DNA of 64,000 bases from the NCBI GenBank assembly GCA_950295325.1, contig OX485803.1, forward strand, positions 65,857,554-65,921,553, in the 5' to 3' direction. Of the stretch, positions 1 through 64,000 are shown one piece after another. The position numbers were made by a program, and so were the translations under genes. Numbering within the stretch: position 1 is the first letter of the stretch; each line of letters begins with the position of its first letter. This stretch comes from Polytrichum commune. Lineage: Eukaryota > Streptophyta > Polytrichopsida > Polytrichales > Polytrichaceae. The notes under the pieces are model-generated. The model saw only the letters and a program-made list of their open reading frames with translations, was not told the origin of the DNA and searched no databases.

Positions 1-930
1 CCTCTTCCCCTAGCTCTTTCTTATGCACTACACAGAACAGGACAAGGCGGAGAGCAATTGATGTGCACATAACATTTTGATTTTTCAAGCACAAACCTAC
101 CCACAAATAAAAGACCTCGGATCCGAGGCCTCTTCCTATGGCTCCCACTTATGCACTACACAATAGAAGAAACGGCTGAGAGCAAGGCATCAAGAAAGCA
201 AGAAAGTTGACATTCCATTAGGTTGAGAAATCAAGAACCTCGCCTCTCTCAAAACCCTACCTTTCACATACTCAAACTTACACAAATATGAGGCCTCGGA
301 TCCGAGGCCTCTTCCCCTAGCTCGTTCTTGTGCACTACACAAAACGAGCCAAGGCCAAGAGCAATTGATGTGCACATAATATTTTGATTTTTCAAGCACA
401 AACCTACCCACAAATAAGAGGCCTCGGATCCGAGGCCTCTTCCTATGGCTCCCACTTATGCACTACACAATAGAAGAAATGGCCGAGAGCAAGGAATCAA
501 GAAAGCAAGAAAGTCGACATTCCATTTGTTTGAGAAATCAAGAACCTCGCCTCTCTCAAAACCCTACCTTTCACATACTCAAACTTACACAAATATGAGG
601 CCTCGGATCCGAGGCCTCTTCCCCTAGCTCATTCTTGTGCACTACAGAAAACGAGCCAAGGCCGAGAGCAATTGATGTGCACATAACATTTTGATTTTTC
701 AAGCACAAACCTACCCACAAATAAGAGGCCTCGGATCCGAGGCCTCTTCCTATGGCTCCCACTTATGCACTACACAATAGAAGAAATGGCCGAGAGCAAG
801 GAATCAAGAAAGCAAGAAAGTCGACATTCCATTTGTTTGAGAAATCAAGAACCTCGCCTCTCTCAAAACCCTACCTTTCACATACTCAAACTTACACAAA
901 TATGAGGCCTCGGATCCGAGGCCTCTTCCC
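1..930. repeat. 307-bp tandem repeat with palindromic core
   Basis: A higher-order repeat with a 307-bp period, each period made of two related sub-units of about 128 and 179 bp. Every sub-unit opens with a perfect palindrome whose core is GGCCTCGGATCCGAGGCC (a BamHI site at the centre). Palindromes lie at 113-132 (shortened), 290-311, 418-439, 597-618, 725-746 and 904-925. Sub-units share a GCACTACACA box and an A/G-rich stretch. The array starts before the window. It lies 0.5 kb from the transposase gene cluster, so it could be subterminal repeats of that element or an unrelated satellite. The short ORFs inside it simply recur with the repeat and I do not regard them as genes. Confidence 0.9.
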
Positions 931-1411
931 CTAACTCATTCTTGTGCACTACACAAAATGAGACAAGGCCGAGAGCAACATGATGTGCACATAACCTTTT
1001 GATTTTTCAAGCACAAACATAGCTTTCTTGACATGTTCCTAAACCCAAATCAGGACAAGGCCGAAAGCAAGTCAAGCTGATATTCCAAATACTATGAGAA
1101 ATCAAGGTGATAGAAATTAAGCAAAAACGTTGGCGAACATAGCTTGGCCGAGATCCCGACACCTTACCAGAATTTGGAGTATGCCCTCCACTGAAGCCCC
1201 TATATTGGCGCCACTATCTTCCGAGGTCCCGTCCTCTGTCGGCGTTATTGGAGTGCTTCTCGAATCTCTGAGGTTTACTTGCGCCATTCCTCTCCCGCGG
1301 CCACGCCCTCGCCTTGATGTTTGTTGTGTTCCGCCCGCCTTGCTTCGCTGAAATCTTGAAGCAGGGGCCACAACATCCACACTTAGGGTTTCTGCGCATG
1401 GGTCTCCTCCT

Positions 1412-2120
1412 TCAGCTCTTTCGCGGCCTCCCAACAAATTTGATTTCAGATCTTCCTTTGCCGGCCGCTTTCCTCTTGGACGCCTTCATTTTTTCTCTTG
1501 CTTGAATCGTTGGTTGTCCCGACATCGGTTCTCGCTCTTCTAACGCCTTCTCAATTTGTTGTGCTACCTCCTTGTTGTCTTCTTCGTAGATATTTCCACT
1601 ATCTCCACTCCCCCCTTCTTCCTATATTTAAGATAAAACAATGTTTATAACAATGATGACAAACCATAATATCTAAAAGAAAAGTTGTTTCACAGTTGAA
1701 TATGTTCTACCATTTTTATTATGTGCTCAAACAACTGAATATATGGAGAACCCGAAGAATACGTACGACACTTGTAGAGTTTGTCTCTTCGCGTGAGTCC
1801 TCTTGGATGCTGTCGTTTCCCAACTCCTCCACTTCTGCCATTGGTTGCGCTTTACTTCCGTCCGCCTCTTCTACAATAGGTGATAAATGAAAAGGCCGAA
1901 TCCCACAGTCTAGCCTCCACGAAGGTTTCCGCAGGTCCTTTATGCTTTGGCTCAAATCCTCGGGCGTCCCACGGCCCTCGATTGGCGCTTTCCTTGCCTG
2001 TGACTTTTGTGTCCTCACTGTCTTTCTCTTCTTATCAGTGTAATGTGTAGACGATCGCCTCCTCTTCTTTTTCTTAGATGGTTCCGTTGTCGGAGGTTGT
2101 GAATTGCCTATTTCCTTCAT
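1412..2120 (-). CDS. Small basic/acidic protein beside MULE-like transposase, two exons
   Basis: Not a family I recognise. Exon 1 is 2120-1767 and exon 2 is 1621-1412, joined by a 145-bp phase-0 intron (1766-1622) with donor GTACGT and acceptor ATATAG. Splicing gives about 187 residues. The N-terminal part holds a lysine/arginine cluster like a nuclear signal (KKKKRRR), the middle is acidic, and the C-terminus ends in GRPRKS, which resembles an AT-hook core. It is divergent from the transposase gene that starts 320 bp away, so both may be fired from one intergenic region. Inference: an accessory DNA-binding protein of the transposon. Open reading continues in another frame to 1117 beyond the stop, so an alternative 3' splice form is possible. 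Confidence 0.5.
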
Positions 2121-2439
2121 GTGTTCAACCCTCCCGCAATTCAGACCTATTCGCTCTATTTCCTTTCCACAACCTCACCACAGCAAACTCACACATTGGA
2201 AAGAAAGTGAGCAATCGCATTCTTCTCAGTATATAATTGCAATACCTCCCGATGGGAGGCGCGCTTTACTATCTGACAACCATCTTTGTAATTAGGGGTA
2301 TCTTTTTTTAGGATGCCTGACAGTTTTGTCTCCTTCCTGATATTCATGCGTATTTGTTTATAACTTCATCATCATCACCATTCTCCTTCTCTATGCATCT
2401 TTGCATCTTTGTTCCTTCACGTTTGCTTTCTCTGCCTTC

Positions 2440-5400
2440 ATGGCTTCCACCTCAATTCTTCCTCCCGTCTCTGAGATGGCCGAACTTCGTTCACATGGCA
2501 TCGGGGTCCCTATTATATTCCCCATTGGTGCACAAGGTATTGTTGTTGTCTCGGAGCTTCATCTTAGCATTAGGTTCTCTTTGAAAGCTAGTACAATATG
2601 GGTAGAGCGTGAGATCTACCATCCTGATACTGGATTGCTCGTTCATACCTTCCATGAGACCTCCAAGGTAACTGACAATGACAATGTAGTGTGGGAGCTT
2701 GGCGCGGGAAAGTATAGGGTTTGTGTCTGGCCAGATTCTCATATGGGAGTGTCAACAGAAATCCTTCCTCCTCTTCGATCATCCACTGTTGCCTTTAGCA
2801 CACCCCCAGTAATAAGCGTCAAGACCGAGCCTGGTGTAGACAACGTTATAGACTTGTCTGATTCTTCGAGTGAAGATGTACCAGTGCATAAGGCTGCTGT
2901 CCATGATTCCCTTCATTTGTTTCCCTTTGCATCCTACGTAACGCCTTCTCCATCTAGCTCTGTCCCTTCAACTACTTCGGTCCCTACGTCTAAACCTCCT
3001 CAAACTATTGTTCAATGTCTTCGTCGTCTTGGCTCTATGCCCGGTAGTAAGAACGTCCTCAAGAAAATAGATTACGATAAAATCAAAATCCAAGAAGTTA
3101 ATCACCTTCCCCCTCGTTTCGATGGCACCCAGTTATTTGTCCTCCCTGCAGCAGAAGTCTCTTCATCTCAAACCAGGGCCAAGTCGTTGGACGGCATGGA
3201 CAAGCAATATGATGGCCATGTTTGGACTAAGACTCAAACCACCAACATTACAAACGACGTTGGCCTTGCATTTCGTTCCTCTACCTGTGTTGGCCATCTC
3301 CAATGCCAAAACCCGAGTTGTGATTACCTTCAACGCGCCCATCGTACCTCTAAGGTCAATGACACAGAATTTGAAGGTTTCACTAAAGATCCTTTCCCTC
3401 TCTCTGGCATTGTGCCATCCGGATCTACTCTTGTCTGCAGGATTTGTAAAGAGCCTCCCAAATGCATTGCACTATGCGAGGCCAAAATCTTCTACGTCCA
3501 TGGGAAGGAGTCATCCCAAAGAGCCTGCATTCATCTCGGTTCTCATCAACATCCAGTGAAGGTTGGAGACTGCAGAGACAGTCGGAAGCGTATCAATGCA
3601 CTTCTTGAGGAGCACGTTGAACGTACGCCTCAAGCCACCCACAACAAGATCGTCCTTGAAGCTAGCAAGGACATTGTTGGTGAGTTTCTCCTTTCTGGCG
3701 ATAATGACACACACCGTCTCTTCTCTTTAAAAGAGCTTGAACCTGTTTTTGAGAGCTGTAGAGAGTTGTATTCCCCAAACCTTCGCTCTAAGGTTACCTC
3801 TTTCAAATATTTGCGGAGGTTTGGTGTTATGGATGGCATCGCGAAGCTCCGAGGCATTAGCAATTGGGCCTACGTCCAATGGAACCAATTCCCAGGACAA
3901 GGTGACAATACAGACAAGGTGTTCATCTTCAAGATGTCGGAGGTTGGTCCTGGAAGTGGAGTGGATTTGGTTCGTCGGATGCAACCGGGTGGGGACCTGG
4001 AGAACGCGTGGATGATGTCCGATCACGTGAAGCGGGTCAAAGGGTGGACCACCATGGCCGCTCATGTGTACGATGGGACTTATCAACGGGTCATGACCAT
4101 TTCATGTTGTGATTTCCAATCGGAGGATAAGGATGCCCAAGTTCTCTTCTGGCAGAACCTCAACCACGTCATGGCCCGACACGGTATCCCACATCCAAAC
4201 TTTATAGGCTTCATGGCGGACAGTGCCCAAGCCAATTGGAACGCTGTTCGCATTGTGTATGGTTCGGGGGATCCCAAAGTTCCCATGGAGGGTCGTGAGC
4301 GCACTTGTTTTTTTCATTGGAAACAATCGCTCGAAAAGCATACAAAATCGTATATAAAGCATGACTTACAAGACCAACATAGACACCTTTGCCTTCAATA
4401 TCGGAATGCTTCCTCTATGCAAGAGGCGGAGACTAGGTACCTAGCTATCAAGGCTTGGTGGGCGTCATCAAATTGTACAAGTGAGGACGGTCTCAAGCAT
4501 CTTCAGCTCTGGCTTGCTTTTTGGCACTTCCGCTACCTTCAATGGGGTGGTTTCATGGAACTGGTACATCTCCTTTATAATTCATTATTGGTTTTTCTTG
4601 GATTCGATTTCCTCTCTCTGTACATTTATATTAATACTTGATTTCTCCAATCAGGAAAAGGTTTTAACCCAAGACCAATTGGCCGAGATGCCGTCGTGCA
4701 ATCTTGCGGAATCCGTCCACAACAAGTGGCTTCAAGCCTCCGGCAACAAGGGTGGAGATCTATACGTGGCTACGGTTGACGACTACATTCGCGCCTTCTT
4801 ACAAGTTGTTGCATATTACCAGTTCCTTAAAGGTGGAATTGGCGGAGATGGTCCAAGCAAAGAAGAACTAAAGCTCAGGGGTGCTCAACGTCGAGCTCAG
4901 CGTACTGGCGACCCCACAGTGTTGCAGAAGGTCTTGCTTGACATGTCCGGTGGGGAAGAATTTTGCACTCGCGATCCACACCTTGAGGGCGCCGAGGTGT
5001 TTGGATCGCAGAAGCGAAGACCAAACACTCCAATTGGTGATGATGGCGAGACCCACCGCCCCGATACCGTGAACTTCTCTCGCCCTCCCCCCGATAAGCG
5101 TGTCACTCAATCTCAACCAGAAACACTACCCACTATCATTGAGGAGTCTTCCCCCTCTGTACAAGAGGTTCAAGTGCCTTCACCTGCAGGACTTGGTTTC
5201 CAGCGTGTCACTGCCGTGCAAGAAACCAAAGTAGATGTCTCTCTTTGGCATATTGCCTGCATACCCTATACATCTGGGAAGTCTTGTTGGGCTAATCATG
5301 CGGGCACGAAGAAGAAGTGCACCGCAAGAATCGTCACTAATAATAAGAGCGTCCCTGCGCTGACCTACACCGGTATGTGGCATCATTACAAACTCCAATC

Positions 5401-6112
5401 TATGAAGCGCACAGACTTTGTCTTTTGCCCAGACGACATTGAGCGTTGCGTGAAGGGCCCTCGTCGGAAATGGGTCATGCAGTTCTCTGCTGATGACCAG
5501 AAGCCTCCTATTCCCCCAATCTGGCCCGTGAAGATTGGTACCAACCTCACCCGCTCGGAGATCTTTGCCCTTGAGAACGCAGGTTTTCAACTCCCACCAA
5601 AGGAGCGCATCACACCGACTCAACTCTTCACCAACTCTGCTCCCCCGCTGGATATGTCTGGAATCCGTGTTCCAGAAAACCCCGACATGATCCCTCCGAC
5701 AAGATTGTCCAAGCTTGTTCGGCGATCCAGCAGCGCACCTTCGGCAAAGCAGAGGCAGATGGTGGCCTCTGCTGAAGCTGTGCATGGTACCGTTCTGAAG
5801 TTAACTATGATCCCTCAACCGGAATTTGGTTGCATTATCACACTACAGTCCAAATCAGAACCCCAACCACCGATCTACCAAACGACAGTCAGTTCTCTTC
5901 CAGAGTGCAACTGCGCATACTTCTTGGATATGATTTCCAAGTTCAGCCGCAAACGAAATTCTTATCTGAATTGTAAGCATTTGTATTACATTTTCATCAA
6001 GGTTTCTAATTTGGATACGGAAGTGAATTTGTTCATTCACGCCACGACATTTAGCTTCAACGAAGTCAAACTCTTCCTCGAAGGGGGTCTTTTGACAAAG
6101 TCTACTTCTTAG
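2440..6112 (+). CDS. MULE-like transposase with GCM-like and SWIM zinc fingers
   Basis: Two exons, 2440-4563 and 4655-6112, with a 91-bp phase-0 intron (GTACAT...AATCAG), give about 1,193 residues without stop or frameshift. The ATG at 2440 is the first in frame; upstream in-frame starts are non-ATG. A Cys/His cluster at residues about 284-373 (GHLQCQNPSCDYL, VCRICKEPPKC, then CIHLGSHQH) resembles the WRKY-GCM1 finger of Mutator-like transposases. A catalytic-region pattern follows: VYDGTYQ about 543, FMADSAQANW about 590, CFFHWK about 623. Near residues 1126-1156 is CNC...NCKH, a SWIM zinc finger. This domain order is that of MULE transposases, which cut and paste DNA in the nucleus. Family assignment is by motif only; an intact ORF means either a recently active element or a domesticated gene. 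An AATAAAG-type signal follows near 6197. Confidence 0.75.
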
Positions 6113-6273
6113 GATTTATCTCAGCCTAGCAGTACTTTGGGCTATGATATATGTATCCATTTCTGGACCTCTTGTGAAGCAATAATTGATTGATATAATA
6201 AAGGTATAATCTCAATGATTATTTTTATTTGCTTCAAAATTTTGTATTACAATGCTTCCTATGTCTATCAACT

Positions 6274-6741
6274 CTATTTCCGTTTTGCATACTTCTTAGA
6301 TGATTGCGAGGGAGGTGGACCCGGTCGAAGCAAATCCATATAAGAAACTGTCTTATCTCTCTTTCGATCCTTCAGCGGAAGATGATGCGGCGTCATTCCT
6401 CTCATCCGTTCGTGAAATGAAAGAGACTTCAAAGATTTCCCTTCCACCTTCACCTCCTCCTCCGTTTCGTTCGATTTGTCTTCATCCAAATCAGCATCCT
6501 TCTCCGGCACATCTTCCTGCCTGTTTTCTTTTTTCTCATATTTTTTTTGCTCCTCCCGTACCCTCCACCTCCATGCTTGTGTAGATTGCGAAAATGGAGT
6601 CAGCTCGTAGTCATCACTACTTTGATTTCCAGCAGCAAACTGAAATTCCGGCGATGGATTAACCGGAATATGAGGATCTACTAGACTTCTAATTTCCTTA
6701 TCCCATCCTAATCCAGCAAATATGTCTCTCTCATCTCCCAT
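6274..6741 (-). CDS. Small charged protein convergent with transposase
   Basis: Open frame of 155 residues from the ATG at 6741; reading further upstream uses only a TTG. A possible splice acceptor (TATATACAG) lies just before the ATG, so an upstream exon may exist. Residues about 60-95 are very rich in Glu, Asp and Lys (likely helical or disordered) and the C-terminus is basic (KKYAKRK). No enzymatic motif is visible. It converges on the transposase gene, with 161 bp between the two stops and polyadenylation-like AATAAA signals on both strands. Inference: second accessory gene of the same element. It could also be an unrelated small gene. Confidence 0.45.
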   Translation of the reverse strand: MGDERDIFAGLGWDKEIRSLVDPHIPVNPSPEFQFAAGNQSSDDYELTPFSQSTQAWRWRVREEQKKYEKKENRQEDVPEKDADLDEDKSNETEEEVKVEGKSLKSLSFHERMRGMTPHHLPLKDRKRDKTVSYMDLLRPGPPPSQSSKKYAKRK

Positions 6742-6783
6742 TGTGTGCAACTGTATATACAATGATGTTGGGTATGAGTCCAA

Positions 6784-7261
6784 TTTATAATCTATTCGGC
6801 CATAAACGATAATTCCTAAAGTCTAAGCTATAGAATAGACTCACATATAAGACAAAGAGAAAAGTGATGAATAAAAACCAAGCAAGTTTATTATTTTGAT
6901 TCCTTTGTATTTTGATTGACCCATTCTTCAATTATACCAATCTCAAAAAATCCATTTTCATTGATTTTTTCTTGTAGTCATCCTTGGTTTTAATAATTCA
7001 ACCACCTCACGGTTTCCAAACTTAATGAGACCATTTCAAATTCAAGGTTTTTATTTTATTTTATGACCTATACATCCCACGGAAATAGGTCTAATTTTTT
7101 TACTATTATTGTCAGATTCTGGAATATTCTTGGTATATTCTTGGCTATTTTGAAATATCCTAATTTTAGTCTGACAAGTTTACTATTTTTATTTCCTCTA
7201 CGCTCTCCGCTCTCCAAATCTACGCTCTCCGCTCTCCGCTCTACGCTCACATACAAGTGTC
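6784..7261. other. AT-rich spacer, no gene seen
   Basis: AT-rich sequence that ends in a run of short CGCTCTC repeats (about 7199-7248). No convincing ORF, RNA gene or terminal repeat was found. The right end of the transposase cluster and the left end of the minisatellite-bearing element must both lie here, but neither boundary could be recognised. Confidence 0.5.
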
Positions 7262-7689
7262 GTCCGTTCGGGTAAGGCTAAGCCTTGGCTGCTGGACTGT
7301 GGATTTCGGTAAGGCTAAGCCCTGGCTGCGGACTATGGTGGTTCGGGTAAGGCTAAGCCTTGGCTGCTGGACTGTGGGATTTCGGTAAGCACTACTAGAA
7401 AATCATGACCAAATCAACAAAAAATCAACAGATCTTTGTCGATCCGGGCACTGCAATGACCGATTTCACTGATTTTTGAATTTTTGTAAAAATCAACAGT
7501 TTACTGCCTACATTTTTGTTGATTAGAATAGTACAATGACCAAATCAACAAAATTTTAGTAAATGTGAAATCTTTTTTGAATCTTTTTGGGAATATTCTA
7601 GGATCTATTGGAATATTGTAAAATCTTTTTAATTTTTTGCAATTTATGGACTTGTAAGTGTATGGGTATGGAAATAATTACGAATTCAA

Positions 7690-8225
7690 AGGTGTTTAAA
7701 TATTATAAATATTATATTAGTTGATAGTTAATATTATATATGTATTAATATTAATATATTAATATGTATAATATGTATATAATATATGTAACATATAATA
7801 TATATATGTATATATATAATATATGTAACATATATGTATATAATATATGTATATAATATATGTATATAATATATGTATATAATATATGTAACATATATGT
7901 ATACAATATATGTAACATATATGTATACAATATATGTAACATATATGTATACAATATATGTAACATATATGTATACAATATATGTAACATGTATGTATAT
8001 AATATATAATATATAAATATGTATACATTTACAGTAAATATATACAGTATATATTTACTGTAATTATATACAGTATATAATTACAGTAAATATATACAGT
8101 ATATAATTACAGTAATTATATACAGTATATATTTACTGTAATTATATACTATATATATTTACTGTAATTATATACTGTAATTATGTACTGTAATTATATA
8201 CTATATATATTTACTGTAAATATAT
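7690..8225. repeat. AT-rich palindromic simple repeats
   Basis: Two blocks of low-complexity DNA. 7740-8025 repeats a TATATGTAACATATATGTA unit, and 8030-8225 repeats inverted TTTACTGTAATTATATACAG motifs that can form long hairpins. Open frames across it (Tyr/Ile/Cys repeats) are by-products of the repeat. Confidence 0.85.
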
Positions 8226-8292
8226 ACATCAAGTAGGTAGTAAAGAGAAATTAGTGGCCTTATTCTAGAAAGGTTTAAAACACTCCATTTAT

Positions 8293-8480
8293 ATCATGTG
8301 TGATGTGATGACCTAGTGGTTAAGGCACATGTGTGGGTATCACTAGGTGCAAGGTTTGATTCCCGTGGCCGACACCTTCGGCCTTGGCCTTGCCACCTAT
8401 GTGAGTGGTAGGTAGTCTATACTTGTAGGTGAGGTATATGTTGAGGTTTACTTGGGAGGGGTTAGGAATTGCAGATCTGA
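8293..8480 (+). mobile_element. tRNA-derived SINE
   Basis: A pol III-like A box (CCTAGTGGTTAAGGC, about 8322) and B box (GGTTTGATTCCCG, about 8353) stand 30 bp apart, as in tRNA-derived SINEs. The 188-bp unit is flanked by the 7-bp repeat CATTTAT (8286-8292 and 8481-8487), read as a target duplication, and followed by a T-rich tail. It sits inside the CACTA element. Confidence 0.65.
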
Positions 8481-9203
8481 CATTTATTCATTTTTTATTT
8501 TTTAATGTTATATATATATATATATATAATAAGTTTTTTTTAAAAAATATTTTTGTGACCATATCAACAGAAAAAATCAACAAAATTGTGTTACATCATG
8601 TCTAGGTCAACGCGTCCTAAGTAACAACCGCGACCAACGCCTTTCTGTTGATCCGGACGCAAAATTTTCTACTAGTGAAGGCTAAGCCCTGGCTGCTGGA
8701 CTGTGGGATTTCGGTAAGGCTAAGCCCTGGCTGCTGGACTGTGGGATTTCGGTAAGGCTAAGCCCTGGCTGCTGGACTGTGGGATTTCGGTAAGGCTAAG
8801 CCCTGGCTGCTGGACTGTGGGATTTCGGTAAGGCTAAGCCCTGGCTGCTGGACTGTGGGATTTCGGTAAGGCTAAGCCCTGGCTGCTGGACTGTGGGATT
8901 TCGGTAAGGCTAAGCCCTGGAGCTGCGGACTGTGGGATTTCGATGGAGGCTAAGCCTTGAGCTGCCCGAAAAGGGATCAATGTGAGAAGGCATTAAGGCT
9001 GGTTATTTGGGGAGCCTAACCACATTGTATTAACATGAGAAGCTAGTCAAGGCTGGTTCTAATTAACCCTACATTAGTATTTCTAGAAAACATTACATTA
9101 GGTGTTTAGACTTGGTAGTGCAAGCCAAGTAGTTAAGGCATTAGTTTATTTAGAATCACGTGTGGCCTCAAAGGCAATTGTAATTGTGATTAACCATTGA
9201 GGG

Positions 9204-9219
9204 AGTGTTTTTCAACACT
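9204..9219 (+). promoter_or_regulatory. Conserved hairpin upstream of micropeptide, copy 1
   Basis: Stem AGTGTT / AACACT with loop TTTC, 39 nt before the ATG at 9258. The same hairpin precedes the ORF in the other copies. Role unknown; an RNA element in the element's transcript is an inference. Confidence 0.5.
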
Positions 9220-9257
9220 TACGTCCTCTTTGGTAAAACTCGATCACTTATAAAAAA

Positions 9258-9431
9258 ATGGATAAAGGTGAATACTCTAGCAAGGGCAATGTGAAGGAAA
9301 GGGTGATCAAAAGCAAAAGGGGAATATCCTTGAGAACTTGTGTTGCCAAGGCCGCCGGTTGGACCCTAAAAAAAGCCAACGCGACCACGAGCCAAGAGGC
9401 TACTTCTAATAAACAAAGTGATTCACAATGA
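9258..9431 (+). CDS. Element-encoded micropeptide, copy 1
   Basis: 57 residues, start ATG 9258. Basic N-terminal half, then the family core read here as RGISLRTCVAKAAGWTLKKA, then a Thr/Ser/Gln/Asn-rich tail. Not a family I recognise; there is no signal peptide or membrane segment, and a small amphipathic helix is plausible for the core. Codons of the core differ from the other three copies mostly at silent third positions. It lies between a conserved hairpin and the conserved 3' end of the LTR-like element. Expression is unproven. Confidence 0.5.
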   Translation: MDKGEYSSKGNVKERVIKSKRGISLRTCVAKAAGWTLKKANATTSQEATSNKQSDSQ

Positions 9432-10743
9432 CATGAATGCTTAAGGATGTGAAGAAATCAATTTTCACGCTACATACACTACATGTGATTCTCAAGACCA
9501 TCACCCGGACTAGGACGCTTAAGGGTGGTGGGTTTGGCCTCACAATTAGATTGCTCGTAGTCAATAGAAATATAAAGGAAGAAACATGAGAAATAATAAG
9601 GTTATAATAAGGCTACCATGCTAGTCCGAAGAGGGATACGAGTTATCCCATATTGTTTGTGAGAACTAGTGAAGAAAAGAAAAGTAATAAAAAACAAAGC
9701 AAGGAGAGCATGAAACCATCTCACTCTAAGTATTGTTCATATATCTTTGTATAGGTGTCTATGCTTGTGCAATCGTATTTCCTATTGATTTCCTATTTGA
9801 CTTGAATGTTTTGGGTGTGTTTAAGGGTTTCTTTGAGAGCTTTGAAGGTGTTTAGACTCTAATAGTACATTACTTGAGAGAATTTAGTATGAAGAGACTT
9901 ATTTGAGAGGTTTGGAGGTGTTTAGACTTTAAAGCATTTGACTTAAATGTTTTGAACGTTTAAGAATTTCTTTGAGAGCATTAAAGGTATTTAGATTCCA
10001 ATACCACATAACTTGAGATGCGTCAAGACGGCCATATCCATCATCGGCCTCAACTTAACGGCCAACCAACTTGCTGTGAGCCCAAAATGGTGCCCACATG
10101 TGGTGATTAACTCTTCGAAACCAATTTTAGTTTGACTTTGATGTGTTATGATTATTCACAAAACATAAAAAGAGTGAAGTGTGGTTTGGATTTAAGTTTA
10201 GGCTTTAGAATGTGTTGTGTGATTATTTCAAGGTTGAATTCAATAAGAGTATGCCTTGATAATGTGAGTAGGGGGTAAGGTGAAGCAAGGTGAGCTCCGC
10301 GGGTTAAATGCCCACTTTTGGATCCACCTTGGTAGTTTAGGAAGAAGGAAGCTTGGTGGAAGGGGATTAGTCCCTACTTTGAAGGTGAAGGTTAAGGGAT
10401 TGTGATTGGAGGTGCTAATCCTCTCACCCTATCCTCACCTCTCTCTCCTTCTCTCCCTCTCTCCCTCTTTGCTACTTAAGGTGTTTTCTCTTTCATTTTC
10501 CTCTCTCTCCATCAAGCGCTCTCAAGGGAGCAAGCTCTTAAGAGCTTGAGCCACATGTGTGGGTTATTAGTTTTAGTGAAGTTAATTAGTTAAGCTCTCT
10601 CTCTCAATACTTCTCAAGTAGAGTGAGCTCTTAGAGCTTGAGACAATGTGTGGGGATTAGGTAGCCCTTTAGTGGAATTAGTGGGTGGGATTAGTTCATT
10701 ATAGGAATAGATTAGTTTATTGATTAAGGCACAAAGAGAAAAG

Positions 10744-10865
10744 ATTGAGTAAGCCCCTGGACTGGGAGACTCTGCTGCTGGACTGCAGCTGGGACCGGTT
10801 AGACCCCGAGACTGGGTAGAGACTCTGCTGTTGGACTGCAGCTGGGACCGGTTAGACGAAGGCCC
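10744..10865 (+). repeat. Two-unit minisatellite in copy 2
   Basis: Two units of about 50 bp, each containing GGACTGCAGCTGGGACCGGT. It occupies the same slot as the unrelated-looking minisatellites of the other copies, with which it shares only a GCTGG-type core. Confidence 0.7.
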
Positions 10866-11093
10866 TGGAATCTGGTTTAATTAGCTGAGGCTGACTGCAT
10901 TAGACAACCGCAGCCGGGAGCTCGTTTCATTAGCCAAAGCATAGTTTAAGTGGGTGGCATTACCAAAATAATCATAGACGCATTAGACCATCTTAGATTA
11001 GATTAGTTTATAGATAAGTGTTAGATTCATTAGGTTAGGCAGTGTCATGTGTGGTGTCACAAGTGATTGTGTTCAAATATTGACTATTGAGAA

Positions 11094-11111
11094 AAGTATT
11101 TTTTAACACTT
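11094..11111 (+). promoter_or_regulatory. Conserved hairpin upstream of micropeptide, copy 2
   Basis: AAGTATT / AACACTT with loop TTTT, 42 nt before the ATG at 11,154. One pair is mismatched (A opposite C); the other copies pair fully. Confidence 0.45.
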
Positions 11112-11153
11112 GCACTTTTTTTTTTGGTCAAAATAAGATCACATGTGCAACGA

Positions 11154-11318
11154 ATGGAGAATGTGGAGGATCCTGGCAAGGGCAATACAAGGGAAGTAAA
11201 GATCAAGGGTGCTAGGGGAATCTCTTTAAGGGCATGCGTGGCCAAGGCCGCGGGTTGGACCCTTGAGAAATCAAATTCCACCACACGCCAAGAGATTCAA
11301 AATAATGTGACAAGTTGA
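11154..11318 (+). CDS. Element-encoded micropeptide, copy 2
   Basis: 54 residues from the ATG at 11,154 (an upstream in-frame extension has no ATG). N-terminus MENVEDPGKG, core RGISLRACVAKAAGWTLE, then a Ser/Thr/Asn/Gln-rich tail. The start region MENVED is also found in copy 3 and nearly so in the short ORF at 58,853, which supports this start. Function unknown. One Cys and one Trp in the core are kept in all copies. Confidence 0.55.
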   Translation: MENVEDPGKGNTREVKIKGARGISLRACVAKAAGWTLEKSNSTTRQEIQNNVTS

Positions 11319-11453
11319 GTTAAGATAAAGTGAGTACCTTGGGCATGAGAGCCACATAGCAATTCACATTATGATGTTATGAAGTGAATGTGATTCTCAA
11401 AACCATCACCCGGACTAGGACGCTTAAGGGTGGTGGGTTTGGCCTCACACTTG

Positions 11454-11930
11454 CACACATCAAAAATTGCAAAGGACCCGTGGAGGCGTGGAATACCCTT
11501 TGCAATATTCACGAAACGAAGAGTTTGTCTAATATTCTTTTCATTCGCCGCAAATTTTTCACATGTAAGATGCAAGAAGACGATGACTTGTTCGACCATA
11601 TCAATAAGATCAAGGTGCTTGCAGATCAACTTGTTTGTTTGGAGGTACATGTGAAAGACGAAAACATAGTCATGACCTTACTTGATAGCTTGCCAACATC
11701 GTTCGAATACTGCTATGAAAACAATGTCAATGAAGGAACTTACAATGGACTATGTAATAGCGCATTTGATGCACGGAATGTCGAAGCGCAAGAAAAAAAT
11801 GCTATAAGGTGAGGACGCCATCATGATGTTGTAACAAGGCAAAGGGGGCAACTTAATTCCGCGTGAAAACGTAAAATTGTGTTACTATTGTCAAAAAATG
11901 GGCCACATTGCGCATTTTTTGCTACAAAAC
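11454..11930 (+). pseudogene. gag: Copia gag fragment (UBN2-like) and zinc knuckle
   Basis: Reads as the central part of a Copia capsid protein (motifs such as EAWNTLCNIHETKSLSN and FTCKMQEDDDL). Soon after a stop near 11,810 comes CYYCQKMGHIAHF, a CCHC knuckle whose last Cys is replaced by Phe. The 5' part of gag is separated by the inserted LTR-like element. Confidence 0.75.
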
Positions 11931-11999
11931 AAAGAACAGGGAGCGAGAACAAATAAAGAATGTGAATGACAATGACAACTACATATTTGTAATGTGTAA

Positions 12000-13290
12000 T
12001 GAAGCATATTCCAAGATTATGTGCAAGTAGATCATGAATTCGAGTGCTTCTAAGTACATGACTTCGCATAATGTCGCGTTTGGCACGTATGAGATAACCA
12101 TTCTATACAATGTGCATTTGGGTGATAATATTGTTGTTCAAAGCTATCGGAATGGAATCCATTATCATGGAAATAATCTTGGGAAATAAAATAAACCAAA
12201 TTCATATAAAAGATGTGCTCCACGTACCCAAATTGCATGCTAAATTTGCTCTCAGTGAGGAAACTTGTGTTGAATGGTTTAAAAGTTCAATTCAACCTAA
12301 ATGCATGCATTATCAAATCTTGCAATAGTGAAGCCACTGTGATTGCACCACACGAACGCAATTTATACGAAATCATTTTGTGAAGGTACATGGAGCGAAA
12401 TTGACCAACTTAGTGCAATCTCCAACATGAGATGGCACGCTCAAACTTTGGCACTACCGCCTTGGCCATTTGAACATAAAGGGTGTTCATACCCTCCAAA
12501 ACATGCTAAGCGGTATGAATCTTGTCAAATTTTCTTGCCCCATATCTTCATTATTTTGTGAAGCTTGCATTGAAAGCAAACAACATAGGGTTGCGCTTCC
12601 AAAAGAAGGAGGGAGGCGAGCGGCCAAGCCTTTGCAAATTGTGCATTCCGACGTGTGTAGCCCCATGAGGACTACACCCATAGGCAGTGTAAGATATTTT
12701 ATAACTTTCATTGATGATTTTTCAAGAAATGTATGCTTGTATGTGTTGAAATCTAAAGGGATTTTTTTTGATAAGTTCAAAGAATTCAAAGCATTCATAA
12801 AGACACAATCAGAGCACAAAATCAAAATGTTTCGGTCGATAAAATGCCGGGGAGTTTGTTTTTGAAGGATCATGGTATCAAGACGCAAACGTCTTCCCCA
12901 TATACGCCTTAACAAAATGAAGTGGTGGAGTGTGCGAAACGTATCATCACGGAGATGGCAAGGAACATGTTTATGCTCAAAACCTCGACAAATCGTTTTG
13001 GGCGGAAGTAGTAGTTAATGCGGTTTACACACGAAACCGTTGTCTAATAAGGGCGTTAGATTTCATTACGCCCGAGGAAAAGTGGAGCAGAAGGAGGCCT
13101 TGCATTGCACAAGAAAAAAATTGCACATATGCATGTATTTGGGTGTGTCGCCTACACAATGGTGCCGGATGAACAAAGGGATAAACTTGATACAAAGGAC
13201 ACAAAATATTTGTTTTTGGGTTATTGTGAGGGCACTAAGGCCTATAAGCTAATGTGTTTACAAATTTAAAAAATCATAAAAAAATAGAGA
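12000..13290 (+). pseudogene. pol: Copia protease and integrase remnants
   Basis: A protease-like stretch near 12,030 reads MNSSASKYMTSH where the family has D-S/T-G-A, so the catalytic Asp is lost. It is followed by GDNIVV-like and VLHVPKLHAKF blocks in shifting frames. The integrase starts with a degraded H-H-C-C region (CEACIESKQHR) and has VHSDVCSPM and FIDDFSR, then frameshifts into a C-terminal region (WAEVVVNAVYTRNR, TPEEKW). Many stops. Confidence 0.75.
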
Positions 13291-13299
13291 TGTAGTATT

Positions 13300-15087
13300 T
13301 GTAGTTAGCTTTTTGGTTACAAACAAAACCCAAGGAAACACTCAGGGAAGACTTAAAAGGTGATTGTGGTGATATCTAGGTGTCTCAAATGGGTTTGCTT
13401 AGGGAAATTACCGAGTTATTACACTTGTAATTCCGGTTTGCAGCTCACATTTGGATTGGAAATACATAACAAAAGCTGGTAAATCTCTCATCAACAGTAC
13501 ATGCAATAGTGGCAGTCACTCTCCTCACTCTAATTCCCCAGACAATTGTCTGGCAGTGGGTTCATTTCAATTAAACAATAGTGCAGTGCACAAGCATAGG
13601 CACAGCCATAGACCATTGTCATGAATAAAGTACCACATTTTGGTCTAATTCCAAAGGCGAGGGCCCTCTGGAGAAACCCATAGACTTTCCTTCATTAATC
13701 CCTTTTAATATAACTTGAAATGTCAGTTCAATAATTCTTACAAGGTTGTTCTACATTCATTAATTAAATAATCCTTTTAATGTGCCAGTCCGACAATTGT
13801 CTTTTTGATTAGTACCTTGTCACCGCAAAGTATAATGCCATGGTACCTGTTGCTTTTAACATCACTCTCTGATATTGCTTTCCTTCAATTGAATAATTTC
13901 ATTTAGCTTATGGGATTACCAATTGTTTTACACAGAATAATTAAGCAAGCTCAAGTCACATTTTCAATATACTCATAGAAATCAATACATGGTACCATGA
14001 GAGCAGGTCAAAGGATTCCAGCAAACTCCAATCGGTAATTCCAGGTTCTCTTCACAGACAATGGACTTCTCATCTCGCCCCTTCAGCACCACCGGAGTCT
14101 ATCGACAGTCACCAAGTGACAGACACTGAAACCGCTTCATCTTCAAAGGTGTAGGCCGTCGTGACAAATTCGGCTGAGTCTATAGACCACTCAAACTGCT
14201 CGTCTATTGCCCTGCAACTTCACGACCACCGGCACAAGCACTCCGGCTATTGAACAACTTTATGTTTCCTTCAAACTTTACCCTTTCCAGGCTATGGTGA
14301 ATGCGACAACGATCCCTCACAACTTATTCTCTCGTGCAGACAATAATATTTAACAAGGGAAAATCTCAGCACGGTGATCACAGGGGAAGCTAAGTTTATG
14401 ATTCTACTTCGGAACACTTCATCAATTCACAATCATTCTCGATCATTCAATCACTCTGTTAATATGGTATTAATGCCAGAAACTCGGAGTAACTGAAATC
14501 CAGCACGATTTATTAAGATGATAGTCAAATTGATGATTACTCTTTAAACTAGCTCAGCCATCTCTCTCGTTGAATACACACAAAATTGATAATAACAGAC
14601 AAGTCCAATCACACACTGCGACAGATAATGGACAAGGTAAGTATTTCAAAACAAACTGACTCAGGGATCACACATGAATAGCCTCGCAATCTTCTGCGTA
14701 AGTTGACCACATATCCAACAACAGATGATAACTTTATCTCCGGTTGCAAAACAAATCCAGAAGTTGGTAGAATGGAATGATCACTCAAAAGTCAGACAAT
14801 GGCACAATGGCCGAATAGCTTTCTATTCAAAACAATAATATGTCAATTCGCCAAAGGAGATAGTGGTCCCCTCTCTTAAGTCATTTTCAGGCTATATACT
14901 TTCCCTGAGAGAATCCAGGGACTACACTTCCCTGAATCAGACGATAGCCCTTATAATCCCGAGTTCCTGGAATCTCAAGATAATAGCCTCTACTTTGCGT
15001 TCTAGTTTGATAATATCAGGCTATTGTCCTACCCTGTTCACATCTATTCCTGAAATGGTTACTCAAAACCAAAAAAGTTGGATGACA
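13300..15087. mobile_element. TG...CA element (probable solo LTR) inside Copia
   Basis: 1,788 bp starting TGTAGTTAGC and ending TTGGATGACA, flanked by the 5-bp duplication GTATT (13,295-13,299 and 15,088-15,092). Removing it and one duplication rejoins the Copia reading. It shows no similarity to the TGTGAG family and contains no convincing ORF. Orientation and superfamily are not determined. Confidence 0.75.
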
Positions 15088-15092
15088 GTATT

Positions 15093-16947
15093 CATGAAAG
15101 ATGATACGAGCGTTGGAAATGCTTTGGAGATTCATCCAAGTGGAAGAAATGAAGGTCCTACGGCATTTGTTATGGACAAATCGTCCAAATCATCTTCTTG
15201 TGATGATGGTGAGGAGCGCGATGAGCAAGTGGGAGATCACTTGATTATAAATGAGGAGGCAATCAAAATTCCTGCGAAGAATGACGACCGTGTTGAGAAA
15301 TTCAATAAGTATGGAATATATCCTAAGAGGGAGCGACATCCACCCGGAGAGTGATGGAAGAATCATATTCTACCCCAACACGGCGAAGAACGGGCCAATA
15401 TGATATTGTTGGATGATCATTTGAATTTATGCAAAGCGTTGATAACCAAAGATACGAGCAAGTGGGAGGCCGCAATGCAAGAGGAGTACGACTGCTTATG
15501 GCGAACAATGCGTAGAAATTGACCAAGCTTCCAAAGGATCGTAAGAGCGTAAGATGCAAATGGGTGTTTTACACCAAGAATGATGCATTGGGTGAAATTA
15601 TTAGGTATAAGGCACGGTTAGTAGCAAAGGGATATTCTCAAGTGGCCGGAGTGAATATTAATAAGACCTTTCCTCCCGTGACCAAATTTATCATCATTAG
15701 ATGCATACTCGTATTAGGAGCAACCTTGAATTGTGAGATCCACCAAATGGATGTAAAAACGGCATTTTTTAATGAAATATTGAAGGTGAAGATTTACTCA
15801 GATCAACTAGAGGGTTTCATACAAGAGGGGAAAGAAGATCTTATGTGCAAACTCAACAAAGTTTTGTACGGGTTCAAGCAATCGCGAGGGCGTGATACCA
15901 CCGTATCGACTCATTCTTTATTAATGAGGGCTTTTGTAGGAGCCAAACGGATCATTCGTTGTACGTCAAACAAACGGGTGAATATTTTTTGGTGGCAATT
16001 CTTTACGTGGATAATTTGATCATATTGGCAAGCAATATAACCCAATAGAAGTGGCTCAAATCAGAGCTCTAGATGAGCTTTGAGATGAAATGAGCGATCT
16101 CGAAGAATTGCATTATTGCCGAGGAGTGGAATTTGAGAGGAATAGAGAAGCTTGTACCATTCTCATAAACCAAAAGAGCTACATGGAAGAGATCCTCAAG
16201 CGTTTTAACATGGAAAAATGCAAACCGGTTGGAACTCTATTCGATGTGAATTCTAAATTGTTAAGACTTTCGGATGAGGAATTTATAAATGTGCAAAGAG
16301 AAATAAAAGGTGTTCCATACAAGGCTGAAGTAGGATCTCTTATGTATGCAATGATGGCCACAAGGGCCCATATTGCATTTGCGGTAAGTACAGTGAGCCA
16401 ATTCATGTCAAAGGCCGGTCCACCACATTGGATGGTTGTAAAACGCATCATAAGATATTTGAAGGGCACTTTGGACTTCAAATTTTGCCTCGGAGGCAAT
16501 GATATTGTCTTAAGAGGTTTTTGTTATGCGGATGAGGCGGGAGATGCAAACGACCGGCGATCCACCACGGGATACGTATTTTTTGCCAGCGTTGGAGTCA
16601 TTTTATGGAAATGCAAGAAACAACCAACCATTGCATTATTTACAACGGAGGCGGAATACATGGCTACTAGCCACTGTATTAAGGAAACACTTTGGCTTCG
16701 GCAACTTTTGGCGGATGTGGGATATGTGCAAGAAGGACCGACATCCATCATGTGTGACAATCAAGGATGCGTAGCGCTTGCAAAGATTCCCACACACCAT
16801 TCTCACACCAAACATATCAATGTACAACATCACTTCATTAGAGAGAAACTAGAAAACCAAGATATATGTTTGAAATATTATCCTACGGAGGATATGATAG
16901 CGGACGTGCTAACCAACCACTTGCAAAAGATAGGCATCAAACATTAA
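15093..16947 (+). pseudogene. pol: Copia reverse transcriptase and RNase H remnants
   Basis: The linker (KRERHPP) leads into RT with CKWVFYTKN, KARLVAKGYSQ, EIHQMDVKTAF and GFKQS, then a frameshift and YVDN where YVDD is expected (about 16,003). The frame from 16,090 to 16,947 is long and runs through MEEILKRF, YLKGTLD, the RNase H blocks CYADEAGD, TTEAEYMA and CDNQGCVAL, and ends HLQKIGIKH. The first catalytic block normally reads D-A-D. The RNase H half is much better preserved than the rest. Confidence 0.85.
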
Positions 16948-17260
16948 CAAAGACAATGGGTTTAGAAGCCTTTGAGTACTCACAAAGTGGGAGTATAGAA
17001 GGTAGAACATTAGATTGCTCGTAGTCAATAGAAATATAAAGGAAAAAAACATGAGAAATAATAAGGTTAGAATAAGACTATCATGCTAGTCTGAAGAGGG
17101 ATACGAGGTATCTCATATTGTTTGTGTGAACCAATAAAGAGAAGGAAAACAATAAAAGGCAAAGCAAGGAGAGCATGAGACCATCTCAATCCAAGCATTG
17201 TTCATATACCTTTGTATAAGTGTCTATGTTTGTGCAATCTTATCTCCTATTGATTCGAAT

Positions 17261-18269
17261 AGTGAGTATGGTGTCAAACGAGAAGTTAATGGGAGGAGGT
17301 CCCTCTTTTGATAAATTCGGTTGCAATTAGAAGAGAATTTTTGCATTTAAATTACAAACAACTACATATTTATGGGAAAAGATAACTTTGCCTCAACATA
17401 GTTTTTGTCACCAGTCTTGAATGCACAACTTGATTATGGCTATGTCATAAATGACAAACACATATGACCTTAAGAACCACATACGGATGAATGTTCACAT
17501 TATACTAGTAATTACACACATTCATGTTATAATGTTCCAATGTTTTCATGTTTAGAAATTGAGCAAAAACTCAAGGGATTTTAAATTTTTTTAAATGAGA
17601 ATTTTTTTTTTAAATATAATATATATGTAAAAATGATATCTGAATGTTATTAAAATGCAAGCAAGAGGAGACATAATGTCTTGCGATTTCCTTTGCAAGT
17701 TTGAATGTTGTTTGGTTTCTTATGTTATTAATATACTATTTACTAACCTCAAATCCTTCTTATTTTCAATGTCTTCAACTAGTGTAGGTGTCTATGAGGA
17801 CCAACAGGATATATATAGTCTTTGTATTGTAATATACATGTTGAGTGTTGATTGATATAACGGACTTTTGTTGTGGTCCATTGTTCGGTAAGTAATGCAT
17901 GCAAGTTGAAGTTGTTGATTCTCATAGTCCTATAGTGTTTAAAGTCATTGGATGTTTGAGGGGTTGGGAATCCTTAGCCCCCAACCGGTAGGGGGCATTC
18001 AAGCCATGTTTAACTCTTGCTAAGGATAATAAATTTTAATATCAAGTTCCAATGGATTTAAAGTTAAAGCTAAATAAAAAAAATGGTTAGAATTTTAACA
18101 AAACAAAATTTTAACCAACCATAAATTTAAAATTTTGGGTTTTTTACCAAAGTAAAATTTAAAACAAGTTTTTAAGGAAATCAACCGCATCATCTTGGTA
18201 GGGCCCAGTTCCAATCGACCAAGTTTAGGCTCCAACTGGTTGGGCCTCAACTCAATCAACAATTGGAGA
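17261..18269. other. AT-rich sequence, no gene seen
   Basis: No coding, RNA or terminal-repeat signal that I can support. Poly-A and poly-T tracts only. Confidence 0.5.
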
Positions 18270-19800
18270 GTTGACCAAGGAAATCTCCTCGATGACTGCA
18301 CATCATGCTCTTGTGTAGATTCTCCGTGCAACACCACGGTTGGCCCTAGAGCCAAACATCAACTTAGGGCCGCTTCATACGGGGTCCCAAGTCCTAAGTC
18401 CTTGTCATGTTAGCAAGTCCCAACATGAAGGCAAAGTCCCAACTTGTGAGCCTCAAGTAACCACTAAAATATGGTTCATTATCATTAAAGTCGGATCTTG
18501 ATTATTTAATGCAAATATAATCACATGACTTGGGTTGAGAGTTGGGTCTACATTTTTGCTCGACCCAACTCACAATACAAGTTCCAAGCCTTACTTCCAA
18601 AAAGTGTTGCCATGTAGGCATCCATGTCATAGTTGGGACTTAAGACTTAGAACCCGTGTGAAGTGGTAAGTCCCAACTTCCATACTCTAAATGGTCGAGA
18701 TTACAAAAATTGACCTCAAGTGCCGTGGGCTATGTTCGGGGAAAACCGACGGCTAGTTCATTATCAGCATATGGATTTCCCCTCATGGCCGGTCCAAATT
18801 TCCAACCATTGGATGGCAATCCAACTGTAATTTCAATCCTCCGGCAATTAGCCGATGGACCAGAAAATGTCCCGGAAATGTAGCCGATTCTTCTTGCGAG
18901 ATACTGGATTTCAGCAGGAAGCATCCATAGCGCTATTTGTCTGGGGCATCTGATGATGCACTTGAGGAAGTACCCTAAACCTCAAACTTTTTGAATTATG
19001 CAACCTTTCCATGACCAAATCCAATTGCTTCTATGAAGAATTGGGGGACCCTTGGCCTTCAATCGGTGAAGGCATTGCTAGGTTCAATTCCTGCCAAGGA
19101 TATTAACTCTTCAAGTTTTGAACATCATGCCTTTCTTTTCACTTATTCAAGATTTTGTACTAAGAAATGATTTCTAATAACTTTTCATACATTTTTTAAA
19201 CAATTAGTGCCGATATGAATTCCATTTAATCGGATATTGGCCAATGAAAATATGAAAATATAGGCAATTGGCCGTTTGATTTTACAAAAGACCGGCTCTT
19301 GCCGATGTAAATTGGAAAAAATATGACCCTTCGTAGCAACTACCGGCAATTAGCCACTAAGGCTTCAAAAACTTCCCGAACTCTGGCCGTGGGACTTGGG
19401 ACTTGGGACTTGGGAGCTGTGCGAACCGGCCTTCATTGTCATCCGATATTATTCCTCGACATTATTCCATGAATCCCGACTCCTCAGATTATATGGATAA
19501 TCTACCGTACAACAGTGTCGTCAAGTGACTAGACAATCACCCTACTATAACACTTGAATCTTTGTATTTGCTTCTGCAATTGAATTTTCAATTTGTGCCG
19601 AAAAAACAAAACACTTGTAAATGATCATTGCTAGAATTAGGGGATATATATATTTATATTTATTGATGTTTGTGATAGGATATTGAATCTGTCATTGTAG
19701 TTGATTCCAGAGCCAGCTCATGAGGTTGGGGGTGCCATTCATAAGATAGCTTGAGCTCAAGTTTAGTAAGGGATTTTGCTTCACAACACCTACAATGGGG
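18270..19800. repeat. Segment duplicated at 24.8-25.3 kb, split by a MITE
   Basis: 18,300-18,355 (TTCTCCGTGCAACACCAC, GGCCCTAGAGCCAAA) and 19,435-19,790 (CATCCGATATTATT, GATGTTTGTGAT, CCAGAGCCAGCTCATGAGG) match in the same order the stretch 24,845-25,230 upstream of the glycine-rich protein gene. Between the two parts this copy holds an extra 1.07-kb element. No homologous coding region is present next to this copy. Confidence 0.6.
18367..19431. mobile_element. Harbinger-like MITE (imperfect)
   Basis: Left end TTA-GGGCCGCTTCATAC and right end GTGCGAACCGGCC-TTC resemble the GGGCCGGTTCACAC ends of the elements at 33,031 and 54,304. Subterminal CCCAAGTCC repeats occur on both sides in inverted orientation. 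The duplicate locus at 24.8 kb lacks this stretch, supporting an insertion. The 3-bp duplication is imperfect. Confidence 0.5.
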
Positions 19801-19827
19801 GAACAGTAAAAACTTATTTCTATAAGT

Positions 19828-19865
<38 letters not shown>

Positions 19866-19866
19866 G
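19828..19866 (+). repeat. (TTG)13 microsatellite
   Basis: Thirteen uninterrupted TTG triplets. Confidence 0.95.
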
Positions 19867-19869
19867 ATT

Positions 19870-22800
19870 CGTCCTGATTTAAAATTATTAAAATAATTTA
19901 ATGTCTTTGATCTTTACTTTAGGAACAAATTTGACTAAAAATTAAAAAATGGACTATATAAACATAATTATGATTGTTTTCACCTTCCCCCTCCCCATGT
20001 TCTCCCTCTCTTGTTCTCCCTCCTCTGCATTAGGTGTTGTGAGTGTTCACTCCTTACCAAGCTTCTAAGTGTGGAGGACCAAGGTCAAAGAGTTTATTGT
20101 AGTCCTTCTTTGATTAATACATGTGCCTAGGGAGTTGTATTGTCTCAAAATTGATGGTTTGTCTCAAGGCTCGAGCTTGACAACCAATTCAAAGAACTTG
20201 AGAGGAAACGAAGCTCTTGGACCTTGAAGCTCAGCGTGCTGCACAACTAAGGAAGCATGGCTCTATAAAAAAATTGTCTTGGCCCACCAAACTTGCAGAC
20301 TTAATAAGTTTGACCTCAAGCTATGTTTGGCTAGCCATAAAATTACAACCCCTAATTACAAACTTTACGACATGCCAATGGGAATGCATACTTCACGTTA
20401 ATTTTCTTTGATGGATGACAATGCATGTAATTTGAATAGCTTGGACTTATCCTGTCCCAGTGTGTTGAACATGTGCATAGGAATCATAGTGAGGTGGTGG
20501 CCACCATGCCTGCCACCACATTGTTTTCGTCCACCATTCTCAAACAAATGGAAAACGCCGGGACGGTGGCCGCGCAGCAGGTGACTTCGAGCTAGTTCCA
20601 CCGAATCATTGCAACCTAACATAATTTCTAGTTATAATTAATCTGATGGCAAATGATCCATGCTCAAAGAAGAAGAAGGAGAAGAACTTTGGTGTCCGTA
20701 AGGTCCAGGCATGAGTGAATAGAGTGTCTGTTCATAAGACATCCTTGGCCTCGCTCTAATCCATGCTCAATATGTGTGAAAGGCGGCTTCAGAATTGTGA
20801 TCCTGTGAAAATTTAGGATCTTGAATTATAGACATGCAAAATATACCCGCTCATGCCAAACTTCCTGCTATAGTAGTTCCTACTTGACCCTTGCTCAAAT
20901 GTGTGTATATATATATCGGTGGAGTTTAAGTTCAAAATGCCAATGCCAATTATTATCTGGATAGGGTTGAATCTTCAATAATTTTCAATACATTGTTTGT
21001 GGTATTTAGTGTCACATACACTATTTGTAAAGGGCCAATACTATTAGATCCCTAGAGGTATCAAAGTACACCAATTGCCAATATGATATTACTCGTCAAC
21101 ATAAGTAAACGTTTTTAATTAAAGAAATATTTACATTATGGCATTTAGCATAGCACATCAGGATATTGGAGATGATAGATTTACATTTTGACATGCATGG
21201 AGAAGATATTATTGAGCAAACTAATGGCAAGTGTCACGTGTTTACATTTCAATATGCAAAAAGGAAGATATTCTTGAACATATTAATGTCCAGTGTTATT
21301 CGTGAAGTATCCAACAGTGTTTTTTTTTAAATAAAAATAAAAAATGAGACAGAAGGCCAACGAAGGCAGCGCCAAATGAATAAAGATGTATCCAGCAGTG
21401 TAGCTCCTGCTCTAATTTCACAGCTTATTTCTGGTGACCTGGGTGAAGCAGGGGAACCAAACAGTTCAGGAGAAAGCAGCTTGAAACTGTTTACATTGCA
21501 CTTTGTAGGCTAGGCGCTATATTTGATTCTGGAGTTTGGAACTTTGGGCTAGGTTTTGTGCCATAATTTGTCCCATTGCTCAGGGAGTTTGTGCTGCTTG
21601 TACTGCTTTGTACTGCTTGGTACTGCTTTGAGGGTGGTCGTTTAGGTAGTTTTGCTCTGGTTTTTGGTGTCAACACCTGAATGGGTGGCTTTGTTTTGAA
21701 CCGTCTTCGATTCATCGGTGAGGTGCTGATTGGGCTTCATAGGACCAAAAAGGGATACAGGAGAAAATTCGGTAGGCAGCTGATGCTGAGAGGTTCCTTA
21801 TTGGAACAACAGGAGTTTTTTGGTTGCCAGTGATATCATGATACAAGTTACTTCTAATTGGTCGCAGTCAAAATGCATATCAAAAGCATATGGTTCGAGA
21901 TATCATAGCAAGTACCCTGGTGGGTGTAGATCCATTCACATATTCTTTGATGTCACTGCTGTGATGCACATATATGAATCTAGAGTTGCAATCTCATTTA
22001 AGTCCGTCAGAGTTGACTGTCAGCTGCTACTGCCACACCTCTTACTATGTTATGTTTGGAGGGAGTATATCTGAGGTTTTTGAGCTCCAGGTGATTTTTT
22101 GGAACCATGCATCACTTGAGATCTTCTTCCTGCAAGTCTATTTGCTGGGGTTGTTTTGATGCCTTTCGTTAATTTGTATTTCTCAATGCAATGGGTAGTG
22201 TCCTGGGAGATTTTTGGGCATAGTTGGTTAAAATTTAGTGTGGTCAACTTGTAGACTATTGTGAAACGTAAGCATACACCTCATAATATTATTGAACATA
22301 CTCATGCCAAGATATTAGTAAGCGAACTTGAATGTCAAGTGTCATAAGGTGACACTAATGGTGAAGTATACCCTAGGATATTCCTCAAAATAGGGTAAGT
22401 GAGACTACTACACATGCGACATTACATACCATGAACAGTGTAGCATTGAAGAGATGGCCCCCCTGATTCACAAACCCAACTATCTCCAAAGAGATCAAAG
22501 TGGTAGTAATATGATTTTCTAAATCTTATCTTGCACCAAGACAACTCTTGAACAAGATAAGATTAACAAGCCCCACATTCACATCAATGGCCCGGAAACC
22601 ACCAATGTTTGTTTTTTGGTTTTGTGTTTTTCTAATTTCCCAAAAAGGATCGTATGCCGGGAATATGGCAAGTTAACAAGCCATTTCGATACATTCAGTT
22701 CATAAATCCACAAACATAGCTATTACATCTGGCAGCTCACAAGTTGCAGATCCTATGTGTGCGTGAAATCGCCATGAATGAGATCCTAGTTGAGCTATAT

Positions 22801-23469
22801 ACCTAGGGGATTGTTATATCAACCACGTAGTTCATAAAAATAACCACATAGATGTGTTGCGCATCAAATGACTTGTCAAAATTTGATTTATCATCGCACA
22901 CATGAAGAGGAGCAAGGTATCAACTGTGCTTCTTCTTCCTTACAATTTAGCTTGTTGGAGCACATCACGCAACACAAGTATCACCAACATCAGTAGGGTT
23001 GCCACTTTAGCAGTCAACACATCAACATCTGACAACATAATCACCTACAATGAAATGAAATTGATTTAGAGTCCACGAAGCCGAAAAGGCTAATGCGTCT
23101 ACTCATATAGGTTTAGAAAGGACTCACAAGTTGGCAAGTATGACGCCTACTCCACCAGAAAAGGAGGCACCGTATCTACACTTGCTAAAGTGTTATTTGT
23201 AAATTGTAACTTAGGAGAAACCTATGGCAGCAAGCACATGTGCTCTCATGTAAATACACACCACACCGGTACACATCGCAATGAAAACAGTCAAGTTCTT
23301 CTCACTCCACACCGCTGCACCAAGATGTGTTAGATTGTTCCAACGTATCTTACAACTAGAATCGTTCATATTTTGACAGGTAATGTAAACTAGAGGACGC
23401 ATATCTGTGGTCGTTTTAACCAGTGTGTGGTTGATTTAACAAATCTTTTATAGCTAATGAAACATCAGC
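19870..23469. other. Gene-poor stretch, nothing recognised
   Basis: 3.6 kb with only short open frames, none with recognisable motifs or codon bias. The longest minus-strand frame near 21,500-21,715 is Pro/Ser/Thr/Lys-rich and unconvincing. Confidence 0.5.
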
Positions 23470-24350
23470 CACGTTAATGGCAGTGGTCTTGCGGCTCAGC
23501 ATAGCATGCTTGAAGGAAATGTACCCATTGATCCCGTGGAGGCAGAATTGTATCCACTAATTGCAAGGAGACTTGGCACCGATGATGAAGACAATTATAC
23601 TGTTATGGTGATCAACCACCTCCACCTTCCAGCTCAGCATGCTTGAAGGAAATCTATGCACTGGTTTTCATGTACAAGGTACTAATCATTACACAAACTA
23701 CTTCAGTCTGACATGTGCACGCGAATTGGGCTTTTTTTCTTTCATAACTGTACACATGGAATCTCCCATAACCTCCTCTCGTCGATGAAAGTTGGTCACT
23801 TCTACGTTGCATAATGGACTCTGTAGAGGCACCAATGATCAAGACAATACGGTTATGGTGATCAATTGATCGATCAATCACCTCCACCTTGCAGCTCAGC
23901 ATGCTTGAAGGAATTGTTTCCATGTTCCAGGTGATTTTATTACACAAAACTTCCTCATTCTCAAATGGGATTTTTCTCAAATGGACTTTTCTTCGTAAGT
24001 CTAGAATACACGATTTCTCGCATATCCTCCATCTGAGAGAAAGAGGTTGAATTCTAGACTGGATTACATGAAGAGCCGGCACCAATGGTTATATGAGACT
24101 ATTGTAATGTGATGGTGATGAATTAATCTCCACCTTGCAGCTGACGATGCTGGAAGGAAATCTGCCTATTATTTTCTTGTGAAAGGTACTTTCACTACAC
24201 AAGACATCCTCATTCTCACAGAAAAATTGGACATTTTCTTCTTAACTCTAGAACAGAGGGGGATTTCACATAAGCTCCTTGTGAGTGAAAGCAGGTCGAA
24301 TCCTATTCTACATTTAGGATGGAGATGAAGACATTCTAAGGTTATGGTGA
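23470..24350. repeat. Degenerate tandem repeat, about 250-bp period
   Basis: Four diverged units recur at about 23,483, 23,626, 23,884 and 24,132. Each contains CAGCTCAGCATGCTTGAAGG or a close variant, a CACTACACAA-like box, TTTTCTT tracts and GGTTATGGTGATCAA near the end. The array lies just downstream (minus strand) of the glycine-rich protein gene and may derive from duplication of its 3' region. No coding sequence is evident. Confidence 0.65.
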
Positions 24351-24366
24351 TCAAATGATTAACCAG

Positions 24367-24648
24367 TCACCCTCCTCCTCCACCACCACACCCTCCGCCG
24401 CCGCCGCCGCCCCCATCGCCGCCACCCCCACCCCCATCACCCCCACCCCCATCGCCGCCACCCCCACCCCCATCGCCACCACCACCGAAGAACGTACCCC
24501 CACCGAGAAATCCACCACGGCCACGGCCTTTACGACCGTGCCTGGATTTCTTTCTGGAGTGCCCGGCGCACACGGCTGTCGAAGTGAGGACGGCTGCAGC
24601 TTCAAACAGAACCACGCCGACCACAATTCCTAAGAGGGGCAACACCAT
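24367..24648 (-). CDS. Small glycine-rich secreted protein
   Basis: 93 residues. Residues 1-28 form a hydrophobic signal-peptide-like segment (LLGIVVGVVLFEAAAVL, then STAVCAG). A basic stretch follows (HSRKKSRHGRKGRGRGG), then a C-terminal half of Gly with periodic Asp and one Cys. This is the plan of plant cell-wall or secreted glycine-rich proteins. The ATG at 24,648 was preferred over an upstream non-ATG extension because it begins the signal peptide. A TATA box lies 155 bp upstream. Repetitive Gly codons alone could arise from a GGN repeat, but the preceding signal peptide and TATA box favour a real gene. Confidence 0.6.
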   Translation of the reverse strand: MVLPLLGIVVGVVLFEAAAVLTSTAVCAGHSRKKSRHGRKGRGRGGFLGGGTFFGGGGDGGGGGGDGGGGDGGGGGGDGGGGGGGGCGGGGGG

Positions 24649-24803
24649 TTTGACGGAGAAGATGCCAGCCGAATTCAGCTTCCCTGCACCCCACGATGAT
24701 CGTTGAATTACAGTGAACTGCCAGGCTAGGTGATCAGTTCCAACTCTGGATCTGCATAGTCCAGGAATCTGTATAAGGTTGATGGTGGATCTTATAAGTG
24801 AGC

Positions 24804-24813
24804 TTATATAAAG
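24804..24813 (-). promoter_or_regulatory. TATA box for the glycine-rich protein gene
   Basis: CCTTTATATAAG on the minus strand, 155 bp before the start codon, at a plausible distance for a 5' leader of about 120 nt. Confidence 0.5.
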
Positions 24814-24824
24814 GTTGTGAAACC

Positions 24825-25320
24825 GCGTCATGCTCTAATGCAGCTTCTCCGTGCAACATCACAGTCGGCCCTGGAGCCAAAGTGTCCACTCATCATCATC
24901 CGATATGTACTATTTCTCGAACTTCTCGCCCACTTCTCACCTCCTGACTACTCAGATTAAATTGCTAATCTATCTTGCAACAAGTAGTGCTTGACTAGAT
25001 TCTCACTATAAGCCTTGTCGTTCTGCGCCTTTCACTTGTTGTTGATCCCTAGACTTAGGGATATAAACAATTTCGGTCGATGTTTGTGATCTGGCGTGTT
25101 GAACCTGCAACTGTAGCTGCTCCCAGGGTCAGCTCATGGGGCTGGAATCAAGTTCTGGTCTGGGGTTGCCGCCCACACCTTCAGCTCAAGCTTGCACGTT
25201 TGATCGCAAGGCCAAGGAATTTGTCGGAGCACTTCCTTCCTGACTCCATGTGCCTAAAGATGCTGGAGCTAAATTAAGTGTCTCAAGGTTTGTGGTAGGT
25301 CCCAAGTTTTTGGCTCAAGT
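24825..25320. repeat. Second copy of the 18.3/19.4-kb duplicated segment
   Basis: Matches 18,300-18,355 and 19,435-19,790 in order and orientation (TTCTCCGTGCAACATCAC, GGCCCTGGAGCCAAA, CATCCGATATGTACT, CAGCTCATGGGGCTGG). It lies directly upstream of the glycine-rich protein promoter, so it may be either promoter sequence that was copied or a repeat that landed there. Confidence 0.6.
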
Positions 25321-25524
25321 TGATTGTCAAGTTCAGGTTCGAACTCAACAATGAATCCAAAGAAAGGAGGAGGAAGCATATTAGCTCCTACACATATGCA
25401 TGTTTACTACACCTAGAGAGGGTGGAAAGGTGCTATTTTATTCCAAATCAATGTTTAATTCGGCTTCAAAGATCTCAAATTAGTTTATTGAGGTTTATGT
25501 AATTTGAATGACATAATATTATCC

Positions 25525-25666
25525 AGATCCATAACAGTGCTTTGTGGGTTTGACAATATTCTACATAGTAATCCTCGATATTTCCCACATTTAGTGTGAT
25601 TGTGGGGAACATCCGGGAATACTACGTGGAATATTGTCAGTCCCATAGAACATTGTTATGGGTCTA
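25525..25666. mobile_element. Foldback MITE
   Basis: Almost the whole 142 bp is an inverted repeat. The arms of about 62 bp start AGATCCATAACA and end TGTTATGGGTCT; the centre has TTTCCCACA / TGTGGGGAA around an 11-bp loop. A half copy of the right arm is at about 34,303-34,356. Superfamily unknown. Confidence 0.7.
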
Positions 25667-27351
25667 AACAATGTTATGGAGCAGGAAACTACTTAAAGAA
25701 GATGCAACGTTTAAAAATCATCATTGTTGTTGTAATATATGGAATTACTAACTCTAGCCAATATATCCTTGGATAGGAAGGGATTGCCATTAAACTGCGC
25801 TACTAAAGTAGATTTGAGAATGGAGTGACTGGCATTTTGTATGACAGGCACAGTTTTGGCCGGGGATTCGTGGCACTCAAGTAAAGTCATCCGGTAATAA
25901 AAATCGGATGAGTCCATCAAGAAGCTCGGATGGAGCTTACTTTAGTGAAATGCCTCCGAGTTGGTTTGTAAGATTTATTTTCTCCCTCATAGCTACTGTG
26001 AACTACTAACTATTTTGTAGATATCAATAAGTTGGCAAGCTGCAATGATGCGCCTTGGATGCTCTATTTTCTAACCTCCCATGAGTTGTTTCCAAGGCCA
26101 TTATGTGGCTTTGACTTCCACATGGTTATTTTGATAAATATCGCAATATATCAACGTGTGCAACATATAATTATGATATGTTGTCATAGAAATTTTTTGT
26201 TGTTCATAATTCATTTATTTTGCATGGGTGTGATTGCTAAAATGTTTGTAGTATGTCAAAATAATATATATGACCTTATGGTAAATTGGTGAACTAAAAA
26301 AATCAAATTATTATTATTATTATTATATAAAATTTATTTGAAAAAATTAATATATACCATGTGATTTTAAAGATAATACAATATATGATGAGGATAAAAT
26401 ATTACAATAATTTAGATAGACTATGGTTAGAAACTTATGATCCCAATCAATTGCTTATTTACTGATTGGAATGCACATATATATTGGATTTTAAACCTTC
26501 AAGGTGAAGTGCACCCAATATGGAATTTGTAGTCAAGCGGCCTTCAAGAATGCAAGGGCAATGGTTTTTTTCGAAGTTGGGCGGGATGGGCAACAATTTT
26601 CGATCGGGTTTAGAAATTTCTTTAGATTGTTGGCCTAGCCCGGATTTGACACCCCCGAAAGTTCGTGAGGGGGTATTTAATGTGTGCCCATATTAAAAAA
26701 AAATTAAATAACCGGACTAGTAATGATAGGGTGGCAACGCATGATGCACCCACTTGTTTCTATATGAGGCATTTTTATTTTATCAAACCCCCTTTGTATT
26801 ATGGCCTTAAGTATTAGATTAGACTAGGATTATTCAGAATTACTAAAACTTGGTAATTTTGAAACCCTTGAGACAAGGAGCCGATGATGTGAGGTAGTGT
26901 CTAAAGTGGTTCATCTCATCCGCAAAGATGAATGAACTCTCACTAATGAAAATACATGAATGCCACGAATCCCCGGCCCACAATTTTGGAGGATGTCAAA
27001 GGTTGGGTCTCAATTTGCACTTTTGCATCATTTGGTTAAGGTTTGTCTTGTTTCATCCTCCATAACATCTAACTCAAACACCCTGTTGCCTTCAATCTTG
27101 TCCTCCAGATTGTCAATTGGGCCTATTATACATTGGGATCTAGATTTAGGGTCATTCAGTAAGCAGTCCCTAAGGAGTCCCTAAGGACTTCAGCGTCTCC
27201 ATCTTCACCTGCAACTGGCCTTGAATGTGCTAGGGTTGCGAAGTGATGTGGATTAGCTCGCTCTGCAAGCCAAGGCTTCAACTTTGAGATTTGGCTAGAT
27301 TGTGTGTGTGACTTGAATTAGTACCACCCTCATTAATTGGTATAATTAGTG
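25667..27351. other. No gene seen
   Basis: AT-rich sequence with an ATT microsatellite at about 26,309-26,327. No supported gene or element boundary. Confidence 0.5.
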
Positions 27352-27353
27352 TA

Positions 27354-27759
27354 GCGGTCGGTTCTCCCCGTTCATTGATTGGTAAGGACTGTAGGCACTC
27401 AGGTAGGTTCTTTGAAGTACACTAAATACTCTATTTAGTGTCACTTACTATTGAAGATTACGCAATGCTATATTTATTTACTGTATATCTCACATTTTAC
27501 CAACAAATGTCAAATTGGTTGCTTGGACATTACATGTAAGAACACTAACAACTTTGCTTGGCAAAAAATTACATCACTAGTAAAAAAGACATAGCACTTT
27601 GTAACTACAAATATCAAGTGACACTAAATAGCATATTTAGTGTAGAGATTAAGTAAAGAGGGAAATAGTCAATCGAAATTTGTGTTTGGGGTGGGTGACA
27701 AAGCAATCTCGAGGGAGCTTGTTGCATCTCTCCAACAATGAACGAGGAGAACCGACCGC
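27354..27759. mobile_element. MITE with TA duplication
   Basis: Ends GCGGTCGGTTCTCC and GGAGAACCGACCGC, with about 25 bp of inverted match extending through CCCGTTCATTG, flanked by TA on both sides. The interior has palindromes of the form CTAAATA...TATTTAGTGT. TA target and size fit Tc1/mariner-type or related MITEs; no transposase. Confidence 0.7.
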
Positions 27760-27761
27760 TA

Positions 27762-29254
27762 GTTACAGATGAACCGGAAGGGTTAGAAAAATAACCGGTT
27801 GAAGTTCAAGACTTCAGAAAAATTACCGATCATTTTAGAGGAATTCAAAGAATATACCTCAAATTAATGAAGAATAATCGAAAGATGTCAACATGTAACC
27901 AATTGGACTTGGAAACCCTAGGATCTCGACCGATTATGCCCAAAAATCTCGCCGAACACTTTCTCTCCAAGTGGGAATGCAGAGTGCAAAGTTGCAAACA
28001 CGTGCAACTCAAACAAAATTGCCTGCTACTTTTGCAGGAATAATAAGAAACATCACATGGTCGACTCAGCTCATAAGAGTCAACAAACGTATCTTTCTCT
28101 TTCTAGTTCTCTAGCCTGTCAAGATGAGTTCGGTTAAGAGCTTTCTCCGTGCTTTCCATCCAGCCCACCGTACTCCCTGGAAGTCCTCGTTGCTCACATG
28201 GAGGCACAACAAATTCATTGTGAGTTTCCTTGGATGTGGCCTTGCCATTCAACCCGGAGTGCTTGGACATGGTCATTGGTGATCCTAGCTTATGTGGCCC
28301 TATTGTGGGCATTTCCAACTCCACAAATAATTGTGACCATTGGGTTGGATTGGGAATTGTCTCATTCAATTAGTAATTGTAATCTTGTTTTTTGAAGGAT
28401 ATCACTTTTAAGTTTCAATTTCGAAGTTGATATGTAAAACTTATGAGAGGTCAAAAGTGAAGTGACCTTTTCTCTTTAAGTAAATGTTCATCACATAGGC
28501 CCTCCTAATTGTGTTCATTATTCGAACGTAAAATGTTGTCCATGCATAATATTAAGTAGCAATGCTAGCAGGGTACCCTTTGAGTACCCGCAATATTACC
28601 TCAACAAGAAGGGAAAAGCTTGCAAAGCAAGGGTGAATGACTGGATAAACAATCAAATATAGTAGCTTCAAAAAGGTATTAAAAAAGTTTCCAATGCGGG
28701 TGTTGGGAGACTTTTCCAAAAAGTGCACCTTTTTGACCTCACCAATTTTCCCATTGCTTTATAATTATTTAGATTTTTTTAGATCGTAATTTAGTCCATA
28801 TTAGAATCTTTACCACCACTTGGCATTAGTTTTGTCCTAGAAACCGACATAATTAATTCTAAGCATTGAAAGTAACTACCCAAATAAATTGAAAATAGCC
28901 TAAGTAGAACTCAAAAGTAACGCTACCTTTGCTCTTGAAAGAGCATCAAACTAGCACGCCCCGGTTTGATGCTAGTTTGAGAAGGTCATTCCGGGCTTGG
29001 TACTTAATGTTATGTGATTTTAGCGCATAGTCCAATACCATCGTGACACACTTATATAGGTTATCAACTAAGAAGAGTGACCACAGTAGGCCCACATACG
29101 TTTCCTTTTTTGTTTCAAGGTCATTTCTTTATATATGCTATTTGTTCAAAGGGGGGCTATATATACATATTTGGTTGTAAAGCAGATGTAAATATCTATC
29201 AAATTGTGGAATATAGGTGCTTTGGATGATTGAGGAGTATATATCATTTGAGGT
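27762..29254. other. No gene seen
   Basis: Only short open frames. The largest minus-strand frame (28,103-28,369) has no recognisable motif. Confidence 0.5.
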
Positions 29255-29574
29255 CACTACACTAAATATGATATTTAGTGTTTGATTATATTTAATGTTG
29301 TTACCATCCTACCCTGCTCAACACTAATTTTCAATTCTTGACAATTAGTGTTAGAAGATATGCTAGAAGATATGGTGGAATTCTTCTTTTATCATTGTTT
29401 TTTTATTATCCTTACTAACACTAAATTCAAACATGTAACTTCTACATATTACCATAGTTAATATTTAGTATTTGAGTTTACATTTAATGTTACTTATTTT
29501 CGTAAGGTGATTAACATTTAGTGTGTGCGTTCGTATTTAATGTATCAAACACTAAACATCCTTTCTAATGTAGT
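29255..29574. mobile_element. Possible CACTA-type MITE
   Basis: Left end CACTACACTAAATATG and right end CTTTCTAATGTAGT form an imperfect inverted pair. Subterminal TTTAGTGTTTGAT / ATCAAACACTAAA match exactly in inverted orientation. The last base of the right end and the 3-bp duplication do not fit, so the boundary is uncertain. Confidence 0.4.
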
Positions 29575-29762
29575 TTGGGAACCCATATGTACATATGGAA
29601 TATTAAATAGCAATAACCAATGAGAGCAAGTGGCAATGGGGGGTATGCAAAGAATACCTATACTACCTACATATGAGTTATGCATGTGGTAACCTAAATA
29701 ACTCTTTAACAAACACAACATTATGGGCATTGGTTTCCAATGGACGGAGTTCATAGTGTGTG

Positions 29763-30354
29763 CAAGGGCGGAGCCACCGGGGGGGGGGGGGGGGGAGGCT
29801 TAGCCCCCCTTGACATCAACATTAGAAAATTGTGCCAAAACGACTACAAATTTTTCTTTTTTGTTTTGCGACTGCAATGATAAATTTTTTGGGACATGTA
29901 ATACACCGTTGGAAAGGTGTTTTTAAGACCTTTCCAACCCCCACATTCCTAAAATTTTAGTTGGTAAAACCACAAAAAAAATGCATTCGTTTAGCGATTA
30001 CAGAGCAAGCTGGTCAAAGGAACCGCGATGGGAAAACGATAACAGTTCTTTTTTCGCAATGTTTTCTACAAGTGCATTTAAGGAAAGTCAGGCATTTGAT
30101 TACTATTAGCAATGTTTATTGGTGATGATTGGATGGTCGATCTTATGATCATCTATATCAAAAAGACCATTGCCAAAGCTTTAGATATTAACGACATTAT
30201 CAAATTTTTATGGGATGTTAGCTTGATGAGTCCAAATCTCTCAATAAATAATCAAATTCAACCACCTAATGAAATTTGGAAATAAAATATACATTAGATA
30301 TTTCCATATTTTGAGGTCAACCCCCCCTCGGTCAAAATCCCGGCTTTGCCCTTG
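29763..30354. mobile_element. Non-autonomous hAT element
   Basis: Ends CAAGGGCGGAGCC and GGCTTTGCCCTTG (imperfect 13-bp inverted repeat), flanked by a perfect 8-bp duplication AGTGTGTG (29,755-29,762 and 30,355-30,362). The size of the duplication and the GGGCGGAGCC-type end are those of plant hAT elements. A 17-G run lies just inside the left end. No transposase. Confidence 0.88.
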
Positions 30355-30362
30355 AGTGTGTG

Positions 30363-33027
30363 GTCCATAGGGAAGATTATCTTGTGTCAAGTTCTAATGT
30401 ATATATATAATAAACGACAAAGTTGAATGTGCATATTCTTTTCTATTGTTTGCTTATTCAAATGGCTTTCAAATTCAATTCATTATCATGCATGCCTAGG
30501 CCATGGCAACACATGTCCACTATTGAAAACGGTGGCCAAGCCATCGCAAGGTCATCAATTATCGGTGATAATGTGGTTTCTCATGTACAATCACGAATAC
30601 GCCAAAATATTGCTTTGCCCAATCACGAAAGTTGAGTAAGGTAGAATTACCATAACCTATGAAAATAAGGTGATTCGCATTGAAGATCTGGTCTGACAAA
30701 CATGAAATGATTTTCCAAGACAGACAAGAAGGATTCATGAAGAATGCAAGTTGTTTCATATTTTTTTGCCCTATACAAAAAATGCTACAGTTTTTCAAAG
30801 TGGAAAGTTGTCCAACCCCCTACTCGTTCACTCGATTCTCCCTACACCAAACATGATAATCCGTATTTTCATACGGAACATTGCCTAAATCGGTTACCTC
30901 ATGAGTACATTAACACTTGACTCCCATTGGCTACACTAAATGTACACGCATTGAAGTTGCCGCCGACCCATGATCGGTTTTAGAAATGGCACTTCACCAT
31001 TGTGACGGCGGTCTAGTGCACGGCTAGAGGGTGGTTAACGGGTTATGGTTATTCTACCTTAGTGCAACCAGTGCACAACAATGGAGTGAGTTCAAAGGAT
31101 TACAATTTCACTGTCATGAGCTTGAACTTGTTAGCACTCATACCCAAAAACTTACACATCTTTGTTGACGTTGACTAAAGACATAAAACAGACTTCGGCA
31201 ATTTTATTGCCAACGTGATTGAGGGCCCATTCTTTCCAATCTTTGTTGCTTGGGTTTACCCCACTCGATTTTACTCCTAGAAATAATGTCTACCTATAGA
31301 TAGGAGGGCTCTCTAACTATTGTAGACTTTCTTTAAAGGATATGTTTGGTGTGATATTCATTTGTGAATATTGTGATTATTAGTGGCTTTGCGGTGCATG
31401 TAGGGAGGGTGGAAGTGCTAGGTGGTTCGTATAAATATGGAGAAAAGGGCGGGGGGGAGAGGGGGAGAGGGGGAGAGGGTGTACATGTTGAGGTTGCATG
31501 TTTTAGAGGGGTCGTTGAACTTTACCCTTTGAGAAAGGCCAAGGTCAAGTCCTTGTGTGCCCACAATGCTAGTTGATGTAGGAAAGCGTTATCCCCAAAT
31601 TTCGAGCTTGAAACGGGGTGGACCCCTTCCCTAACATGTCATCTTGGCATTTTGTTAATGTGGTGAGAGAGAGGGGAAGGGAGTGTGGTGGGGCATGGTA
31701 CTGGCAGGATATATTGTCAGCTTGTGGGCGAAGTAATGATGTGTGGATTTTTTAAATGGGTGAAAATTAGTAGGTTAGGGTTGCCAAGAAATGGCATCCT
31801 GTCATACCTAGTGGGGTGGGCGTGCAGTGGGTTTGTAGTATTGTGTCCATGTTTTTCTCTACATTTGTGAGTGATGGCTTTGGAAGATAGTGCGGGTGAC
31901 TTGGATGTGGTAATTCCCACAGCAACCAAAAGGGGTGACGCAGTTGAGGATAGCATGGTAACCTCTTCTTCTATAGCACGAGAAGAGGTTGTAGTTGAGG
32001 AGGTTCCGACTGCAAGTCCTCGAGATGTTATTTTGTTGCAATTAGGCCTATGCTGCCAAGGGAGGGAGACTTTGTCGTTGGCTTTATTCATTGTGTGTAT
32101 CCGCCATTGGCAAGGTGGACACCCAATTGGATGGGGCCTCATGCCGCGCCGACTTGAAGTTTGGTAATCATGGTGGAGGAGGGCCTTGCAGAACTTGCAT
32201 CTGATCTATCAGTCATCTATTGGGGAGTTTGTGAGGGGGCACATGGAGCCATTTCAAGTTGAATTGAGGATGGTGATATGGTGTACAATTATCATCAGTG
32301 GTTGAGAGGGGATATGTCTTGTCCATGTTGCCCAATGGGGGTGCCCATGTTGGTGTTATGTTGACAGAGGAGTTAGTAACGTACATGAGTCCCAACTCTA
32401 GGGGTTGTGGGTAGACTAGAGTATGGTTAGGTTTGTTTTGTTTAGAGAAAGAGCAATTGTGAACACATGGCTCCCCTTGGCTAAGAAACTTTTGGTCTCT
32501 CATCATTAGCTTTGAATCATGAAGCATGTGCAATAATATGGTTTCCGAAATATGAGGTTGTCCTATTAAGCGTGGTTTTTGGTTGGTGTTGATGGTGTGT
32601 TGACCATTAGAGTCATAGGGGTTTGTAGGATCAAGGTGGTAGAGGGACAAGGTTTTGGTGATGTTTTATCTTGCGTTAATTAAGGATGAGGTATGTCAAG
32701 TATTGTATGAATGTGCAATGTAGTTTTTTTCATAGGGGCGGAGATGGATGGATTGGGCAATTTGAGGTTAGTAAGGGATCTTATTGTGGGTGTGTAAATA
32801 GTATTTATGATCCCTACAATGAATATGATTAGAGGTTGGACATGCCAACCTAATGTGCATAAATTGGCTTATATCTGGTTGTATTTCTATAGGATATATG
32901 TGATGCAAAAAATTGGGAGTTTGTCATGGCAAAAAATAAATTCAATGGGTTGTATGTGCAAGCCGAGTGCTAGGAAAGAAGGGGGTAATTTCTCAGTTGG
33001 TTTGAAGGATGCACATTATGTCAGGCC
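30363..33027. other. Gene-poor stretch with weak transposon traces
   Basis: No reliable gene. GA-rich block at 31,440-31,480. Frames at 31,871-32,167 and 32,807-33,031 (GCMCKPSARKEGG) look like decayed transposon coding sequence but I cannot assign a family. Confidence 0.4.
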
Positions 33028-33030
33028 TTA

Positions 33031-33392
33031 GGGCCGGTTCACACTATGGCCAAACTTCGAGAGGAGAAGCGTTTCGACCAATGAAAATGCAGAAATGTCC
33101 AAAGTCCATCCTCTCGGCCTTCACACTAGAGGCCGAAGTCCAAAGGACGTCACCTCCAAAAGAGCCTAGGTGGCGGCACTTTTAGGAAGATATGGCGCCA
33201 AGAGTTCGGCCTCTCGAGCCAAGTTTGGGTCGAGCAAAATGCTCGACCCAAACTTCCGTCGAGAGGCCGAACATTTTTACCCGTGGATTATTTTAATATA
33301 CTTTTTCAACCCAAAGGCTTCTCCTCTCGACATAGTTTGGTCTAGAAAAGTGACGCTTCTCCTCTCGACTTGGGCATAGTGTGAACCGGCCC
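33031..33392. mobile_element. Harbinger-type MITE
   Basis: Ends GGGCCGGTTCACACTATG and CATAGTGTGAACCGGCCC (18-bp perfect inverted repeat) with the 3-bp duplication TTA. The arms also share GAGAGGAGAAGCG. At the centre GTTTGGGTCGAGC is inverted around AAAAT. TTA targets and GGGCC ends fit PIF/Harbinger MITEs. Confidence 0.85.
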
Positions 33393-33395
33393 TTA

Positions 33396-34290
33396 GTTTG
33401 ACTAGACATGTGTAGCGTAGGGAATAAGAATCACATGGGAGGAGCCATAGGGGGGGGGGGGATATTGTCACATGTCTATTGTGTTGTGTTCATGCATAAT
33501 GAGTGCATAACATCAATGGGTTGGGGGGGGGGGGGGCATCGACACATGTTGTATTGGGTTAGGGCATATGCCCCCCATTGGTCCTGTCTAGAGATAATGC
33601 AGGGGTTAATTGTTTTTGTATGTATGTGCCAAGTTGAGGTGGGTTGGTGACTGATGGTGGGAGAGAAGAGGGAGGGGGAGTATTGGGGGATTGGGATGTG
33701 TTAATGGTGTGGGGCTAGAAGATGACTTTAGCTTGGGATAATGCAACTTCGATTAGTTGAGGGACCAAAGATGTTACCAAGATTCCAACACCTACTACTA
33801 GAGTCTTCCAATACACATGAATGAAATCCCCTCACCCCACCAACATGTTTCCTAATTAACAAATCCTCTACCCTTCAAACACCTTCATCGACTCTCACCT
33901 AACAATTAGTGCAAGTAAGCCACCTCCACCCAACTTCCACCCATTCTTCAATCAAACTTGGGAAGAAATTTGTAACAACTACTTAAGCTTACTTGAATCT
34001 TCTTCAATTTTTCTTCGACCTCCACCCAATCCCAAAGATTCGAAAGTGCAACATATGTTATCAAACAAAGGTTTAAACCAAAAAAAAAGAAAAAAGAAAA
34101 AAGGTTAAGCTAACCCACTAATGATCATGTTTCATGTTCTTCTTCTGATTTATTTTGTACTTGGAACAACTCCCCAATACCAAGGCAGATCCTTCATGTG
34201 AAGGCCATCACTTACGCACATTAATTACCTCTATTATATGACAAATCAAGCCTAAAATTGTCGTATTACAAGTGTTGTAGTCGTGTCTAT
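33396..34290. other. No gene seen; G runs
   Basis: Two long G runs (33,450-33,461 and 33,523-33,536) and otherwise unremarkable sequence. Confidence 0.5.
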
Positions 34291-34291
34291 T

Positions 34292-35560
34292 TCACGGAAT
34301 GTGGGGAATATTTTGTGGAATATTTTTAGTCCCACAGACATTGTCATGGATCTGAAATAATGTTATGCCTATGATTTTTTGCCTTTTACTCGATGGCTCA
34401 AAGTAATCATGTGAATAGAAATCAATCCCAATGTATTTATATTCTTGGGTCATCTCAATTTGGTCCTTGTATAGGTAAAATGTCTCTTGGTTTAATTTTC
34501 TTTTGTCACGGCCAAAGATCATATTTTTTGGTTTTAGATAAATTAACTTCAAGGCTAGAATAAGTGCAAAACTCATGTAGATTGTTCAAGAACTTTTGTA
34601 GGCATGCTCTTAATTTAAAGAGCATAACAACATCATCAACAAAAAGAAGAATGGCAACCATTGTATCAAATAAACATGGAGAATCCCCATAAATCTCGTC
34701 TAAATATTTTTCAAGTCCATCAATGTACAAGTTGACTAGGGTGTGGGAAAGGGGGCATCCTTGTATAACTATGATGTTAGACATTACTTTGCAATGTGTA
34801 TCTCTATTGATTTAAACCTTTGCATAAACTATAGTATACGTGGCTCTTACAATTTGTTGCAAATGAAGTGGTACGCCTAATCATCAAAGGTGCTCCCAAA
34901 GCTTGTCAGATGGAACTATGTTGAAAGTTTTCTTGAATCCAACAAAATAGGAATAGAGACATCGACTTGCAAATATTTCTTGTTCGATTGAAGTACATAA
35001 TGTAAGGATGTGGTCCATAGTAGATCCACCTGCCCTAGAACATGCTTGGCCTCTCGCTTTGACCCTTTCAATTATGCCTATGAAATAATTATTTTTTCTA
35101 AAAGGGAGCTATAGAGTTTGCTAAAGATTGTGCCAAGCATTATGGTCCTATAGTTCCCCAAGAAGCTTCTTTCATCGGATTTGACAATCATTTGAATAAT
35201 GTTGGTAGTCCATAAAGCCGGGAAAACCTTCTCTAGCCACTAAATTAAATAGCTTTGTGATTGGCCCACATAGATCAATTGCACCCATTTCAAAAACTCA
35301 AGTTTTAACCCATGAATATCTCATGCCTTGTGATTTGCTAGATCTTTCATATTGACCCATCTTTCCCCTTATGTAAAAGCATATGCAAATCAAGTGTTTG
35401 GGACAAAATGATCATTGATACTTTGGCATGAGGTGTAAAATTTTGTGCTACAATCCATTGCTTCTTGTGGCGTAAATGGGAAGATAGAATTCTTTATTTC
35501 TTCAAAGCTCTTCCAAAACAATTTTGGATCATATAGATAGATAGAAACTCCGGTCCCTTT
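34292..35560 (-). pseudogene. LINE reverse transcriptase fragment
   Basis: Minus-strand RT blocks in order: FVGFKKTFNIVPSDKLWEHL (about 34,960-34,900), QGCPLSHTLVNLYIDGLEKYL, LLFVDDVVML (FVDD at the catalytic box) and LEVNLSKTK, then YKYIGIDFYSHDYFEPS after a frameshift near 34,530. A non-LTR polymerase with stops and frameshifts; 5' and 3' ends are not defined. A different LINE lineage from the copy at 50-55 kb as judged by its motifs. Confidence 0.75.
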
Positions 35561-35817
35561 TTAGCAAGGGGCCGGCATGAATAAAGTGTCCGTTCGTAAT
35601 GCCAATGACCCGATGCTCACCGGACAAGGGGACATTGGGACAATACTACTCTCCCCTTTCGAGGATGGACAAAAGGATCAATTTTTAATGATCACTTTTG
35701 GATCACTTTTTAACAAACAACATAGTTCCTTTTGTTTGCTCCCCAAATAAGAGCGTTTCTTATGCTAAAATGTCATATTTCAATTTATACATGATATGCC
35801 ACCCTCAACATGGGCAT

Positions 35818-35890
35818 GGGGGTGTAGCTCAAATGGAAGAGCGCTCGCTTTGCATGCGAGAGGTACCGGGATCGATACCCGGCGTCTCCA
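35818..35890 (+). tRNA. tRNA-Ala (UGC)
   Basis: Complete cloverleaf: acceptor GGGGGTG / CGTCTCC with three G-U type pairs, D arm GCTC...GAGC, anticodon stem CTCGC / GCGAG with loop TTTGCAT (anticodon TGC), T arm CCGGG / CCCGG with loop ATCGATA, discriminator A. No intron and no encoded CCA. Internal A box (TAGCTCAAATGG) and B box (GGATCGATACC) are present and a T6 run at about 35,906 can stop pol III. Looks functional. Confidence 0.93.
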
Positions 35891-37703
35891 TCAAGACACC
35901 TTGGCTTTTTTGTTCACGCCAGGCACATTTTTGTTGTGTTCGCTCTCACTTCTCAAGCCTGGCCACATTGTAGCACTCAAATGAAGGTGCCTGATATGTA
36001 AACATTATTACCCAATATACAATACTAAGGAATGCATTTTCAATTTTGAACAGAAAACAACATGTTAATATACTGACAAGAGTTTGATGACCTTCAAAAT
36101 AGATGTGCAATTCCACTCAAAGAACCAACTCTCACGGTAAGCCTCCAAAAACTACTATAAAACATAGTTACTCAAACCTTACTCTATTTCAAAAGCAAGT
36201 CCTCCACATTGTAGAGCTAGAGCTTAAACAATTGTCCTGCCCTTTGGTTAGGCACATGCACCTTTTGGGATATAAGTACACGAGGATTAGACAACAAAAC
36301 ATCCCCAGTACATTCAACATAGAAATAAAAGGGTCGCAAATTACAACACATGTTGTTTGAGATGCATTGTTTTTATTAGGAGTTCACATTAGGTCTCACT
36401 TCAAATGCCCCCAAATTACCACTGCAACACTCAATTAGTACAAAGCAATAGTAAGAGGGATGACATGGATACATTTAGCTGAACATCTATAACCTAGGAA
36501 TTGATTGGTGCTTTAGTCACGAATTTATAAGTTAGGTTTGATCTAGTCAAAACATTGTTGATTTAGTTTTGATGAAACCGGCTTGACTATCTATTTCTCA
36601 TGGTTTAGAATCCAACACTTTTAGAATTTGGACGTAGAAGTTCAAAAGATACGTAGCAAAATATTATTTTTGGAACATCTTATATAGGCATTTTTTAATT
36701 TCCTTTCTCACAACAATATGGTTGCTTGTAGACAAATGTATTCCTCAAAATAGAAATTAACTCATAAAAAAAGTTATCTATTACAAAATGTACTAGTAGG
36801 TAGAGGCCAAAAGTAACGTCTTAGACTACCCCATACAAATGAAGGTGCATTCGTGCACATTTGAAGCATTGGTTGGTGTGTGAAGGTTTAGAGAGTTGGA
36901 GCATTGTAGGTGTACAAGGGCACATTTGGAAGTCATAAGTATTGCACTGAGTGTTTGTAATGCTTAAATGCATATTTTATGCAATTGAGTGTTGATTTGA
37001 GTTGGTTGAGTGAAATTGTGCATATTTGAGGGTATTGAAGGTGATTTGAATATATTGAGGATACAAATGAGTGATAAGGGAAAGGAAGAAATGGGAGATG
37101 AGGGAGAGAAAGAAGTAAGGGGAGAAGAGAGTAAGATTGCATGGCAACCTACAACGTGGCTTTGTATGAGTACTTCATCGCTAATTGTGGAATCATTGAA
37201 GCATCCACTTCCCCATCAACTTGGAAAAGCAAATGCAACTCATCACCCACAACTGAAATGCACACATGTTAGTAGTTGATCACACTTGTAATTTCTATGT
37301 AATGCTATTTGTCTAGGTAATGTTTATGTTTGTTTTCTATGAAATGTCCATGTAATGCTATTAGTTTATGAATTGTTTATGAAGTGCCTATAAAGGTTAC
37401 TACTTGTTGATTCCTTGAAAGTCTGATAATGATTTTGTTATGTGAACCAATGTGCATAATTATCAAAGGACTATCTAATGCTACACTACCGTTGACACAC
37501 AACGCAAGATCACTAGTGCTTGTCACACCTCAAATAATAGACTTTCCATTGAAATTGGTCAATGGTTGACTATCCCTATCTCTAGAGATAATAGATTGTG
37601 CCATTTTTGCTCATGTAATGCTGGATCTTTTACTATTTTATGTCTTTAAACCACATTTGTGTTGGATTGCCCCTTAATCCCATTAGAGATAAATCTTCAT
37701 CAC
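35891..37703. other. No gene seen
   Basis: AT-rich DNA with short frames only; none supported. Confidence 0.5.
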
Positions 37704-38203
37704 TGTGGGACCACGCGAACACCACAATATCCGGATTGGCGTTTTCAAGTGCCTAATCCGGATTTGTCCGGATGACCCTAGTATCGTCCAGGGATTATGT
37801 GAAGTGTAGGAGGTTTAGAACTCTTTGTACCCGCTTACCTTCTACTCCTTAGCCGAATTTCCGGAAACCCCGGTTTCCGGATTTTCGGTCTTTTGGACAC
37901 TCTTCTTCTTCCGGAGTTTGCCTCTCCAGATTGTATCTTTAGGTCCTAATTATAATACTTACTCACCCCTTTGATTCATATGTACCCCTCTACGTTCTAC
38001 CCTCTTTGAATAGGTGGTTTCCTCCGGTGGAGACGTCCCTTATAAGATTGGGATCCGGATATTCCCTCACAACCAATCTGGATTGGCCGAATCCGTCTTG
38101 GCAGGTCACACAGAGATATCCGGATTATATCCTAGGACCGCAACGACCGGAGTATTCCAGATTCCAACCGGAGATCTGACTCGACGGGATAAGTGGGTGA
38201 TCC

Positions 38204-38660
38204 GTACTACTTTCTAGATTGTCCCGTCCATAAGCGGTGAGACCTCTTCAGAAGATCAGATTGCCGCAAGTCCGGATTCCTTCCGGATCTTTGCCCAGTC
38301 CTCCCCACGGCTATCTCACCTAGACGTTACCCAGACATCCGGAACCATGAGGTTCCCTTCCCACTATACTCCAGAGATGGCCTCCAACCTGGAATCCTAA
38401 TTGTTCCGGTCCTTCCATCCTCTTTTGACAGATCGATCCGGCTATCACTTCCTGGGGCTCTACTCAATCTGAGCTAACTGGGCGATCCGTACCACCTTTC
38501 GGATTGGTCCGTCTAAGGGTGGTGGGACCTCTTCAGAAGCTCGGATGGCGTAAGTCCGGACCCCTTCCGGATCTCGCCCAATCCTCCCAGTGGCTATCCC
38601 ACCTAGACGTTACTCAACCCTCCGGAACAGTGAGGTTTCCCTCCCACTACACACAGAGAG
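38204..38660. repeat. Tandem duplication, about 284-bp period
   Basis: 38,204-38,375 and about 38,495-38,655 share blocks such as GAGACCTCTTCAGAAG / GGGACCTCTTCAGAAG, CTCACCTAGACGTTAC and GAGGTTCCCTTCCCACTA-like sequence. Non-coding. Confidence 0.7.
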
Positions 38661-39108
38661 GATCCGCAAGGCAATAACTAGTTATGATCCGGGTCCCTTC
38701 TCCTATGCCGTATCCGGAACTCCTATCCCCTCGCACTCTCCATCCTCCGCTAACACTCTCAGAAGCATTCGTACGCAAAATCAAGCAAGGACAATCAAGG
38801 AGTGAGAGATCAAAAAAGAGTTTATTAGAGTAGAAGTAATCAAAGTAAAACAATGGAGAAGGAACCCTTCTCCAACTCCTTATTCAGCCTTAAGTAGAGG
38901 CCCAAAATCCCTAAACTGAAGGCGGCGGCCTAGGCGGCCGCCGCTACGAAAAACCCTAACTGCATCCGTTCTCCCGGATTTCCCGGATCAAGATCCGGAT
39001 TTTCCGCTGACAAAACCCGAGGGAGAATTTTATTCCTCATCTTCAAAAACTCCTAAGTCCTATCTTCCTACCTCTATTCTGCCTAACTGATCTAACTATC
39101 ATCCTAAC

Positions 39109-41158
39109 CTAAGAAAAACGATGCTTCTTCTGAGCCGTTCCCTCCTTTGAATGGATGCCAAGTCCACTGACGGCGGATGAGCCCCCTCCCGGCGATGCCT
39201 TCTGCAGCCGCGTGAGCATCCTCCTCATGTTCGGAGAAGGGGCAATTTCATCCTCCGAGTCCGCTGCTCTCTCGGTCCGCGGTGTTCCGGATCCTGGTGT
39301 TCCGGAAACTGTATTACCCTTCCGGATGCTCCGGATCGGGGAAGGATCGCTTCCGGTGTGCTGTTCCGGATTCTGTCCACCCGAGGTCAAGGCAGTCCGC
39401 GGATCCCTGTTGGAGGCCGCCCTCGAGGGTGGCGGAGGGAATGGGCTAACCATTTGGCAGTCTAGAAGAGACGACGGCGAGGCTTGGGTCATAGGGGCCT
39501 TACCCCTGCTCGGAGTTGCCTCTCGATCCGAAGTCTGGTGCCTTATTGGCGTCCTAGCCCTGTCCGGAGTCCGGGACCGATCCGAAGTCCGCGGGACAGG
39601 GGACTGGCCCCGTCCGGATCTAACAGACCCGGTGCTCTTCCGCCTCACCTGGGGAGAGCGGATCCTTTCCGGAGCTCTTCCAGAACTAGCAGGCCGAGAA
39701 CCGCCTCCCTGCTGGCTGGGTCTTGCAGACGTTGGCGGATTCTGGACCAGGGCGACTTCACCAACCACCTCGTAGAGGGTTCCGGTTGGTGACCCAGGCG
39801 GACCCGAATAGAGCACCTTCCGGGGTGTTCCGCTTGGCGGAACCACCTTCTGGATTTCCGCTAGGAGATCCTTCATCGTCCGTGAGTATTTCATGAGGAT
39901 GGGGAGGGTCTGTCTGGCGGAAGCGGGTTCTCCGGACTCCATCATCCGGTCGTAGAGATGCGCCTTGTTGACGATCTCTGCCGGATGCCCCACCAGCTCC
40001 CGGATCCGACTGAAGACCACTGCCTGCTCCGCGTGGTACTTCCAGATCTCCTCACTCTTCTGACTCAGCTCCTGAGTCATGGCCACTACCTGCGCGGTGA
40101 GGTGAGCATTCTCCGTCCTGGCTTGCTCGAGCTCCTTCCTGTCCGCCGTCTTTGCCAATTCTCGGAGAATGTTTCCGGGTCCGCAGTCGTCCAGGGCCTG
40201 GTTCGCTCCTCGGACGATGTGTTCCAGCCGGTAGTACTGGTTCTGTAGGTCCTCCAACCCCTCCTGGACCCGCTTGAAGGGATTTTCCGGAAAATCCCAG
40301 GCGGAGAGATCTACATTCCGCCAAGTGGTCTCCCGGCTAGGTCTAGCTTCCGGATGATAGTGAGGGGGAGGAGAGCTTGGCCTCTGGACGGTCGGCGGTG
40401 GGCTTCCGGGTGAAGAGGGAGGGGCCTCCGAAATGATGGGGTCGCTGGAAGTCTCCATCTCGAGGTCTCCAGCTTCCGGATGGAGCTTGTAGGTGACCTC
40501 GTCCGCCACTATCGTCAACAGGTCCTCCTCCTCAGCCGTGATGCAGTCGAAATGCTGATAGAGGTGCAGAATGAAGGGGGAGGAAGGAGGGTTTCCGGCC
40601 TATATGGGGGAGGGCCCGTCCTACTATCTCTTGAATGATCAGCCCCCAATTCACTGGCTGAACTCCGGACATAGCTCCGAACAGGGTGTTAGCCATGGTA
40701 AGGCTAATCCTCTTCGGCTTGTCCGGGTTTAGGATGGGCAGGAGGAACTCTAACACCCTCTGCTCTCTTAGGTTCCGGCAGTTCCCGGGGTGAAAACCGT
40801 CCTTCGGGTCCGCGTCCCCTCTAAATTTTCCGGCGAATAGGCCATCGCGGCGGCCGGCCCATCCTTCCGTAATTCCCCTCGGAAACCCGTAGACCCTATT
40901 CCATACATCCGGAGTCCAACTATCCGGATCCCTCATCTTGGTTCCTCACCACTGATTTCCTCTCTCGAACTTGAACTCCCGGAGAGTATCTTCCGCTCGG
41001 AGGTTCCAGGGTTTGGCGAGCAACCCCGCGCAACCCATAACCCGGAGATCCTCCGCTAGCTCTTGCAACTCCCCGTCCTCCCTCGGAATTGCAGGGATGA
41101 GGGCTTTGAGCGGAACCGGGATGGGTTCCCTCCGATCCTCTTCCCGTGCTTCCGGCAT
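39109..41158 (-). pseudogene. Gag-like transposon protein, one stop and one frameshift
   Basis: Starts MPEAREEDRRE at 41,158. An in-frame TGA follows residue 70 (about 40,946), and reading resumes in the same frame with DSWTPDVWNRVYGF and GMSLT-less SLTMANTLFGAMSG up to about 40,570. A frameshift there moves to the frame that runs uninterrupted to 39,109 (469 codons). The middle (about residues 330-400) is Glu/Gln/Leu-rich and coiled-coil-like; the C-terminal third is Pro/Ser/Arg/Thr-rich and disordered (RTPDRARTP). The first domain resembles the putative plant transposon protein type (NW..II.EIV, then a hydrophobic P-F-I-L-H-L-like stretch), a gag-like fold; this is inference. No protease or polymerase. 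Confidence 0.55.
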
Positions 41159-41926
41159 TTTCCTCTCTTCTCTATCTGTCTCAACTGCGGAAACTCTCTC
41201 CCCTCCGGATTCCCTCTCTTCCGCCTAATTGCTACAAAGTCCCAGCAAGCCAACTGCCGGCGACTAGAAAGTGCGGAGTCCCAGCAATCCAACTGCTGGC
41301 GGCTCGAAAAAAACAACCTCACCACTCGTTCTCTCAACAATTTGCCTCTTGTGAACAGGAAAAAAAAAGTGGGAAGAAGAAGGAAGGGACACTTAAATAT
41401 CCTTCCTCCTTCTTTCTTCCCTTATTACCGTTTGGTTTAACGGAAAACGGTTGCTAACCGTTTTCCGACGGTTCTTCCCCCAACCGTCATAAATCCATTG
41501 TAACCGCCACTTCCGGACCGTTGGTTAATCTTGGCGCGACCGTTACTTGGTCCGGACCATGATCAAACGGTCCCCCTAACCCATTTTGAATTTTGGACAG
41601 ACCGGTACTAATATTCTTTTTTATCTTTTTTATCGCGCGAGGCGGAATTAGAATGCCCTATTTCCTAGTACAATTAATTTAACCTAAGAGACCCTATTAT
41701 TCTCATATAAGCAGGGTAAAATATGGAAAATGGATCCGTATTTCCGTATTTCCGTATTTCCGTCGAATGTTGGACTCCCACAATCAGTATTTCAGAATGC
41801 AATATTAGGAAGCCTCATGGAATTCTTTCAATTGGACCATCAAATTGACACTAGCCACAAGTCTATCTCATAGAGGGTACCTCATACCACCACCGTAAGG
41901 AATCAACAGTGATGTGGATTTTATTG

Positions 41927-42018
41927 GAATCAATAGGAGATAAGATTGCACAAGCATAGACACCTATACAAAGGCATATGAACAATGCTTGGATTGAGAT
42001 GGTCTCATGCTCTCCTTG
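41927..42018 (-). mobile_element. Copia LTR fragment, minus strand
   Basis: Reverse complement of the LTR block at 17,163-17,255 (GCAAGGAGAGCATGAGACCA, TTGTATAGGTGTCTATGCTT). It belongs with the RT fragment at 43,683-43,862; the 1.3 kb that should separate them is missing, and a TG...CA element now sits at the junction. Confidence 0.75.
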
Positions 42019-42023
42019 CTTTC

Positions 42024-43677
42024 TGTCAGCCATAAACCCCCACCCTTGTGCGTTGTAATCCGGGTGAGAGCCCATGGCTCACATGCACTTGCCTACTTTC
42101 CCTTAGCCTTGGAATTAAGCTCCCAACGCCACAACCAAATAAATATAAAACACACAACTTTTATTCAAATGGCCCAAGGTACAAGTATTGAGAAATACTC
42201 TATGCCCTTGTGGTCATTGCCCACGCATACTCATCCATCATGTCACACTGAAAACACTAAACCTCACTACACTGAACTATGCTAAGCATGGTTTAAGGCC
42301 AACACCAAATCAACGGTCGTCAAGGCCAATTCCCTTGCCAAGATTTGCTAATTAGGTAATACATTTTTCCTCTACCCTACGTATGAATCACCTACATCCC
42401 TAATCCTAATTCCTAAGTCCCTTACTACCTACCATTTGGATCTACCAGCCCAGTGCTATCCCCTGTTCCAACTCAGTTAAGCCGTGCCCATAACCTCGAC
42501 AGTGGTTGATTCCTGATTCCGGCAGCCTCTTAGGCCTTCGGCCTAGTTCATCTAACGGTCGTTGTATGTACCGACCTTGAGCCTCCTGCCCTGGCAACGC
42601 ACTCCGTTACCACAAGCTCTAGCCCCTCCCACAACAGTTGTTGCCACTTGCTTGCACAGACTCTTGAAATTCAAGCTCCCTGTGATCACCTGCAGCTACA
42701 TTCAGCCGCATTCGAGGCACTGAACCTCTACAGATTCGCCACTATCTAGTCAATTGACCAGAAATTGAACTCGGGGGGGCTTCGCCTTGGTTGGTGAACC
42801 GAACTTTGACCCTTCAATCAGATTCAGAGTGTGGCAAACTTCCCTCATTCAAGTATGAGCGTCGAATTTCCTTGCTGGCCGCCTGGTCGCATCTCTCTAA
42901 TGCCCATTCTTCAGTCCCTCCTACAAATTCTGGCACCCTCCTCCGCGGTCAATCCCCTTTGTGCGGCTACTGAGCTTCCACCCACCCCATTGCGAGTTCG
43001 ATTCTCACTCTGGGTTCCAGCACACCTCGGGGACATGCTTCCTTGCCCCCTAGCCCATTCCATACTCTTCACACACCAGAAGAGCCCTTGAGCCTAGAAT
43101 CCACAACCTTCTGCCCCAACCCCAGATTATTTCTTCCTCTGTACCCACTTCTCTATGCCTACATTTGCTGCTTTCCCCACCATGAGTTCAATGTCGCCAA
43201 TTTTATGGTAATTGAGCCTCCCAACATCCCGCTGGCCGAAGGCAATGCAGACCAACTCCAAAAAATCGCAACATCGGACTGCGCGACGCCCACCGCGGCT
43301 GCTCCACCTCTGTTCAGTTGATTAGAGAGCCCGAGAGAGAGAGAGAGGATCCCCTCTTCCTTTGCAGATCCCCTAGATTATCCACAAGGCCCTAACCCCC
43401 CCCCCCTAAACGGACAGCGAGGTGCCTAATTCAAACGCTAAAACCCTGAATTCGAACCCTCTGCCTGAAGTAATACCTAACCCTCAACAATTACTAGATC
43501 AATTAAGCGATGATCCTAACCTCTAATTAACTCAACACACGAGCTTTAAGTAACTCCAATCTAAGCTAATGAACATCACTCTTTTTATTGTTTTTGAACG
43601 TTTCATGTAAATCCAAAGCCTAAAATTTTAATTATTTTAAGATTAAGAACGCATGTGGGCACGATTTTGGGCTCACA
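42024..43677 (-). mobile_element. TGTGAG-family LTR-like element, copy 5 (no micropeptide)
   Basis: On the minus strand it starts TGTGAGCCCAAAATCGTGCC and ends in the conserved CACCCGGATTACAACGCA...GGGTGGGGGTTTATGGCTGACA block (in pieces), with the 5-bp duplication GAAAG (CTTTC on the plus strand at 42,019-42,023 and 43,678-43,682). 1,654 bp. It keeps the hairpin (42,184-42,199) but has no RGISL-type ORF. A CT-dinucleotide run lies near 43,340. Confidence 0.8.
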
Positions 43678-43682
43678 CTTTC

Positions 43683-43862
43683 TCTTGTACAAAGCCCTCC
43701 GGTTAATACATATAAATCTTCACCTTCAATATTTCATTAAAAAAACACCGTTTTTACATCCATTTGATGGATCTCCCAATTTAAGGCCGATCCTAATGCG
43801 AGTATGCATCTAATGATGATAAACTTGGCCACGGGAGCAAAGGTCTCATTAAATTCCACTCA
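43683..43862 (-). pseudogene. pol: Copia RT fragment
   Basis: Minus-strand reading gives NETFAPVAKFIIIRCI and EIHQMDVKTVFF, the same Copia lineage as the copy at 15.6 kb. Truncated directly after the EGFVQE block. Confidence 0.8.
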
Positions 43863-43865
43863 TCA

Positions 43866-44530
43866 AAAAAACTTTGGATTTGGAAGAAGATGAAGTCTTC
43901 GGAAATGAGGTTGAAATCGAAATGCAAGAAGCCGAGGAAGATGACACCCGAGACCTGGTGCTAGAGGAGGCAGAGCAGATCGCAAAGGGCGAAGGTGAAG
44001 AAGAAGTAGGAGGTAACCAAATGAGTGTAGGGGAACTCAAAGAAAACACTGTAGTTGGACCATGGCGTAGAAGGGCAAGATGCACGGAATGGCAGAAGTG
44101 TTGAAAGGAACAACAACCTAGATGGTTGCACCAAACACTTGGGACTATCACTACATCACGCACAAGGAAGGGGTGAGGGCAAGGCAAGAGGCAAGGAGCG
44201 AGCCAGTGGCTCACGCTACCCACAAGGCGGCAGAGCAAGAGAGGGAAGAGGAGGAGACATAAGGAAACTCTGCCCAAAGGTTGCAAGGCCACAAGTGGTG
44301 TTAGGGAGGCACTAGAGGCCAAGAGGGTGGACGAAGATGCCTAGAGGGAATAAGAACTAGGGGGGCGAACCAGGGGGACGCCCCCTCAAGGTCAGAACGG
44401 TCAAGGAACAACCTTTGAGGGCCAGAAAGGATGGGCCTTTGGCAATGACAAAAATGAAAGCGGGGTAAAGCTACAAAAGGGATAGGCCAAGGAATTACTT
44501 GAAAGAGGGGATGGGTCCAAGGGAAAACAC
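43866..44530 (+). pseudogene. Probable 5' part of a LINE (ORF1 region)
   Basis: Open but broken plus-strand frames rich in Glu, Arg and Gly (43,874-44,104 and 44,055-44,315). It is interrupted by the pogo-type insertion at 44,531; on the other side of that insertion LINE coding sequence continues. ORF1 identity is inferred from position, not from motifs. Confidence 0.35.
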
Positions 44531-44532
44531 TA

Positions 44533-44558
44533 CCGTACCTTAGGGGCAGCTTCGGCAA
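44533..44558 (+). repeat. Left terminal inverted repeat of pogo-type element
   Basis: CCGTACCTTAGGGGCAGC plus eight further bases; perfect inverted match to 48,577-48,602. TA duplication at 44,531-44,532. Confidence 0.9.
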
Positions 44559-44924
44559 CTCGTGGTCGAATAATTAATTAATTTCAAATTTTAATGTCCG
44601 GCAGAAATAAAAGTAATATTTAAGAATTCGACTTTTTGAAAAAATAAATAACTATAGGTTCAACTTTCATCCACAGTTCATGGCGTTTCATTCTTTGTTT
44701 GCTACTTCATTATGATGTTTTGAAAGTGGCAGCCGACCTTTACCTTAACTTAACCTAAATGTTCACTTAAGTTTGCTTAACTAACCCTAATCTCAATGTT
44801 TACCATGGGGGCATGTTTGTGCAAATGCTAGTTTGTCAAGGGACTTGTGAGAAGTTTGCAACATTGCTTTGATTCTTGTAAGTGCTTATAAGGTTAAGTG
44901 TTTTGCCAATGAGTGATTGAGAGT

Positions 44925-46395
44925 ATGGGTAAACAACAAGTTTTGAGCAATATGTTCACAGTCATAGACAAAGAGGAAATGGAAGATAGGGTTGAGCGTG
45001 ACTTTGCTCAGCTACATGTGAAGATGGAGTTGGAGAAATCAATCAAGAAAGAAGTTCAGAAATGTCCAGTGGGGAGGCCTAAGAGGGAGATTGAAGCTGT
45101 ACTTGTTCCAATCAAAGAGGAGAAATGTGACACAACACCAAAGAGGAAAAAAACTAGAGGACCATACAAGAACTGGTTTGTACCATCTCTCTGCACCTGT
45201 GTAAGTTGCTGTTTCTTTGAAGATTGTTTGTTTTGTACCATCTTTTAGTTCCCCTGTCTTAGTGAACCATTCTCTCATGGAACCTCTGGTTAAATCATCA
45301 TAAACACTCTTGGTTTGTCCAGGCAACTTGTATTTCGTTTGCAAATACTTCAAAGCATGACCAATACTTCTATGATGTGTTACAGCCCATTCCATTGCAC
45401 CAGAACTGGTCATAAACACTGACCAAACAGGGATACATCTGGTACCAGCGGGAGGTGCACGCACTTGGGTAGAGAAAGGGTCCAAACATGTACAAATCTT
45501 AGGTATGGAAGACAAAAGACAAATTACAGTTTCAGTGTCTTCTTCAGCTGCAGGAAACTTGTTACCTTTTCAACTTGTCTTTACAGGGACTACAGATAGA
45601 TCTCTCCCACCTCGAAATGAAGGTCGCCAAATGTGTGAAGATGCCGGTTGGCATTTAACATATAGCAGCAATCATTGGAGCAACTTGACCACTTGCAAGC
45701 AATTTGTTGAACGAATTTTACAATCTTATAGAAGAAAACAAGTGCAAGAGATGGGATTGGATGAAGAAACAAAGTTGATATGGCTGCTGGACTGTTGGAG
45801 TGTTCATATTTCTAAGGACTTCATTTGTTGGTTGAAGATATCACATCCACAGATTCTACTTATCTTTGTCCCTGCAAATTGCACCAGCGTTTTTCAGCCA
45901 GCAGATTTGATTTTACAGCGCCCATTCAAGCATGGTTTCAGACAACAGTTTGACAATTACACTTCTGAAAATATTGGCAAACAGATTGACGAGAAGGAAT
46001 TACAAGATGTAGAGTTAAATACAAAAATGTCAGTGCTTAAGCCTTTGTTGTGCAGCTGGTTGTATCAAGCATGGCAACATATCAACAAAAAAGACATGAT
46101 TAAACGAGGATGGAGCATGTGTGGCTTAGATCAAGCATTTGAATCATCATTTTAGACATCTGCTATGGAGGAACACATGAAGAGTTCACTGTTCAACGAA
46201 GTACAAGGTGCAGAAGAAATTTGCAAGGAAAAGGATGACGAAACAGATCCAGACGAAAGTATTGAAGCCATAATGGAGAAGAATCTATCTCTTGTTGCTG
46301 CTACAAGGGAAAACAAAAGATCTGTAGTGACAACCATGAAAGATCGAGCCAGAAAAATGTATGTTCATTCCAAACAAGTTCAAAGAAAAAGTTGA
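44925..46395 (+). pseudogene. Pogo-type DDE_1 transposase with inverted internal segment
   Basis: The N-terminal part (ATG 44,925) is charged and ends in KRKKTRGPYKNWF near 45,178. The next homologous region, AMEWAVTHHRSIGHALKYLQ and RGSMREWFTKTGELKDGTKQ, is on the minus strand at about 45,480-45,240, so roughly 260 bp are inverted. Plus-strand coding resumes at 45,505 with DDE_1 blocks: KRQITVSVSSSA, LVFTGTTDRSLPP, LLDCWSVH (catalytic Asp) and PANCTSVFQPADL. The first catalytic Asp region is not present. A TAG at 46,153 interrupts the C-terminus, which continues in frame to 46,395. Non-functional. Confidence 0.8.
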
Positions 46396-47518
46396 AGTTA
46401 CATCTGAAGTGTTAAAATGTGAGATCTTTTTATTGCCATAAACTTGTAATTTTCTTACCAAGACTAACTGCCTACAATTTGAATTTTATCCTATGCCAGA
46501 ACCCTACACGCAGATGACAAGCACGACACTGATCAGGGTACGAAAGATAAGAGACAACGAAGCAGGAAATCAAGTGCACAAAAGAATGTTTCAAGAATGG
46601 ACAAGTTGAATGAAGATTGACAAGTTGGAGCACACATCTTTGGATATATGTTCTTGCAACTGTTCATCCCCAATCAATCTAGCAGATTCAAATTTGTGGG
46701 CAAGCCTTGATTTCCTCTAGTTATAGACTGCACGTTCAAAGCAAGATGCAGTTTAGATGATTCAGACTTGTAAAACAAACATTGACTTCCACATTCAATG
46801 CAAGTAAGTTTAAATCAGAGTTGTAAAGAAAACATTGACAGCTACAAAACCAGAGCTTACAAATGGTCACAAACCCCTAGAGTTTGATATTAACCCCTAG
46901 AGCATTCATTCCAACAACAAATTCAAAGAACTTCATCTCAACAGAGAGATTCTAGAACTAGAAACAACTATTCAAGGAGTTGCAGACGATAATATCCTAA
47001 GCATGGAACTCAGTACAGCAGTTCAGAGATGCATTGAACTCAAGAGAAACAATGAGATCCTTGTGCAACTCTCCTGCCTCGAATGGTAGACGAACTTGAG
47101 AATTGGAATGGATTGAATGAACACTGAAGATTGGTGATGAACTCTCAACCCAATTATAGCAAGCACAGGCTCACACTGTCCCCCTCTATCGGATCCTTAA
47201 TGAGCGGAAACTTGAGAGACGCCAATCAATCACCGACCTCGTCCGGCCCCTAACCTACTGCCGTCCTCGATTTAAGAAGTGCCTCTTCCCGGGTTTAGGG
47301 TTTAGGGTTTGGGGATTTAAGAAGTTGCTCTTGGCACTGTCTGATTCAAGTGGAACTTACGTCCAGCAGCAGCTTCCTGCACTTGGGAACTGCAAAATGA
47401 CCACAGAAACTGTCCACCCACAGAACCCAACATCAGTTTAAATTAAATCACTCTATAGGATTGCAAAAATAAATGTGACTGGCATCTTTGTAATCTAGTC
47501 AGTAGTGGGAACAAACCA
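46396..47518. other. Non-coding interior of the pogo-type element
   Basis: No gene seen. Short TTTAGGG repeats at about 47,293-47,312 (two to three units) are too few to be telomeric. Confidence 0.5.
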
Positions 47519-47747
47519 TCATACGACTAAGTGCTTCAACGCAGATGGCTTACTCGGTGGCTGTGGTTGTCCAGATTTTGCACTCGACAAGTTGTCATAG
47601 AGCTCCTGGAGCTGCTGGGAGCGTTGCAACCCAAACTCCTCTGAGGTTAGCTCCCTGCCATGTGTGGTTTTCCTCGTTTTGATGCTCCCATTGTAGTAGC
47701 CATCGCCCCACACTAAGTCCCTGTCATTCATACATAAAATCCGATGC

Positions 47748-48017
47748 TCAAGGACCACAAATCTGATCAGCACTGTAAGAGTCTCCGAGCATCCGACTAA
47801 GTGTCTTCAAAAACCTTCGGTGTCCTCTTGAGCCATCAGGAAACCGAATCCCCACTCTACATGCACCAGGAGTTTTGGTACCAGGCTCCTCAGGTAATGT
47901 TGGATAGACATCAGGTTTAATAACCTCCACAGCTGTGGATGATATGTACACAACCCAACTGCAAGACACAACAACAGACACAACTGTAATCAAGAAATTA
48001 TTGCCAGTCACCACCAA
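47748..48017 (-). pseudogene. Captured UBX-domain gene fragment (tentative)
   Basis: Minus-strand exon-like reading preceded by a good acceptor (TCTTGCAG, about 47,960). It contains YPTLPEEPG...CRVGIRFPDGSRGHRRFLKT, which matches the opening of a UBX domain (basic strand with R-x-P-D-G and R-R-F). UBX proteins are adaptors for the CDC48/p97 ATPase. Sequence upstream on the minus strand (about 48,180-48,020) looks like a plant gene leader with a GTTTAGGGTT telo-box. The frame ends soon after at ICGP-stop. A second frame at 47,519-47,773 may be another exon. Inference: a host gene piece carried by the transposon. Confidence 0.45.
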
Positions 48018-48576
48018 GACTAGAAGCTTCTACAAGTTCAAAGAGCCTGTAAGATCTCATTGTGCAATAACACCAAATCAAGTCACCTCTTGCTCCTCTC
48101 GTCCTTCTCAAGAGAAACTCACAGGTGCTACAAACCCTAAACAGTCGAGTCCCTTCGAAATCCCAGAACTCCAAACTCGAAGGGAAGAGAAGATCTGAGA
48201 GGAAGAGGCACTAACTTATGTGCGAGCAAGAGGCCAGAATAAGACTTGCCGTTGCAATCCCTTTTGCTTATTCACTGCCACTGCCAGCCTTGTGCTCCAT
48301 AATGGATTTGACTTTTACCTATTATTGAGTAGGCAAGAGACTTGTGCCAACCTTGTGTTCCTTAATGAGTTTGAAGTTTGTCTATTATTAAGTAAGCAAG
48401 GGGCTCGTGAGGACCTAATGGACTTCATGTGATTAGACCTACAATTTTTTATTTCTTATTCATGAGCTGGATTTTTAGGACATTTCGCCATTCACCTAAA
48501 TTAATTTCCTAACTTTCTGGCAAATTGGTTGCATAATTTTTTTTTTTACCTCATCATTACTATTTGGAATTATTAT

Positions 48577-48602
48577 TTGCCGAAGCTGCCCCTAAGGTAC
48601 GG
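48577..48602 (-). repeat. Right terminal inverted repeat of pogo-type element
   Basis: Exact inverted copy of 44,533-44,558, followed by TA (48,603-48,604). Confidence 0.9.
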
Positions 48603-49366
48603 TACTTGTGAGCCCAAAATGGTGCCCACATGTGGTGATTAACTCTTCGAAACCAATTTTAGTTTGACTTTGATGTGTTATGATTATTCACAAAACATAA
48701 AAAGAGTGAAGTGTGGTTTGGATTTAAGTTTAGGCTTTAGAATGTGTTGTGTGATTATTTCAAGGTTGAATTCAATAAGAGTATGCCTTGATAATGTGAG
48801 TAGGGGGTAAGGTGAAGCAAGGTGAGCTCCGCGGGTTAAATGCCCACTTTTGGATCCACCTTGGTAGTTTAGGAAGAAGGAAGCTTGGTGGAAGGGGATT
48901 AGTCCCTACTTTGAAGGTGAAGGTTAAGGGATTGTGATTGGAGGTGCTAATCCTCTCACCCTATCCTCACCTCTCTCTCCTTCTCTCCCTCTCTCCCTCT
49001 TTGCTACTTAAGGTGTTTTCTCTTTCATTTTCCTCTCTCTCCATCAAGCGCTCTCAAGAGAGCAAGTTCTTAAAGAGCTTGAGCCACGTGTGTGAGACAT
49101 TAGTTCTTAGTGAAGTTAATTAGTTAAGCTCTCTCTCTCAATGCCTCCCAATTGAGGGAGCTCTTAGAGTTTAAAGTTGCACGTGTTGACTAGTTAGTAG
49201 TTAGTGCAATTAGTGTGTTAGATTAGTTTATTATTTAGGAGCAAGGAAAAAGAAAGAAAAAAAAAAAACTTAGAAAACATGTGATTAGGGAAGGAGAGAG
49301 TTTGGATTAGGGTGCAACTAGTGGTTGGGATACCCATTCGGGTATTATAACTTCATATACTGAAAT

Positions 49367-49835
49367 CAGAAGGCAGCTGGGCTTGGAGGTTAGACCACCC
49401 GGGACTGGAACAGAAGGCAGCTGGGCTTGGTAAGTTAGGCCACACCGCGACTGGAATCAAAGGCAGCTAGGCTTGGTAAGTTAGACCACCCGGGACTGGA
49501 ACAGAAGGCAGTTGGGCTCGGTAAGTTAGGCCACACCGCGACTGTAATCAGAAGGCAGCTGGGCTTGGAGGTTAGACCACCCGAGACTGGAACAGAAGGC
49601 AGCTGGGCTCGGTAAGTTAGGCCACACCGCGACTGTAATCAGAAGGCAGCTGGGCTTGGTAAGTTAGGCCACACCGCGACTGTAATCAGAAGGCAGCTGG
49701 GCTTGGAGGTTAGACCACCCGGGACTGGAATCAAAGGCAGCTGGGCTTGGAGGTTTGACCACACCCGGGACTGGAATCAAAGGCAGCTGGGCTTGGAGGT
49801 TAGACCACACCCGGGACTGGAATCAGAAGGCAGTT
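49367..49835 (+). repeat. Minisatellite of copy 3, about 43-bp unit
   Basis: About eleven units containing AAGGCAGCTGGGCTTGG and GTTAGACCACCCGGGACTGG, with two alternating variants (CACCCGGGACTGGAA and CACACCGCGACTGTAA). Confidence 0.9.
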
Positions 49836-50020
49836 GGGTTGCCTAGCAACAATTCATTTAGACTATCTAGGGGTTAGCAAGGCTAGCTCAAGTAGTAAGT
49901 ATTAGCACATAAAAAACTAGATCACATTAGGCCATCTTTAGTGGTAGCTAAGAAGTTATATTCATTTAGGCTAGTTGGTGCCACGTGTGGGTTTGCAGGA
50001 GTGTGTTTAACTATTGAGAA

Positions 50021-50038
50021 AAGTGTTTTTCAACACTT
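50021..50038 (+). promoter_or_regulatory. Conserved hairpin upstream of micropeptide, copy 3
   Basis: AAGTGTT-TTTC-AACACTT, perfect 7-bp stem and tetraloop, 36 nt before the ATG at 50,075. Confidence 0.5.
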
Positions 50039-50074
50039 GCACCTCTTGGTCAAAATAACTCACTTGCATTATTA

Positions 50075-50239
50075 ATGGAGAATGTGGAAGATTCTTGCAA
50101 TGGCAAGAAAAAGGAAGTGAAGATTAAACGAGCGAGGGGAATGTCCTTAAGGGCATGTGTGGCTAAAGCCACGGGTTGGACGCTTGAGAAAGCCAACTCT
50201 ACCACAAACCAAGAGGCTAACATTAATAAAGTACAATGA
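50075..50239 (+). CDS. Element-encoded micropeptide, copy 3
   Basis: 54 residues: MENVEDSCNGKKKEVKIKR, core RGMSLRACVAKATGWTLE, then a Thr/Asn/Gln-rich tail, the same length as copy 2. The ATG context and the MENVED start agree with copy 2. Function unknown. Most core codons differ from copies 1, 2 and 4 only silently. Confidence 0.55.
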   Translation: MENVEDSCNGKKKEVKIKRARGMSLRACVAKATGWTLEKANSTTNQEANINKVQ

Positions 50240-50939
50240 GTGGAAACAATATGTGTTCTTTTGGACATAAAAATTACTTTGCACATGGTTCAAGTTTGTA
50301 AGAGATACATGTGACTCGCAAAGCCATCACCCGGACTAGGACGCTTAAGGGTGGTGGATTTGGCCTCACAATACTCCGCGGACGCCATAAGACTAAGGAG
50401 TGCGACGTGGGGAGGGGACGAAGATGCTAGAACCCCACACAATGAATCCATTATGGTCGACAAACAAACATGGGGACACGAGCCAACGAGTTTTAGGAAC
50501 GGTAACAAAGCTCAAAGGTTAGCTAAGTGGATGGACCTCTCACCTAATAATGATATGAAACTCGTTTGGAGCTTGTACCCAAAGATGTAAATGCCGCACT
50601 CTAACCCAAGGGTGCCACCGGAGATAATTTGGGAGAGACAGCTTAATCCAAATAATAAGAACATGGGCAGCATATACAATGACATCTTAGCTAGCGTTGG
50701 ATTGGATAGCCCAACTACTTCAAAAGAGACTAGGGGAGAGGATGTAATTGGGCAAAGCCAAATAGCAACACCAGTTAATACACCTATCCGTAACAATGCT
50801 ACTAGCCTTAAGGGTCTAGGGAAACATGTTTTAACCCCTAAGTAACGGAGAATATGGAAATTTAGAAGCAAATCCCTGCTAGAGGGTTAGGAAAAGCAAG
50901 GTCACGAAACACCTTTTAGCACCCTTATAAAGTGGAATA

Positions 50940-51780
50940 TTATCATGCACAATATTTGAGGACTTAATGATTAGGAAATCATTACAAAAGAATGGTGTTT
51001 TATTGAGTCATTAACACCCAATGCAAATATTATTATGATTTAAGAGCATAAACTAAGAGGCAGGGTACTAGAGAACTTAGGAGCTAGACTCATACTAGGG
51101 TGCGCAAGTTGGGTTTTAGAAGCAACACTAGGTGAAAGGAGTTGGCCTTACCCAAACACGGCAAGTAAAGGGGGGGGGGGGTGAGAATATTACTCTCTCA
51201 CAAACGCAAGACTAGTTATTGCACATGTAGCATTGTACGAAAATATAATAGTTTGGATTAAGATGGAAGGAATAGAAGGAGGTAATATTGGAATGGCATG
51301 CATTTACGCACCTAATATCCCCACAGATAGAAGACACTTATGACATAATGACATATTCTCTACCCAATGATTGCGAGCACGTAATTGGGGGGGGACTTTA
51401 ATATGACAAAAAGTTTGGAAAATAAATCCAATGATTGCAGAAGGGTTATCAGTAATTTAGAAAACTATACATGCAACGATCTACTTAACGCTTTGCAAAT
51501 AAAAGACACATACGTCCATGAAGGTGGACGCCGATTTTCATGGAACAATGAACAGGTGGGTCGGATGCAAAGACTAGCAAGACTTGATAGGTTCTATATC
51601 CCAACGCATAGTAGGTCAAAGATACACCACACAACATATTTTATTCACAGTTACCCGGTTGGTTCGGATCACTCGCCAGTCCAAGTGGAAGTGTGTATGG
51701 GAAGTGGAGAGGTGAGAAAATCTACATTTAAGTGGAATATACCACACCTTAAATGGGAGGTTGCATATAGGATTTGAGAA
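50940..51780 (+). pseudogene. LINE endonuclease domain remnant
   Basis: The block MHNIRGLND opens an apurinic/apyrimidinic-type endonuclease. Later blocks are EHKLRG, GGDFNMTKSLENKS, LARLDRFYI and GSDHSPVQVEV (the catalytic SDH box intact). Frames shift at the G runs 51,170-51,181 and 51,387-51,394. Confidence 0.75.
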
Positions 51781-51814
51781 AAGTGGATTAATCTGCCAAA
51801 CGATGTGTCATTCT

Positions 51815-52456
51815 CAGGGAATGCACTATTTATTGAAACCAAGAATCACGTGTGTGCATGCCCCTTATTAAAACACCCATGTATACATTTTATTTTTTCT
51901 AAAATCAAGCAATATACTTATAAATCTCATTGCTTCAAAATACATTTCCATACGTACACAAGGGTCCAAAAACAAATACAGAAATTTTATATAACATGTG
52001 TATAAATGTTTGGAAATGCAAAAATATGGCCCTATTATATGTATAATATCAAATCATGGATTTTCAGTTATAAAGTCGTTAAAGATATTTTCATCACTTG
52101 GATGAAGTTCCTACGTGTTTGTTTCAGCATCATACGTCAAATTGGCCAAAGCAATAACCGTATCCAATTCTACCACAATATGATATATGAGATCATAACT
52201 CCAAATAAGGTCGTTACTTAGTGGATGAAAAAATGCATGATTCTTGGTCCAGGTCTAACTTGAACGCATAAACGCGTAAACCCGTACTTTACATATATTT
52301 TTTTATAGCCTTATCTCCAACCTCATGTATATCTACTTCCTGCTTAATAGCAATATCTCTCTTGTACGTACATTTGTACATGCTTGTTCTAAATAATACC
52401 CCTTTTGTGCACGCACGTGTATATTTACAGTACTTGAACAGTGCACTCCCTGGGGC
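51815..52456. mobile_element. hAT-like non-autonomous element in the LINE
   Basis: Left end CAGGGAATGCACT and right end AGTGCACTCCCTG (one mismatch), then GGGC, with a perfect 8-bp duplication GTCATTCT (51,807-51,814 and 52,457-52,464). Removing it restores the LINE reading across the site. The four extra bases at the right end are unexplained. Confidence 0.7.
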
Positions 52457-52599
52457 GTCATTCTTCTACAAACATAGGCACGTGACTAGATTTTACAAGT
52501 AGCTCAACAAGCAAAAGGCAAAGGAGCACAAGTGGGAAGAACTCAATATTAGGGCCAAGCTAGAGGTAGCCACAGCTAATCTTCATGATGACATATATG

Positions 52600-53880
52600 A
52601 TGTAGGAAAACAAGGGGAGGTTAACCAATACAAGAGTCTCATAAAGGAAATATAGATGAGAAAAGTGCGAGGAGGAGAAGTAAGGTCAAGAATCAAGTGG
52701 CAAAAAGTGGGAGATAAGTGCATTGCAGAGTTTTTTAAGTCAGGAAGACAAAAATACTCGCAAGGAGTCATTTTAGAGCTAAGAGACAAACAAGGTAGAA
52801 CCTTTAGGAAAATGAAGGACCTAGAGAAGATATGTTTTGACTTCTACCGAGACATTTATTAATATAAGTAAGTATCGGAGGACACACTTAGTGAGGTCTT
52901 AGAGGGTCTTCCAACCACGTTTACATCCGCTATGAATGACTCTTCGTCACGAGAAATCACAGAGAAAGAGTTATCTTTAGCAATCTTCTCAATGACAACG
53001 AGGAAAACTTCCGGGCATGACAAAATTCTATGGAGTTGTTTTTGACAATTTTGAATAGGATATGATTTTCACCAAATTTTAAAAAGGGGTTTAGAAAATG
53101 GGACATTGCATGAAGGCATTACTAGGGCGCTTATTAGCCTAATCCCTAAAGAGGGGGAGTCCAAGGATCTCATTTATTGGAGGCCAATAACCTTCCTTAT
53201 GGCAAGTTACAAGGTTATTGCCAAAACCTTACAACCTAGGCTACAACCCGTACTTAGGGATGTTGTTAGCCCAAAACAAAGGACATTTTTTCCCATGAGA
53301 TTATATTGGATAATATAGTGTTGACTTAGGAAACGATGCATTGGGCTAAGATTTCCAAACAATTCACAATTTTCTTAAAACTAGATTTTTCTAGAACATA
53401 TAACAAGGTATTATGGAGGTTCTTTTTCGGGGAAATGCAAAAGATGAATATTTGCAAGAAGCTCATTACTTAGGTCAAGTTACTCTTTGAGAATGCCTTA
53501 GCTGCAATTAACCTCAATGGTAGCCCAGGTAATAATTTAAAGTAGATAGGGGGTTTAGGTAAGGTTGCCCAATTTCTCCTTACCCTTTTCTCATAGTCGG
53601 AGAGGTGTTTACATACACAATAAAAAAATTCCAATGCAAGAGGGGAGGATAAAGCGGGTCTCCCTGCCAAAGAGAAAAAAAACAACAAATCATTTCATAA
53701 TATGCGGATGACCCCTCTTTCATGGTCAAATGGAATAAGTGGCACGTGGACGAGTTTGTATGCCTTCTTAAAATCTTCAATGCGGCCTCTGACATGGAAA
53801 TTAACTGGGAGAAATCATGTGCTTACTGGTTTGATAAATACATGGATTAACCCGAATGGCTCAACGGTTACAATTGGCAA
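52600..53880 (+). pseudogene. LINE reverse transcriptase remnant
   Basis: Blocks in order: VRSRIKWQKVGDKCIAEFF, RALISLIPKEGESKDLIYWR and KVIAKTLQPRL in the palm region, then a Y-A-D-D box near 53,701 and FNAASDMEINWEKS after it. Broken by several stops. Confidence 0.78.
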
Positions 53881-54303
53881 TGGGTAGAGGAAGGGCAACC
53901 TCCCCAAATTGCTTAGCACCCCCTTTGGACTCAACCTCAACAAAAAGTGATGTTGACCGACTGATTCCTCTATAGCAAAATAACTAAGAAACTAGATCAC
54001 TGAAGGACTATGAAATTATCATTTGCAAGGAGAGCGGTTATCTATAACCATGTGTTGTTGTCCACCTTGTGGTTTTTTTATCATTTTATGGGGAGGAGCA
54101 AATAAAATCCTAAGAAAAATCAAAGGAGCAATTCGTAATTACTTATGATCCAGGAAGGAGCAACTTACATGTACCAAAGTTAGTTGGAGAGAGTGTTGCC
54201 TAAAGAAGAAATATGGCGGATTAGGACTAGTGGACCCGGAGGCAGCCAAAACTATTTTACCTTATAAGTGGATAATCAAGGCAATGGAATCGGGTGAGTC
54301 TAA

Positions 54304-54892
54304 GGGCCAGTTCACACATGAACCAAAAGCCGTGACCTTATAACGATGAGGACCCTTGACTCTCATCCTAAGGCTATACCATGGGTGTTGGGAAAGTTGT
54401 CTTATATAGTCACACGCCCTCAAGCATCGTGTGAAGTGAGAATAGACCATGTTGTAGGACCATTACATATTTTGTTGGCAAAAAAAGAGGAGAGGACTTG
54501 GTTTAATATAAAATGTCTCAAACTCTATCAATTTAAGAGAAGTACTTGGTGGTGTTTGTTTGTCCTGGAATTTGTTCAAGAATATGCTCTGTAATCTATC
54601 CTCAAATATGTCCTACTGGAAAATTATTAAAAAAATCATGGTCTCTCAAAATTTGTGTCAGGCCCACCACTTAGAGGTGGGCCTAACAAATTTTCCGGGA
54701 GACCATGTAACCTTATCCATAGTCCGCCATGTAGGACTCCATGTTGACTTTTCATCCATGAAGTCTTCTTTGGGCCTTTAGGCCTTCACCTCCGTGTGTG
54801 AAGTGAACTTGGATGGAATCTGCCCTTTCGACCAATGAGAGCTCTTAGATTGCAATGGTCATGGGCCTTAACTCTTGTGTGTGAAGTGGCCC
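54304..54892. mobile_element. Harbinger-type MITE in the LINE
   Basis: Ends GGGCCAGTTCACAC and GTGTGAAGTGGCCC, flanked by TAA on both sides. Related in its ends to the element at 33,031. The interior has a second strong palindrome at about 54,636-54,708 (CATGGTCTC ... GAGACCATG with GGCCCACC / GGTGGGCC). Confidence 0.75.
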
Positions 54893-54895
54893 TAA

Positions 54896-55385
54896 CCTTC
54901 AACTTATGCTCAAATATAGATTGTCCAGGTTCAACCCATAGAGAGGAAGGAGCTGGGGGGGGGGGGTTAGCCTTGATTGGTTCACTAGCAAACAACACAT
55001 TGGGTTTGCGGGCTCCAAGGTGTGGGGTCATATTAGTAAAGCATGGAAAGTGATGGTGAAAATAATATACCAACTTCCCCCCTACACTAGTTTTGAATTG
55101 CTACATTCGAACATTTGGTGGTCAAACGGTGTGGCACTCATGAACAATGAATTCACTTATGCCAAAGGTCTGGAACTTTACAGCAAGGGTATACATCGTG
55201 TGGGATAGTGAACAACGAGATTTTCTTACTTGGGATAAGGCAAAAGAAAAATTTAGCCTCACATCAACAAAAGTCAAAGACTAGGCCATGGTCACGGATA
55301 AAATCTTCGAAAAGTGGCGGAACCTCTTGGAAGACAACTTGGATACTACTGACCATGGGCAATGGGTTGGCTTTTACATCAATGG
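54896..55385 (+). pseudogene. LINE ORF2 C-terminal remnant
   Basis: LANNTLGLRAPRCG and IWWSNGV, then TYAKGLELYSKGI and WRNLLEDNLD in two frames. Position and continuity with the RT remnant identify it; no separate gene. Confidence 0.6.
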
Positions 55386-55665
55386 GGGGGGGGGGGGGGG
55401 AGGTGTCAGCCCTAAACCCCCACCCTTATGCGTCGTAGTCCGGGTGAGTGCTTAGAGCCCACATGTATTTGATATCCAGTGGCCTCAACTGGAACCTTAG
55501 TGTATCAGGGGTGAATCAAGGTTAATCCCTCCCTTGATTAATTGTGACTCTTGTGATGGGCTTACTTCCCTTGATTGCGCCAACCCACATCATGTTGGTC
55601 AACACCTGTGTAGTCTCCTAATGGAATTATGCAATGGAACTTTTCCTTTATTATTCTCAAGAGGC

Positions 55666-55683
55666 AAGTATTGAAAAATACTT
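55666..55683 (-). promoter_or_regulatory. Conserved hairpin, copy 6
   Basis: AAGTATT-GAAA-AATACTT on the plus strand (loop TTTC on the minus strand). Relative to copy 3 one G-C pair is replaced by A-T, a compensatory change, and the following CCTCTT is also shared. Confidence 0.5.
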
Positions 55684-56089
55684 GAATTACAAATCCACAC
55701 AACAACACATCCCTAACCCCTACCTAACCCCTAACACACGCCCAACCCTCATTACCCAAGTCACGGTCGCAGCTGGACTGGACCCTTCGCCTCACAACAG
55801 CATCGGTGCATGTTCGTCAGTTTGCTTCACAACTTGCGGCAGAGGCCTAAGTAGCTCCAACCCCTCTCCCCTAACAGTGGCCCATGCAGTTGGCCGCAAC
55901 CTCCCCTCGATTGCAATTAGTTTGATCCCCCTTTCCCAGCAGTAGCTGAGCCTGATACTGTAATGGGCTTCGGCAACCCCCCTTCTCAGATATTCCTTCC
56001 TCATCATTGGCGATAGTCCACGTTCTCTCGGCTGCATTAGTCGGCAACCACTCGTAGATCCCTCTGAGAGTGATCAGACCTTCCCTTCT

Positions 56090-57067
56090 TGTCGCGCACC
56101 TCTCCATGAGGAGTGGCCGAAACACCATGGGCACAAGGGGGACCCCGGAGTGACACCCGGGACTTGTGGCGCCGTTGGTGAGAGGGCCCAAGTGATCCTA
56201 GTGTGGATGAGGTCCCCGGGCGTTGGGAACGCCTCCCATCCACGAAGACTAGGAGGCACAAGGGTAAGGCCATGAGTTATGCGTAGCTCATGGCCTAGTG
56301 ATTCTAGAATGCTCAAGAACACCTCAATCGGAGGTGTGAGCTAGGAGTTATGGCCATTTGAGTGGGGCGCTGTCCCGGGACAGCGCCCTGCTACAGCAGT
56401 GCCTGGGAGTGATTCCCGGGACTGCCAAGGTTCAAACAGGCATAACTTCCTCACCACTTGCCCGAATGGGGCAAGTGAGGAGTCCATCGGCATCTACGTG
56501 AAGCGTAGATGAAGATGGAGTGGTTGGTTGGTTGCTGGAATCAGACATCATACAAGGAAGTTATGATGGTCTGAAGCTGCTGGGGGCTTCTAGGCCCAGC
56601 GGCTAAGGGAAAATGTCCACTTGGCCCCAACTCTTGGTAGAGAGACAAGAGGTTGGTTGACGGTGGGGTAGGGGCCCCGCGTAGAGTCCTAGACGCTTAT
56701 ATGGGTGAGGTGGTGTGGCCTCACCCACCCGAGGCCGAACGGCACGGCCTCCATGGGCATTGGCCCATTGTGAGGCCATAGTTGCCTAGTATGGTTCGGG
56801 TTGTTGTAGTGTTGCCCCGGCAACGCGATGATCAACATAGGATTGGACTTCCATGGATGGAAGTCCACATTGGGGAAATGGGTTACCGATTAAGGGGTGA
56901 GTCCCGAAAGCAAAGTAGGAGGGTTGGTTCCCTCCTATGAACTATTGGTCCGGGGTAAGAGGAGCTATCCATTAGCATGGCGGAATGCTAAGGGTTAGCC
57001 ACTCGTAACCTTTGCTAGAATTCAAAATAACCAAGATGGTCAAGGGGGGCTAGCAAGGGTTGCGACA
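56090..57067 (+). mobile_element. Solo LTR of the Gypsy family
   Basis: 978 bp, TGTCGCGCACC...GGTTGCGACA, flanked by the perfect 5-bp duplication CTTCT (56,085-56,089 and 57,068-57,072). Closely matches the LTR at 59,550-60,543. Internal region lost by LTR-LTR recombination. Confidence 0.95.
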
Positions 57068-57946
57068 CTTCTTCAATCTCCTCCCCGCATTCTTCGCCCT
57101 ATTCAGGAGGAATTCATGTAATGCAGCTACCTCCTCCCTCTCGAATTCGCCCCAGTGTCGCCAGTGGTGAGAGGTGCAGTTTGATGCGCCAGTAACGATT
57201 TTCTCACCCGCCTCACGGCTATCTGCAAAACGATCCGCCACAACCCAGCTGTGAGCCCAAAAGGGTGCCCACATTTAGTCTTAGACCCTTGAAACGTTAG
57301 TTGATGCACTTTGAAGTAGCATGTTACTTCACAAAAATATAAAAAGAGTGAAATGTTAGTCTTAGAAGTACCATGTTGTAAGAGGCTAGGATGTGAGTTG
57401 TTATTGTGTTTTTACCTTCGGAAGGATTTGAATGAATGAGGATAGGTAAGGAGAACTTGGATTGAGTAGTTAGTGAGTAGGCTAGTACAAATGGATGGAG
57501 ACAACCAAAGTGACTCAAGAGGCAAGTGCATTCGAATTGGGATGAATGGAGGATCACATGGAGCGCACAAGTGGACCACCTCATCATGGCCACTTAATGG
57601 GGAAGGCCCAAGGAAGAATGCAAGGTGGAGGATAAGCAAATTCTCAAAGCACCAATCAAATCACGAGTTAAGCATCGTGGTTTGAATTAAGTGGTGAGCG
57701 ACGATTTGGGAAAGTAAGGGGAGAAAGTTATGGCGGCGGAAAGCAAAGGAGGCTAAGTTTGGGTTGAAGCATCCCAAGTTTGGTAAAGTGTGGTAGGTAG
57801 AAAGCCAAGGCTAGTTAAATGTTCGAATTAGGATCCTTGTTGATCATTTGAGGGAGGAAGACTTAGAAGATAGGATTGGCGCCTACTAAGTAGGAGGAAA
57901 TCTCAAGGGCTTATCGTGAGCCTTGAGGGTGCTCACCCCCTCAAGC

Positions 57947-57962
57947 TTACTATATAATCCCT
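57947..57962 (+). promoter_or_regulatory. TATA-like box of copy 4
   Basis: CTTACTATATAATCCC followed by a pyrimidine-rich stretch (CTCACTCACTCTCTCTTTCC). The arrangement matches a transcription start region of an LTR. Confidence 0.45.
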
Positions 57963-58464
57963 CATTTTTCCCTCACTCACTCTCTCTTTCCTTTGTGCTC
58001 CAAGGCACCCCACGAGTTATAAGTGTGGGTGTGGGAAGCCATATTGGAGCACATGTGTGTGCTTAGTTTTTAGTTTGAGAGCCAAGGCTTGTTAGCCTTG
58101 AAGAGGGCTTGACCTCTTGGTAGAATTAGTGTTGACGTGAAGAATTTTAAAGTTAATTCATGATTCCAATTTGTGGTACTTAAAGTTCATGTTTTGAATA
58201 CACGTGGTTGCAAGTTCCATGTTTAAGAGTTGAGCACTTGATGTTGTGATGAGTGCAAAAATATACTTGTGTGGATTAGTTAGTCTTAGTGAAGTTAGGA
58301 AATTCTCTCTCCCCCTCTCCTCTCTAGGATTTTAGGATTTTAGGATTAGAGAAGAATTGTGTGATTAGAAAGGGGTTGTTAGTAGAATTAGGGAAATTAG
58401 GTAGGAAGATTAGTTAAGGGCTTGAATAATTAGTGAGGTAGTTGGGGATTACAATTACAAAGTT

Positions 58465-58700
58465 GTGGGTTCATGAAGGAGCTGGGTTTATGAAGGAGCT
58501 GGGTTTGTTTAGTTAGAAAGTAAAGAGCTGGGTTTATGAAGGACCTGGGTTTGTTTAGTTAGAAGCTAAGGAGCTGGGTTCATGAAGGAGCTGGGTTTGT
58601 TTAGTTAGAAGCTAAGAAGCTGGGTTTATGAAGGAGCTGGGTTTATGTAATTAGAAAGTAAAGAGATGGGTTCATGAAGGAGCTTAGTAGATAGCCTACC
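58465..58700 (+). repeat. Minisatellite of copy 4, about 48-bp unit
   Basis: Around five units of GAAGGAGCTGGGTTTGTTTA plus GTTAGAAGCTAAG-type sequence. Confidence 0.85.
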
Positions 58701-58796
58701 TAATTAGCTCATAGACAAGTAGTTAGTTACATTATGCTAGTTAGTGTTATGTGTGGCTTTCACAAGTAAATGTATTTGAGATTGACTATAGAGAAT

Positions 58797-58813
58797 AGTG
58801 TTTTTTTAACACT
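58797..58813 (+). promoter_or_regulatory. Hairpin of first module, copy 4
   Basis: AGTGTT-TTTTT-AACACT, 39 nt before the ATG at 58,853. Confidence 0.45.
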
Positions 58814-58852
58814 TGCATCCTCTCTTTAAAAATAAACCACGTGCACAACTTA

Positions 58853-58930
58853 ATGGAGAATGTGGAGCACTCTCGCGATGGCAAGACAAAGGAAGCAAAG
58901 ACCAAAGGTGCGAGGGAGAGATTGACATAA
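58853..58930 (+). pseudogene. Truncated micropeptide, first module of copy 4
   Basis: 25 codons beginning MENVEHSRDGKTKEAKTKGAR, clearly the N-terminal half of the micropeptide. It then reads RERLT-stop instead of the conserved core. Confidence 0.5.
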
Positions 58931-58937
58931 GTCACAT

Positions 58938-58955
58938 AAGTATTTCTTAATACTT
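58938..58955 (+). promoter_or_regulatory. Hairpin of second module, copy 4
   Basis: AAGTATT-TCTT-AATACTT, perfect 7-bp stem, 8 nt before the ATG at 58,964. Confidence 0.45.
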
Positions 58956-58963
58956 AAAGGCTT

Positions 58964-59176
58964 ATGTACGGTATGGAGACACCAAGTGAGACCTCTTATA
59001 GTAGCGATACGGAATACACAAGTGATAGTTCAAGTGGTAGTATAGAGTCAACGGTACGGACTCCATTTAGGAGAGGGATATCCTTAAGGGCTTGTGTAGC
59101 TAAAGCAGCCGGATGGACGTTAGAAGCAAACAAAGACAAAATAGCACCCGAGCATAAGGAGGTTAAAATAACATAG
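58964..59176 (+). CDS. Element-encoded micropeptide, copy 4
   Basis: 70 residues. A new Ser/Thr-rich N-terminus (SSDTEYTSDSSSGS) replaces MENVED, then the intact core RGISLRACVAKAAGWTLE and a charged tail (KDKIAPEHKEVKIT). A second ATG follows three codons after the first. The core is kept although the N-terminus was exchanged, which points to the core as the functional part. Function unknown. Confidence 0.55.
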   Translation: MYGMETPSETSYSSDTEYTSDSSSGSIESTVRTPFRRGISLRACVAKAAGWTLEANKDKIAPEHKEVKIT

Positions 59177-59549
59177 TTAACTTGTGCATTCTCCACATAC
59201 GTATTGAAATCGTACATTGAGTTGTTAAAAGTGAAATTCCAGTTAAATCCAAGACCACTTGAAGGGTGAACCTTGTACTATGGACTCATCCAAGTCCAAA
59301 TCCAATACCGCGGAGGAATGTGAGCCCAAACCCACTACTCGGACTACGGACGCTTAAGGGTGGGGGGTTTGGCCTCACACCAGCTGTTGCAATGCGCCTA
59401 ATGTTTGCCAAGGAGTTGTTGCCCCCTCAATTTCCCAGTGCGGTGCACTCAGACGGATTTGTGGGTGGTGGGTGTAATCCCACTCGCTTCACCTCCTCCT
59501 CACCTGCTGGTCACCCCTTTGGCTCCGCTGATGAGTTTTTGGGGGTGAG

Positions 59550-60543
59550 TGTCGCGCACCTGTCCATGAGGAGTGCCCGAAACACCATGGGCACAAGGGG
59601 GACCCGGGAGTGACACCCGGGACTTGTGGCGCCGTTGGTGAGAGGGCCCAAGTGATCCTAGTGTGGGTGAGGGCCCCGGGCGTTGGGAACGCCTCCCACC
59701 CACGAAGACTAGGAGGCACAAGGGTAAGGCCATGAGTTATGCGTAGCTCATGGCGTGGTGATTCTAGAAAGCTCAAGAACACCTCAATCGGAGGTGTGAG
59801 CTAGGAGTTATGGCCATTTGAGTGGGGCGCTGTCCCGGGACAGCGCCCTGCTACAGCAGTGCCTGGGAGTGATTCCCGGGACTGCCAAGGTTCAAACAGG
59901 CATAACTTCCTCAAGACTTCCCCGAATGGGGCAAGTGAGGAGTCCATCGGCATCTACGTGAAGCGTAGATGAAGATGGAGTGGTTGGTTGTTATGATCAG
60001 ACATCATACAAGGAAGTTATGATGGTCTGAAGCTGCTGGGGGGGTTCTAGGCCCAGCAGCTAAAGGAAAATGTCCACTTGGCCCCAACTCTTGGTAGAGA
60101 GACAAGAGGTTGGTTGACGGTGGGGTAGGGGCCCCGCGCAAAGTCCTAGAGGCTTATATGGGTGAGGGGGTGTGGCCTCACCCACCCGAGGCCGAACGGC
60201 ACGGCCTCCATGGGCTTTGGCCCATTGTGAGGCCATAGTTGCCTAGTATGGTTCGGGTTGTTGTAGTGTTGCTCCGGCAACGCGATGATCAACATAAGAT
60301 TGGACTTCCATGGATGGAAGTCCACATCTAAGGATTGGTTACCGATAAAAGGGGTTGGTTAGTGATTAAAGGGGTGAGTCCCGAAAGCAAAGTAGGAGGG
60401 TTGGTTCCCTCCTATGAACTATAAGGTCCGGGGTAGGAGGAGCTAACCATTAGCATGGCGGAATGCGAATGGTTAGCGCTCGTAACCTTTGCTAGAATTG
60501 AAAATTGGCAAGATTGCTAAGGGGGTTAGCAAAGGTTGCGACA
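59550..60543 (+). repeat. Gypsy 5' LTR
   Basis: 994 bp with ends TGTCGC / GCGACA. Nearly colinear with the solo LTR at 56,090, with small indels such as near 60,340. Both contain the palindromic CGCTGTCCCGGGACAGCGCC. Confidence 0.93.
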
Positions 60544-60545
60544 CT

Positions 60546-60557
60546 TGGTATCAGAGC
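60546..60557 (+). other. Primer-binding site (initiator tRNA-Met)
   Basis: TGGTATCAGAGC, complementary to the 3' end of plant initiator tRNA-Met, two bases after the LTR. Standard for this type of Gypsy element. Confidence 0.9.
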
Positions 60558-60594
60558 AGGGTTTCAAGTTTTGAGCTCGCATTTTGAGGGAAAC

Positions 60595-61520
60595 ATGGCT
60601 ATGGTGAACCCGGGGTTTCCAAAAGGTTGTGAGGCTCAAATTGGAACAAGGATCATGTGCAAGTGGAATTTAACCATACCATTGGTTCTAATGACAATGG
60701 TGGGCATGAGGGTGGATTTGGTAAGGAAAATGGAGGAGTGCTTTGAAAAGGGCTCCCGCAAACTTCAAAAAAACATTTGGGGCCTAAAATACCGAAAGCA
60801 CCCAAAACCTTGGAGGGCATTAATGTTGGATTGAAATTCCAATTCGAAATGCTTGGAAGGTATTGATGTTGGAATGAATTTGGTGCTAATGAGGCACCCG
60901 GGGCCTCTTAAGACCTATGTGCGCTATTCAAACGCACAAATGAAGTATACACCTAAAACGGACGAGCTTTCTAAATAATGCATCCTTTTAGGTGGGGATT
61001 TAAAAGCGGGTGGTGGATGCCTTGTTTAAGTCCCCAAGGCTTCTTGAGGACATGGTGGGGACCATCAAGTTTGCAAGAGCATTGAAGCCGATGGTCCCAA
61101 AGAGAAGTTTGGCGGCGCATCACCACAAGTGGCTTTAGCCAAAATAGGTCGCAAAGAAATGAGTGGAAATTGTTTGGTCCATTTTACTTAGGCAAAACAT
61201 GTTGGTGCCGCGGACGGAATGTTGAAAGGTGGCTTTATGCTTCCAAAGCAAATCATACTTGTGCCGCGGACGGAATGTTGGGAGGTGGGTTTGTCCTACC
61301 AAGGCAATTCATGTTCGTGCCGCGGACGGAGTGTGGGAAGGTGGCTTTGTACTACCAAGGCAAAACATGTTTGTTTTGCGGACAAACTATTAGAAATTGG
61401 TTTTGTGGCACCAAACCAATTTGTCCCGCGGACGAAATGTTTAAAGTTGGCTTTGCGGACCAAGCCAAGCCAAGTTGCGGAGGACCGAATGTAAGACGAT
61501 GGCATTGTGGTCAAGGCTAG
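60595..61520 (+). pseudogene. gag: Gypsy gag remnant with degenerate zinc-knuckle repeats
   Basis: After a broken gag start (MVNPGFPKGCE), 61,195-61,480 contains about five tandem 60-66-bp units built round TGCCGCGGACGGAATGT-type sequence. In one frame they read CxC-GR...GRW-C or CLFCGQT...C, i.e. decayed CCHC knuckles (original Gly-His pairs mostly lost). Frames shift between units. Confidence 0.6.
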
Positions 61521-61645
61521 TAGCCTTAAGCCGAGGCCAAGTCTTTTGTACCTTGAGGCTCAAATGAATGGGAGAAATGTCTCATGGGTTGACAAAGAGG
61601 CAAGCCATTCCATCTTGAGCCCAAAACTCACAAGGGAGTTGGGGC

Positions 61646-62345
61646 TTGCCGATTGATAGAGCGGGCAAACCCACCAAGGTGCGGTTTGGAAAGGGCGAAC
61701 CGCATGAGACAAAGGAGGCCGCGATGCATGTAACCTTTCAATGTGGGACATTGGAATTTTGTCAAAATTTCACACCATGTGAAATAGATGAAATGCATGT
61801 CATTATGAAGGCCGCCTTCTTTGAAACTCACATGAAAGATGTGAGGTGCAAGCCAGTGTGCTTGCGGTGCATTATGATGTGTCATAATGGCAATGAGTTG
61901 ATGTTCAAATTGATAGGGACTCCTATGGTAGGAGGACCCAAGGTGAATTTGGTCTTAATGGACCAAATGAAAAATAAAAAACATAATGGTCGTGGTTCAA
62001 TTGGAACAACTCCAAGGAATATATGGGGAGGCTAGGAAAGATGGGCCTCCCCCAAACCACATTGGTGGGATGTTGGTGAGATACAAGGATGTATTCACCA
62101 ATGTGTTGCCCAAAAAGTTACCGCCAAGGAGTGAAAAATAACTTTGCTCAACGAGAGATTGAGTTCTTGAGGTATGTGGTGACAAAGGAAGTTGGTGGAC
62201 GAACATGAAGAATGTCAAAGCAATCCAAAAGGAGAATTGACCCTTCATTCAAAAAGAGCTTAGGTCATTTGTTGGCCTAGCCAACTACTACCATCACTTC
62301 ATTCAAGAGTTTTTAAAGGTTGCTAGGACCTTAATCAACATATTG
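61646..62345 (+). pseudogene. pol: Gypsy protease/RT linker and RT remnants
   Basis: 61,646-62,035 reads as the end of a retropepsin-like domain (FTPCEIDEMHVI, HMKDVRCKP). RT blocks are largely missing; the connection block FVGLANYYHHFIQEF is at about 62,260-62,310. Confidence 0.7.
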
Positions 62346-62351
62346 ACGAAA

Positions 62352-62790
62352 ATGGCTATCCCAAGAGTGGGATGAGCCTTGCCCCCAAAGTCTTTGGGGA
62401 GCTTAATACAAAGTTGTCTTTGCCACCCGTGTTCAAGTTCGCGGAGCTTGACAAGCCTTTTGAGGTGAATACGGGGTGGCGAGTGACTTTGCCATTGGCG
62501 TATGGTTAATGTAAGATGGATGGCCATTGCATATGAGAGCGTTAAGCTTGATGGTTATCCTACCTTATCCGACTTGTGAAAGAAATGGCTATCCCAAGAG
62601 TGGGATGAGCCTTGCCACCAAGTCTTTGGGGAGCTTGAGAGCAAGTGTTCTTAGACGCCCGTGCTCAAGTTCGCGGAGCTTGACAAACCTTTTGAGGTGC
62701 ATACGGGGTTGATTAACTTTGCCAATGGCGGATTGTTGATGTAAGATGGATGGCCATTGCATATGGGAGCATGAAGCTCGATGGTTGTCA
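62352..62790 (+). repeat. Tandem duplication in Gypsy RNase H region
   Basis: 62,352-62,560 and 62,585-62,790 are diverged copies (period 233 bp) sharing ATGGCTATCCCAAGAGTGGG, TTCGCGGAGCTTGACAA and TAAGATGGATGGCCATTGCA. Both encode the start of RNase H (KFAELDKPFEV). Confidence 0.8.
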
Positions 62791-63065
62791 AATAAGACAA
62801 CCAACTCATGACAAAGAACTTCTTTGTCGTAGTGCATTGCTTGAAGATGTGGCGACACTATTTGGGGTCGCACAAAGCAAAGGTCTACATGGACAATGTG
62901 TCCTAAAAGAATTTTGACATTCAAGCGCAAGTAAGTGCCAAGTCATTGCGGTGGCATGATAGTTTGGCGCTTATGAAGGTGGATTTGATCCACAAACCGG
63001 ACCGTGGAAATGTGGTGCCGGATGCGCGAAGTAGACCGGATGAGTTCCAAGCAATGAGAACCATC
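62760..63065 (+). pseudogene. pol: Gypsy RNase H C-terminal remnant
   Basis: THDKELL, then after a frameshift YLGSHKAKVYMDN and SLRWHDSLALMKVDLIHKPDRG, typical end of the RNase H domain with the GNVVPDA block. Confidence 0.75.
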
Positions 63066-63179
63066 CAAACCTTGTGGCTAATGTGTGCCGGCGAAGGAAA
63101 CTTGTGATGCAAGATACGGGAGGGGTAAATTAACTTACCCGAAGCACAAAAGCTTTTAGGTGAGCTTCGCAAGAGCAAG

Positions 63180-64000
63180 GTGCTTAAAGAGGTTAAGTTG
63201 GTGGACGGATTGTTCAAGTGCAAGCAAAGTTGGGTGTATGTGCCACAAGGCAAGTTGAGGCTATCGGTTTTGAAGGAGGAATTTGATAGTCCTATTGCCG
63301 GCCTTAGAGGAGAAAGAAAAAACCGCCATAGAATGGTGTCATGGAGGTACCATTGGCGGTGCATAAAGGAAGATATAGCCCACTTTGTGAAGGCTTGAAT
63401 CAAAGTGCAAAGTGAACCGAGCCTCTTACCAAAAGCAAGGCGGTTTCTTGCAACCGTTGCCTATCCCGTCGGCGCCATGGCATAGTATGTGCATGGACTT
63501 GATCACAAGTTTGCCGGAGTCACATGGGTATGATGTCATCTTGTTGATGGTAGAGTGGTTTGCCAAGTTGGCACACATGGTGCCGATTGTGGAAACCGCC
63601 ACCGCGTTGGAGACCGCATAGCCTTTTCTCAAATGATGGTTGAGGCACCACGGGTTGCCGAGAGTGATTGTGTGGGATCAAGATCCAAAGTTCACAAGTG
63701 CATTTTCAATGCATTTCTCTAAGGAGGTCGGAATGAAACTAAGGTTTAGCACGGCCTTACATTCCCAAATGGATGGGAAAGCGGAGCGTGTGAATGGAGT
63801 CTTGAAGCAATGCTTGAGGAACTTGGTGGGGGCGGACCAAGGAGATTGGGCGGACTATGTGGGTCGAGCGGAGTGTAATTGCAATGTAGCCACGCACTTG
63901 GCTACCAAGGGGTGGTCTTTCGTGGTGGCTTATGGAGTGGATGCGCTCCAACCTATTAACCTAGCTCTCGAGGGGGCACATTCAACACTAGAGTTCAACC
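63180..64000 (+). pseudogene. pol: Gypsy integrase remnant
   Basis: Broken H-H-C-C region (KEEFDSPIAGLRG, RYHWRCIKEDIAHFVKA), then the core with CMDLITSLPESHGYD (first Asp), WDQDPKFTS (second Asp) and KAERVNG (Glu). All three catalytic residues remain, in frames separated by stops. Runs to the window edge. Confidence 0.82.

Follow-up and report, generated by a model that had tools for sequence, protein, structure and literature searches.

Long terminal repeats (LTRs) are usually seen as purely regulatory, non-coding DNA. A protein-coding ORF inside an LTR is known as sag of mouse mammary tumour virus, which is much longer and belongs to a vertebrate retrovirus, and the likeness to the ORFs described here is one of position. 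Plant LTR retrotransposons can carry additional ORFs (aORFs or eORFs), which in the relevant section of PMC7264820 are assigned to the internal region, usually in the stretch from pol to the 3' LTR. What these share with the present case is an extra sense ORF beside gag-pol that occurs in many copies and has no known homologue (PMC7264820, same section). A 2019 plant survey counted eORFs from 250 codons upwards and found them highly divergent, as far as the excerpt of PMC6317226 goes. Unlike these, the ORFs described here have 54, 54, 57 and 70 codons, lie inside the LTR and contain a nearly invariant core; they are outside both the length of at least 250 codons (PMC6317226) and the internal-region location (PMC7264820) named in those parts of the two papers.

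Conserved-peptide upstream ORFs (CPuORFs) of plant and animal mRNAs are short ORFs upstream of a main ORF that are selected at the peptide level, as outlined in the portions of PMC2075485 and PMC9305500 used here. A short ORF ahead of a main ORF with a signature of peptide-level selection is also what we describe; it differs in being located in a retrotransposon LTR, in having its conserved part in the centre and in being known from sequence alone. In the leader ORFs of plant pararetroviruses, position and structure matter and the peptide is not known to, whereas in the present case the peptide sequence itself is selected. The likeness here is that of a long leader with short ORFs ahead of a capsid ORF, which in the pararetroviruses is combined with ribosome shunting (PMC5902531, in the part concerned with the leader).

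The window, i.e. the whole 64,000-nucleotide stretch of Polytrichum commune DNA that was analysed, had been predicted to contain four ORFs, starting at 9258, 11154, 50075 and 58964, that encode a common 18-residue core. A six-frame scan found all four at these places, and at a threshold of at least 8 of 18 matches it found four cores, all on the plus strand, and no others. The features are as follows.

9203..9220, plus strand: conserved hairpin upstream of ORF A
9258..9431, plus strand: micropeptide ORF A, 57 aa
9318..9371, plus strand: core A, RGISLRTCVAKAAGWTLK, 16/18 matches (six-frame scan)
9480..9544, plus strand: conserved LTR 3' end of element A (5' end not found)
10075..11449, plus strand: solo LTR B, 1375 bp, TG..CA, target duplication CTTGC on both sides
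11094..11111, plus strand: hairpin of LTR B, one A-C mismatch
11154..11318, plus strand: micropeptide ORF B, 54 aa
11214..11267, plus strand: core B, RGISLRACVAKAAGWTLE, 18/18 matches (six-frame scan)
42024..43677, minus strand: related LTR E, target duplication CTTTC, with hairpin, without core
48607..50370, plus strand: solo LTR C, 1764 bp, flanks GTACT/ATACT (4/5)
50021..50038, plus strand: hairpin of LTR C
50075..50239, plus strand: micropeptide ORF C, 54 aa
50135..50188, plus strand: core C, RGMSLRACVAKATGWTLE, 16/18 matches (six-frame scan)
55404..55683, minus strand: related LTR F (3' part), with hairpin, without core
57250..59379, plus strand: solo LTR D, 2130 bp, target duplication CCAGC on both sides
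57951..57957, plus strand: TATA-box-like motif of LTR D (motif match only)
58853..58930, plus strand: short ORF with the common N-terminus but without the core (MENVEHSRDGKTKEAKTKGARERLT); same arrangement in the fetched copy L009
58938..58955, plus strand: second hairpin of LTR D, directly before its ORF
58964..59176, plus strand: micropeptide ORF D, 70 aa, N-terminus and tail unlike those of A, B and C
59072..59125, plus strand: core D, RGISLRACVAKAAGWTLE, 18/18 matches (six-frame scan)

Both ends and 5-bp target duplications are present in three of the carriers, in one of them with one mismatch. The N-terminus of the element at 58964 is peculiar to it, and the common one is found separately, as a broken copy at 58853. 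The core is missing from the related LTRs E and F and from both LTRs of L030; an LTR-end search in 20 random samples of 10 kb, all from one contig (C1), gave a single locus, which has two LTR ends and no core at either. By eye, AATAA-like signals are seen between hairpin and ATG in all of B to F but not in A; with these, the ORF may lie in R or in U5. Downstream of solo LTR B there is a Copia gag match.

A codon-by-codon recount of the four window copies agrees with the earlier figures: 17 of the 18 core codons are variable (TGG alone is invariant), 13 of them by synonymous changes alone, and the remaining four have replacements (I3M, A7T, A13T and E18K), each confined to one copy. Variable columns amount to 4, 0 and 17 of 18 each at codon positions 1, 2 and 3 (hypergeometric P = 2e-9). 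Across the six pairs of window copies, pN/pS of the core is 0.02-0.13. The non-core part of the three alignable copies gives 0.54-0.66; the tail on its own has 0.69-0.94 and the N-terminal part 0.28-0.60, so that the latter is not wholly neutral between B and C.

A wider sample was taken from the window's own genome (408 Mb), in which LTR ends were picked by DNA identity to the terminus of LTR B, i.e. outside the ORF. The set comprises the best 40 of 1,199 candidates, each identical to this terminus over 62-64 nt, and it represents the relatives of B best. Of these, 35 were read, and among the other five one was element B itself and three were at cores from a separate search with the core as query. 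This latter search gave over a thousand first-look candidates, of which 150 were scored; these all match at 18/18 since the query was the core, and they were excluded from the DNA-selected omega. The core is encoded in 33 of the 35 LTR ends read, one of them with a stop at the last core codon, and is absent from two despite the identical terminus. Matches among the 33 copies are 18/18 in 12, 17/18 in 16, 16/18 in four and 15/18 in one. An ATG with 20 codons ahead of the core is found in 16 of the 23 distinct ORFs listed, mostly in an ATGG context, and one of the 23 (L024) has no ATG ahead of the core; the tail after the core has 13-21 residues.

Over the 33 DNA-selected copies, with 21 distinct cores, pN/pS of the core is 0.13. 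In the 27 B-like copies it is 0.21, against 0.94 in the codons directly before and 0.89 in those directly after the core. Variants are 11 synonymous and 7 replacement in the core versus 10 and 35 in the flanks (P = 0.007). Internal branches carry 21 synonymous and 5 replacement changes in the core (omega about 0.10), terminal branches 24 and 15 (omega about 0.27, below neutral with P = 4e-5), and the difference between the two classes is not significant (P = 0.17). Fifteen core residues, SLRACVAKAAGWTLE, have no replacement on internal branches in this sample. The 18-residue core is under strong purifying selection and its flanks are near neutral. The original prediction of such a signature stands both within the window and over the larger number of copies, since dN/dS is far from one and divergence is unequal between codon positions.

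The LTRs that carry the core belong to a Ty3/gypsy family whose gag and pol frames are open. Solo LTR D is of the same type as three full-length copies that were fetched, in which the LTR pairs differ at 1, 1 and 0 of about 2,200 sites, the gag frame (601 codons) and the pol frame (1484 codons) have equal lengths in all three, and the peptide is intact in both LTRs of each. Pfam matches to gag, protease, RT, RNase H and integrase follow in this order in one of these copies, on pieces of L009 and L010. Paired LTRs are flanked by target duplications TTGGT (L009-L011), CTTAC (L012-L014) and CTGAG (L049-L051), and for L015-L017 the start of the 5' LTR lies beyond the piece fetched. A TGG-type primer site, TGGTGCGTCCGCCGGGAG, which we take to resemble tRNA-Gly(UCC), is located 4 nt past the LTR in L009, L012, L015 and L049. 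No clear polypurine tract was seen by eye directly before the 3' LTR of L010, and the C-terminal piece of L010 had no match to the chromodomain that marks a Chromovirus. The ORF lies inside the LTR in the window elements B, C and D and in four full-length copies fetched, where both LTRs have it; its distance to the 3' end of the LTR is about 180-310 nt. It codes for protein and belongs to a Ty3/gypsy LTR retrotransposon.

Between two subfamilies, gag and protease pieces show dS of 0.9-2.5 and omega of 0.05-0.11, and since the core residues are identical between two elements of these different subfamilies, the core is held about as tightly as gag and protease. It had been left undecided whether the source element needs the peptide or the ORF is expressed from the copies. 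Because the core is constrained on internal branches and between subfamilies, the first of these is favoured and the source element may well need the peptide, while the terminal branches, whose omega is also below neutral, agree with the second, which is the less probable.

As to its role, we tentatively prefer, with confidence that falls just short of an even balance, that the peptide of the source element is located in the leader of the gag-pol mRNA, where it would probably act as a conserved-peptide uORF. The transcription start would lie upstream of the ORF, and for the D type a TATA-like motif within the first third of the LTR is a possible site; on a 5'-LTR transcript from there the ORF would precede the primer binding site and gag-pol. 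Translated as an upstream ORF, with the long leader of the genomic RNA as template, the peptide could as a nascent chain tune gag-pol translation or the choice of the RNA between being translated and being packaged. In the window, the solo LTRs would be by-products, with an ORF inherited from selected source elements. The DNA of L009 has the matching order of TATA-like motif (about 1.1 kb upstream), ORF, LTR end, TGG-type primer site and gag ATG, the last about 910 nt past the LTR, and Ka/Ks well below 1 indicates the peptide-level conservation by which CPuORFs are recognised.

Several observations count against a leader uORF. The TATA pattern, which has a second match at LTR position 89 in D and L009, is absent from LTRs B and C. 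Scanning ribosomes in L009 would meet 22 ATGs on the way from the presumed start site to the ORF's first ATG and would hardly reach the ORF unless the leader were spliced, shunted or internally entered. Also the central position of the constrained part is at odds with known arrest uORFs, in which conservation is usually near the stop. The ORF of L024, with no ATG ahead of its core, weighs in the same direction, and so do the LTRs that lack the core (E, F, those of L030 and two of the 35 LTR ends read) and the AATAA-like signals between hairpin and ATG.

The main rival to the uORF reading, possible in our view though we rather doubt it, is that the peptide is not a cis-acting uORF but a trans-acting accessory product, e.g. 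a short helix with Gag, genomic RNA or a host factor as its target. That the constrained block is compact and loosely flanked on either side would fit a binding motif, and the joining of the core to N-termini and tails that cannot be aligned between the A/B/C type and the D type would fit a portable module. In addition, a 7.6-kb copy in which no RT/integrase frame was recognised has kept the core in both LTRs. A position ahead of gag, however, is unusual for an accessory gene, and searches for a fold, domain or homologue were empty. The best Pfam match was SLBB (E 0.012, below its cut-off) with no helix-turn-helix match, PDB gave a single chance-level match (E 0.88) and none in a profile search, and viral contigs and prokaryote genomes contained no confirmed homologue of the core. 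The earlier statement that no described protein has this core is consistent with Pfam, PDB and these two contig collections. An AlphaFold model from an alignment of the four sequences is of low confidence (mean pLDDT 58); its single short helix spans residues 25-32, within the core. A likeness of VAKAAG to a helix-turn-helix, and one to SLBB, are unsupported by Pfam and PDB.

It is improbable, but conceivable, that the LTR is a self-contained cassette of promoter, hairpin, micropeptide ORF and terminator, whose dispersed copies, solo LTRs among them, would jointly make a trans-acting peptide that regulates expression or copy number of the family, in the manner of a peptide-based copy-number sensor. 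It is in our view very unlikely that selection, by the host or on a dispersed gene family, acts on the copies themselves, including solo LTRs, through their own expression. The shortage of replacements on terminal branches would agree with this, but these branches include long subfamily stems (e.g. D, C, A, L079, L083 and L084), and singletons within the B-like copies are 8 synonymous and 5 replacement, one of these a stop, with near-neutral flanks in the same copies.

That the block is an RNA or DNA element, such as a primer, packaging or integrase site, with a merely secondary coding pattern, might be suspected from its place between two nucleotide-conserved elements, the hairpin and the LTR terminus, but it is contradicted by third positions that vary at 17 of 18 codons and second positions that vary at none in the window copies, as a nucleotide element would ignore codon position. 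Low pN/pS is limited to the sense frame and the antisense frame with coinciding third positions, and the latter, with pN/pS of 0.21 and ORFs that overlap the core, is least credible of all as the true coding frame: a stop occurs within 141 nt in 29 of 33 copies in antisense and in 1 of 33 in sense, and among frame-discriminating variants six are silent in sense alone and one in antisense alone, which contradicts it. A microexon or splice fusion to gag was rejected as the alignment has, by eye, no shared GT after the core, and a DNA transposon with inverted ends and 5-bp target duplication was dropped once full-length copies turned out to have paired repeats, a primer site, gag and pol.

Taken from sequence, these data suggest that the terminal repeats of this family encode a peptide which the element needs. 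Set against the known extra ORFs, the LTR location, the length of 54-70 codons and the nearly invariant core would appear to be different. LTR micropeptides of this size would go uncounted in the plant survey under its eORF threshold of 250 codons, as given in the cited part of PMC6317226. If the peptide is real, LTR libraries would contain small ORFs under selection as a class open to testing, and this Ty3/gypsy family with its near-identical LTR pairs would be a case in which to ask why such a peptide precedes the element's own gag-pol.

The window holds four copies of the core, an 18-residue block of a micropeptide ORF, in the elements A, B, C and D. All lie on the plus strand, as found by a six-frame scan accepting at least 8 of 18 matches, and an HMM built from the four recovered no further core in the window, its only extra match being an N-terminal piece in LTR D that lacks the core. 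The core is located close to the 3' ends of LTRs, three of which could be delimited at both ends:

10075-11449: LTR B (core on the plus strand), solo LTR with a perfect 5-bp target duplication
48607-50370: LTR C (core on the plus strand), solo LTR whose target duplication has one mismatch
57250-59379: LTR D (core on the plus strand), solo LTR with a perfect 5-bp target duplication

The start TGTGAGCCCAAAA is seen in B, C and D, and the common LTR end comprises about 65 nt, closing with ..GGTTTGGCCTCACA or a close variant. The 3' end of element A (9544) is the only end found for it, and LTRs E and F of the window belong to the wider family and lack the core. A Copia gag match follows LTR B (Retrotran_gag_2, E 1.5e-22). 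LTRs B and C are mosaics, 94% identical over the first ~628 nt and only 73% over the last ~440 nt, which points to recombination between subfamilies. LTR D carries two hairpin-plus-ORF units (58797-59176), the first without the core, as does the full-length genome copy L009, a layout suggestive of duplication of the module or its gain by recombination. The hairpins of all four elements are preceded by unit arrays (8640-8981, 10760-10860, 49352-49838 and 58476-58705; membership of the first in LTR A is assumed), with differing units of ~38-60 nt (those of B judged by eye) in which a GCTGG or AGCTGGG motif recurs; D-type array units contain mini-ORFs such as MKELGL. Elsewhere in the window, the long ORFs within 2401-6112 and 39109-40518 (746, 543 and 469 codons) matched nothing in Pfam at E 0.01.

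The original prediction had counted 17 of the 18 core codons as variable among the four copies, 13 of them only synonymously and four with a replacement in a single copy each, and a recomputed codon table reproduced every count. The variable columns comprise 4 first, no second and 17 third codon positions (hypergeometric P = 2e-9), and pN/pS is 0.02-0.13 for the six pairs of cores. For the three ORFs that can be aligned outside the core, the ratio there is 0.54-0.66, with 0.28-0.60 for the N-terminal part and 0.69-0.94 for the tail. Element D matches the core at 18/18, yet its N-terminus and tail cannot be aligned with the other three.

As copies should not be chosen by their peptide, the final 64 nt of LTR B, outside the ORF, were used as query. 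This search of the window's assembly (408 Mb, 64 contigs, the contigs C1-C7 being 42-78 Mb) gave 1,199 candidates; the best 40 were scored, all identical over 62-64 nt, and 141-nt windows were read for 35 of these LTR ends. The core is present at 15/18 or better in 33 of the 35 (12 at 18, 16 at 17, 4 at 16 and 1 at 15), one of the 33 having a stop at codon 18. The remaining two (L081, L085), which match the terminus of B exactly over 62 nt, have other sequence where the core would be. The dN/dS check over many copies that had been proposed thus yields a core pN/pS of 0.13 (21 distinct cores from the 33 copies). In the 27 copies resembling LTR B, with distinct sequences counted for each segment, the ratio is 0.21 in the core, 0.94 in the 12 codons before and 0.89 in the 10 codons after it, and synonymous and replacement variants number 11 and 7 in the core against 10 and 35 in the flanks (P = 0.007).

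For the DNA-selected cores, pN/pS exceeds 2 in four of the six frames. The two exceptions are sense, at 0.13, and the single antisense frame that shares its third positions, at 0.21. Within the 141-nt window, a stop interrupts that antisense frame in 29 of 33 copies and the sense frame in one, and frame-discriminating variants favor sense over antisense by 6:1 in both sets together, 5:1 in the window four and 3:0 in the DNA-selected copies. A parsimony tree of the 33 copies and the four window copies places 21 synonymous and 5 replacement changes on internal branches (omega ~0.10) and 24 and 15 on terminal branches (omega ~0.27), both omegas being rough because the tree was built on short windows; the difference between the two branch classes is not significant (P = 0.17). 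All five internal replacements fall at codons 2 and 3, so that residues 4-18, SLRACVAKAAGWTLE, are free of internal-branch replacement in this sample. We are highly confident that the ORF is coding and selected.

With the core itself as query, 1,690 genome candidates were obtained, and the 150 scored, thus chosen by their peptide, are all 18/18 and stop-free. Among 86 of these 150, there are 19 same-strand neighbor pairs less than 15 kb apart, with spacings of 9.29-9.83 kb for 18 of them and 7.59 kb for the remaining one. Three long-spaced elements that were examined (L009-L011, L012-L014 and L015-L017) carry D-type LTRs like that of the window, measuring 2193 and 2152 bp in the two cases with both ends available. 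The LTRs of a pair differ by a single mismatch in the first two elements and by none in the third, whose comparison begins at the start of its piece, and each element keeps an intact peptide in both LTRs. In all three, a gag frame runs for 601 codons up to where its piece stops, and a pol frame opens the following piece and extends over 1484 codons, these lengths leaving out the codon that spans the piece boundary; a TGG-type primer site lies 4 nt past the LTR. The one copy scanned with Pfam shows the order gag, aspartic protease, RT, RNase H and integrase, with no match to a chromodomain. In the 7.6-kb element (L049-L051) the LTR is shorter, at 1077 bp, and the peptide occurs in both LTRs, which differ at 5 aligned sites and by one gap, the 3' LTR having extra internal sequence; gag and protease pieces are present, and inspection of its frames longer than 110 codons recognized none as RT or integrase. 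One D-type LTR (L030:3000-3768) lacks the hairpin-ORF segment and retains the terminus, and a 78-nt tandem array with GGTTCAGGCTCACA directly follows a D-type 3' LTR (L017:1878-2360).

In the L009 LTR, TATA-like motifs occur at positions 702 and 89, the same pattern being without a match in LTRs B and C. The ORF spans ~1,780-1,990, and ~910 nt separate the gag ATG from the LTR end at 2,193, so a transcription start near 702 would place the ORF within the leader of the gag-pol RNA. Between that presumed start and the first ATG of the ORF itself there are 22 others, several of them in tandem repeats with MKELGL-type mini-ORFs. Going beyond coding and selection to a mechanism, we infer, tentatively, that the ORF may act as a conserved-peptide uORF in this leader. 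A trans-acting accessory peptide, ranked next, would be a less probable explanation of the same selection. The ORFs counted by a 2019 survey have at least 250 codons (PMC6317226), and among the open-licence matches listed, no title or abstract opening mentions an LTR-borne ORF, uORF or micropeptide of LTR retrotransposons like this one.

A hairpin of 6-7 bp, AAG[TC][GA]TT..AA[CT][AG]CTT, precedes the ATG by 36-42 nt in A, B and C and by 8 nt in D. Its sites, besides one on the minus strand of L030, are:

9203-9220: hairpin
11094-11111: hairpin
42183-42200: hairpin
50021-50038: hairpin
55666-55683: hairpin
58938-58955: hairpin

The two pairs left free by the search pattern are kept through compensatory changes in 11/11 distinct LTR-context sequences (T-A 9, C-G 2; G-C 9, A-T 2); the other inner pairs are fixed by the pattern, which missed B (A-C mismatch) and both D hairpins. 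As the hairpin is common to LTR subfamilies, including LTRs without the peptide, it belongs to the LTR and not to the peptide, perhaps serving 3'-end formation.

When a D-type copy (L009, L010) is compared with the deleted copy (L049, L050), their gag and protease pieces give dS 0.86-2.5 and omega 0.05-0.11. The core of the same two elements is saturated for synonymous change with identical residues, and one replacement step occurs along the codon paths. In this single comparison, the core is thus under about the same constraint as the proteins of the element itself. Selection is thereby located in the source elements, which accounts for the presence of the peptide in young LTRs and solo LTRs.
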